Shown: positions 1-37,980 of the stretch, piece after piece
Layout: the number at the start of each line of letters is the position of its first letter
Position numbering within the stretch: position 1 is the first letter of the stretch
Assembly: GCA_021202775.1 (NCBI GenBank)
Contig: JAJQCJ010000057.1
Coordinates: forward strand, 1-37,980
Reading direction: 5' to 3'
DNA: 37,980 nucleotides
Origin: Clostridiales bacterium
Lineage (GTDB): Bacteria; Bacillota; Clostridia; Oscillospirales; Oscillospiraceae
Translations under genes and position numbers: made by a program
The notes under the pieces: generated by a model
Told to the model about the DNA's origin: nothing
Seen by the model: only the letters and a program-made list of their open reading frames with translations
The model's database searches: none

Positions 1-39
1 GCCGTCAAGCGGCATTTCCGGCGCTTTGCGCCTCCCTAC

Positions 40-98
40 CCTTTCAGGGGAGGCAAGGGAGTTGCGGGAAGCACCACGTCTTTGGCTCCCCTGAAAGG
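40..98. repeat. Inverted repeat at left edge (MITE/REP-like)
   Basis: CCTTTCAGGGGAGGC at 40-54 pairs with GGCTCCCCTGAAAGG at 84-98 with one mismatch, leaving a 29-base loop. Short palindromic segments of this type recur between genes in related gut Clostridia, but copy number cannot be judged from one window. Confidence 0.4.
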
Positions 99-188
99 CA
101 ATGCCATCAACTTTGGATGCAATCTACTCTTCCGATAGGAGCAAAGCGTAGCGGCCAGTCAGATTTCATCGACCAAAGGAGGACAAAA

Positions 189-230
189 TTGCCGCCACGT
201 TCCGCCGTAAGGCAGGAACGTAGGCGGCAA
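189..230. repeat. Strong hairpin in the left intergenic region
   Basis: The arms are 189-203 and 215-230. They form 15 base pairs with a single bulged A and an 11-base loop. A GCCGCC/GGCGGC hairpin follows within about 10 bases. Two strong adjacent hairpins in non-coding DNA suggest a structured RNA or repeat. Neither is followed by a T-run, so these are not terminators. Confidence 0.4.
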
Positions 231-597
231 TCGTACCCAGCCGCCATCGGCGGCAGCTTTGGTGCGTGTCAAGTTCCATCGTCTCTGACGGAACAGACCA
301 CGTATGGGCTGGACAGAGTGAAGCCCCAGCGGGATAGGAGAGGGATTCTTAAGGGGGAGCGAGGCCCCGAGCTTCACCTTAAGTCGTCCTCTTTTGCTAC
401 TTTTCTCGACGAATCGAGTTTGCGGCGTTAAGAGACGCGATTTGTCAAGGGCAATTTTCATCGTTTCATACAACTACAATGCAACAAAAAGGCCAGGAAA
501 CGAAGCACACGATGCTCAGCCCCTGGCAGTTAATATGCCCTGATTCAACAATCAGCGGGTGTGAACCCGGCTGCTTTCGCGGTTTAAAGAAAAGCTC

Positions 598-650
598 AGG
601 CGCAAAGGCGTGAAATCCGGCAGGATTTCAGCGCTTTTGCGCCTTTTTTA
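598..650 (+). terminator. Rho-independent terminator, possibly bidirectional
   Basis: An interrupted stem pairs AGGCGCAAA and TGAAATCC on the left with GGATTTCA and TTTTGCGCCT on the right, around a GGCA loop, followed by a run of T. It ends rightward transcription out of the left block. The leftward side has a weaker T-rich tail (bases 583-596), so it may also end the leftward operon whose last gene stops at 743. Confidence 0.7.
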
Positions 651-742
651 CGCAACGAGTTCCGTTGCCAATCTTGAGTGATACGTTATGGCCGGTTGCA
701 GGGACTTTGCAGGGCACTGTCCCGCGGGTACAGCCGCCGGCG

Positions 743-2131
743 CTATCCCGCTGATTCTTCCGCCAGCACCTCCTGCTCCATCTGGCCGATGAGCCGGTAT
801 GCGCGGATGGCCAATGGGATGCCGGGAATCAGCGTCAGCAGGTCGGCGATGGCCTGACAGGCGGCCAGACCGTAGATACCGAAAATCATGGGGATAATCA
901 GCACCACGGGAATGTAACAGTAGCCCTGCCGCGCCGTACTCAACAGCATGGCATATCTGGCCTTGCCAATGCCGGCATAGAACATATTGATGATGGAGAT
1001 CCAGGCGTGAATGGGCAGGACGATGGACTCCAGCCGAATGCACAGAACGCCGATTTCCAGCACGGAGGCGTCCGCCTGGCTGTTGAACAGCCGGACAATG
1101 GGCTGAGCCGCAAAGACCAGAATCACCGCCATGACAACAGCACCGACAATGGATACCATAGTGGCAAAGGAGAAGCTCTCCCGTACCCGTTTTGCCTTTT
1201 TCGCACTCCAGTTGTACCCCACCACAGGCTGATAGCCCTGGCCGAAGCCCAAGATAATGGCGAAGGGGAACTGCATGACCCGGTTGGCCACGGAGAAGGC
1301 GGCCAGCGCAGCCGTGGAAATGCTTCCCGCCACATTGTTGAGCAGGATGGAGGCCACCACGCCCAGACCGGAGCGGAAGAAGGAGGCGCTTCCGATGGAC
1401 AACACTTCCTTCGTGTCGTTTGCGTTCCACTTGCAGTGCCGAATGGAGAGGTCTACTGTGGTACTCTTTCGCAGGTAGGGTATCAGCAGGATGACAAAGC
1501 TGACAAATTTGGAGATGGCGGTGGCCAGAGACGCGCCGCCAACCCCCATGTCAAAGACATAGATGAACAGCGGGTCCAGGAAGCAGTTGAGGACGCCGCC
1601 AAAACCGATGCCCACCATGGAATAAACTGCGCTGCCCTCGCTGCGCAGGCACATATTCAGGACAAGCTGTCCCACCATAAAGGGGGCGGCGAACAGGACG
1701 TAGAACGCATACTGGATGGACAGTTCCCGGCAGTCATCCGTCGCGCCCAGCAGGTTCACCAGAGGGGTGGAGAAGCACTGGCCCAGGACCAGCAAGACGC
1801 AGCCCAGCCCCAGACCGATAAAGAGAAAGGTGGACAGGACGCGGTCTGCGTCCTCCTTCCGCTTGCCGCCCAACAGCCGGGCGATATAGCTGCACGCGCC
1901 GGCGCCGATCAGCGACCCCGTCATGGTGATGGCCCGCTCCAGGGAGCTGTTCACGCCCACGGCGGCGGTGGCATAGGTGCCCAGGGTGCTGACAAAGTAG
2001 GTGTCCACCAGGTTATAGACTGTGGTGATCAGCTGCGCCACAATGGTTGGCACAGCCATCACCGGGATCAGGGTGCGAATGCTCTGGTTCAGCATCTGAT
2101 CCGCTTTCTTATTTGAAGTCTGAGTTCGCAA
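743..2131 (-). CDS. MATE-family multidrug/metabolite efflux pump
   Basis: This is a 462-residue polytopic inner-membrane protein with about 12 hydrophobic helices, the usual length for MATE (DinF/NorM superfamily) cation-coupled exporters. Family-like stretches include the N-terminal TIVAQLITTVYNLVDTYFVS segment and the second-half VNRVMQFPFAIILGFGQGYQPVVGYN-type loop. The frame is open further upstream, but the start chosen is a TTG at 2131. It is preceded by AAGGAG at 2145-2140 with an 8-base spacer, whereas the upstream ATG at 2161 has no ribosome site. It is the last gene of the leftward operon, 104 bases after the carboxylesterase stop. Its place beside three hydrolases suggests export of a toxic substrate or product, which is inference. 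Confidence 0.9.
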   Translation of the reverse strand: MRTQTSNKKADQMLNQSIRTLIPVMAVPTIVAQLITTVYNLVDTYFVSTLGTYATAAVGVNSSLERAITMTGSLIGAGACSYIARLLGGKRKEDADRVLSTFLFIGLGLGCVLLVLGQCFSTPLVNLLGATDDCRELSIQYAFYVLFAAPFMVGQLVLNMCLRSEGSAVYSMVGIGFGGVLNCFLDPLFIYVFDMGVGGASLATAISKFVSFVILLIPYLRKSTTVDLSIRHCKWNANDTKEVLSIGSASFFRSGLGVVASILLNNVAGSISTAALAAFSVANRVMQFPFAIILGFGQGYQPVVGYNWSAKKAKRVRESFSFATMVSIVGAVVMAVILVFAAQPIVRLFNSQADASVLEIGVLCIRLESIVLPIHAWISIINMFYAGIGKARYAMLLSTARQGYCYIPVVLIIPMIFGIYGLAACQAIADLLTLIPGIPLAIRAYRLIGQMEQEVLAEESAG

Positions 2132-2235
2132 TGTGTATGCTCCTTTTAGACGGGGTTTCATGGGGCGGGAACGCTGCCCATGGAACCCCGTCATAGTTGC
2201 GCTTTTCGGGAAAAGCGCCGCAATTCCAATAGGTA

Positions 2236-3834
2236 TCAGACAGGCAGCACATGACGGGATGCCAGAAACTCCAGAATCATTTCGTCCAGTTTGCGCTTGC
2301 AGGAGCATCCGACGATCTCATCGCCCAGCTCGGCAAAGCCGAAGCGCTCGTCGCTCGCCGGCCACAGGGGGAGGCCCTCCCCGTTGGGGTCGCCGGTCTT
2401 GATAAAGTTTGCCCAGTAGCTGCTCATCTGGTCGGCCAGACGGTAATCCACGGCCTCCCAGGGGCGGGCAGGGGGCGTCCCCTCCCGGAGGGAGCCGAAG
2501 GAATACCACAGCTCGTTGGAGTGCCAGCTCATCAGCTTCCGGGGGTCTCTGGCTGTGCCGTAGTCCTCCGGACGGTTGGGGGCAACGCGGGAGAAGAGGT
2601 AGGTGAAGCTGTGCTTTCCGGGGGCGATCTGTGCGCGGTGTGCGCCGAAGTAACGGCTCATGGTCAGGCCGCCCATCCTTGCGCCGTCGTGGAGGCCGTA
2701 AGAGGCCAGACGGCGGGATTCCCGGTCCACGGTTTCGTCCGTGACGGAGACCAGGGAGGGGAAGTCGTACTTCTCATAGAGGTCGCCCAGCAGCTCCTTG
2801 CAGTAGGCGTAAAATTCCTCAGCAGAGGTGAAGCCTACCTGGCTGCGGTTCGCGCCGGGCTTCATCTGCGTCTCGCCCAGGTTGGAGCCGGAGAGGTAGT
2901 CCAGCGCCACGCCGTACCGCTCCGTGCTGTCCACCATGGACAGGTCGGGCACCAGATCGCCGTCACAGATCAGCGTACCGGGCAGCCGGGCGCCGGTGCT
3001 GCGGTTCAGGAACACATAGGGGTCGATGCGCCGCAGCTCCTCCGGGGAGGCGTCCGGGTCGATGCCCAGGGCCTCCAGGTAGCGCCGGCAGTCCTGCTCC
3101 ACCTGTTCCCGCTGGCCGTTCTTCCGATCCCACACCAGCCCGCTTTCGTTGATCATGCGTTTGATGTGCTTCCGCCCCAGGGGGGAGAAGGCCAGGGACG
3201 CCGCCTTGCCGGTGCCTGCGGACTGCCCGCCCACGGTGATGTTGTCCGGGTCGCCGCCAAAGGCGGCGATGTTCTCCACCACCCACTCCAGGGCCTTGAT
3301 GTCGTCCATCAGGATATAGTTGCCGCTGGCGCCCTGTTCGGCGTCCAGCTGGGGCAGGGCAAGGTATCCGAATACGTTCAGCCGCTGGGCCACGCTGACC
3401 ACAACGATGCCCTTCCGGGCCAGCTCTCTGGGGTCGAACTCCACCTCATAGGCATATCCGTGGTCGGTGCCGCCGCCGTGGAGCCAGATGTATACCGGGC
3501 GGCCCTCCCCGGCCTTCGCCGCGCCGGTGGCCACGTTCAGATAAAGGCAGTCCTCGCTCATGGCGGGGGAACCCATGTAGTAGAAATCCGTGGCCCAGGG
3601 TTCCGCGTCCAAATCGCCGTCCGTGGGCTGGATGCAGATGGGGCCGAAGCTGACGCAGTCCCGCACGCCGCTCCATCCGGCGGGGTCAACAGGGGGCTTC
3701 CAACGCAGCTTGCCCACAGGGGGCGCGGCGAAGGGGATGCCGCGGAACTCCGTGATGCCTTCGTAGCGGCCGGAGTGCTCCAGGCCCCGCACAGCGCCAT
3801 AGCTTGTTTTTACTGTTCCAATATAGTTCGCCAT
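2236..3834 (-). CDS. Type-B carboxylesterase (COesterase family)
   Basis: This protein of about 532 residues belongs to the carboxylesterase/cholinesterase-type alpha/beta-hydrolases, which hydrolyse carboxylic esters. Visible signatures are the N-terminal FRGIPFAAPPVG motif, the SEDCLYLNV motif, the oxyanion-hole HGGG and the nucleophile elbow GGQSAGT with its Ser. A Pro- and Trp-rich C-terminal half follows. There is no signal peptide, so it should act in the cytoplasm. The ATG at 3834 is preferred over a TTG at 3840 because the GAGG upstream is better spaced from it. It lies 31 bases after the alpha/beta-hydrolase gene and so belongs to the same operon. Substrate is unknown; aryl or short-acyl esters are typical for the family. 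Confidence 0.92.
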   Translation of the reverse strand: MANYIGTVKTSYGAVRGLEHSGRYEGITEFRGIPFAAPPVGKLRWKPPVDPAGWSGVRDCVSFGPICIQPTDGDLDAEPWATDFYYMGSPAMSEDCLYLNVATGAAKAGEGRPVYIWLHGGGTDHGYAYEVEFDPRELARKGIVVVSVAQRLNVFGYLALPQLDAEQGASGNYILMDDIKALEWVVENIAAFGGDPDNITVGGQSAGTGKAASLAFSPLGRKHIKRMINESGLVWDRKNGQREQVEQDCRRYLEALGIDPDASPEELRRIDPYVFLNRSTGARLPGTLICDGDLVPDLSMVDSTERYGVALDYLSGSNLGETQMKPGANRSQVGFTSAEEFYAYCKELLGDLYEKYDFPSLVSVTDETVDRESRRLASYGLHDGARMGGLTMSRYFGAHRAQIAPGKHSFTYLFSRVAPNRPEDYGTARDPRKLMSWHSNELWYSFGSLREGTPPARPWEAVDYRLADQMSSYWANFIKTGDPNGEGLPLWPASDERFGFAELGDEIVGCSCKRKLDEMILEFLASRHVLPV

Positions 3835-3865
3835 TTTCAATGCGCCTCGATTCTTTCGGCCCAGG

Positions 3866-5062
3866 TCAGTCCTTCACGCAGGAGAACAGCCATTCCTTCA
3901 CGCCGTCGATTTCATACACCACCGGCCAGGTGCAAACGTGGTTGGTGACCGGATTGTCGTTCTTGCCGGTGGGCACCACAGAGCTGCCGTCAAAGACGGT
4001 GTAACGCATATCCACCGCATCGTGGGTGGCCTGCTCCGCCAGGCGGTTCAGCGTCTGCGGGGGCAGCTTCGCATCCCAGTAGTAGCGGCCGAAGGTGACG
4101 CCCTTTTGCTCCAGGGCGTCCACCACGGCGTTCATGCCGGGGAAGGCCCGCTCGTCATGGTTGGAGACCAGAATCCAGAACTTGCAGCCGGTGCAGGCCG
4201 CTGCCATCCGGTCCGCATCCCACTGACCGGCCACCAGCAGGGAAGCAGTGAAGTAGTCCGGGTACTGAATATTCATCTCGCAGAAGGTCATGCAGCCCAT
4301 GGACTGGCCGGTGGCGTAGATCCGCTTCTCGTCCACGCTGTAGGTCGCCCGGACGCTGTCAATCAGGCCCTTGACGGTGTCGATCTCCTTATCCGAGTTC
4401 TGGCTGACCTGAGGGGCGACCACGATGCAGGGATGCTTGGCCTGCCACTCCGGTTTTGCCCAGGTCAGCGCGCCGTTGCCCTGCATCAGGGTGATTCTGG
4501 GGTCCTGCCCCCGGACGCCCGCATCGTGGATGAACACCACCAGCGGATACCGCCGGGCGGGGTCGTATCCCTCCGGCAGGTAGAGATTGTAGTTGACCCC
4601 CTGATACTGCTTCTGCTGGAACCGGCAAATCAGCGGCTCGTCCACCTCAGTGGACGCACCCCACTGGCCGTCCGGGGCGATGACGGTGCCGTCCGCCGCA
4701 GTGATGTCCGCCGTCTGGAGGACCCGTACCACCTTGGAGGCCGGTATGGTATCATGGGGCTTGCGGGGCTTCTTCTCCTCCTCCGGCTGCTCCTCGCCGT
4801 CCTTTTTCAGGTGCTTCTTGCCCTCCGGCATACTGTCGGGCTGCAAAATCACGGCGGAGGCCACATCCTTCAAATCCAGGCTGAGCATCACGTCGCAGCC
4901 CTGGACGGAGACGCCGCAGACAGTGCGGTTCTCCACCTGATAGGCGTCCGCCAGGCTCAGGTCGGGGGCGATGGGCTTGTCATAGGACAGGCACACACCG
5001 TAAATCTTCTGTCCGTCGGGATAATTTTCCGTCAGGCAGGTCATCTTTATCACATGATTCAT
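3866..5062 (-). CDS. Alpha/beta-hydrolase (esterase, PHB-depolymerase/CE1-like)
   Basis: This is a 398-residue protein. About 90 N-terminal residues form a beta-rich region, followed by a charged Lys/Glu/Pro linker near residues 80-100 and then an alpha/beta-hydrolase domain. The nucleophile motif is GQSMGC, and a late TNHV His plus a preceding Asp complete a plausible triad. The VVFIHDAG segment is the usual strand and oxyanion region. The ATG at 5062 overlaps the stop of the upstream ceramidase-like gene as ATGA, implying translational coupling, and AAGGA lies about 7 bases upstream. The linker, hydrolase domain and C-terminal xDxVKEWLF tail match the second half of the 838-residue protein at 14839-17355, so it is the separate-gene version of that module. 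There is no signal peptide. Confidence 0.85.
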   Translation of the reverse strand: MNHVIKMTCLTENYPDGQKIYGVCLSYDKPIAPDLSLADAYQVENRTVCGVSVQGCDVMLSLDLKDVASAVILQPDSMPEGKKHLKKDGEEQPEEEKKPRKPHDTIPASKVVRVLQTADITAADGTVIAPDGQWGASTEVDEPLICRFQQKQYQGVNYNLYLPEGYDPARRYPLVVFIHDAGVRGQDPRITLMQGNGALTWAKPEWQAKHPCIVVAPQVSQNSDKEIDTVKGLIDSVRATYSVDEKRIYATGQSMGCMTFCEMNIQYPDYFTASLLVAGQWDADRMAAACTGCKFWILVSNHDERAFPGMNAVVDALEQKGVTFGRYYWDAKLPPQTLNRLAEQATHDAVDMRYTVFDGSSVVPTGKNDNPVTNHVCTWPVVYEIDGVKEWLFSCVKD

Positions 5063-6360
5063 GATTTTCCTTCTTTCATATCGTTGAGCAGTTCTGTGGC
5101 GGCGGCCAGCAGGCGCTCCGCCGAGCCGGGCATAAAGGGCGAGTTCTGGCACTGGAACTGAACGGACCGGTAGGCTTCCTCCTCCGGCATACACTTGTCA
5201 CAGCCGTTGACCATGATGGCCAGGGCGGTGGTTTCACCGGGGAAGGCGTCGGCCAGCTGCACGGAGGTGGCCCCATTGGTTTCCGGCTGGACGCCCACCA
5301 GGTTGAAGCTCCCCAGTGTCATGGCATAAATTTCCAGGTTTTTCTCCCCATCCGGGGTAAAGGTCATGGATTTGGCAGGGCGGATGGAGCCCAGGTTCCG
5401 GTTCATCGCCTTGGTCTGGAAGGTACAGCTGCGCCGACCGGTGCGCAGCACCGGCTCGGTATACGTGGCAATGCGCCGCCAGACCCGCAGCACATCGGCC
5501 TCCAGCGCCGCGCTCAGGGCGGACAGCAGGGCATAGCCGTCTTCCCCCAGGGAAACCTTCCGGAATTGGCCCAGATGGTCCGGCGCTTCGCTGTTGGCCT
5601 TCACCACCGGCTCCTGGTCTCCGGCAGCGCCGCACAGGAACATGGCCACAAAGTCCCCACCAAACTCCTGCTCCAGGCGGGTGCTGGTGACACCGCTGAT
5701 GTCGCCGGAGATCAGCCCGGTGCCGTCCGGATTCCGGATACCGCTGGTCACGCAGGGGCGGATGCCCAAGTTGTACAGCAGGGCCATAGGCGTGCCGTCT
5801 GTCCTGTCAATCCGCAGCACATGGAGGCTGTGGTCGCAGGGGGCCTCCGGGTTGCTCCCCAGCCACCAGCCTTCCTCTGTGGGGAGGTTGCGGCTGACGT
5901 TGACGGCGCTGCGCCCGGTGCCCCAGCCCACGACAGCCTCCGTCCTGGCGGCCAGGGCCTGTTCGGCGGCCTCCTCCAGCGCGGCACAGTAGGCGTCCTC
6001 CAGCAGCGCGCACCTGCGGACCGTCTCCGGGTCCCGCTGACCGCCGGGGCCGTGGGGCTTCCCCTCTTTGGGGGCGGGCCAGATGTGGGGGCCGCAGAAG
6101 GAGTGGGTCAGGGTGATCCAGACATTGTCCGGGGCGGTGTCCAGCGCCCGGCTGGCCAGGTCACGGAACCGGTCCCGCGTATCGTCAAAAATGGAAGTGA
6201 TCTCGATGGAAACCAGGGCGAAACGCACGGTTCCCTCCAGGAGCAGCACACGAACGTGCAAATCGTCATGGGTGCCGGTAAAACCGTCCAATGGCAGGCA
6301 GCCGTTGTCCAGCCGAACGGGCGCAATGCCCGCCCCTGCCTGAAAGGTGTTGTGATGCAT
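5059..6360 (-). CDS. Neutral/alkaline ceramidase N-terminal-domain-like hydrolase
   Basis: This 433-residue protein resembles the neutral/alkaline non-lysosomal ceramidase N-terminal family, which contains zinc amidases. Supporting motifs are ITLTHSFCGPH (compare the ATHTHSGP metal motif), the GDISGVTSTRLEQEFGG strand-helix, and FLCGAAGDQEP (compare the GAxGDQNP signature). Whether all zinc ligands are kept cannot be settled by eye. It is shorter than true ceramidases (about 650 residues or more) and has no signal peptide, so a cytoplasmic amidase or esterase on a small molecule is likelier than a sphingolipid enzyme. AGGAGG sits 7 bases before the ATG. It lies 30 bases after the AraC gene and overlaps the next gene by ATGA. 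It is paralogous to the first half of the protein at 14839. Confidence 0.8.
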   Translation of the reverse strand: MHHNTFQAGAGIAPVRLDNGCLPLDGFTGTHDDLHVRVLLLEGTVRFALVSIEITSIFDDTRDRFRDLASRALDTAPDNVWITLTHSFCGPHIWPAPKEGKPHGPGGQRDPETVRRCALLEDAYCAALEEAAEQALAARTEAVVGWGTGRSAVNVSRNLPTEEGWWLGSNPEAPCDHSLHVLRIDRTDGTPMALLYNLGIRPCVTSGIRNPDGTGLISGDISGVTSTRLEQEFGGDFVAMFLCGAAGDQEPVVKANSEAPDHLGQFRKVSLGEDGYALLSALSAALEADVLRVWRRIATYTEPVLRTGRRSCTFQTKAMNRNLGSIRPAKSMTFTPDGEKNLEIYAMTLGSFNLVGVQPETNGATSVQLADAFPGETTALAIMVNGCDKCMPEEEAYRSVQFQCQNSPFMPGSAERLLAAATELLNDMKEGKS

Positions 6361-6390
6361 AGCAGAGCCTCCTAATGGCTGCGCAGGGGG

Positions 6391-8610
6391 TCACAGCTTC
6401 CGGTATTCCGTGGGGGTCAGGCCCTCCAGCTTGCGGAAGTTTCGGGTCAGCGTATCCACGCTGCTGTAACCCACGCTTTGCGCAATCGCCGCTACGGTCA
6501 TGTTGGTGTTTTTCAGCAGCTCCTTGGCCTTGGCGATGCGGCGGAAGGAGATATACTCCGCAATGGTGCGATTGTACTCCTTCCGGAAGAGGCGGGTCAG
6601 GTACTGGAAGCTGATGTTGGAATCCTCACAGATGGCGGCGACATTCAAATTCATGTCGTACAGATTGTTTTCAATGTAATTACAGGCGTGCAGGAGCAGG
6701 CCGTCCTCACTGCGGGTGTTGGAGACGTGCTGCTCTGCGATTTGGCCGAAAATTTCCGCAGCGGCCTCGTTCAGCTGGGAGACGGAATTGGCATTGTTCA
6801 GCAGCGTGACGGCGTGCTCGGACACCTCCGGCGGAAGGTTGGCCGACAGAACCCCTTCCGCCAGCACGTTTGCGATGGAGACCAGGCGATGGCTGGCGGT
6901 CACATAGTTCGACCGGAGGGGCACAACGTGCTCCGCCAGGATGGCGTTCACCATGCCGGGCACCAGGTCAAACTTCTCTGTCAACATAGTGTTGATCAGG
7001 ATGTGTTCCTTGCGGAGGAAGGTGCCGTCCAGCAGCATGGCCTGATTGGAGTCCAGGTCCTCCTGAAAAACCACCTGGGCCTTGCTGTCAATGGAGTGCA
7101 GGAAGCTGTGCATCTGCAAAATCTCCTGATAGGCGTCCGGCAGCGCGGAGGGGTTTGGGCACAGGCTGCTGACGATGACTTGGGTGTGAATGTTGTAGGT
7201 TTCCCGAAGCAGATTGTTGACCTCTGTGCAGACCCACTGGACGTTCTCCCGGAAGTCCTCCTCCCGGTCGGCCCCAAAGACCACCAGAATGTTGGAATGG
7301 TCTGTGCAGGAGGTGAAGCGCAGCTCCCCGCCGGACAACCCCTCCAGAGAGGAGTTGATCATGACGCTGATCATGGCGGAGACGTCGCTCTTCCGCCGCC
7401 TTCCCGGCAGCAGCTCCTCAATGTTGGACAGGGAAAAGGCCACCACATAGTACTTGCCGCAGGGGGACTGGAGCTGTGCCTGGGCCAGCAGCGCCTCATC
7501 CGGCTCCGGCTCCAGATACTTTCCAAACAGGATATTCCGCAGGGTGGTGCTGACAGCCCGCCGGTCTGCATCGTCCTGCTGCACCCGAAAGTCCTTCAGG
7601 GTGGAGCGCACCCTGTCCAGGACTTCCTCATAGCTGCCATAGGACGTGCTGTTTTGGGGCAGCGCGTCCACCAGCGAGGAAATTTCCTGATAGCGTTTGG
7701 ACAGGCTGCGCCAGACATAGGCAACGGCCAGGGCCAGCAGCAGCAGGAAATATACGGCAAAGGCAATCAGGATCACGCGGAGGGGTTTTGCGTACTCGGC
7801 GTCCAGGACGGCCACCATGTAGGTATGCTCGCCCTCCTCCAGGTAGGCGCAGGACACCTGCGCATCCAGGAATGTGTTGACGTAGTCGTTATCATACCAG
7901 TCCGGGTCTTCCACCACGGTGGTGGAAAAGACGGAGCAGAGGTAGTGACCGCTCTCCGGACTGAACAGGCAGCAGAAGTCGGCCTCCAGGTCATAGAAGA
8001 GGTGCAGGAACTCCCGGGTTTTCATGGAGACGACCATGTTGCCCAGCGCCTCGCCGTCCTCTCCGTAGATGGTGACAACGAAGTAGGGGGCATAGCTGCT
8101 GCCATTCAACAGGGTCAGCTGGCGCTGGCCGCTGGCAATGGGGGACACCAGATCCGCCTCGTCCGCCCCCAGCCGGGACTGGATGGCGCTGAGGGAATCA
8201 TAGGAGTAGTAGCCGCTGCCGGCGAAGATGCAGTTCAGCTGGGGGCTGATCACATAGATCTCATCCACATAGGTGCTGGCGTCCCGGACGGAGGCGATGA
8301 AGCTGCAAAGCTCCAGCGGCGCTGCGGCGTCCTCATCACCTTCCAGCATGCTGAGAAAGACCGGGCTGCCCAGCAGCACATCGCTGGCGAACTGGAGGTC
8401 GCTGAGCATCGTGTCGCACTGCGCCTGGAAGTGTTGCACCAGAAGGGACAGATGATCGTCCTCCTGCTGCACCACGACGTAGCGCACGCCCACCAGCAGC
8501 GACACCGCCATCACCAGAGAGAGCAGCAGGTAGATGAAATAGGAACGCAGGTCCCGCAACAGCTTCCGCCACTGGCTCCGGAAAGATTTTATGAAATGTT
8601 CCCTCGGCAT
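6391..8610 (-). CDS. Membrane-anchored AraC-family transcriptional regulator
   Basis: This 739-residue regulator has a short cytoplasmic N-terminus, a transmembrane helix at about residues 24-47, an extracytoplasmic sensor region to about 277 (PAS/Cache-like by position), and a second helix at about 278-300. A cytoplasmic linker region follows, and the C-terminal hundred residues are an AraC/XylS double helix-turn-helix ending GLTPTEYRKL. This is the one-protein sensor-regulator design seen beside sugar and peptide importers in Firmicutes. The start at 8610 was chosen because the hydrophobic anchor follows at once and GGTGG lies about 8 bases upstream; the frame is open to 8739. It is divergent from the importer operon and heads the hydrolase operon, so it probably controls both. 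The ligand is unknown. Confidence 0.9.
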   Translation of the reverse strand: MPREHFIKSFRSQWRKLLRDLRSYFIYLLLSLVMAVSLLVGVRYVVVQQEDDHLSLLVQHFQAQCDTMLSDLQFASDVLLGSPVFLSMLEGDEDAAAPLELCSFIASVRDASTYVDEIYVISPQLNCIFAGSGYYSYDSLSAIQSRLGADEADLVSPIASGQRQLTLLNGSSYAPYFVVTIYGEDGEALGNMVVSMKTREFLHLFYDLEADFCCLFSPESGHYLCSVFSTTVVEDPDWYDNDYVNTFLDAQVSCAYLEEGEHTYMVAVLDAEYAKPLRVILIAFAVYFLLLLALAVAYVWRSLSKRYQEISSLVDALPQNSTSYGSYEEVLDRVRSTLKDFRVQQDDADRRAVSTTLRNILFGKYLEPEPDEALLAQAQLQSPCGKYYVVAFSLSNIEELLPGRRRKSDVSAMISVMINSSLEGLSGGELRFTSCTDHSNILVVFGADREEDFRENVQWVCTEVNNLLRETYNIHTQVIVSSLCPNPSALPDAYQEILQMHSFLHSIDSKAQVVFQEDLDSNQAMLLDGTFLRKEHILINTMLTEKFDLVPGMVNAILAEHVVPLRSNYVTASHRLVSIANVLAEGVLSANLPPEVSEHAVTLLNNANSVSQLNEAAAEIFGQIAEQHVSNTRSEDGLLLHACNYIENNLYDMNLNVAAICEDSNISFQYLTRLFRKEYNRTIAEYISFRRIAKAKELLKNTNMTVAAIAQSVGYSSVDTLTRNFRKLEGLTPTEYRKL

Positions 8611-8734
8611 GATAAAAACACCACCACAGAATTTCAGCCGGCAGATGCCGGATGATGGAATCCTGTTCAAGAGCAGCTTGCGCTTCCTCTTGAAATGAGC
8701 GGTCGACTTTATACAAACGCCTGTATGAATATCG

Positions 8735-8753
8735 GCCACATATCCCTTGTGGC
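8735..8753. promoter_or_regulatory. Candidate operator, copy 1 (GCCACATATCCCTT)
   Basis: GCCACA at 8735-8740 and TGTGGC at 8748-8753 form an inverted repeat around TATCCCT. The first 14 bases recur exactly at 9010-9023. This copy lies directly downstream of the proposed leftward -10 box, where a bound regulator would block or modulate transcription of the AraC operon. Confidence 0.45.
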
Positions 8754-8754
8754 A

Positions 8755-8784
8755 ATTCTACAATAAAAAACCGGGCGAATGCAA
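8755..8784 (-). promoter_or_regulatory. Predicted sigma-70 promoter for the leftward operon
   Basis: On the minus strand a TTGCAT -35 box (8784-8779) is followed by an 18-base spacer and a TAGAAT -10 box (8760-8755). It lies about 145 bases before the chosen AraC-gene start and abuts the candidate operator. Confidence 0.5.
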
Positions 8785-8920
8785 GGACAAATGCGCAAAT
8801 AAGACAAAAATGCGGGTCAAATAAAATTTGCGGGCTGCTATTTTTAAAAATAGTTTTGCGAAACGAGAGCCAAAAAATTTACAAAAGTTTCACAAAAAAC
8901 GGCGGCACAATTTTTGCTTC

Positions 8921-8948
8921 TTTACAAAAAGAGCGTTTTTTATATAAT
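8921..8948 (+). promoter_or_regulatory. Predicted sigma-70 promoter for the importer operon
   Basis: TTTACA at 8921-8926, a 16-base A/T-rich spacer and a perfect TATAAT at 8943-8948 give the best promoter match in the divergent region. It leaves a leader of about 145 bases before the lipoprotein start. The stretch upstream (8820-8920) is strikingly AT-rich for this genome. Confidence 0.7.
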
Positions 8949-9009
8949 GGGATGGGCGTAAGAACCAAGGCGCGGCTGGTCCGGCGGGGCATTGGCAGTC
9001 CCTCATCTT

Positions 9010-9029
9010 GCCACATATCCCTTATATGT
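9010..9029. promoter_or_regulatory. Candidate operator, copy 2
   Basis: GCCACATATCCCTT at 9010-9023 repeats copy 1. Here ACATAT (9013-9018) and ATATGT (9024-9029) form the inverted arms around CCCTT. It lies about 60 bases into the proposed leader of the importer operon. A shared 14-mer in both divergent arms fits binding by the adjacent AraC-type regulator. Confidence 0.45.
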
Positions 9030-9102
9030 ATCTGTGCCCCGGCTGGGTCAGCCACCTTGCGGTCTGAAAATCTCATTATTCAATGAAAGGAAGAACCAAA
9101 CC

Positions 9103-10782
9103 ATGAAAAAGCACGCGAAATTCCTATCCCTGTTCCTGGCCCTGGCCATGTGCCTGAGCCTCCTGGCCGGGTGCGGCAGCTCCAGCTCCAGCAGTTCCGG
9201 AAGCTCCGACTCCGGTTCCGACGACACCTCCAGCTCTGCCGACGCTTCGGAGGACAGCGGCAGCGGTGACGAAGCGGAAGAAACGGACGGTTACGTTTTA
9301 GATGAACTGACCGTCTCCTGCAGCAGCGACGGCGGCACCTTTGACCCCTACACCCGCGGCGGCTGGGGCAAGATGGCCGTGGGCGACCTGATCTTCCAGT
9401 ACCTGGGCGACCTGGACAATGAAGGCACCGTACATTGGACCATTGCCAAATCCGTGGAGGCCGAGGACGACGGCCTGACCTACACCATCACTCTTTGGGA
9501 CTGCGTCTATGACTCCGTCGGCAACAACATCACCGCCGACGACGTGGTTTGGAGCTTTGAGAAGTACCGTGACGAGGGTCTGGGCTCCAGCTTTAACTTC
9601 GATCATTGGGAAATCATCAGCGATTACGAGCTGCAGTGGGTCTGCACCTCCGAGTTCGTGGCCGGCGAGCTGGAGAAGAACCTGACCAACTTCCCCATCC
9701 TGGATCAGGAGACCTATGAGGACTACTGCGGCGGCACCATGGCGAACAACCCCATCGGCACCGGCGCCTATGTGCTGACCAGCTACACCGTCGGTTCCGG
9801 CTTTGTGCTGGAGGCCAACGAGGACTTCTGGATGAACAGTCTGGACGAGGACGACGTGGACCTCTGGGTCTACAGCTATCAGAACGTCCGTCAGATCAAC
9901 TATGAGATCATTCAGGACACCTCCTCCATCGCCATGGCCCTGGAGAACGGCGACATCGACATTGCCGACACCCTGAGCAACGCGGACATCACCGCCTTCT
10001 CTGAGAATGACGACTTCAACATGGTCCTGATGCCTGTCACCGCGGCCACCGGCATTATCTTCAACTGCAGTGACGACTCCGTCTGCGGCAGCCTGGAAAT
10101 GCGTCAGGCAATCTGCTACGCACTGGACTGCGCCACCATCGCCGCCAACTGCGAAGCCTTCCCCACCTATCAGGTTTACGGCGTTGCCCCCAACGGTGTG
10201 GACGCACCGGAGAACTGGCTCACCGGCGAGGATCGGGACTACTATGACTACGACCTGGATAAGGCCAAGGAGCTGTTGGAAGAGGCCGGTTACAACGGCG
10301 AGACCATCACCCTGGCCTATGGCAGCTCCACGCTGAACGACTATCTGGCCACCACCATCCAGTCCATCCTGAACGAGGCCGGCATCATCGTCGAGCAGGA
10401 GCTCTGGGACAAGACCGTGGAGGACCAGAAGAAGTATGAGACCACCGAGTGGGACATCCGCCTGAGCACCTTCGGCGGCGGCACCTATGTCAACCAGATC
10501 ATCAAGCAGTTCAGCGCTGACAGCGTTTCCGCCTATCTGGAAGAGGGCATGAATATGTTCTTCGACATCAACCCCACCGCTGAGGATCTGTACTACGCCG
10601 TGCGGAACGAGGGCACCGTGGAAAGCATGGAAGCCTGGGATGAGGAGTTCACTTACAACTGCTGCTACGCCTACGCCGTCATCGGCTACTCCAACCAGAC
10701 CGCCTGCCGCGCCGGGCTGAACGTGCCCGTGGGCAAGTCCAATGAGAGCCTGATGCCCAACGCCGTGACCTTGGACGAATAA
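9103..10782 (+). CDS. ABC importer substrate-binding lipoprotein, family 5
   Basis: This 559-residue extracellular solute-binding protein belongs to the oligopeptide/dipeptide class (SBP_bac_5). The N-terminus has Lys residues, a hydrophobic core and the lipobox LAGC with Cys24, so it should be a lipid-anchored lipoprotein. A Ser/Asp/Glu-rich flexible tether of about 45 residues follows. The body carries family-like segments such as the GTGAYVLTSY loop, the DADVVWSFEKY-type helix region and the DKAKELLEEAGY motif. ATG at 9103 follows GAAAGGAAG by about 10 bases. It is the first gene of the importer operon and is separated from the permease by a stable hairpin. The ligand is unknown: the family binds peptides, glycosides, nickel chelates and other small molecules. 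Confidence 0.93.
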   Translation: MKKHAKFLSLFLALAMCLSLLAGCGSSSSSSSGSSDSGSDDTSSSADASEDSGSGDEAEETDGYVLDELTVSCSSDGGTFDPYTRGGWGKMAVGDLIFQYLGDLDNEGTVHWTIAKSVEAEDDGLTYTITLWDCVYDSVGNNITADDVVWSFEKYRDEGLGSSFNFDHWEIISDYELQWVCTSEFVAGELEKNLTNFPILDQETYEDYCGGTMANNPIGTGAYVLTSYTVGSGFVLEANEDFWMNSLDEDDVDLWVYSYQNVRQINYEIIQDTSSIAMALENGDIDIADTLSNADITAFSENDDFNMVLMPVTAATGIIFNCSDDSVCGSLEMRQAICYALDCATIAANCEAFPTYQVYGVAPNGVDAPENWLTGEDRDYYDYDLDKAKELLEEAGYNGETITLAYGSSTLNDYLATTIQSILNEAGIIVEQELWDKTVEDQKKYETTEWDIRLSTFGGGTYVNQIIKQFSADSVSAYLEEGMNMFFDINPTAEDLYYAVRNEGTVESMEAWDEEFTYNCCYAYAVIGYSNQTACRAGLNVPVGKSNESLMPNAVTLDE

Positions 10783-10817
10783 TTTCTGAACCACAGCCAG
10801 ACACATAACAAAACCGT

Positions 10818-10845
10818 CAGGGATACCGCACCGGCGGTATCCCTG
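10818..10845 (+). repeat. Intercistronic hairpin after the binding-protein gene
   Basis: CAGGGATACCGC (10818-10829) and GCGGTATCCCTG (10834-10845) form a perfect 12-bp stem with an ACCG loop. No T-run follows, so it is unlikely to be a strong terminator. Its position after the binding-protein gene suits 3' mRNA protection, giving more binding protein than permease. Confidence 0.7.
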
Positions 10846-10868
10846 ATTCAAAAGAGGAGGTAAGATTT

Positions 10869-11831
10869 GTGGTAAGATACGTCATTCGCCGGTTACTGAT
10901 CACCATTCCCATCATCGTTGCCGTGGCCATCATCGTGTTTACGCTGATGTACTTCGTCCCCGGCGACCCCGCCGTCCTGATTCTGGGCGAGGCGGCCTCT
11001 GAGGAAGAGCTGGCGGCCATGCGTGAATACCTGGGCATCAACCGGCCCTACATCGTTCAGCTGCTGGACTATCTGAAACAGCTGTTTATCGACTTTGATC
11101 TGGGCACCTCCTGGATCTACAAAACCAACATCTCCACCGAGCTGTACAACCGTATGCCCACCACCTTCGCCATCTGCGTGTACAGCATTCTGGTCAGCGC
11201 CTGCCTCGGCATCCCGCTGGGCGTCATGGCCGCTGTCAACCAGGACCGCTGGCCGGACAAGCTGGTGCTGTGGATGTCCAGCATTTTCACCTGCATCCCC
11301 AACTACTGCTGGGCCCTGCTGTTCATCGTCGTGTTCGCCCTGAATCTGGGCTGGTTCCCCATTTACGGCGTCAGCCAGGGGTGGAAGTCTTATGTGCTGC
11401 CATGTCTTTCCATCCTGATGGGCAGCTTTACCGGCCTGGCCCGGCAGACCCGCTCCAGTATGCTGGAGGTCATCCGATCGGACTACGTCACCAGCGCCAG
11501 GGCGCAGGGCTACTCCCGCAACACGGTTTACTACCTCCACGCGCTGCCCAACGCCCTGATCCCCATCATCACCATTCTGGGCACCCAGTTTGCGGCGGGG
11601 CTTGGCGGCACCCTGATTCTGGAGACCATCTTCTCCATCCCCGGTGTCGGTCTGTATGTCACCGGCGCCATCACCAAGCGGGACTATCCGGCGGTCATGG
11701 GCTGCGTGGTGTTCCTCGCCATCCTGTTCTGTCTGATCATGCTGGGCGTGGACGTCCTCTATGCCGTAGTGGATCCCCGTGTCAGAGCGCAATATGAAGC
11801 AAAAGGTGCGAAAAGGAGGCATAAAGCATGA
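10869..11831 (+). CDS. ABC importer permease 1 (DppB/OppB type)
   Basis: This 320-residue inner-membrane permease has about six helices. It starts RYVIRRLLITIPIIVAVAIIVF, the typical first helix of DppB-class proteins, and contains FVPGDPAV. The EAA loop region reads YVTSARAQGYSRNTVYYLHALPNALIPIIT. It pairs with the next gene to form the channel. The start is a GTG at 10869 behind AGAGGAGG. Its stop overlaps the next ATG as ATGA, implying translational coupling. Confidence 0.93.
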   Translation: MVRYVIRRLLITIPIIVAVAIIVFTLMYFVPGDPAVLILGEAASEEELAAMREYLGINRPYIVQLLDYLKQLFIDFDLGTSWIYKTNISTELYNRMPTTFAICVYSILVSACLGIPLGVMAAVNQDRWPDKLVLWMSSIFTCIPNYCWALLFIVVFALNLGWFPIYGVSQGWKSYVLPCLSILMGSFTGLARQTRSSMLEVIRSDYVTSARAQGYSRNTVYYLHALPNALIPIITILGTQFAAGLGGTLILETIFSIPGVGLYVTGAITKRDYPAVMGCVVFLAILFCLIMLGVDVLYAVVDPRVRAQYEAKGAKRRHKA

Positions 11832-12733
11832 CGGCCAACGAAGTAAAGACCCCCGGCACCGGGACCCCTCCTGTGGAAGAAGAAGAGCGCAAGCAGTCCG
11901 GCACCCGCGAATTCCTGAGCCGGCTGGCGCATAACCACCTGGCCATGTTCGGCGGGATTGTGTTCCTGATTATCATCATTCTGGCAGTTTTCGCAGACAA
12001 AATTGCCCCCTACGATTACATGACCATCAACATGGACGAGACCTACCTCCGTCCCAGCCTGGAGCATCTGTTCGGCACCGACCAGTATGGCCGTGACATC
12101 TTCAGCCGTGTGCTGTATGGCGCACGCTGGAGCCTGCTGCTGGGCTTCGGCTCCACCATTTTCAGCGCCGTGTTCGGCATCATTGTGGGCAGCATCGCCG
12201 GTTACTTCGGCGGCGTTGTTGACTCCGTCATCATGCGGTTCATCGACATCCTGCAGTGCATCCCCGGCACGCTGCTGACCGTTTGCATCGCCGTCATCCT
12301 GGGCTCCGGTATGTGGAACACCATCTTCGCCATGGGCTTTGGCGGAATCTGGGGCACGGCCCGTATGCTACGAGGTCAGATTTTGACGGTGCGGGGCCAG
12401 GAATATGTGGAGGCAGCGAAGGCCACCAACTGCACTGATTTCCAGATCATTACAAGATATGTGCTGCCCAACTCCATCCAGCCCATCATCGTCCAGTGCT
12501 GCAGCCACATCGGCGGCGCAGTGACCCAGGCCGCCGGCCTGAGCTTCCTGGGCCTCGGCATTCAGCCTCCCTATCCGGAATGGGGCGCCATGCTGAATGA
12601 CGGCCGGGCGTACCTGCGTTACTATCCCAACATGCTGCTGGCCCCCATCGTCATGATCGCGCTGACCGTTCTGGCCACCACCTTCTTCGGCGACGGCCTG
12701 CGGGATGCGATGGATCCCAGACTGAAAGAGTGA
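11828..12733 (+). CDS. ABC importer permease 2 (DppC/OppC type)
   Basis: This 301-residue permease has an N-terminal cytoplasmic segment, a first helix near residues 40-60 and the DppC hallmark HLFGTDQYGRDIFSRVLYGAR. The EAA loop region reads QEYVEAAKATNCTDFQIITRYVLPN. It ends GDGLRDAMDPRLKE, the standard C-terminus of this subfamily. It has an ATGA overlap with permease 1 and AAGGAGG upstream. It is followed after 13 bases by the first ATPase gene. Confidence 0.94.
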   Translation: MTANEVKTPGTGTPPVEEEERKQSGTREFLSRLAHNHLAMFGGIVFLIIIILAVFADKIAPYDYMTINMDETYLRPSLEHLFGTDQYGRDIFSRVLYGARWSLLLGFGSTIFSAVFGIIVGSIAGYFGGVVDSVIMRFIDILQCIPGTLLTVCIAVILGSGMWNTIFAMGFGGIWGTARMLRGQILTVRGQEYVEAAKATNCTDFQIITRYVLPNSIQPIIVQCCSHIGGAVTQAAGLSFLGLGIQPPYPEWGAMLNDGRAYLRYYPNMLLAPIVMIALTVLATTFFGDGLRDAMDPRLKE

Positions 12734-12746
12734 GGAGGTGTCTGCT

Positions 12747-13859
12747 GTGAACTTTGAACATCGGAAAGAGAGGCCGGACGACGGCAAGCGCCGTCACGGC
12801 GGCCCTGACGAGCGTCGCCATCACGGCCATCGGGGCGACCCTGGCAAACAGTTTCAGCGGGGCGACAAGCTGCTGAAGGTGGAAGACCTGTCGGTGGAGT
12901 ACACTTCCGGCAAAAAGGTGGTTCACGCCGCCAACCATGTTTCCTTTGAGCTGAACCGGGGCGAGTCCCTGGGCATCGTGGGCGAGTCCGGCTGCGGCAA
13001 ATCCACCGTAGCCAAGGCCATCCTCCGCATCCTGCCCGACCGGGGCGCCCGCATCAGCGGCGGCAAAATCATGTTCAAGGGCGAGGACTTGGTGACCATG
13101 CCGGAAAAGACTATGGAGAAAATCCGCGGTGCAGAGATCTCCATGGTGTTCCAGGACCCCATGACCGCCCTGAACCCGGTCAGACGTATCATCGACCAGG
13201 TCAGCGGCGTCATCCGCCTGCACAACCCTGAGCTGACCAAGAAAGAGGCGGAGCAGCGGGGCATCGACATCCTGGGCACCGTGGGCATCACCCCTGACCG
13301 GGTGCGGGACTACCCCCTCCAGTTCTCCGGCGGTATGCAGCAGCGTGTGGTGGTCGCCATCGCCCTGTGCTGCAACCCGGAGCTGCTGCTGGCGGACGAG
13401 CCCACCACCGCCCTGGACGTGACCATTCAGGCCCAGGTGCTGGAGATGATGAAGGACCTGATGACCCAGCGCAACACCGCGCTGATTCTGATCACCCATA
13501 ACCTGGGCATCGTGGCCGACACCTGCGACAACGTGGCTGTGTTTTACGGCGGCGAGATCGTGGAGTACGGCAGCAAGGAGGAGATTTTCAAGAACCCCTC
13601 CCATCCCTACACCATCGGCCTGTTCGGCGCTGTGCCGGACATCCACTCCAAGGTAGACCGGCTGACGCCGGTGGCCGGCATCATGCCGGAGCCCTCCGAC
13701 CTGCCCGCCGGCTGCAAGTTCCACACCCGCTGCCCCTACGCGACCGAGTGCTGCATGGAAGGCGATGTTCCGGTGGTATCCCTGGGCGGCACCCACATCT
13801 GTCAGTGCCATAACATTCAGACTGTGCAGGAAGCAAACAAAAAGGAGGCGACGGCATGA
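12747..13859 (+). CDS. ABC importer ATPase 1 (DppD type) with His-rich N-terminal extension
   Basis: This 370-residue ATP-binding subunit has Walker [10 protein letters not shown], signature FSGGMQQR, Walker [13 protein letters not shown] and the oligopeptide-type C-terminal Cys motif [18 protein letters not shown] at 12747 is chosen because AGGAGG (12733-12738) lies 8 bases before it; an in-frame GTG at 12738 overlaps the ribosome site. The ABC domain proper begins only at about residue 42 ([11 protein letters not shown]). The preceding extension is very charged and His/Arg-rich (RHGG, RHHGHR), which is unusual for DppD-class proteins and could be a metal-binding or disordered tail. The C-terminus overlaps the next gene by ATGA. 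Confidence 0.92.
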
Positions 13860-14851
13860 GTACATTGGTGGAGGTCAAGGGGCTGAAACGCTACTTCGAC
13901 GTCCCGAAGGGAACGCTTCACGCCGTGGACAATGTGGATATGGCCTTTGAGGAAGGCACCACCATGGGCGTCGTGGGCGAATCCGGCTGCGGCAAAAGCA
14001 CCCTGGCCAGAACGATTATCCATTTGCAGGAGCCTACCGACGGCAAGATTTACTTAAACGGCAAGGACGTCACCCATGTGAGCAAGCGTGAGCTGCCCAA
14101 GCTGCGTGAACAGATGCAGATCATCTTCCAGGACCCCTATATGACCCTGAACCCCCGGTATACCGTGGAGGACACGTTAAAGGAGCCGCTGGTACACTCC
14201 GGCCGCTATGACAAGGGCTCGCTGGACAAGGAGATCCGCAGGCTGATGGACATGGTGGGCATCTCCGGCCGGCTGCGCATGGCCTATCCCCATGAGCTGT
14301 CCGGCGGCCGCCGCCAGCGTGTCGGCATCGGCCGGGCCCTGGCCATGAACCCCAAGTTCATCGCCTGTGACGAACCGGTTTCCGCTCTGGACGTGTCCAT
14401 TCAGGCCCAGATTCTGAACCTGCTCCAGGATCTGCAAAAGGAGTACGGCCTGACCTACATGTTCGTCACCCATGATATGAGCGTGGTGAAGCACATCTCC
14501 CACAAAATCAGCGTCATGTACCTGGGGCAGGTGGTGGAGACCGGTACCACGGACGACCTGTTCGACAATCCTCTCCATCCCTATACCAAGGCGCTGCTCA
14601 GCGCCATCCCCACCATCGACATTGACAAGCCGAAGAACCGGATTCAGCTCCACGGCGAGCTGATGAGCCCCATCAATCCCAAGCCGGGCTGCCGGTTCGC
14701 CCCCCGCTGCCCCTATGCCACAGAGGCGTGCAGCCAGCCCATGTCCCTCCGGGAAGTCACGCCGGGGCATCTGGTGTCCTGCTGCCGGGCGGAGGAGCTG
14801 AGCGACAAACAGCCGGTGACGGCAGGAGGTGCGGCGGAATGTCAGAGCTGA
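13856..14851 (+). CDS. ABC importer ATPase 2 (DppF/OppF type)
   Basis: This 331-residue second ATP-binding subunit has Walker [10 protein letters not shown], signature LSGGRRQR, Walker B FIACDEPVSALD and the C-terminal CRFAPRCPYATEAC motif shared by oligopeptide importers. With the preceding four genes it completes a five-component importer. ATG follows AAGGAGG and overlaps the previous stop by ATGA. Its last 13 bases overlap the start of the fused hydrolase gene, which ties the importer and that enzyme into one transcript. Confidence 0.94.
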   Translation: MSTLVEVKGLKRYFDVPKGTLHAVDNVDMAFEEGTTMGVVGESGCGKSTLARTIIHLQEPTDGKIYLNGKDVTHVSKRELPKLREQMQIIFQDPYMTLNPRYTVEDTLKEPLVHSGRYDKGSLDKEIRRLMDMVGISGRLRMAYPHELSGGRRQRVGIGRALAMNPKFIACDEPVSALDVSIQAQILNLLQDLQKEYGLTYMFVTHDMSVVKHISHKISVMYLGQVVETGTTDDLFDNPLHPYTKALLSAIPTIDIDKPKNRIQLHGELMSPINPKPGCRFAPRCPYATEACSQPMSLREVTPGHLVSCCRAEELSDKQPVTAGGAAECQS

Positions 14852-17355
14852 AACTGAAAGCCGGCGCAGGCGGCGCGGCGATCGCCTTTCCGGCGGATAT
14901 GTTCCCCACGGACGGCTTCTGCGGCGTCCACGACGCCCCCCACGTCCGGCTGCTGGTGCTGGATTGCGGGGTGAAGGCTGCTCTGGTGGCGGTGGAGCTG
15001 GTAAACGTGCCCTTCGACGCCATTGACCAGATACGCAAACTGGTGGAGGAGGGCACCGGTACCCCTTATGAGAACGTCTGGGTCCACGCAACCCACGCCA
15101 TCACCACCCCCCACGCCCCCAGAGACCCGGCCATCCCCATGGGCCCTCCCGGCGCAAGGAAGGGTGGCAAGCCCCCCAAGCCGCCGAAACCGGCAGGCGG
15201 CCCGCCTGCCCCCCAGGACCCGGACGGCCCCAGAAAGCGCAAGCAGTTCATTGACGCCATTGCGGACGCCACCAAGCAGGCGGTGAAGGAGGCCGGCGCC
15301 TCCTTCCAGGAGGCCGTGCTGGGGGTCGGCTCCGGCCCCTGTGACGTCAACATGAACCGGGACGTGGAGACCCCCTTCGGCTGGTGGGTCGGCCTAAACC
15401 CGGAGGGCCCCTCCAACAAGACGGCAGAGGTCTTGCGGGTGGACAGCCTCTCCGGCAAGCCGTTGGGGATTCTGGTGAACTACGGGCTGAAGCCCTGCGC
15501 CATTGACAACACCGAGATGGCCCAGGGAACCCGGCTGGTCTCCAGCGATGTGCCCGGTTTGGCCTGCACCCTGCTGGAGGAGCGCTACGGCGCGCCGGTG
15601 CTGTTCACCATGAGCGCCGCAGGCGACCAGGTGCCCAAGGAGCAGGCCATTTACGATGTGGTGCAGCCGGACGGCACCGTGGGCAAGACGGAGCTGGGCG
15701 TGGAAAAGGGCCTGGAAATCGTGTCCCGTTTGGGGACGCAGATGGCCAGGGAGCTGGAACCCATTGTGGACGGCATCACCTGTCACGGCACAGAAATCGT
15801 TCTCAAAACCGGCTCCACCGCCATCACCTGGCCCAACAAGGCCAGAACCCCCATGCAGCCCACCAAAACGGTGGACTATCAGCCGGAGGGCGAATCCGAA
15901 ATCGACGCCCACGCCATCGTCCTGGGGGACCTGGCGCTGGTGGCAGTGAAGCCGGAGGTCAACGCCCAGACTGAGGCCGAGCTGAAAGCCGCCTCCCCCT
16001 GCGCCAACACCATGCTGATCTCCATGGTCAACGGCGGCATGAAGTATATGCCCGACCGCGCCTCCTATGACCGCATCACCTGGGAGGCCCTCAGCGCCCA
16101 GCTGATGCCCGGCGCGGCGGAGAAATGGGTGGAGGCCGCAACCGGTCTGCTGACTGACATGGGGCAGGAAACCGCCCTCCCGGCGGTGACCGCCGTGGCC
16201 CAACCCCGGCCGGACGGCGAGCGGCTGTGCCGGGTGGAGATCGACTTCCCGGAAACCGTCCCCGCGCCGGAAGAGGTGCAAGTGCTGGGCCACACCGTCA
16301 CCGGCTCCGCCGTCAGCGGGAAGCATATGACCCTGACCCTCTCCGAGGAGGAGGCCTCCTCCTATGTGATTCCGCCGGTGTTCAACCCCGGCGGCCAGCC
16401 CCCCAAGGGAAAGCCAAAGGGTAAGCCGGGGGGCAAGCCCGGCGACCGGCCGAAGGGCCCAGGGGGCGGCGGACAGGGCAAACGTCCCCGGAAGGCCATC
16501 TCCGTGGCGGTGAAGGTCCCCGGCTACGCCCAGGATATTTACGCCGGCGCAGTGCGGGAGGAGGTCATTGACGACTTCACCCAGGGCGTTTACAAGGGCA
16601 TCCCCTACAACCTGTTCACCCCGAAGATGCTGACGGAAGGGGCGGCCTATCCCTTGGTGATGTTCATCCCCGACGCCTCCGCCAACGGGAACGACCCCAA
16701 GATGGCCCTGAGCCAGGGCATCGGCGCAACCACCTGGGCGGAACCGGCCTGGCAGGAGCGGCACCCCTGCTATGTGCTGGCGGTGCAGGTGCCGGACAAC
16801 ATCCAGCTGACCAATGACGACTATCAGGCCGCCCCGGAGCTGGAGACCATCAAGGAGCTGCTGGACACCGTGGTTGCCGCCAATCAGGTGGACAGGAAGC
16901 GAATTTACACCACCGGCCAGTCCCAGGGCTGCATGGCCTCCTGCGAGCTGAACGTCCGCTATCCCGGCTACTTCGCCGGGACCCTTCTGGTGGCAGGCCA
17001 CTGGGAGGTGGCCAAGATGGTGCAGCTGACAGACGCGAAGCTGTTCTTCGGCCTCAGTGAAGGCGACCTGAAGGGCTACCCCAGCATGAACGCCATCACC
17101 GACGGGCTGGAGCAAAATGGCGTGTCCATGGGCCGGGTGCGGCTCAACTTCCGGGAGGGCTGGGAAGTCAACAACCGGAAGGTGGAGGATGCGGCCCGGG
17201 GCAACCAGGATGTGTACGTCGTGTTCGACGCGGCGACGGTCTTCCCCGACGATGGGAAGGAACACCGCCTGATGGAGCATCATAACCGGGGCTGGGAGCT
17301 GCTGTATCAGATGGACTCCGTCAAGGAATGGCTGTTCCGGCAGCAGAACGAATAA
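14839..17355 (+). CDS. Fused ceramidase-like / alpha-beta-hydrolase protein
   Basis: This 838-residue, apparently cytoplasmic protein has two enzymatic halves. Residues 1 to about 465 are a neutral/alkaline ceramidase N-terminal-like domain (HATHAITTPHAPRD; VSSDVPGLACTLLEERYG; MSAAGDQVPKE). A beta-rich segment and a Pro/Gly/Lys-rich linker (about 517-553) lead into an alpha/beta-hydrolase with nucleophile Ser695 in GQSQGC, a late MEHHNRGW His and a VKEWLF tail. A second Pro/Lys/Gly insert (about 100-135) interrupts the first domain next to the metal motif. Both halves are paralogous to the two adjacent genes at 5059-6360 and 3866-5062. ATG at 14839 follows AGGAGG by 10 bases; the upstream open frame lies inside the ATPase gene. 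The coupling of the two activities suggests sequential hydrolysis of one substrate. Confidence 0.85.
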   Translation: MSELKLKAGAGGAAIAFPADMFPTDGFCGVHDAPHVRLLVLDCGVKAALVAVELVNVPFDAIDQIRKLVEEGTGTPYENVWVHATHAITTPHAPRDPAIPMGPPGARKGGKPPKPPKPAGGPPAPQDPDGPRKRKQFIDAIADATKQAVKEAGASFQEAVLGVGSGPCDVNMNRDVETPFGWWVGLNPEGPSNKTAEVLRVDSLSGKPLGILVNYGLKPCAIDNTEMAQGTRLVSSDVPGLACTLLEERYGAPVLFTMSAAGDQVPKEQAIYDVVQPDGTVGKTELGVEKGLEIVSRLGTQMARELEPIVDGITCHGTEIVLKTGSTAITWPNKARTPMQPTKTVDYQPEGESEIDAHAIVLGDLALVAVKPEVNAQTEAELKAASPCANTMLISMVNGGMKYMPDRASYDRITWEALSAQLMPGAAEKWVEAATGLLTDMGQETALPAVTAVAQPRPDGERLCRVEIDFPETVPAPEEVQVLGHTVTGSAVSGKHMTLTLSEEEASSYVIPPVFNPGGQPPKGKPKGKPGGKPGDRPKGPGGGGQGKRPRKAISVAVKVPGYAQDIYAGAVREEVIDDFTQGVYKGIPYNLFTPKMLTEGAAYPLVMFIPDASANGNDPKMALSQGIGATTWAEPAWQERHPCYVLAVQVPDNIQLTNDDYQAAPELETIKELLDTVVAANQVDRKRIYTTGQSQGCMASCELNVRYPGYFAGTLLVAGHWEVAKMVQLTDAKLFFGLSEGDLKGYPSMNAITDGLEQNGVSMGRVRLNFREGWEVNNRKVEDAARGNQDVYVVFDAATVFPDDGKEHRLMEHHNRGWELLYQMDSVKEWLFRQQNE

Positions 17356-17359
17356 GAAA

Positions 17360-17386
17360 ACCGGCAGCGGAACCTCCGCTGCCGGT
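17360..17386 (+). repeat. Intercistronic hairpin
   Basis: ACCGGCAGCGGA (17360-17371) pairs perfectly with TCCGCTGCCGGT (17375-17386) around a 3-base loop, between the fused hydrolase and the NIF3 gene. Only a short, displaced T-run (17397-17400) follows, so partial termination or mRNA stabilisation is more likely than full termination. Confidence 0.6.
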
Positions 17387-17403
17387 ACGATGAGGGTTTT
17401 ATC

Positions 17404-18234
17404 ATGAAAATTAGTGAGATTATTGAGCGGGTCATCGCCTACCATCCGCCCTTTACCAGAGAGCATACCACGGACGTCATCAAGTTCGGCGACCCGGAGC
17501 AGGAATGCACCGGTGTGGTGGTGACCTGTTTCCCGTCCATCGATGTGATTCGCAAGACGGCGGAGCTGGGGGCCAATTTCCTGATCGTCCACGAGCCGCT
17601 GTTCTGGAGCCATGAGGACACCACCGGCTGGCTGGAAAACAGCGCGGTCTACCAGACCAAGCGGCAGCTGCTCGCCGACGCAGGCATCACGGTCTGGCGT
17701 GACCACGACCATATGCACGGCGAGGGCTGGGGGCCCAAGCGGGTCAACCTGGACGGGATGTATGACGGCATCATGCGGGAACTGGGCTGGGAGCCCTACC
17801 TGGTGGAGTCGAAAAAGAAGCCCCTGGTCTTTCAAATCCCGGAGACGGACGGGGAGGCCCTGGGGCACGAGCTGATGGAGAAGCTGAACCTAAAGGGCAT
17901 CCGCATCGTCGGCGACCGGCACACGAAGGTCTCTCGGGTGTTCCTGTGTGAGCATATCGGCTCCAACGACCGCAGCGCGGAGGAAAAGCTCCTGCGCACG
18001 GAGATGGAGGAGTACGATGCCCTGATTCCGCTGGAGATCATTGACTGGACGCTGTGCGCCTATGTCCGGGATTCCTGTCAGGCGGGCAGGCCGAAGGTAC
18101 TCTATAATGTGGGCCATTTCAATCTGGAAGAACTGGGGATGCGTTATATGGCGCGGTGGCTGCCGGGGCTGGTGGACAATCAGATTCCCGTCACCTATGT
18201 GCAGTCCGGCGACGCCTTCGACTTCATCCTTTGA
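17404..18234 (+). CDS. NIF3/DUF34-family metal-binding protein
   Basis: This 276-residue protein resembles the NIF3-like dinuclear-metal family (YbgI/YqfO group). Visible family features are the N-terminal VVTCFPSIDVIRKTAELGANFLIVHEPLFW segment containing the HEPLFW metal motif, DHDHMHG, and the C-terminal NVGHFNLEELG, which supplies further ligands. Family members form toroidal hexamers. Their enzymatic roles are poorly defined, and proposals include nucleotide or GTP cyclohydrolase-like and metallochaperone activities. ATG follows GAGGG by about 9 bases. The presence of NIF3 inside a catabolic operon is noteworthy because it is usually a lone housekeeping gene. A specific hydrolase or isomerase role here is inference. 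Confidence 0.8.
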   Translation: MKISEIIERVIAYHPPFTREHTTDVIKFGDPEQECTGVVVTCFPSIDVIRKTAELGANFLIVHEPLFWSHEDTTGWLENSAVYQTKRQLLADAGITVWRDHDHMHGEGWGPKRVNLDGMYDGIMRELGWEPYLVESKKKPLVFQIPETDGEALGHELMEKLNLKGIRIVGDRHTKVSRVFLCEHIGSNDRSAEEKLLRTEMEEYDALIPLEIIDWTLCAYVRDSCQAGRPKVLYNVGHFNLEELGMRYMARWLPGLVDNQIPVTYVQSGDAFDFIL

Positions 18235-18305
18235 ATAATACAATCAACATAAGCGCTTCCGGCCGCCTGCGGGCAGCCGGAGGCCAGAGTAAGGAAGGAC
18301 GGACC

Positions 18306-19229
18306 ATGAAAGCGATTGATTTTTCTTGTAAGCACGACATTCTGATTCGGCACAAGGACGGCACCCTGACCCCCATGGACGAGCCGTACTATGAGCCGAA
18401 GCTGATCGCCCCGGACACCTGGCAGATCATGAGCTCCGGCGACTACCACTATCTGCTGGTGGGCGACGAGGAGGGCATCACCATCGACACAGGCTACGGC
18501 GCGGGCAACCTGCGGGAGTATCTGGAGGGCCTGTGCGGCAAGCCCGTCCGCTGGGCGGTGAACACCCATCACCACTTTGACCACACCGCCAACAACTGTT
18601 ATTTTGACTTGGTGTATATGGCGGAGGAGTCCGTGGATCTGGCGGCGATTCCCTACCCCAGCTTTGAGGGTATCACCTTCCCCAGAGACTACGCCGTTCA
18701 GGTGGTGGACGACGGCTATATCATCCCCCTGAAGGGGCGGGAGCTGGAGGTGTTCAAAATCGGCGACCACACCGACGGCGGCATCGCCATCCTCGACCGC
18801 AAGGCGCGGCTGCTGTTCGCCGGGGACGAGATCATGCCCGGCGGCAAGCCCATCAGCAACACGGTGGAGAAGCTGCTGCGGGATACGGAAAAGCTGATGA
18901 AGCACCGGGACGAGTTTGACCTGGTTTGCAGCGGCCCTGACACCATGGACCCGGAGGTGGTGGACATCACCTATGAAGCCTGTCAGCGCATCCTGGCCGG
19001 GGAGCGGACGCCGGAGGCCAAGAACAGGCGCCGGGGCATGCCCCACAGAAAGCCTGAGCCTGAGGGCGGCCCCAAAATCTACGACTGCCAGCACCCCCAT
19101 CCGGAGGACGTACACAACGGCAAGCCCCGGATGAGCATGGAGGATCAGGAGGTCTTCTCCTACCGTGGACGGGAATTCACCTTCCAGGAGAGCAAGGTAT
19201 TTGACAAGCCGGAAGCGGCGAAGCAATAA
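18306..19229 (+). CDS. MBL-fold metallohydrolase, first of three
   Basis: This 307-residue metallo-beta-lactamase-fold protein has HHHFDH (the HxHxDH motif) in NTHHHFDHTANN, a later GDHTDGG His and FAGDE for the bridging Asp. The last canonical His appears replaced in CSGPDTM. It has an unusual basic and His-containing C-terminal tail of about 70 residues (RRRGMPHRK, QHPHPEDVHNG). Such enzymes hydrolyse thioesters, lactones, phosphoesters and amides. The ATG at 18306 follows AAGGAAGGA, and the open frame before it overlaps the NIF3 gene. It lies 8-11 bases before the flavoprotein gene. It is not closely similar to the other two MBL genes of the operon. Confidence 0.85.
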   Translation: MKAIDFSCKHDILIRHKDGTLTPMDEPYYEPKLIAPDTWQIMSSGDYHYLLVGDEEGITIDTGYGAGNLREYLEGLCGKPVRWAVNTHHHFDHTANNCYFDLVYMAEESVDLAAIPYPSFEGITFPRDYAVQVVDDGYIIPLKGRELEVFKIGDHTDGGIAILDRKARLLFAGDEIMPGGKPISNTVEKLLRDTEKLMKHRDEFDLVCSGPDTMDPEVVDITYEACQRILAGERTPEAKNRRRGMPHRKPEPEGGPKIYDCQHPHPEDVHNGKPRMSMEDQEVFSYRGREFTFQESKVFDKPEAAKQ

Positions 19230-19240
19230 GGGGCACCGTG

Positions 19241-20923
19241 ATGGAAGTAAACAAGCCATTGGAATGTGACGTTCTGGTGGCCGGTGGCGGCTCAGCGGGG
19301 ATGATGGCCGCCATCGCGGCTGCCGACGCCGGGGCACGCACCATCATCGCGGAAAAGGCCAACACCCGCCGCAGCGGCAACGGCGCCACGGGGAACGACC
19401 ATTTTCAGTGCTACATCCCTGAGGTACACGGCAGCGAGGGCGCCTGGCTGAAGCTGCTGGCCCTCTCCCAGGAGGCCCGGGGCGGCCGGGATAAGGACAT
19501 CAGCGCCGGATTCATGCGGGAGAGCATGGGCGTGGTGCTGGACTGGGAGCAGTGGGGCATCCCCATGCGTCCCCACGGGGGCTGGGAGTTCACCGGCCAC
19601 TGCAAGCCGGGGCAGCAGGGCATCCACCTGAAATATGAGGGCGTCAACCAGAAACCCACGCTGACCAAAACTGCCCTGAAGCGGGGCGTCAAAATCCTGA
19701 ACCGCCACCCGCTGTCAGAGCTGATCTGCGATGAAACCGGGGCCGTCTGCGGCGCCATCCTGGTGGACTTGACAGAGGACACCCCGAAGCTCCAGGTGGT
19801 GCGGGCAAAGGCGGTGGTGATTGCCACCGCCGGCGTCTCCCGCATCAGCGGCGAAACGACGATGGGCTGGATGTTCAACGCCGCCGGGTGCCCGGCCAGC
19901 ACCGCCACCGGGCGGATCGCCGCCTATAAGGCGGGGGCCAGGCTGGTGAATGTGGACAACATTCTCAGCGGCGGGGCCGACTTCAAATTCTTCCACCGGG
20001 GCGGCAAGGCCACCTGGGTGGGGGTGTACTCCGACCTGGAGGGAAAGCCGTTAGGCTCCGTCGTCCAAAAGCCCGACTGGAGATACGGCGATTATACCGC
20101 CGACCTGTGGCAGGGGATGTTTGCCGCCCAGTATGAGGCGGGAAACCCGGTGTTTATGAACTGTTCCCAGGGGACGGAGGAGGACCTCGCCTACATGAAG
20201 TGGGCGCTGGTGCACGAGGGCAACAGCGCCACCTTACAGCATCTGAAGGACGAGGGCTTCGACTTCCGCACCCACATGGTGGAGTACGGCTACTCCCCCG
20301 GCGGCGGCCCCAGCCCCTTCGGCAACGGTATCGACATCGAAGGCAGCGGCGCGACCACGGTGCCCGGCCTGTTTGCGGCCGGACAGGTGACGGGCAACGG
20401 CATCGGCGGCGTAGGGGCGGCGGCCACTCAGGGCCGCATCAGCGGACGGAGCGCCGCGGCCTATGCGCAGCAGACCGAGATCAAACCTGCTGAGGAGCGG
20501 CCTGTCGTGGCCGAGACGCTGGAGCGCTATACCCGTCTGCTGGCCAACGAGGTCAGCACCGCGACCCCCACCTGGCAGGAGGCCAACATCGCCATCATGC
20601 AGACCAACTGGAGCTACATGGGGGGTAAGGTGCGCAGCGAGCGTATGCTGCAAGTGGGCCTGTCCCACCTGCGGCGCATCATGGGGAAGCTGGAGCAGCT
20701 CCACTGTGAGAACTCCCACGACTTCATGCACTGCCTGGAGGTGCAGGACATTGCGGCACAGTCGGAGATCTGCTATCTGGCCGCCCTGTCCCGGAAGGAG
20801 AGCCGGGGGATGGTGAAAAGCGCGGACTACCCCTGGACCGACCCGGCCATGGACGGGAAGCTGCTGACCATTCAGCTGCAAGACGGACAGAGCGTGACGG
20901 GCGCCCGCCCCAGGCGGATGTAG
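19241..20923 (+). CDS. FAD-dependent fumarate-reductase/AprA-type flavoprotein 1
   Basis: This protein of about 560 residues is of the FAD_binding_2 family. The N-terminus has the dinucleotide fold VLVAGGGSAGMMAAIAAAD ending in the Glu of EKANTRRSG, which resembles the AprA and fumarate reductase flavin region. VPGLFAAGQVTGNG is the second FAD contact, and the C-terminal helical domain carries the characteristic ESRG and DYP pattern. It has no signal peptide or haem motif, so it is a soluble cytoplasmic reductase or dehydrogenase. It is followed after 19 bases by a 2x[4Fe-4S] ferredoxin, its likely electron partner. A GTG at 19238 is an alternative start. True APS reductase is unlikely because no sulfate-reduction genes are nearby; reduction of an enoate or similar acceptor is inferred. 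Confidence 0.87.
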   Translation: MEVNKPLECDVLVAGGGSAGMMAAIAAADAGARTIIAEKANTRRSGNGATGNDHFQCYIPEVHGSEGAWLKLLALSQEARGGRDKDISAGFMRESMGVVLDWEQWGIPMRPHGGWEFTGHCKPGQQGIHLKYEGVNQKPTLTKTALKRGVKILNRHPLSELICDETGAVCGAILVDLTEDTPKLQVVRAKAVVIATAGVSRISGETTMGWMFNAAGCPASTATGRIAAYKAGARLVNVDNILSGGADFKFFHRGGKATWVGVYSDLEGKPLGSVVQKPDWRYGDYTADLWQGMFAAQYEAGNPVFMNCSQGTEEDLAYMKWALVHEGNSATLQHLKDEGFDFRTHMVEYGYSPGGGPSPFGNGIDIEGSGATTVPGLFAAGQVTGNGIGGVGAAATQGRISGRSAAAYAQQTEIKPAEERPVVAETLERYTRLLANEVSTATPTWQEANIAIMQTNWSYMGGKVRSERMLQVGLSHLRRIMGKLEQLHCENSHDFMHCLEVQDIAAQSEICYLAALSRKESRGMVKSADYPWTDPAMDGKLLTIQLQDGQSVTGARPRRM

Positions 20924-20942
20924 CGCCGAAGGAGGGAAGCAT

Positions 20943-21170
20943 ATGCCGCCAATCATTCACAAGGAAAACTGTGTGGGCTGCATGAACTGCGCCCAGATTT
21001 GCCCTATGGACTGCTTCGGCGTCCAAAAAAAGGGCAGCCGGGTGCCGGAGATCCGGTTCCCGGACGAGTGCTGGCACTGCAACGCCTGTGTGCTGGAGTG
21101 TCCGGCAAAAGCCATCACGCTGCGGGTCCCCCTGCCGTCGATGATGGTGTTTATGGAAGTGCCCAAGTAA
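20943..21170 (+). CDS. 2x[4Fe-4S] ferredoxin 1
   Basis: This 75-residue bacterial-type ferredoxin has two cluster motifs, CVGCMNCAQICP and CWHCNACVLECP, and a short C-terminal tail. It sits 19 bases after flavoprotein 1 behind GAAGGAGG, in an AprA/AprB-like gene order. It likely transfers electrons to or from that flavoprotein in the cytoplasm. Confidence 0.93.
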   Translation: MPPIIHKENCVGCMNCAQICPMDCFGVQKKGSRVPEIRFPDECWHCNACVLECPAKAITLRVPLPSMMVFMEVPK

Positions 21171-21188
21171 ACAACGAGAGGAACCATT

Positions 21189-22037
21189 ATGTACCAAGTA
21201 TATCAGACGAAGCAGCTCAGAGACGGGCTGGTTCAGATTTCGGAAAAATATGCGGAAAAGGCCCCTGCGGTCTACATGTATCTGGTCATCGGTCAGGAGC
21301 GGGCCGCCCTGATTGACAGCGGCTTCGGCATGGTGGACACCCTGCGTCCCCTGGTGGAACAGCTGACCGAGAAGCCCATCCTCTGCATCGTCGCCCACGG
21401 TCACCCGGACCATGTGGGCGGGGCGGCGCAGTTTGACGAAGTCTACCTGAACGAAGGGGATGCACCGCTGCTGGCTGACAGCCTTTCCGTGGAACGGCGT
21501 GTGAAGGATGTGTTTGGCAGAGGGGACGTGTCAGACGAAGTCAGAGCCTACAGCGAGACGCATATGGTCGGCACCCAAGGCCTGCGTTATAAGCCGATGG
21601 TGCCAGGGGATGTGTTTGACCTGGGTGGCGTCACGCTGGAGGTGTTTGCCATGCCCGGCCACACGCTGGGCTCCGTGGCCCTGCTGAACCGGAAGGACAA
21701 CTATGCATTGGTCAGCGACGGGTTCAGTCGCCGCACCGCGCCGGAGGCGCGGGTAGATCTGGCGGATTACGCCGCCGGGCTGGAGCAGTTCCAGGCCGCC
21801 ATCCGGGAGGACACCCTGCTCTACTGGGGGCATGGCGTTGACCCGGTGGACCACGCCTATCTCCGGGATATGTGTACCGCCTGCAAGGAGGTGGTGGCCG
21901 GGGACACCGCCGGAGACGTGGAAAGCGTCAACCGTCGGCCGACCCCCGTCCCAATGCCCAAGCGGTGGGAACACCGGTGCGGCTCCGTGACGCTGGCCTA
22001 CTTCCCGCGAAGGCAGGAAGGGGGCGCAGCGCAATGA
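21189..22037 (+). CDS. MBL-fold metallohydrolase, second of three
   Basis: This 282-residue enzyme has a complete canonical ligand set: HGHPDH (HxHxDH), MPGHTLGS His, LVSDGF Asp and LYWGHG His. It should bind two zinc or iron ions and hydrolyse ester, thioester, lactone or phosphoester bonds. It is a clear paralogue of the protein at 25363-26217, sharing the VYMY/VNMY-VVGQERA start, a VFGR segment and the EDTLLYWGHG block. The ATG follows GAGAGGAA. Its stop overlaps the next ATG as ATGA. The two copies bracket the ChbG-like pair and the thioredoxin-like gene, suggesting duplication within the operon. Confidence 0.88.
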   Translation: MYQVYQTKQLRDGLVQISEKYAEKAPAVYMYLVIGQERAALIDSGFGMVDTLRPLVEQLTEKPILCIVAHGHPDHVGGAAQFDEVYLNEGDAPLLADSLSVERRVKDVFGRGDVSDEVRAYSETHMVGTQGLRYKPMVPGDVFDLGGVTLEVFAMPGHTLGSVALLNRKDNYALVSDGFSRRTAPEARVDLADYAAGLEQFQAAIREDTLLYWGHGVDPVDHAYLRDMCTACKEVVAGDTAGDVESVNRRPTPVPMPKRWEHRCGSVTLAYFPRRQEGGAAQ

Positions 22038-22927
22038 AGGTTGTGTTTCGGGCGGACGATGTGGGCTATACGGTGGCCAGCAACGCGGGGGCCTTCCGCT
22101 CCATTGACGAGGGCGTTGTGTCCATGGTGGAGCTGATGCTGGACTGCCCCGGCTCTGAGGACGCCATGCTGGAGCTGAAAAAGCGCCCCTGGATCTCCGT
22201 GAACTGGCACACACACTGGTGGGGCGTCCCGGTGGCGGGGGCGGAGAACGTGCCCTCCCTGGTGGATGAGTCCGGGCATTTCCGGGCGGATATGGGTCAC
22301 GCCCACCAGAGGCCGGTAAATGATTTGGACTATGACGACATGGTGCGGGAATGCCGGGCGGAAATTGAACGGTGCATCCGCACCCTGGGCAGAGCGCCTG
22401 ACGCAGCATCGGTGGACGGCAGCGTGATTGGCCGGGCCAAGCGGCAGGTCTGCGACGAATATGGCATCGTCTACGGCTACTTCCGTTACTATCACATCGG
22501 TCCGGAGGCGGCGGGACATAAGACGGGCATCTCCAACACAAAGGACTGGAACCCCACCTATGAGCCGCTGCACATCTTTGAGTACGAGAACTTCGGACGG
22601 CCTGGCCTGCTGCTGAAGGATTACCTCCGGTACGACCCGCTGGAGATGATTGAAACCATGCCGCTGGACACGGACAATATTTGGGTCCGCTCCGAGCATC
22701 CGGGCTATGTGGATGAGCGGATTTGGATGGATACGGCGGATATTTGCAGCATCACCCGATGCAAGGACGTGGAGGCGCTGTGTTCCGATGAACTGAAGGC
22801 ATGGGTGCGGGACAACCGCGTGGAAATCATCAACCTGCGGGATGCCCTCTACGGGACGCAGGAATATCAAAACCATCTGCGGGTCACCGGCAGCAGCCTG
22901 GCAGTGAAAGGCGGGGCAGGACAATGA
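22034..22927 (+). CDS. ChbG/YdjC-like (polysaccharide-deacetylase-fold) protein 1
   Basis: This 297-residue protein resembles the ChbG/HpnK (YdjC) carbohydrate deacetylase family, metal-dependent N-deacetylases. It retains the N-terminal RADDVG motif (catalytic and metal Asp pair) and a His pair in NWHTHWWG. The usual downstream DSHxHxH motif is replaced by ASVDGS, so one metal ligand is not evident. Activity on a sugar is therefore uncertain; the fold may serve another deacylation. Start at 22034 overlaps the MBL stop (ATGA), and its own stop overlaps the next start the same way. It is the paralogue of the following gene. Confidence 0.75.
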   Translation: MKVVFRADDVGYTVASNAGAFRSIDEGVVSMVELMLDCPGSEDAMLELKKRPWISVNWHTHWWGVPVAGAENVPSLVDESGHFRADMGHAHQRPVNDLDYDDMVRECRAEIERCIRTLGRAPDAASVDGSVIGRAKRQVCDEYGIVYGYFRYYHIGPEAAGHKTGISNTKDWNPTYEPLHIFEYENFGRPGLLLKDYLRYDPLEMIETMPLDTDNIWVRSEHPGYVDERIWMDTADICSITRCKDVEALCSDELKAWVRDNRVEIINLRDALYGTQEYQNHLRVTGSSLAVKGGAGQ

Positions 22928-23736
22928 AACTGATTTTTCAAGCGCGGGATGGGGGCCTGACCCCCGCCTGCAACGGCGGCGTCCTGAAAAGCATCGACGA
23001 TGGGGCGGTTTCCACGGTCAGCGCGCTGCTGGACTATCCCGGCACGGAGGACCTGCTGCTCCGCCTGCGGGATTACCCCTGGATCACCCTGGTCTGGCAG
23101 GCGGATTTCACCGGCTTCCCGGTGGCGCAGAAGGGGCTGGCGGAGGACTCCAGGCGGTTCCGCCGGGACCTGACGGACCCTGCCCTGAAAGAGCAGCTGA
23201 CGCTGGAGGCCCGCGCACAGGTGGAGCGCTGTATCCGTCTGTACGGCCGCGCCCCCTTTGCCGCGGAGCTGCCCAGGTCGATGGCCCTGTATGAGGTGCT
23301 GTCGGCGGTCTGCGATGATTACGGTATTTTCTATCACCTGAGCGACTGCTGCCAACTGACGGAGGACGGCGGGCTGGAGCTGGTCTCCTGCGGCACGGCG
23401 GGGCTGGCGCGCTACCACAATCCGAATCAGCCGGGGCTGACATTTGCGGACTACGACCACTATGACCCCATAGCGGAGCTGGCCCACCTGCCCGTCCGGG
23501 AGAATGGTACCTGGATTTTCCCCCTGTACCCCTGCTACCTGGACGACTGGATTTTGCAGGAAACCCTGCATGATGAACAGAGCCTGCGCACCGTCCAGCG
23601 GATGCAGGACGTGGTGGTGCTCTGCTCCCCGGAGCTGCGGCAGTGGATTCAGGCAAACAATGTGACGCCGGTCAGTCTGAGCGACGCCGTGTTGGGCAGG
23701 CAGGACTATCAGAATCACTGCAAGGCCACGGTATAA
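22924..23736 (+). CDS. ChbG/YdjC-like protein 2, probable pseudoenzyme
   Basis: This 270-residue paralogue of the preceding gene shares the same opening, the SIDDGAVSTV segment, the DYP/RPWI-type strand, the CDDYGI helix and the ending xxDYQNHxxxT. The key positions differ: RADDVG of copy 1 reads QARDGG here, and NWHTHWWG reads LVWQADFTG. The first Asp and both His are lost, and no DSHxHxH motif exists. It likely cannot deacetylate. It may be a regulatory or structural partner forming a heteromer with copy 1, which fits their ATGA-coupled translation. Loss of function by decay is less likely because the frame is intact and well conserved. Confidence 0.72.
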   Translation: MKLIFQARDGGLTPACNGGVLKSIDDGAVSTVSALLDYPGTEDLLLRLRDYPWITLVWQADFTGFPVAQKGLAEDSRRFRRDLTDPALKEQLTLEARAQVERCIRLYGRAPFAAELPRSMALYEVLSAVCDDYGIFYHLSDCCQLTEDGGLELVSCGTAGLARYHNPNQPGLTFADYDHYDPIAELAHLPVRENGTWIFPLYPCYLDDWILQETLHDEQSLRTVQRMQDVVVLCSPELRQWIQANNVTPVSLSDAVLGRQDYQNHCKATV

Positions 23737-23775
23737 CCTCAGAACGGCGGCGCAGGAGCGGGCAAAGGAGGCAGT

Positions 23776-25302
23776 ATGAACCAGCTATTTTCTTCTTCCA
23801 ACTCCATGGATATGGAGCGGCACTATCTCTGGGCGCAATACCCCGGGCTCCGGAGGGAAAACAATCCGCAGTACGGCACGGTATCCCCTGAGGACATCCG
23901 GTTTCGGCTGCTGACCTATGACGAGCTTTGCTATCTGCTCTCCAGCAGCGGGCGATACCTGATCCTGTTCGGCGGCAGCTGGTGCCCCCGGACGCAGCAG
24001 GCGGTCCCCCTGATTCAGTCCTGCGCGGAGCACTATGGCGTGGAGGCGGTCTATCTGTTTGACTTCCGGATGGACGGTGTGAGCCGGGACAGCGACATTC
24101 AGGCCGACCTGACGGAGCAGCCCTCCTATACCGGGCCGGGGCAGGCTGAGAAAAAGCGGCCCGGCGCGGAATGGAACCACCTCTATGGGGAGCTTGCCGC
24201 CCGATTCCTGACCAACCTGGCCGACTGGGTCAGCGGCAGCGGACACATCACCTGGCTGGACCGGATGGAGGAGCTGCGCACCGCCCCCAGGGTGGAAACG
24301 CCCTTCCTGTTCCTCTACGACCGGGCAAACACCACAGACCACAGCGGACGCCACCGCACCGGCGGGCGCTGTCCCATCGTCTACGGCATGGAGGTATGCG
24401 TAGATGGGGACTGTGGGGAAACGGTGCGCCGGCTGGAGGACGGCATTTTCTCCCATCTGGAGGAGCCGGGGACGGCGCCCGGCGTGTACACCCACGAAGA
24501 TTATCTGCGGGAGGCGTACCGCATCAATAGCCGTGGGCACAGCATGAAAACCCAGGACGCCTTCACGCCGGAGGAGCCGATTCAGATTCAGATGATGCCC
24601 TTCCATATGCTGGACTGGCTGCTGGACCAGGAGGGCACCTTCCTGATTTTGATCGGCGGGGCCTGGTGCTCCAACACCCAGGCGGCCATCTCCGTTATCA
24701 ATGACTACGCAGTGGCAAACAATGTTCGGGTCTATATGTTCGACTTCCGCCTGGACGGGAAGTACCCCTTCGACTTCTGGGAGTACCCCAGAGCGCGGGA
24801 GCTGAAAATCACTGGGGCACACAGCCCCTTCCGCCGCCTCTACATCGACATGGCGGAGAGGAAGCTGGTCAACCTGACCACGGTTCAGACCTTCGGCGGA
24901 TGGGACCCCTGCACCGTCCAATATACGGACGGGGCCGGAACGGTACACATCGCCGGCCGAGCGCAGGCGCCCCATCTGCTGGCCTATCAGAAGGGGGCGC
25001 TGAACCCCAGAGGAAAGCCTGCGCCGGTGCTGGCCTACTGCGAGCGGATGTATGAGCTGATCAACTGTCAGGACACCTTTATTTACTGTGACCCCAACTA
25101 TAAGGATTATAAGGCAGGGGTGTATAAGGTAATTTATACCTATTGTCAGCGCACCGGGGGACAGGCCAGGGAAATCACGTCGGATAAAACCCGGTCTGTG
25201 GTACCCGGCGAACCGGTGAAGCACCCGGAACCGGCAGAGTATCACAGAGCACACAACTGGGCGGCGGAGCTGCCCTGCGGCTGTGACGACGCCTGCTGCT
25301 GA
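23776..25302 (+). CDS. Tandem thioredoxin-like protein with single-Cys motifs
   Basis: This 508-residue cytoplasmic protein has two repeats of a thioredoxin-like fold. Each has a helix, a YLILFGG or FLILIGG strand, then the active-site turn: WCPRT (Cys70) in the first and WCSNT (Cys298) in the second. The second Cys of a normal CxxC is Thr-like or absent in both, so disulfide exchange must be monothiol or lost. A conserved FDFRxDG strand follows each repeat. The C-terminus ends CGCDDACC, a dense Cys cluster that could bind metal or act as a redox tail. ATG follows AAAGGAGG. I do not recognise a named family. A bacillithiol- or substrate-thiol-linked role is possible but unproven. Confidence 0.7.
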   Translation: MNQLFSSSNSMDMERHYLWAQYPGLRRENNPQYGTVSPEDIRFRLLTYDELCYLLSSSGRYLILFGGSWCPRTQQAVPLIQSCAEHYGVEAVYLFDFRMDGVSRDSDIQADLTEQPSYTGPGQAEKKRPGAEWNHLYGELAARFLTNLADWVSGSGHITWLDRMEELRTAPRVETPFLFLYDRANTTDHSGRHRTGGRCPIVYGMEVCVDGDCGETVRRLEDGIFSHLEEPGTAPGVYTHEDYLREAYRINSRGHSMKTQDAFTPEEPIQIQMMPFHMLDWLLDQEGTFLILIGGAWCSNTQAAISVINDYAVANNVRVYMFDFRLDGKYPFDFWEYPRARELKITGAHSPFRRLYIDMAERKLVNLTTVQTFGGWDPCTVQYTDGAGTVHIAGRAQAPHLLAYQKGALNPRGKPAPVLAYCERMYELINCQDTFIYCDPNYKDYKAGVYKVIYTYCQRTGGQAREITSDKTRSVVPGEPVKHPEPAEYHRAHNWAAELPCGCDDACC

Positions 25303-25362
25303 CGGCAGAACCCAACTGCCGCCAATCACGGAAAAGGAAAATGCCCCGGAAAGGATGGTTTT

Positions 25363-26217
25363 ATGTTTCAGGTATATGAAAGCGAAGAACTGCTGCACGG
25401 CGTGTACCGCATCACGGAGCGGCCTGCCGAGAACGCCCCCGGCGTCAATATGTACGTCGTGGTGGGCCAGGAGCGGGCGCTGCTGTTTGACACCGGCTTC
25501 GGCGTGACGGACACCCTGCCCGCCTTTGTGGCGGGCCTCACGGACAAACCCATCGTTTGCGTGGTGGGCCACGGCCACCCCGACCATGCCGGGGCCGCCG
25601 CCCTGTTTGACGAGGTCTACATGAACCACCGGGACGAGGGCCTGCTGCCGGTGGCCCTGTCCTATGAGCGGCGGATGGACGATGTCTTTGGCCGGCTGGA
25701 GCATCCCGACCCGGAGCTGAAAGCCTACTGCGAGACGCATATTGTTCTGACCGACCGGTTACACTACAAAGACATCGACCAGGGCGACACCGTTGACCTG
25801 GGGGGCCAGGTGCTGGAGGTCTACGCCATCCCCGGCCACACCAACGGCTCCATCGCCCTGCTGAACCGGGCGGGCAACTACGCCCTGGTCAGCGATGCCT
25901 TCAGCACCCGCACCGCGCTGGTGACCCTCCCGCCGGAGAAGCGGGTGGGCCTCACCGCCTATCGGGACGGTCTGGCCCGTTTTCTGGACGCCATCGGGGA
26001 GGACACCCTGCTCTATTGGGGCCACGGCAACGACCCGGTGAATCACGACATCCCCAGGGATATGCTCCGGGCCTGCACGGAGGTGCTGGACGGCCAGACG
26101 GAGCAGGACGTGGCCAGTGTCAGCCACTTCGCCAAACGGAAGGCCGCCGCCACAAAGCGGATGATGGAGCATAAATGCGGCAGCGTCCTGCTGGTGTATG
26201 ACGCCAACACCTTATAA
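25363..26217 (+). CDS. MBL-fold metallohydrolase, third of three
   Basis: This 284-residue enzyme has the full dinuclear ligand set: HGHPDH, IPGHTNGS His, LVSDAF Asp and LYWGHG His. It is a paralogue of the protein at 21189-22037 and differs by a few residues around the LVSDAFSTR loop and by a longer basic tail. AAAGGATGG lies before the ATG. It lies 60 bases after the thioredoxin-like gene and 21 bases before the flavodiiron-type fusion. Divergent copies in one operon suggest different acyl or ring substrates; this is inference. Confidence 0.88.
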   Translation: MFQVYESEELLHGVYRITERPAENAPGVNMYVVVGQERALLFDTGFGVTDTLPAFVAGLTDKPIVCVVGHGHPDHAGAAALFDEVYMNHRDEGLLPVALSYERRMDDVFGRLEHPDPELKAYCETHIVLTDRLHYKDIDQGDTVDLGGQVLEVYAIPGHTNGSIALLNRAGNYALVSDAFSTRTALVTLPPEKRVGLTAYRDGLARFLDAIGEDTLLYWGHGNDPVNHDIPRDMLRACTEVLDGQTEQDVASVSHFAKRKAAATKRMMEHKCGSVLLVYDANTL

Positions 26218-26238
26218 AAACCAGAGAGGGGAGATTCC

Positions 26239-28743
26239 ATGGAACGGATCGACCAAAACAAAACGCTGTGGCACGTCGGCGTTGCCGACCCATCCCTGCG
26301 GGTGTTCCGGCAGGTCTCTTATACGGAGCGGGGGCTGCTGTACGGCTCCTACCTGCTGGACACGGGGGAGGGGTACCTGCTGGTGGGGGCCGTCCCCGCC
26401 CGGCACCGGAACCGGTGGCTGGAAAATGTGCAAGCCGTCACCCCGCTGGAAAACCTCCGGTGGGCGGTGCTGTTCGGCGGGACGGACGACCTGGCCGGGG
26501 CAGGGCTGCTGCTGGAGCAATGCCCTGACCTGACGCTCATCGCCGGAACAAACACCCTGTTCCGGCTGCGGGAGGGACTGCCCGCCGGGTTCCGGAGCAT
26601 TGAAATTCGCACCGGCCGCACCCTTCGCCTGGGGAACAGAGAGCTGATGTTTCAAATTGTGCCGGAGCAGTTCGCCACAGCCTCCCTCTACGTTGTGGAC
26701 AGGGCCGGCAAAACCCTGTTCACGGCGGACGCCTTCGGCTCGGACTACGCCGGGGAGCAGGTGCTGCTCAGCGAACTCCCCGACCGGGCGGAGTATTTCC
26801 GGGGGGCGGAGCGGTACTACGCCGACCTGATGGGGCGCAAGCGGAGGGACAGTCTGGCCCAGGCTGTTGCCCTCCTCCAGACCCATGACATTCAGCGCAT
26901 CTGCCCCGCTTTGGGGCCGGTGGCGGACTGCGATTTGGAGCAGCTGACCGCCCTCTATACGGCGGCGCCGCCGGAGGTTCCCCATCCCAACGTGGCCATC
27001 GTCCACGCCGGAAGCGAGCTGCTGTCCGGTCTGGCAACTCAGGTGCGGCAGGGATTGGAGGAAGCCGGCATTGGCGCAGTGACCTGTTATGACCTGAGCG
27101 CCGTGAACCGGGAGGAGGTGCTGGCCGCCCTGCCTGCGGCGGACGCCATCCTGTTCGGCGTGGACGGCGCGTGGGGCAACGCGGACAAAGCCCTCTGGGA
27201 CGTGGCAACCTCCCTCCTGAAGGATGACTGCAAGGGCAAGCTGACCTCCGTATTTTATCCGGCGGCAGCCGGGGAACTGGTGGAGGACTTCCGCCAGCGG
27301 CTGGCCTCCCTGGGCTTTGCCCTGACCCTGCAGGACTTCTTCGTCCAGGGGGTGCCCACGGAACAGGACAGGAAGCACGCCCTGGACTACGGCTTCGGCG
27401 TGGGGTGCAGCGTGCTGCGGGTGCCCAACCCCCGGAAGCCGACGCTGGTGAAGTGCCTGGTCTGCGGCGAAATCTTTGACGCCTCTCTGGGGGCCTGCCC
27501 GGTGTGCGGCGTGGGGCTGGACCAGTGCGTCCCCGTGGAGGAGGACGAGGCCCTGTTCCACCGGGACACGGACAGCCGTTATGTCATCGTGGGCGGCGGC
27601 GTGGCCGCTGTCTCCGCGGCGGAAGCCATCCGCCGTCGGGACGGGACGGGCACCATCCTGATGCTCTCCGCGGAGCCGAGTCTGCCCATCAACCGCCCCA
27701 TGCTGACCAAGGACATCCAGACCGCAGCGGAAGCGCCGGAGGAGCTGGCAATCCACCCGGCGGAGTGGTACCGGGAGCGGGCCATCGACCTGCGCCTGGG
27801 CTGCACCGTCACCGCCATGGACACGGCGGAAAAGACTGTCACCACCGCCGACGGGACGCATATTTCTTACGACAAGCTGGTGATTGCCACCGGCGCGGAG
27901 TGCTTCATCCCGCCCTTTGAGGGCTGGCAGAAGCCGGGGGTGCTGACCATCCGGCACCTGTCGGACAGCGCGGCGTTGGCCGGACTGATGCAAAACGCAA
28001 AGCAGGCAGTCGTTATCGGCGGCGGCGTACTGGGGCTGGAGGCGGCCAGCGAGCTGCTCCGCTCCGGGCTAAAGGTGACGGTGCTGGAGGCGACCCCCCA
28101 GATCATTGGCCGTCAGGCGGACGCCAAATCCGCCGCCCTCCTGCGGGAGCAGATGGCAGCTATGGGGGTGGACTGCTATGAGGGCGTGTCCATCGCCGCC
28201 ATAGAGGGAGAAGAACAGGCCACCGGCGTGCGGCTGGGGGACGGTCGGGTGTTCCCGGCGGACTTTGTCATTGTCTCCTGCGGCAACCGGGGCAACGTCC
28301 AGGCGGCCAAGGCGGCAGGCATCGCCGTGGAGCGCTCTATTGTAGTGAACCAGCGGATGGAGACCAGCGCAGCGGACGTGTACGCCTGCGGTGACTGCGC
28401 CCAGTTCGACGGCTTGAACTATCAGCTGTGGGCAGAGGCCTCCGGCCAGGGCACCATAGCCGGTGCCAACGCCGCTGGGGAAAAGCTGACCTACGCCAAT
28501 CAGCTCCTGGGGCTGAACCTGGAGGGGTTCGGCACAACCCTCTTCGCCATCGGCGACCCGGGCAAGCAGCCGGACGTCCCCTATCAGACGGTGGAGGTGT
28601 CCGACAGCGTCCGGAACCGGCATGAGACCTACTGGTTCTTCGGCGGCGCACTGGAGGGGGCCGTGGTCATCGGCGCACCGGAGAAGGTGCCGGAGCTGAC
28701 CCAGGCCGTGACTACCCACGCCCGCTACAGTGAGCTGTTTTGA
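26239..28743 (+). CDS. Flavodiiron-rubredoxin-NADH:rubredoxin oxidoreductase fusion with degenerate diiron site
   Basis: This 834-residue protein has the domain order of class F flavodiiron proteins: beta-lactamase-like (about 1-245), flavodoxin-like (about 250-395), a short rubredoxin (Cys406, Cys409, Cys420, Cys423; CLVCG and CPVCG) and an NADH:rubredoxin oxidoreductase module (FAD fold VGGGVAAVSAAEA near 451; NAD fold IGGGVLGLEAASE; YACGDCAQ). True family members reduce O2 to water at a diiron site. Here the HxExDH site reads FGGTDD (79-84), the PMLHWP position reads PEQFAT (142-147) and the SHGP His reads ALGP (224-227). Only two Asp remain. The flavodoxin phosphate loop is also atypical (HAGSELLSG). 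O2 reduction is therefore unlikely; it may act as an NADH-to-rubredoxin electron hub. The IS element begins about 3 bases after its stop. Confidence 0.85.
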   Translation: MERIDQNKTLWHVGVADPSLRVFRQVSYTERGLLYGSYLLDTGEGYLLVGAVPARHRNRWLENVQAVTPLENLRWAVLFGGTDDLAGAGLLLEQCPDLTLIAGTNTLFRLREGLPAGFRSIEIRTGRTLRLGNRELMFQIVPEQFATASLYVVDRAGKTLFTADAFGSDYAGEQVLLSELPDRAEYFRGAERYYADLMGRKRRDSLAQAVALLQTHDIQRICPALGPVADCDLEQLTALYTAAPPEVPHPNVAIVHAGSELLSGLATQVRQGLEEAGIGAVTCYDLSAVNREEVLAALPAADAILFGVDGAWGNADKALWDVATSLLKDDCKGKLTSVFYPAAAGELVEDFRQRLASLGFALTLQDFFVQGVPTEQDRKHALDYGFGVGCSVLRVPNPRKPTLVKCLVCGEIFDASLGACPVCGVGLDQCVPVEEDEALFHRDTDSRYVIVGGGVAAVSAAEAIRRRDGTGTILMLSAEPSLPINRPMLTKDIQTAAEAPEELAIHPAEWYRERAIDLRLGCTVTAMDTAEKTVTTADGTHISYDKLVIATGAECFIPPFEGWQKPGVLTIRHLSDSAALAGLMQNAKQAVVIGGGVLGLEAASELLRSGLKVTVLEATPQIIGRQADAKSAALLREQMAAMGVDCYEGVSIAAIEGEEQATGVRLGDGRVFPADFVIVSCGNRGNVQAAKAAGIAVERSIVVNQRMETSAADVYACGDCAQFDGLNYQLWAEASGQGTIAGANAAGEKLTYANQLLGLNLEGFGTTLFAIGDPGKQPDVPYQTVEVSDSVRNRHETYWFFGGALEGAVVIGAPEKVPELTQAVTTHARYSELF

Positions 28744-28760
28744 AAGCCTGCAAATAAAAA

Positions 28761-28783
28761 GTCAAGCCCAAAATGAGCTTGAC
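28761..28783 (-). terminator. Hairpin with T-run at the IS right end
   Basis: GTCAAGC (28761-28767) and GCTTGAC (28777-28783) form a 7-bp stem. On the minus strand it is followed by TTTTTA, fitting a terminator for leftward transcription of the IS. The TTGACT on that strand could also serve as a -35 box at a circularised IS junction. Confidence 0.5.
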
Positions 28784-28828
28784 CGAGAAAATATTTGAGG
28801 TAAGGCCAGAAGACAAAAAGAGCAACAC

Positions 28829-28853
28829 AAAAAAGCCACCGCAGAACGCTGGC
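28829..28853 (-). terminator. Terminator downstream of IS110 transposase
   Basis: GCCACCG (28835-28841) and CGCTGGC (28847-28853) form a 7-bp stem with one mismatch. On the minus strand six T follow. It lies about 140 bases after the transposase stop and would end its transcript. Confidence 0.5.
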
Positions 28854-28896
28854 TTATGTTGGAAGATGTATGCGGGTAGCACCGCCGGGCCGACCA

Positions 28897-28938
28897 GTCA
28901 AGGATAAACGGCTGCGCCGCGCCTGCGGCGTCCTTGAC
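28897..28938 (-). repeat. Nested stem with bulge in IS 3' flank
   Basis: GTCAAGGA (28897-28904) pairs with TCCTTGAC (28931-28938) and encloses a GC-rich CGCCGC/GCGGCG hairpin, with unpaired bases on one side. A second perfect 9-bp hairpin lies at 28971-28991. This kind of structure could also be guide-RNA related, since IS1111-group elements encode bridge RNA downstream of the transposase. Confidence 0.35.
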
Positions 28939-28994
28939 AGGCCATCCCGCCTGTGCTAGTGAAGTGGCCAAGGGGCGGCACAGCCGCCCCTGTG

Positions 28995-30251
28995 TCAAGC
29001 CTTTGACACAGTTTCAGCAGTAGTTTCCTGAGAAGGCTCGGCTTCTTTCGGCTCAAGCGTTTTGAGGTAATCGTTCACCTGGGCGTAGTAGCGGCGCAGA
29101 AATTTGTTTGCCCCGGCAGTCATGTAAACGTAGTACGGCTTACCATCGGCCCGTTTACGGTCAAGAAATTGGAAAATTGGCTCGTCCGCAGGAGCCTTCT
29201 GGATATAGATCTCCATGATGTTAAACAGCGTCTTGCGAAGATAGGGAGAACCCCGTTTTGTGGTCTTGTTGCTCTTTGAGACCTTGGTTCCAGAATCATT
29301 GGGAGCAGGGTCTACTCCAGCAAAAGCCACAAGGGATTTCTTGCTTGCAAAGCGTCGAACGTCACCGATTTCGGCCATAAGCTGCGGACCAGTCGAGTCC
29401 CCACAGCCGTACATTGCCATGACAAATGGGTATTCCGGCAGCATAGAGGCCAGGCGCTTCATCTCAGCACGGTACGTCTCTACAGAACGGGAAATGCTAG
29501 TGAGCTGGTCTGCTGCCCCCTGGACAAGGAGCTTCGTGACCTCGGACTTGGAGACCAGAACGACAACGGATTTGGCAAGTGTGTAAACCTCCTCAGCCTT
29601 ATCCTGCTTGAACTTGTAGTCATGTCGTTTACACCATTTGCGGTATCGCTCGGTAAAGGCGTTCTTGCTGACACCCCGCACACAGTCTGCGTGCCAGAAA
29701 TCGTGCGTGAAGTCTACCCACTTTTGCGTACCGTCCTTCCGCACAGGGCTGGTGAAGCACTTGCGGATGCCGGGAAAGGACTGCTCCTGCAATGCGATGA
29801 GGTTGTTGGCCGTGGTCGTCTTTTGCTTGACTGCCAAGTGGAACTGGCGGTTCAGCGTTTTCAGATCATAACGAACGGTATCCATGGGAGTATAATCCCG
29901 CAGATCAGCCCAGTTGTCAAGACCGTATCTGGCAATCTTGGCGGCATCGGCCTTATCCGTTTTGACCTTGCGCAGTGAGTTGCCGCCGTATTCCTTGATC
30001 AGCAGCGGATTCACCGCACTGACAAACAAACCGGCGTCATGGAGAACATTGGCTATGGGTTCGTAGTAACGGCCCGTGTGTTCCATCACCACACGAGTTT
30101 CCCCATCCAGATTCTTGAGTGTTTGAGCCAAATGGAGCAAGCTCTTCGCATCGTGCCTGACTTCGAAGGGCAGCATCACAACCTCCCCAAAGGGCCGGAG
30201 GACGGCGACCATGCTCTTCCTGCTGGAAACATCAATACCTGCTGCGTTCAT
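28995..30251 (-). CDS. IS110-family transposase (DEDD recombinase)
   Basis: This 418-residue recombinase has an N-terminal RuvC-like DEDD domain (GIDVSS; VVMEHTGRYYEP; KTDKADAAKIAR) and a C-terminal Transposase_20 domain with the GVDPAPNDSGT segment, which carries the catalytic Ser of this family. Proteins of this family bind a bridge RNA that specifies donor and target DNA. ATG at 30251 is chosen over two upstream Met codons because AGGAG (30265-30261) lies 9 bases before it. Base composition is visibly less GC-rich than neighbouring genes, consistent with recent transfer. The frame is complete, so the element may be active. Confidence 0.93.
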   Translation of the reverse strand: MNAAGIDVSSRKSMVAVLRPFGEVVMLPFEVRHDAKSLLHLAQTLKNLDGETRVVMEHTGRYYEPIANVLHDAGLFVSAVNPLLIKEYGGNSLRKVKTDKADAAKIARYGLDNWADLRDYTPMDTVRYDLKTLNRQFHLAVKQKTTTANNLIALQEQSFPGIRKCFTSPVRKDGTQKWVDFTHDFWHADCVRGVSKNAFTERYRKWCKRHDYKFKQDKAEEVYTLAKSVVVLVSKSEVTKLLVQGAADQLTSISRSVETYRAEMKRLASMLPEYPFVMAMYGCGDSTGPQLMAEIGDVRRFASKKSLVAFAGVDPAPNDSGTKVSKSNKTTKRGSPYLRKTLFNIMEIYIQKAPADEPIFQFLDRKRADGKPYYVYMTAGANKFLRRYYAQVNDYLKTLEPKEAEPSQETTAETVSKA

Positions 30252-30279
30252 GTTGTGCATCTCCTGCCTGATAAAATTT

Positions 30280-30309
30280 GCAATGGACAGAGCCATCTTT
30301 ACCCATTGC
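30280..30309 (-). repeat. Inverted repeat near transposase start
   Basis: GCAATGG (30280-30286) and CCATTGC (30303-30309) form a 7-bp stem just upstream of the transposase ribosome site. It may be part of the IS non-coding RNA or limit transposase translation. Confidence 0.35.
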
Positions 30310-30382
30310 CGATCCTATCTGTTTGGTGACGCGAACGCTGTGGAACTACCACTTGGCCCTACCTGCACAAATCGAATGCTGC

Positions 30383-30461
30383 GAATAGGAGATGGCTGAC
30401 TGACTTCCTAACGGGCGTAAAAGCCCTTGGAGTGATAAGTCAGACCATTACTCTCCTATTC
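30383..30461 (-). ncRNA. Candidate IS110 bridge RNA stem-loop
   Basis: Upstream of the transposase and on its strand, a perfect 10-bp outer stem (GAATAGGAGA with TCTCCTATTC) encloses an inner stem (TGACTT/AAGTCA), an asymmetric internal loop, and a GGGC/GCCC tip hairpin. This stem, internal loop and tip hairpin layout is that of a bridge-RNA guide loop. On the transposase strand the 5' loop side reads ATCACTCCAA. Its TCACTCC (30435-30429) also occurs at the insertion flank (30542-30536). The 3' loop side GGAAG can pair with CTTTC at the other flank with one G-T wobble. Full RNA ends are unknown; it may extend over about 30300-30530. Confidence 0.5.
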
Positions 30462-30548
30462 TAACAGCTTAGGCAACGAGATGTCCCATGCCTATGGCTG
30501 GCTGCCATAACCAAGGGGCAAATATTATAGTAACAGGAGTGAAAGAAA

Positions 30549-32411
30549 ATGAGCCAATCTGTGACCCCGCCCCGCACCATGGAGCTGCCCCGTCCCCAGA
30601 CGGTGGCCTGCCCCTATGAGGCGGCCTACACCGCCGACATGGTGGTGGTGGGCTGCGGCTTCGCCGGGCTGAATGCTGCGGTGTCCGCCAAAGAGCAGGG
30701 GCAAAGCGTCCTGGTCATCGACAAAGGGCGGCCCGGCTACTCCGGCCTGTCCCCTTGGCCCAGCAGCTTCCGCTGGTTTGACCCGGAGCGGGGAGACGAT
30801 GCGGAGTCCTTCCGACAGGCCATGATGGTGGGAGGCGACTACCTCAGCAACCTGAGCTGGTACGAGTGCTGGATTCAGGAGTCCAAAGGTATCTATCAGC
30901 GTCTGTCCGACTGGGGCATCCTGGCCCAGTACCCCAAGGCCTCCGAGGCGGGGGAGTTCTACAAGCAGGAGGACTTCGTGGGCTACCGGGAGACCTTTGA
31001 CCGGTTTGACCGCCATAAGAAGTGGATGGAGGTGTTGAGCCGCTACGAGATCCCAGTGCTGGAGCACACCATGGTGACAGACACCCTGACGGAGGACGGC
31101 AGGGTCAGCGGCGTCATGGGTTTCCACGTCCCCAGCGGACAGGTCATCGCCGTCAGCGCGAAGGCGGTAGTGCTGGCCACCGGCGGCGGCAGCTACAAGC
31201 CCACCGGCTACCCCACCGGCGGCAACACCTTCGACGGGGAGTACATGGCCTATGAGCTGGGCCTCCCCATTGCGGGCAAGGAGTTTGAAGACTTCCATGG
31301 CACCTCCGGCACCGCCCCCGGCAACGTGTTTCTGGACAACCACTGGCAGTACCTGGAGAACATCTGGCTCTGCGGCGGCGACGTGGTGCCGGGCAACATC
31401 GGCAGCTACGCCGGCACCAAGGGCAACGTCATGGTGTTGGGCCGGGTGCGCAAGGCGGTGAACGGCGTCCCCAAGATCGACGGTTCGGAGACCCAGGACG
31501 TGGCCACCGCCGCCTTCACCCGGCGGGGCGGCTCCCAGACCTACGGCAGCGACCCGGCGGAGCAGCGCTCCGGCAAGATGAGCAGCCCTGTGGCGGAAAG
31601 CAGTCTGGCCGGTGCGGCCACCGGGATGTGCTGCCACCTGACCTCCGGCGTCTTTTGTGGACTGCGGGAGCGGGATTGCGCCACCGGCATCCCCGGCCTC
31701 TATGTGGCGGGGGACGGCATCCACGCAACCTCCCCCTCCGGCGCGGCCTATCCCTGCGGGGTGGGCTTCACCTCCTGCTTCTGCTCCATCGACGGCGACC
31801 ATGCGGGCAAGGCGGCCGCCGCCTACGCCGCAGGGCTCCCGACCCAAACCCTCTCCCCGGAGACGGTGGCGGCCAAAACGGAGGAGATCACCGCTCCCCT
31901 GCGGATGGAGAAGGGCTTCGACGCCAACTGGGCGCGGGATGTGCTGCATTCCATCATGGCCCCCTACTGGGTCAGCGTGGCAAAAAGCGAGGCCACATTA
32001 CAGGCGGCACTAGTACAGGTGCTGTACATGAAGGAGCACGTCGTTCCCCGGCTGTCGGCCTGCACCAGCCACGACCTGCGGCTGTGCATTGAGGTGAAAC
32101 ATAAGGTGCAGAGCGCCGAGCTGAAGCTCCGCGCCAGCCTGGCCCGGCAGGAGAGCCGGGGCAATACCTATCGGACGGACTACCCCTACCGGGACGACGC
32201 CAACTTCCTGTGCTTCCTGACCCAGAAGAAAGACGCGGACGGCACAGCCACGCTGGAGAAGGTGCCGGTGCCGGAGGAGTGGGCCGGCGATTTGCAGCAG
32301 CCCTATGAGAAGCGGTATGTGTACTACTTCCCCGGCGAGCCGGAGGCGAAGGGCTTTGAACCGCCCGCGTCCCGCTGGGGCGGCAAAGGCGGAAAAGGAG
32401 GGAGAGCATGA
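30549..32411 (+). CDS. FAD-dependent fumarate-reductase-type flavoprotein 2
   Basis: This 620-residue FAD_binding_2 flavoprotein has a dinucleotide fold VVVGCGFAGLNAAVSAKE ending in the Asp of VIDKGRPGYSG, a LATGGGSYKPTG FAD loop, a GLYVAGDGIHATSPSGAAYPCG second FAD region, and the C-terminal ESRGNTYRTDYP pattern. It is longer than flavoprotein 1 and only distantly similar. It has no membrane anchor, haem motif or signal peptide. It ends in a Gly/Lys repeat tail (GGKGGKGG). Its stop overlaps the next ferredoxin as ATGA. The IS110 element now lies directly upstream. It likely forms a soluble two-subunit reductase; the electron acceptor is unknown. Confidence 0.87.
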   Translation: MSQSVTPPRTMELPRPQTVACPYEAAYTADMVVVGCGFAGLNAAVSAKEQGQSVLVIDKGRPGYSGLSPWPSSFRWFDPERGDDAESFRQAMMVGGDYLSNLSWYECWIQESKGIYQRLSDWGILAQYPKASEAGEFYKQEDFVGYRETFDRFDRHKKWMEVLSRYEIPVLEHTMVTDTLTEDGRVSGVMGFHVPSGQVIAVSAKAVVLATGGGSYKPTGYPTGGNTFDGEYMAYELGLPIAGKEFEDFHGTSGTAPGNVFLDNHWQYLENIWLCGGDVVPGNIGSYAGTKGNVMVLGRVRKAVNGVPKIDGSETQDVATAAFTRRGGSQTYGSDPAEQRSGKMSSPVAESSLAGAATGMCCHLTSGVFCGLRERDCATGIPGLYVAGDGIHATSPSGAAYPCGVGFTSCFCSIDGDHAGKAAAAYAAGLPTQTLSPETVAAKTEEITAPLRMEKGFDANWARDVLHSIMAPYWVSVAKSEATLQAALVQVLYMKEHVVPRLSACTSHDLRLCIEVKHKVQSAELKLRASLARQESRGNTYRTDYPYRDDANFLCFLTQKKDADGTATLEKVPVPEEWAGDLQQPYEKRYVYYFPGEPEAKGFEPPASRWGGKGGKGGRA

Positions 32412-32710
32412 GCGTCATCAGAGTGGATTTGAACAAGTGCATTGGCTGTGAAAACTGTGTGAACATCTGTCCCCTGGACGTGTTCTACTTCGACCCGGTA
32501 GCCCACAAGTCGGTGCTGGCCTACCCGGAGAACTGCCAGAGCTGCGGCCAGTGCTACCTGAACTGCCAGGGCCGTGCCCTGGGCATCAGCAACGATATGT
32601 ACGCCTACGCCATCACCGCCTTCCGGGGGGCAGGCACCGCCGCCATGAACCGGGTGGTGGTGACGGAGCCGGGGGTGCTGACCGAGGTGACACGGGGGAG
32701 GCTGCCGTAA
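32408..32710 (+). CDS. 2x[4Fe-4S] ferredoxin 2
   Basis: This 100-residue ferredoxin has cluster motifs CIGCENCVNICP and CQSCGQCYLNC, then a C-terminal extension of about 40 residues. The last Cys is followed by Q rather than the usual P. It is translated by ATGA overlap from flavoprotein 2, so it is its probable electron partner. It is the last gene of the catabolic train; no clear terminator follows. Confidence 0.92.
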   Translation: MSVIRVDLNKCIGCENCVNICPLDVFYFDPVAHKSVLAYPENCQSCGQCYLNCQGRALGISNDMYAYAITAFRGAGTAAMNRVVVTEPGVLTEVTRGRLP

Positions 32711-33298
32711 ACGGAGGCGTGCTGCAGCGGCAGATTTGATTCCCTGGCGGTATGGTAAAATCTTGAAGGCAGTTCAGGCTGCCCTGATGTTTCACCGGCA
32801 CCCTTCCGGGGCACACATATTGCAGCAAACATATTGCAAGCAGGCAAGCAATGCTTTTGTGCTACAAAAGCTCCGCTCTGCTGGCTTGTTGGGGGAATCC
32901 CCAAGCCCCTTCCTGAACATCCCCGGAGGGATGGACTGCGCATTCCTGCGGAACGCTTTGATGCAGGCATTATCAAACTACTTTTTGATTTGCGATGCTG
33001 CGCAAGGAATCTTGCACATGATTATCCACAGTGCGCTCTACGAAACAAAAAATACCCGGCAGGCTGTCACAATTTCTGCGACAGCTTGCCGGGTAAAAAT
33101 GTCTATTACGTTTCGACGAAATGAACGGCACCAACAACTCCAAACAATTTCATATCTGCGACTGTGTCATCAGGTGCTTTCCTTGTCACCGCCTTCGATG
33201 CGCTGCTGCCATTGAGCGCGACAAGAAACGGGCTAAAGAATTAATCATCCGCAAGACTTGCACCTCGGAATATGATCCGAGGTTCTTTCCTTTGCCAA
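32711..33298. other. Intergenic region between catabolic train and mobile module
   Basis: No convincing gene. It holds a weak GGCAG/CTGCC hairpin (32768-32783), a TTGGGG-GAAT-CCCCAA hairpin near 32888-32903, a strong terminator (33053-33095) and a CCTCGGA/TCCGAGG repeat (33263-33282). Base composition falls from the GC-rich operon towards the mobile module, so the mobile-element boundary probably lies here. Confidence 0.5.
33047..33095 (-). terminator. Strong terminator for the leftward mobile module
   Basis: TACCCGGCAGGCTGTC (33053-33068) pairs with GACAGCTTGCCGGGTA (33080-33095) with a single mismatch. On the minus strand TTTTTT follows. It would end transcription from tnpW, the recombinase and the small gene at 33299. 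Confidence 0.8.
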
Positions 33299-33523
33299 TC
33301 AACCACCTGCTTTCTTCTTCCAGACGATCTCATAGCCCAAGGCATCGGCCAGCTCCACCGCCTCCAGGTAGCGGAGGGAACCCCGACTCAGCTTGCCAGA
33401 GAAGTTGGATACGCTGCTGCTCCATCCATACTCATCCGCTAGCTTCTCCACGACCTCCTGCATGGTAAAGCCGGAGCGGATGATATTGGCCTTGATCTCG
33501 TTTTTAAACTTCCTGTTTTCCAT
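33299..33523 (-). CDS. Small helix-turn-helix protein (DUF6471-like)
   Basis: This 74-residue protein has a predicted helix-turn-helix layout: FTMQEVVEKLADEYGW, SVSNFSGKLSRGSLRYLEAVELADALG. It resembles small XRE-like DUF6471 proteins of mobile elements. ATG at 33523 is chosen over the one at 33529 because AAGGAGG is correctly spaced from it. It lies downstream of the recombinase on the same strand, and could be an excision or regulatory factor. Confidence 0.7.
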   Translation of the reverse strand: MENRKFKNEIKANIIRSGFTMQEVVEKLADEYGWSSSVSNFSGKLSRGSLRYLEAVELADALGYEIVWKKKAGG

Positions 33524-33645
33524 CGACATCCTCCTTCCAAAACGAAAAGGAACCCCATTTGAGGCTCCAAACGGTTGATTACTGTCATAAAAGATGGCGG
33601 CTTATGTGTTAAACCATAAGCCGCCACTCTGATCGCATTTTCTGA

Positions 33646-35433
33646 TTATTCTACTGTGGCCTGTCCACTTGCGGCATCCTGTGTCTGATGATTTGCCTTT
33701 TTGCGGTGGTAATATTCACGAGCCTGCTGCCGCTGCCGCTGCCGCCTTGCCTTTTCTTCTGCCTCCAGTTCCTCTGTCGTCAGTACCGGGGCAGGAATTT
33801 CGACCTTCCCAATATAGTTCAGGTAAATCTCTACCTCCTGCACTCGTTCTCCGTCAATCCGCTCCGGCTTGTGGACAAGCACCTTATCCACAAACTCATA
33901 GATCATAGGGGTCGTCAGTTCCGTGAAGTCCGTGTATTTCTTTGCCAACTCTAAAAACTTGTCTGCTCTGGTGGTGTCCTCGTTGTAGGCATTCAGCTCC
34001 TTCTGTTCAGTGGCAATGGTCTCCTCTAAGTCCGCCTGCTCCTGTTCGTACTCCGCAGAAAGCGTCTCATACCGTTTCTCCGGCAGTTTGCCGAGGGCAT
34101 AGGATTCGTACAGCTTCTTGAGCAGCGTATCCAGTTCCTTGCATCGCTTCTCATCCCTGCGCAGCTTGCGCTTCAACGTTTTCGCCGCTTCCTCCTGCTG
34201 AACCTCAGATGCTTCCCGCACCTTTTGGATGAAAGCGGCCTCATCAGTCAGGGCAAACTGACTGACATAGCGGATGACATCCAGAATCAGGCTGCGAACC
34301 GCCTTCGTGCTGATGTGGTGCGAGCAGCAGTGATGCTCTGTACGATGTCGCTCACAATTGTAGGTTCCGCATTCGTAGGAATCAACCAGGTATTTCTTCC
34401 CCTTTGGCGTCGTATTCCAGTGGCGATGGTTGTACATCCGATGGCCGCAGTCTGCGCAAAACAGCAATCCGGTCAGGGGATTCGCTTCCCCAACGGTATC
34501 CGTCCGATGAATCACCTTTGTTGCACGCTGGGCCAGCGCCCAGGTCTCCGGGTCAACAATGGCCTCGTGGGTGTTCTCGAAGATGAGCCAGTCCTCCTCC
34601 GGGTTCTTAGTCCGCTTGTCCTTGTAGGATTTGTGCCCCGTCCGGAAGTTGACGGTGTCTCCCTTATACTCCGGCTTCGCAATGATAGCGCCAATCGTTG
34701 TGACATACCAGTCATAGCGATGCCCTTCACCACCATGGGTGTTGACCGTTCTTCCGTTACGGTGGGCCAGATAGTAGGCAGGCGTCTCTATCCTGTCATC
34801 CCGCAGTATCCGGGCAATTTCCGCATACCCCTTGCCCGAAATCGCAAGCTGATAGATGCGGCGCACCACGGCGGCGGCTTCCTCATCGACGAGCCAGTGG
34901 TCCTTGTCCTCCGGGTCCTTTCTGTAGCCATAGATGGCAGCATTGGTGGTCGGTTTTCCTGCGCGTCCCTTCGTCTGGTAGGCCACTGAAATTTTCCGGG
35001 AACAGTCCCGGAGATACCATTCGCTCATGATATTGATGAACGGCGCAAACTCGCTGCTGTTCTGGTCGTCGCTGTCAATATTGTTGGCAATGGCAATAAA
35101 ATGAACCCCATGCTCCCGAAACATTACCTCCGTGTAGAAGCCGGTTTCCAGATAATTCCTGCCGATTCTACTCATGTCCTTCGCCAGAATTGTTGCTACC
35201 TTCCCTGCCTCAATATCTGCGACAAGCCGTTTCCAGGCGGGACGGTCAAAATTACCGCCGCTGTAGCCGTCATCGGTATAATGGACGAGATTCGTGTAGC
35301 CGTGCTGTTCTGCGTAGCTGGTGAGATAACGTTTTTGGTTTACAATGGAGTTCGAGTCCCCGGCGAGTTCATCGTCCCGGGAGAGGCGCTCATAGAGCGC
35401 TGTGATTTTTTCCTCCGTCTGTCTGGTAGCCAT
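33646..35433 (-). CDS. tnpX: Large serine recombinase, TnpX type
   Basis: This 595-residue recombinase has an N-terminal resolvase domain with nucleophile Ser18 in YERLSRDDE, the IGRNYLETG segment and a Recombinase domain. A zinc-ribbon follows (CADCG plus later Cys pairs in YECGTYNCERH), then a long Lys/Glu-rich coiled coil and a basic tail (KARRQRQRQQ). This layout matches TnpX/TndX enzymes of Tn4451- and Tn5397-like elements, which excise and integrate circular forms at GA targets. ATG at 35433 follows AAAGGAG and overlaps the tnpW stop (TAATG). The frame is intact. Confidence 0.93.
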   Translation of the reverse strand: MATRQTEEKITALYERLSRDDELAGDSNSIVNQKRYLTSYAEQHGYTNLVHYTDDGYSGGNFDRPAWKRLVADIEAGKVATILAKDMSRIGRNYLETGFYTEVMFREHGVHFIAIANNIDSDDQNSSEFAPFINIMSEWYLRDCSRKISVAYQTKGRAGKPTTNAAIYGYRKDPEDKDHWLVDEEAAAVVRRIYQLAISGKGYAEIARILRDDRIETPAYYLAHRNGRTVNTHGGEGHRYDWYVTTIGAIIAKPEYKGDTVNFRTGHKSYKDKRTKNPEEDWLIFENTHEAIVDPETWALAQRATKVIHRTDTVGEANPLTGLLFCADCGHRMYNHRHWNTTPKGKKYLVDSYECGTYNCERHRTEHHCCSHHISTKAVRSLILDVIRYVSQFALTDEAAFIQKVREASEVQQEEAAKTLKRKLRRDEKRCKELDTLLKKLYESYALGKLPEKRYETLSAEYEQEQADLEETIATEQKELNAYNEDTTRADKFLELAKKYTDFTELTTPMIYEFVDKVLVHKPERIDGERVQEVEIYLNYIGKVEIPAPVLTTEELEAEEKARRQRQRQQAREYYHRKKANHQTQDAASGQATVE

Positions 35434-35696
35434 TAGGCGCTCCTTTCAGACTGAAGGCTCGTTTGTGATAAATCCAGTATATCACAAGTTGCCTTCGATT
35501 CCAACACCTCATTTTGAATCATCCGCAAAATTTTCTCCGCCATCGGTTCGTCTCCATTCTCTGCCAGGAGCACCGTCACCTTGTAGGTGGTCGACCCGAT
35601 GTGCCGAGTCATGTGAAAGCTTTTGTTAATGCGATCAGTCCTCCTTCCCGTCGTGCAACTCCCTGCGCTGCACCCGAACAAACATAACTCCTTCAT
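35433..35696 (-). CDS. tnpW: Transposon-encoded protein TnpW
   Basis: This 87-residue protein contains the TnpW-like core RHIGSTTYKVTV, AENGDEPMAEKILRMIQNE. TnpW genes lie immediately upstream of tnpX in Tn4451-type elements; function is unknown. ATG at 35696 follows AAAGGAGG by about 11 bases. The open frame continues upstream but has no better start. The stop overlaps the recombinase start, so the two are co-translated. Confidence 0.8.
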   Translation of the reverse strand: MKELCLFGCSAGSCTTGRRTDRINKSFHMTRHIGSTTYKVTVLLAENGDEPMAEKILRMIQNEVLESKATCDILDLSQTSLQSERSA

Positions 35697-35770
35697 CTGC
35701 TTTGTAGCCTCCTTTCTTGATATGTATGTTCTATGGTTATGTTCGGAATGGGGAAGGTCTCCTCCATATA

Positions 35771-35842
35771 AATTTCGGTAGCCGCTACCGAAATTGCTTT
35801 CACTGGTTTTGCCAGTGGTGGTGGACAATTTGTCCACCACCA
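35771..35842. repeat. Three consecutive hairpins upstream of tnpW
   Basis: In order: AATTTCGGTAG / CTACCGAAATT (11-bp arms, 35771-35795), CACTGG / CCAGTG (35801-35817), and a 13-bp perfect pair TGGTGGTGGACAA / TTGTCCACCACCA (35816-35842). On the minus strand they lie in the tnpW leader; none has an adjacent T-run. They may be protein-binding sites, an attenuator, or part of a mobilisation origin. Confidence 0.6.
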
Positions 35843-36064
35843 CATATTTCTGAATTTTTGCTAAGTGAATATCCAGTCCACCTACCCCGCCTTTGCCGGT
35901 TTTCCGCTCAGACTCTGGCAGGCAAGCCCTGTTCGGCCACTGTGCCGTTTGGTTTTCTCCTTGGCGGGCTCTCGTCGCCGCAAAAAGTCTTGTGCCTTTT
36001 GGGACGCCCTATTGTCATGGCCTGCTTCTCCGGAGAAAATATCTGTCGGACGATCATTCAGTTG

Positions 36065-36085
36065 TAAATTAAGCACATTAATTTA
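36065..36085. promoter_or_regulatory. Candidate XRE repressor operator 1
   Basis: TAAATTAA-GCACA-TTAATTTA is a perfect 8-bp inverted repeat. Its 17-base core TTAAGCACATTAATTTA recurs with 2 changes at 36142-36158. It sits directly downstream of a minus-strand TATAAT (36100-36095), a good place to repress tnpW and tnpX transcription. Confidence 0.5.
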
Positions 36086-36141
36086 GCTTTTGCGATTATA
36101 CTACACATTTCCGTTTAAGTTGAGCCTTCTCTAGAAAATAT

Positions 36142-36158
36142 TTAAGCAAATTCATTTA
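36142..36158. promoter_or_regulatory. Candidate XRE repressor operator 2
   Basis: TTAAGCAAATTCATTTA matches operator 1 at 15 of 17 bases. It lies just upstream of the -35 box of the XRE gene promoter, consistent with autoregulation of the regulator and coordinate control of the recombinase. Confidence 0.45.
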
Positions 36159-36165
36159 ATTCCTC

Positions 36166-36194
36166 TTGATTTTTATAAACAATTGCGCTATACT
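36166..36194 (+). promoter_or_regulatory. Predicted sigma-70 promoter for the XRE gene
   Basis: TTGATT (36166-36171), 17-base spacer, TATACT (36189-36194); about 33 bases before the XRE start codon. A close consensus match in AT-rich context. Confidence 0.65.
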
Positions 36195-36226
36195 GAGATT
36201 ATCGTAGAAGAAAGGGCGAAACAGCA

Positions 36227-36748
36227 ATGGCGATTGGGGAACGGATACACTTTTTCCGCAAGAAGCAGGGATTGAAGCTGAAACAGTTGGGGCAGGCAGC
36301 TGGGTTCCCCGAAAGCAACGCTGACGTGCGTATGGCACAGTACGAATCAGGCAGCAGAACGCCGAAAGCTGACATCACAAATCGGCTTGCACAAGTGCTG
36401 GACGTATCGCCCCAGGCATTGACCGTTCCGGACATCGACAGCTACACCGGCCTGATGCACACGCTTTTCACGCTAGAGGACACCTATGGTCTAAAGGTCA
36501 CAGAAATAAATGGCCAGATTGTCCTCCTTGTAGATGTGCGGCAGGGGAAAGATGCCGCCGAACTGTACCGGATGCTCTGTGCATGGCAGGAGCAGGCTGC
36601 AAAGCTGGAGGCTGGGGAGATTACCAAAGAGGACTATGACCGCTGGAGGTATCATTACCCTGAATTGGATGTCACCCAATTACGAGCCAAAGTGCTGTCG
36701 CAGGGACTAAGCGAGTTGATGATGGATAACCTACACAATGATGAGTAA
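36227..36748 (+). CDS. XRE-family helix-turn-helix regulator of mobile element
   Basis: This 173-residue protein has an N-terminal XRE domain (residues about 5-65; RIHFFRKKQGLKLKQLG, then MAQYESGSRTPKADITNRLAQVLDVSPQALTVP) and a C-terminal acidic effector part rich in Trp and Tyr (YDRWRYHYPELD). This type is common in Tn4451-like and conjugative elements of Clostridia. It is transcribed divergently from tnpW and the recombinase and probably represses them. The ribosome site is weak (AAAGGG). A strong terminator follows. Confidence 0.85.
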   Translation: MAIGERIHFFRKKQGLKLKQLGQAAGFPESNADVRMAQYESGSRTPKADITNRLAQVLDVSPQALTVPDIDSYTGLMHTLFTLEDTYGLKVTEINGQIVLLVDVRQGKDAAELYRMLCAWQEQAAKLEAGEITKEDYDRWRYHYPELDVTQLRAKVLSQGLSELMMDNLHNDE

Positions 36749-36801
36749 GCCTGTTAGCTTTAGCACAGAGATCAAGTAGCCGTGATTCACTCGATAAGGA
36801 T

Positions 36802-36905
36802 AAGTTCTGAAAATCAGAACTTGCGGGACAGATGGGCTGTTCCGGTTTTGGGAACAACCCATACAATCAACAGGAACCACCGCAAGTTGTCAAAATGACA
36901 ACTTG
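36802..36905 (+). repeat. Mutually exclusive hairpin set (possible RNA switch or transfer origin)
   Basis: Hairpin A: AAGTTCTGA / TCAGAACTT (36802-36822). Hairpin C: CAAGTTGTCA / TGACAACTTG (36883-36905). A long-range stem B, AACTTGCGG (36818-36826) with CCGCAAGTT (36880-36888), uses the 3' arm of A and the 5' arm of C, so B excludes A and C. Inside B, ATGGG-TGTTCC pairs with GGAACA-CCCAT (36832-36862). Confidence 0.55.
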
Positions 36906-36931
36906 ATCCTTACATGAAATCTGGTATACAG

Positions 36932-36974
36932 TGAGCCCACGTTTCAAGAGATACGAAACGCTGGCTCATTTTTT
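36932..36974 (+). terminator. Terminator of the XRE transcript
   Basis: TGAGCC and ACGTTTC pair with GAAACG and GGCTCA with small mismatches around an AAGAGATAC loop, followed by six T (36969-36974). It ends rightward transcription from the XRE gene. Confidence 0.8.
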
Positions 36975-36980
36975 GCTATC

Positions 36981-37025
36981 GAAAATAAGCAGACCGCCTC
37001 GCACTGCACGAGGCTATCTGCTTAT
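36981..37025 (-). terminator. Terminator of leftward tnpV transcript
   Basis: ATAAGCAGA and GCCTCG (36985-37000) pair with CGAGGC and TCTGCTTAT (37009-37025). On the minus strand a TTTTC tail follows. It would end leftward transcription from tnpV and is back to back with the XRE terminator. Confidence 0.6.
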
Positions 37026-37287
37026 AGTGTTCTGCCCTTAGAGATTAGCGACAACATAGGCAATTTTATCACCTGTTGCAGATGCCCTCTACATATGGCG
37101 GATGTTTCGATTCGCTGCCCTCAGCACTTTTGTTTTAATTGGTGCGATTCCCTGCCAAACAGCGCAACCAGAACGCAATACAGAGAATCGCTGACTGGTG
37201 AATCCGCTGTCGTTTTCAGCAGGAAATTTCACAGTGCAGCAAAGGCTCCTCAAAACCGACATTTGCAGGGCTTGTTTGGGTGGAAAT

Positions 37288-37318
37288 CTGGTAAGAGGTC
37301 AAATTGACCTCTTACCAG
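37288..37318. repeat. 31-bp near-perfect palindrome
   Basis: CTGGTAAGAGGTCAA (37288-37302) and TTGACCTCTTACCAG (37304-37318) are perfect inverted arms with a single central A. There is no T-run. It could be a dimeric protein-binding site or cruciform; it lies between the tnpV and XRE gene blocks. Confidence 0.65.
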
Positions 37319-37363
37319 GGCAATGATTGAATATGAGCAGGAGCAATAGAACCAGGAAATTAT

Positions 37364-37404
37364 GTAGGGTGGTAAATCCCCTTTGAGGTAACTTACCACC
37401 TTAC
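37364..37404. repeat. Inverted repeat beside the tnpV stop
   Basis: GGTGGTAA (37368-37375) pairs with TTACCACC (37393-37400), extended by GTA/TAC. Its loop is 17 bases. It lies 14 bases beyond the tnpV stop and may protect the 3' end of that mRNA. Confidence 0.5.
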
Positions 37405-37417
37405 GTTTGCTTCTTAT

Positions 37418-37771
37418 TCAGTCAGAATAGACCAACTCTGCCAGAATGACCTCCTCAGCCCTGGCTTTGATACTGTTCATCCGCCGCACCCATTCCATCT
37501 GGTCAGTCCTTTTCAGGGCGGCGGTTACGCCCTCCTGTTCAGCCATGACCGGAATCATGATCTCCAGCCGCTGGCGGCAGACTTCGTCAATCTCCGCCAG
37601 GTGAGGGAACAGTTTCTCCGTCAGCACTAGGTCGTTGTACTGAATGGGGCGGTGCTCTTCCAGAAATGTCCGGCACATCCGGCCATATTTGCCGATGTGG
37701 TAGTCCGTGGCGTCAGAGAGTGCGATGTTGGGGATATAATAGTCCCCGCATTTTGTGTAAGTGATGTCCAT
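37418..37771 (-). CDS. tnpV: Transposon-encoded protein TnpV
   Basis: This 117-residue protein matches the TnpV family by its opening ITYTKCGDYYIPN, the KYGRMCRTFLEEHRP segment, the EGVTAALKRTDQMEWVRRMNSIKARAEE helix and an acidic end. TnpV is a small cytoplasmic protein of Tn4451-type elements with undefined function. A GGGAG ribosome site precedes the ATG at 37771. It is separated from the recombinase genes by the XRE gene, so the module is a rearranged or extended version of the Tn4451 set. Confidence 0.88.
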   Translation of the reverse strand: MDITYTKCGDYYIPNIALSDATDYHIGKYGRMCRTFLEEHRPIQYNDLVLTEKLFPHLAEIDEVCRQRLEIMIPVMAEQEGVTAALKRTDQMEWVRRMNSIKARAEEVILAELVYSD

Positions 37772-37928
37772 AGGAAGCTCCCTTCGTGTCGAAATTGTTT
37801 GCAGCTACGATAATTCCGGGATTATCACCCCCAATCTTCATAACTGCTGTTCATTTCGTCACAAACGAGCCTCAGTCATGATGTATTTTCGGGACTGTTA
37901 AAAAGTACCCTTCATACAATACATCAAG

Positions 37929-37952
37929 AAAATATGCCAGCGGCATATTTTT
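37929..37952. terminator. Bidirectional terminator-like hairpin at right edge
   Basis: AAAATATGCC (37929-37938) pairs with GGCATATTTT (37942-37951) around a 3-base loop, with flanking A and T runs on both sides. It may end a gene beyond the window or separate tnpV from it. Confidence 0.5.
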
Positions 37953-37980
37953 AGCCGAAAACCGCAGCCAGCTATGCTGG

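What the first reader, a model, noticed from the sequence alone, without database searches (positions are those of the whole stretch)
8611..32710. Large inducible catabolic locus of unknown substrate: importer, hydrolases and soluble flavoprotein reductases
Seen: a five-part peptide-type ABC importer is followed by at least twelve enzyme genes with short gaps or ATGA overlaps, and a divergent hydrolase/efflux operon is headed by a membrane AraC regulator. Known: SBP_bac_5 importers, MBL hydrolases and FAD_binding_2 plus ferredoxin pairs each have many substrates. Inference: imported conjugate, cytoplasmic deacylation, then reductive use of the product as electron acceptor. I do not recognise this combination as a described pathway.
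Basis: partly seen in the sequence, partly recalled or inferred. Interest (0 to 1): 0.8.

Follow-up and report, generated by a model that had tools for sequence, protein, structure and literature searches.

The report
Catabolic locus with repurposed flavodiiron protein
A large gene cluster from Clostridia appears to import and break down an unknown conjugated compound, and it carries a relative of an oxygen-reducing enzyme whose oxygen-reducing site is gone and which seems to have become an electron supplier for the pathway's flavoprotein.

Summary
The locus is real: a membrane AraC regulator, a five-gene SBP_bac_5 importer, 13 further co-directional genes and a divergent hydrolase/MATE operon. 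One correction: an IS110 copy splits off the last two genes in this strain. The substrate stays unknown.

The new point is the 834-aa gene. It has the layout of a class F flavodiiron protein (MBL, flavodoxin, short rubredoxin, NADH:rubredoxin reductase), but its diiron ligands are gone (0-3 of 7 kept in 16 aligned rows from 13 genomes; 7 of 7 in 39 other FDP rows). Most relatives also lost the FMN loops; rubredoxin cysteines and NADH/FAD motifs are intact. These proteins form one clade, are under purifying selection, and sit with an AprAB-like FAD/ferredoxin pair in 12 of 13 genomes. Most likely NADH electrons pass through rubredoxin and ferredoxin to that flavoprotein. The hydrolases beside the importer include a neutral-ceramidase fold with an altered zinc site. 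Within the genus the redox module is conserved while importer, sensor and esterase diverge. Verdict: new variant of a known kind.

The parts
743..2095 (-). MATE efflux transporter, last gene of divergent operon
   Evidence: PF01554 E 4e-43 (on the longer frame 743-2308); start by codon-based gene call; 96% identical in G194 contig C98
2236..3834 (-). COesterase-family carboxylesterase, no signal peptide seen by eye
   Evidence: PF00135 E 9e-79
3866..5062 (-). EstIg: Ig-like + PHB-type esterase
   Evidence: PF18435, PF10503
5059..6360 (-). cerA: neutral-ceramidase-fold protein with altered zinc site
6391..8610 (-). Membrane AraC-type regulator, two hydrophobic segments
   Evidence: PF12833 E 1e-20; hydropathy
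9103..10782 (+). SBP_bac_5 lipoprotein (LAGC lipobox read by eye)
   Evidence: PF00496 E 1e-53
10869..11831 (+). ABC permease B
   Evidence: PF00528
11828..12733 (+). ABC permease C
   Evidence: PF00528, PF12911
12747..13859 (+). ABC ATPase D (start uncertain)
   Evidence: PF00005, PF08352
13856..14851 (+). ABC ATPase F
   Evidence: PF00005, PF08352
14839..17355 (+). cerEst: ceramidase-like domain fused to PHB-type esterase by Gly/Pro linker, 838 aa
   Evidence: homologous to cerA + EstIg; ligand positions H-K-E-Y
17404..18234 (+). DUF34/NIF3 protein
   Evidence: PF01784 E 3e-11
18306..19229 (+). mblA: metallo-beta-lactamase-fold hydrolase
   Evidence: PF00753 E 1e-14
19241..20923 (+). fad1: FAD_binding_2 flavoprotein
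   Evidence: PF00890 E 1e-19
20943..21170 (+). fdx1: 2[4Fe-4S] ferredoxin, 75 aa
   Evidence: PF12838; two CxxCxxC motifs
21189..22037 (+). mblB: MBL-fold hydrolase, 56% identical to mblC
   Evidence: PF00753
22034..22927 (+). ydjC1: YdjC-type deacetylase
   Evidence: PF04794 E 4e-22
22924..23736 (+). ydjC2: second YdjC-type deacetylase
   Evidence: PF04794 E 4e-11
23776..25302 (+). 508-aa protein without family; two WCxxTQ thioredoxin-like stretches by eye
   Evidence: no hit; weak thioredoxin E 0.1; model poor
25363..26217 (+). mblC: MBL-fold hydrolase; 93-94% identical in two congeneric or near genomes
   Evidence: PF00753 E 9e-16
26239..28743 (+). fdp834: MBL-flavodoxin-rubredoxin-NADH:rubredoxin reductase fusion; diiron ligands and FMN loops lost
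28995..30296 (-). IS110-family transposase, inserted between fdp834 and fad2; not part of the system
   Evidence: PF01548, NF033542; absent from 5 related junctions
30549..32411 (+). fad2: AprA-like FAD_binding_2 flavoprotein, no signal peptide seen by eye
   Evidence: PF00890, PF02910; profile vs 1jnr E 4e-36
32408..32710 (+). fdx2: AprB-like 2[4Fe-4S] ferredoxin, 100 aa
   Evidence: PF00037, aprB model E 5e-6, below its cut-off, two CxxCxxC motifs

Best explanation
A catabolic locus of gut-type Clostridia. A membrane AraC regulator senses an extracellular compound (inferred). An oligopeptide-type ABC importer takes up a conjugate (inferred from family), and cytoplasmic hydrolases (ceramidase-fold/PHB-esterase fusion, carboxylesterase, three MBL enzymes, two YdjC deacetylases) strip it (inferred). 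The released core is reduced by flavoprotein/ferredoxin pairs (inferred). For fad2-fdx2 the electrons come from NADH through fdp834, a class F flavodiiron paralogue whose diiron ligands and FMN loops are gone (shown from sequence) and whose rubredoxin and NADH:rubredoxin reductase are intact: NADH, then FAD, rubredoxin, ferredoxin, and the FAD of fad2 (route inferred). The dead core may dock the partner proteins (inferred). Within the genus this redox module is kept while sensor, binding protein and esterase differ, so one redox back end may serve several conjugates (inferred).
For: Ligand loss: 0-3 of 7 diiron ligands in 16 rows from 13 genomes against 7 of 7 in 39 other rows including E. coli NorV; two rows dropped; rows are the best-scoring loci fetched. 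FMN loops clearly changed in 8 of 11 lost-site rows shown, four Rd cysteines and GxGxxG motifs kept in 11 of 11. One clade, 100/99 support, 11 of 11 rows. Purifying selection on each domain, MBL omega 0.26-0.36, NROR 0.10-0.12, three pairs. Conservation inverted: MBL less conserved than NROR in 36 of 36 pairs of 9 lost-site rows, in 1 of 66 canonical pairs. Next to fad2/fdx in 12 of 13 genomes (in the window across the IS110 copy); in the 13th the contig ends inside fdp834. Sibling clusters put a NuoF-like gene (L082, L102) and NuoG/FeFe-hydrogenase-like genes (L101, L102) after a FAD + ferredoxin pair. Some fad2 relatives bear Tat signals. mblC, fad2 and fdx2 93-98% and fdp834 88-94% identical in near genomes, AlaRS 93% in G134, importer ATPases 78-80%, SBP 47-49%, AraC 37-38%.
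Against: No biochemistry, expression data or substrate. Direction of electron flow is not shown. Most linkage data come from genomes reached through a cerEst search, so co-occurrence is biased. fad2 relatives of 31-55% identity occur without an fdp834 hit in the stretch fetched (G174, G124, G033, G186, G061, G042, G477; some stretches are short). In G090 the FDP/fad2/fdx set lies on a 19-kb contig without importer hits; in G931 it lies on another contig than the importer locus L093. In both the MBL part is shortened and the FMN loops are largely kept (G927 keeps one in part), so FMN may still work there. The IS110 copy may uncouple fad2-fdx2 from the operon promoter in this very strain. Red deer locus L095 has importer, cerEst, mblA, nif3 and ydjC, but its genome gave no fdp834 match at E 0.001 and no fad2 match at E 1e-60.
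Confidence: 0.5

Rival explanations
1. Oxidative direction: fad1/fad2 dehydrogenate the released sugar or alcohol-like core and pass electrons through ferredoxin and rubredoxin to NAD+ (or, in sibling clusters, to H2).
For: Sibling clusters contain GH3, Gfo/Idh/MocA, lactonase and FMN_dh genes and NuoF-like plus FeFe-hydrogenase-like genes that could dispose of electrons; YdjC proteins suggest carbohydrate substrates.
Against: The fused reductase belongs to NADH:rubredoxin reductases, used in class F FDPs to take electrons from NADH (PMC6033852, passages); fad2 relatives with Tat signals look like terminal reductases.
Confidence: 0.27
2. Detoxification island: the cell meets a plant toxin, hydrolyses and reduces it for protection, exporting products by MATE, without gaining carbon or energy.
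For: MATE gene in the divergent operon; FAD_binding_2 reductase Cgr2 of Eggerthella lenta inactivates plant cardenolides (PMC5953540, passages).
Against: A dedicated importer would raise the internal toxin load; the metabolic gene set is large.
Confidence: 0.15
3. Oxygen or NO detoxification by a class F flavodiiron protein placed by chance in a catabolic operon.
For: Overall four-domain layout equals class F FDP.
Against: Diiron ligands lost in the whole clade sampled, FMN loops in most of it.
Confidence: 0.03
4. Ordinary peptide uptake and catabolism.
For: Importer genes match oligopeptide/dipeptide/nickel-type NCBIfam models, below the cut-offs shown.
Against: No peptidase family named among the window's enzyme genes; esterases, deacetylases and flavoproteins instead.
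Confidence: 0.05

Closest known systems
Class F flavodiiron protein (Clostridioides difficile CD1623; PMC6033852, passages read)
   Same: Domain order, about 840 aa, short-spaced rubredoxin, NADH:rubredoxin reductase domain
   Different: Diiron ligands lost, FMN loops changed; lies beside AprAB-like genes in a catabolic locus. That paper calls the diiron residues strictly conserved in class F
Cyanobacterial Flv1/Flv2 (PMC4390876, passages read)
   Same: FDPs without canonical diiron ligands
   Different: Three-domain type with a flavin-reductase domain; here a rubredoxin and NADH:rubredoxin reductase follow, FMN loops are also changed in most rows, and the setting is a catabolic operon of Clostridia
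Neutral ceramidase (2zws, 4wgk)
   Same: Fold over the catalytic domain; His97, Glu411 and, in cerEst, Tyr448 equivalents kept
   Different: His204 equivalent is K/R/Q in 11 of 13 rows; no signal peptide seen; fused to an esterase or encoded next to one
Adenylylsulfate reductase AprAB
   Same: FAD_binding_2 subunit plus 2[4Fe-4S] partner; similar C-terminal region
   Different: Far below the NCBIfam aprA cut-off (55.4 of 641.75 bits); no sulfate-reduction gene among the window's family hits
Cgr2 digoxin reductase (PMC5953540, passages read)
   Same: FAD_binding_2 reductase of a gut bacterium acting on a plant compound
   Different: Cgr2 is predicted to be Tat-exported with a heme-bearing partner; fad2 shows no signal and has a ferredoxin; no direct sequence comparison made

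Membership tests
Class F flavodiiron protein | MBL-flavodoxin-short rubredoxin-NROR order | tested here: met
   NorV-type model over 7-386 and reductase domain from 447; short-spaced CxxC pair
Class F flavodiiron protein | Seven diiron ligands H,E,D,H,H,D,H | tested here: not met
   Window keeps 2 of 7 (GTDLFDL), aligned to NorV; 12 of 12 canonical class F rows keep 7 of 7
Class F flavodiiron protein | FMN-binding loops of the flavodoxin domain | tested here: not met
   YxSxYGxT region reads VHAGSELLSG, and SAFGSYGWSGE reads SVFYPAAAGE in the window; role of the motifs recalled; G090 and G931 largely keep them
Class F flavodiiron protein | NADH:oxygen oxidoreductase activity | not testable with these tools
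   needs purified protein
Neutral ceramidase | Catalytic-domain fold | tested here: met
Neutral ceramidase | Zinc ligands (His97 by chain count, His204, Glu411, Tyr448; set recalled) | tested here: not met
   cerA H-R-E-C, cerEst H-K-E-Y
Neutral ceramidase | Pfam PF04734 above cut-off | tested here: not met
   No Pfam hit for cerA at E 0.001; none in own genome (whose controls also rang nowhere)
Neutral ceramidase | Catalytic serine | not tested
   outside the printed alignments
Adenylylsulfate reductase AprAB | AprA-like flavoprotein + 2[4Fe-4S] partner encoded together | tested here: met
   fad2-fdx2 overlap by ATGA; profile vs 1jnr E 4e-36; aprB model E 5e-6
Adenylylsulfate reductase AprAB | NCBIfam aprA cut-off | tested here: not met
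   55.4 bits against 641.75
Fumarate reductase FrdA | Histidine for covalent FAD and substrate arginine (residues recalled) | tested here: not met
   Neither position is conserved in the pairwise alignment to 2b76; single alignment only
Oligopeptide/dipeptide ABC importer | SBP_bac_5, two BPD permeases, two ATPases with oligo_HPY domain | tested here: met
   all five genes over Pfam cut-offs

The most novel reading that the evidence does not exclude
A clade of class F flavodiiron proteins has lost its diiron site, and in most sampled members the FMN site too, and become an NADH-powered electron donor for an AprAB-like reductase. It forms a constant cytosolic redox module to which different sensors, importers and hydrolases are attached, so that gut Clostridia can use or dispose of many plant conjugates with one redox back end.
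Probability: 0.45. Interest if true: 0.72.

Novelty: new variant of a known kind. Interest (0 to 1): 0.56.

Why it matters
Class F flavodiiron proteins are studied as oxygen-reducing enzymes of anaerobes, and by similarity this gene could be annotated as an O2/NO reductase. A clade without the diiron site but with a preserved NADH:rubredoxin arm is a clean, testable case of an enzyme turned into an electron-delivery part. The marker (a class F FDP lacking HxExDH beside FAD_binding_2 + ferredoxin) can find the same system in other genomes and points to a cytosolic flavoprotein whose substrate is probably a diet-derived compound.

Tried and rejected
Substrate: no family hit named one. Sibling-cluster genes (GH3, Gfo/Idh, lactonase, FMN_dh, esterases) hint at glycosides or acylated plant compounds but do not decide. 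Ordinary APS, fumarate or ceramide chemistry was set aside for the residue and score tests above. The 508-aa protein: three sequences only, model pLDDT 41.5, so no fold search was run. Rfam and tRNA scans were empty. The PF04734 search rang nowhere, controls included, so it shows nothing by itself.

Rows dropped: L168 (my script took a 43-aa wrong frame) and L173 (matches only the rubredoxin region); only 55 fetched loci were aligned, not the many weaker matches. In the tree, partial or duplicate rows (L114, L149, L152, L161, L162), L168, L173 and most short FDPs. In one search, G090 and G931 and partial rows. G194 and G937 are counted as one genome because contig numbers and lengths agree. 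My gene finder failed on AT-rich loci (L093, L100, L103, L105, L110), replaced by tblastn. In some searches the AlaRS frame was wrong for several genomes; only G134 protein identity (93%), G090 (56%, partial) and nucleotide identities for G134 and G194 (93%, 91%), all, are used. In one search my listed atpD start was not a start codon, so the gap before it there is not used.

Full report
What is there. The window is the whole contig C36 of a 2.52-Mb draft genome in 174 contigs. From 6391 to 32710 it holds a regulator, an importer and a long run of enzyme genes. The AraC protein (6391-8610, minus) has two hydrophobic segments and a C-terminal AraC domain. Behind it, on the same strand, lie cerA, an Ig-esterase, a carboxylesterase and a MATE transporter. 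On the other side of a 492-bp gap is an SBP_bac_5 importer, then cerEst, NIF3, mblA, fad1, fdx1, mblB, ydjC1, ydjC2, a 508-aa protein without family, mblC, fdp834, then an IS110 copy, then fad2 and fdx2. Gaps from cerEst to fdp834 are -4 to 71 bp and five junctions on the plus strand are ATGA overlaps.

The IS110 copy. In G134, G194 (two copies), G936 and G935 fdp834 and fad2 are 15-16 bp apart; in the window the same spacer is split by the element. This is a strain-level interruption, and fad2-fdx2 expression here is uncertain.

Conservation. A scan of named genomes with two peptide patterns of the cerEst alignment gave 22 loci, a lower bound. MAG C.3_10 carries 94-100% identical copies of the genes held on two contigs. 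L097 shares the run from cerEst to nif3. L094, L098 and L105 (the last two titled Lachnospiraceae and Pseudobutyrivibrio) carry much of the set in other orders; L095, L093 and L104 carry parts. Titles name red deer and roe deer abomasum for two; I cannot verify a source for the others or for the window. In 200 genomes of the same family 30 had a cerEst match and 4 a match to the 508-aa protein at E up to 0.001, the window's genome included. fad2 at E up to 1e-60 was found in 1 of 390 other genomes drawn from the class and in 0 of 347 others in that genome's family, so it is rare.

Mosaic. Against G134, AlaRS is 93% identical in protein. mblC, fad2 and fdx2 are 93-97% and fdp834 88%, but the ATPases are 78-80%, permeases 75%, mblA 69%, cerEst 58%, nif3 52%, SBP 47% and AraC 37%. 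MI.B2_1 (L109) shows the same for AraC, SBP and importer. So the redox module diverges about as the one housekeeping gene tested, while the recognition and hydrolysis part looks exchanged. G194 holds two copies of fdp834-fad2-fdx2, 96.3% alike in DNA, one followed by a carboxylesterase and nif3, the other by a serine recombinase 89% identical to the one at 33646 of the window.

fdp834. Pfam and NCBIfam show a NirB/NorW-type reductase from residue 447 and flavorubredoxin similarity over 7-386. The layout equals class F FDPs; passages of PMC6033852 describe CD1623 as an NADH:oxygen oxidoreductase with diiron residues strictly conserved in the class. I aligned 57 rows: window, NorV, and 55 loci fetched. 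Two rows were not usable. Of the other 55, 16 (13 genomes, duplicates included) keep 0-3 of the seven ligands, 39 keep all seven. Of 11 lost-site rows inspected, 8 have clearly changed FMN loops, G927 keeps part of one, and G090 and G931, whose MBL part is shortened, largely keep them; all 11 keep the four rubredoxin cysteines and both nucleotide motifs. On a 28-row tree the 11 lost-site rows form one branch with support 100/99, next to 12 canonical class F rows (long branches L156-L158; midpoint root). dN/dS between the window and G134, G936 and G935 is 0.26-0.36 for the MBL part, 0.07-0.17 for flavodoxin, 0.04-0.16 for rubredoxin, 0.10-0.12 for NROR (Nei-Gojobori in my script). In canonical pairs the MBL part is less conserved than NROR in 1 of 66 pairs; among 9 lost-site rows in 36 of 36. 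This is the pattern of a protein that works without its old active site, not of a pseudogene.

Its partner. fdp834-type genes lie next to fad2 and a ferredoxin in 12 of 13 genomes, in the window across the IS110 copy; in the 13th (G934) the contig ends inside fdp834 (the ferredoxin was checked only where a longer stretch was fetched). None of the 12 genomes with the canonical class F rows shows a fad2 match at E up to 1e-60. The 14 genomes were reached through cerEst, so this is not an unbiased sample; among the loci fetched from the family-wide draw, lost-site FDPs were in G000, G134, G194 and G090. fad2 relatives of 31-55% identity also occur with a ferredoxin but no fdp834 hit in the stretches fetched, and three relatives bear Tat signals. 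In sibling clusters a FAD_binding_2 + ferredoxin pair is followed by a NuoF-like gene (L082, L102) and NuoG/FeFe-hydrogenase-like genes (L101, L102; in L102 the pair is named by similarity to L101). Together this supports NADH-linked electron exchange with the flavoprotein. Direction is inference.

What is known. No paper found describes this locus or a class F FDP without diiron site in ten searches of an open-access library, which misses most subscription journals; three papers were read in passages only, the rest seen as listings. Cyanobacterial Flv1/Flv2 are a precedent for FDPs without canonical ligands (PMC4390876, passages).

Noticed in passing
window 33646-35843: Large serine recombinase with DUF4368 and a TnpW-like gene near the contig end; an 89% identical recombinase follows the second fdp834-fad2-fdx2 copy of G194 (L148), so the module may be mobile.
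   Followed up: partly
window 23776-25302; L013:16811-18442; L011:1492-2940: 508-aa protein family without Pfam or NCBIfam match, two WCxxTQ-like stretches in the window's copy; matches in 4 of 200 family genomes including this one, one of them weak.
   Followed up: partly
L083:2775, L187, L188 N-termini: Relatives of fad2 with twin-arginine (SRRDFL) signals; L083's copy has a ferredoxin gene next to it, suggesting exported versions of the same reductase.
   Followed up: partly
L101:14149-19522, L102:14176-19552, L082:16297-19999: FAD_binding_2 + ferredoxin followed by NuoF-like and, in L101/L102, NuoG/FeFe-hydrogenase-like genes in clusters with ceramidase-fold hydrolases and importers.
   Followed up: partly
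L080:8760-10879: The AraC gene beside the 89-96% identical divergent operon in G194 is read in two overlapping frames, a possible frameshift.
   Followed up: no
G000 contigs C35 and C77 (L017, L018): Two more partial clusters of the same kind (esterase, MBL and ceramidase-fold genes; lactonase) in the same genome.
   Followed up: partly
cerEst, about residues 515-560: Long Gly/Pro/Lys-rich linker between the ceramidase-fold and esterase domains, of variable length in relatives.
   Followed up: no
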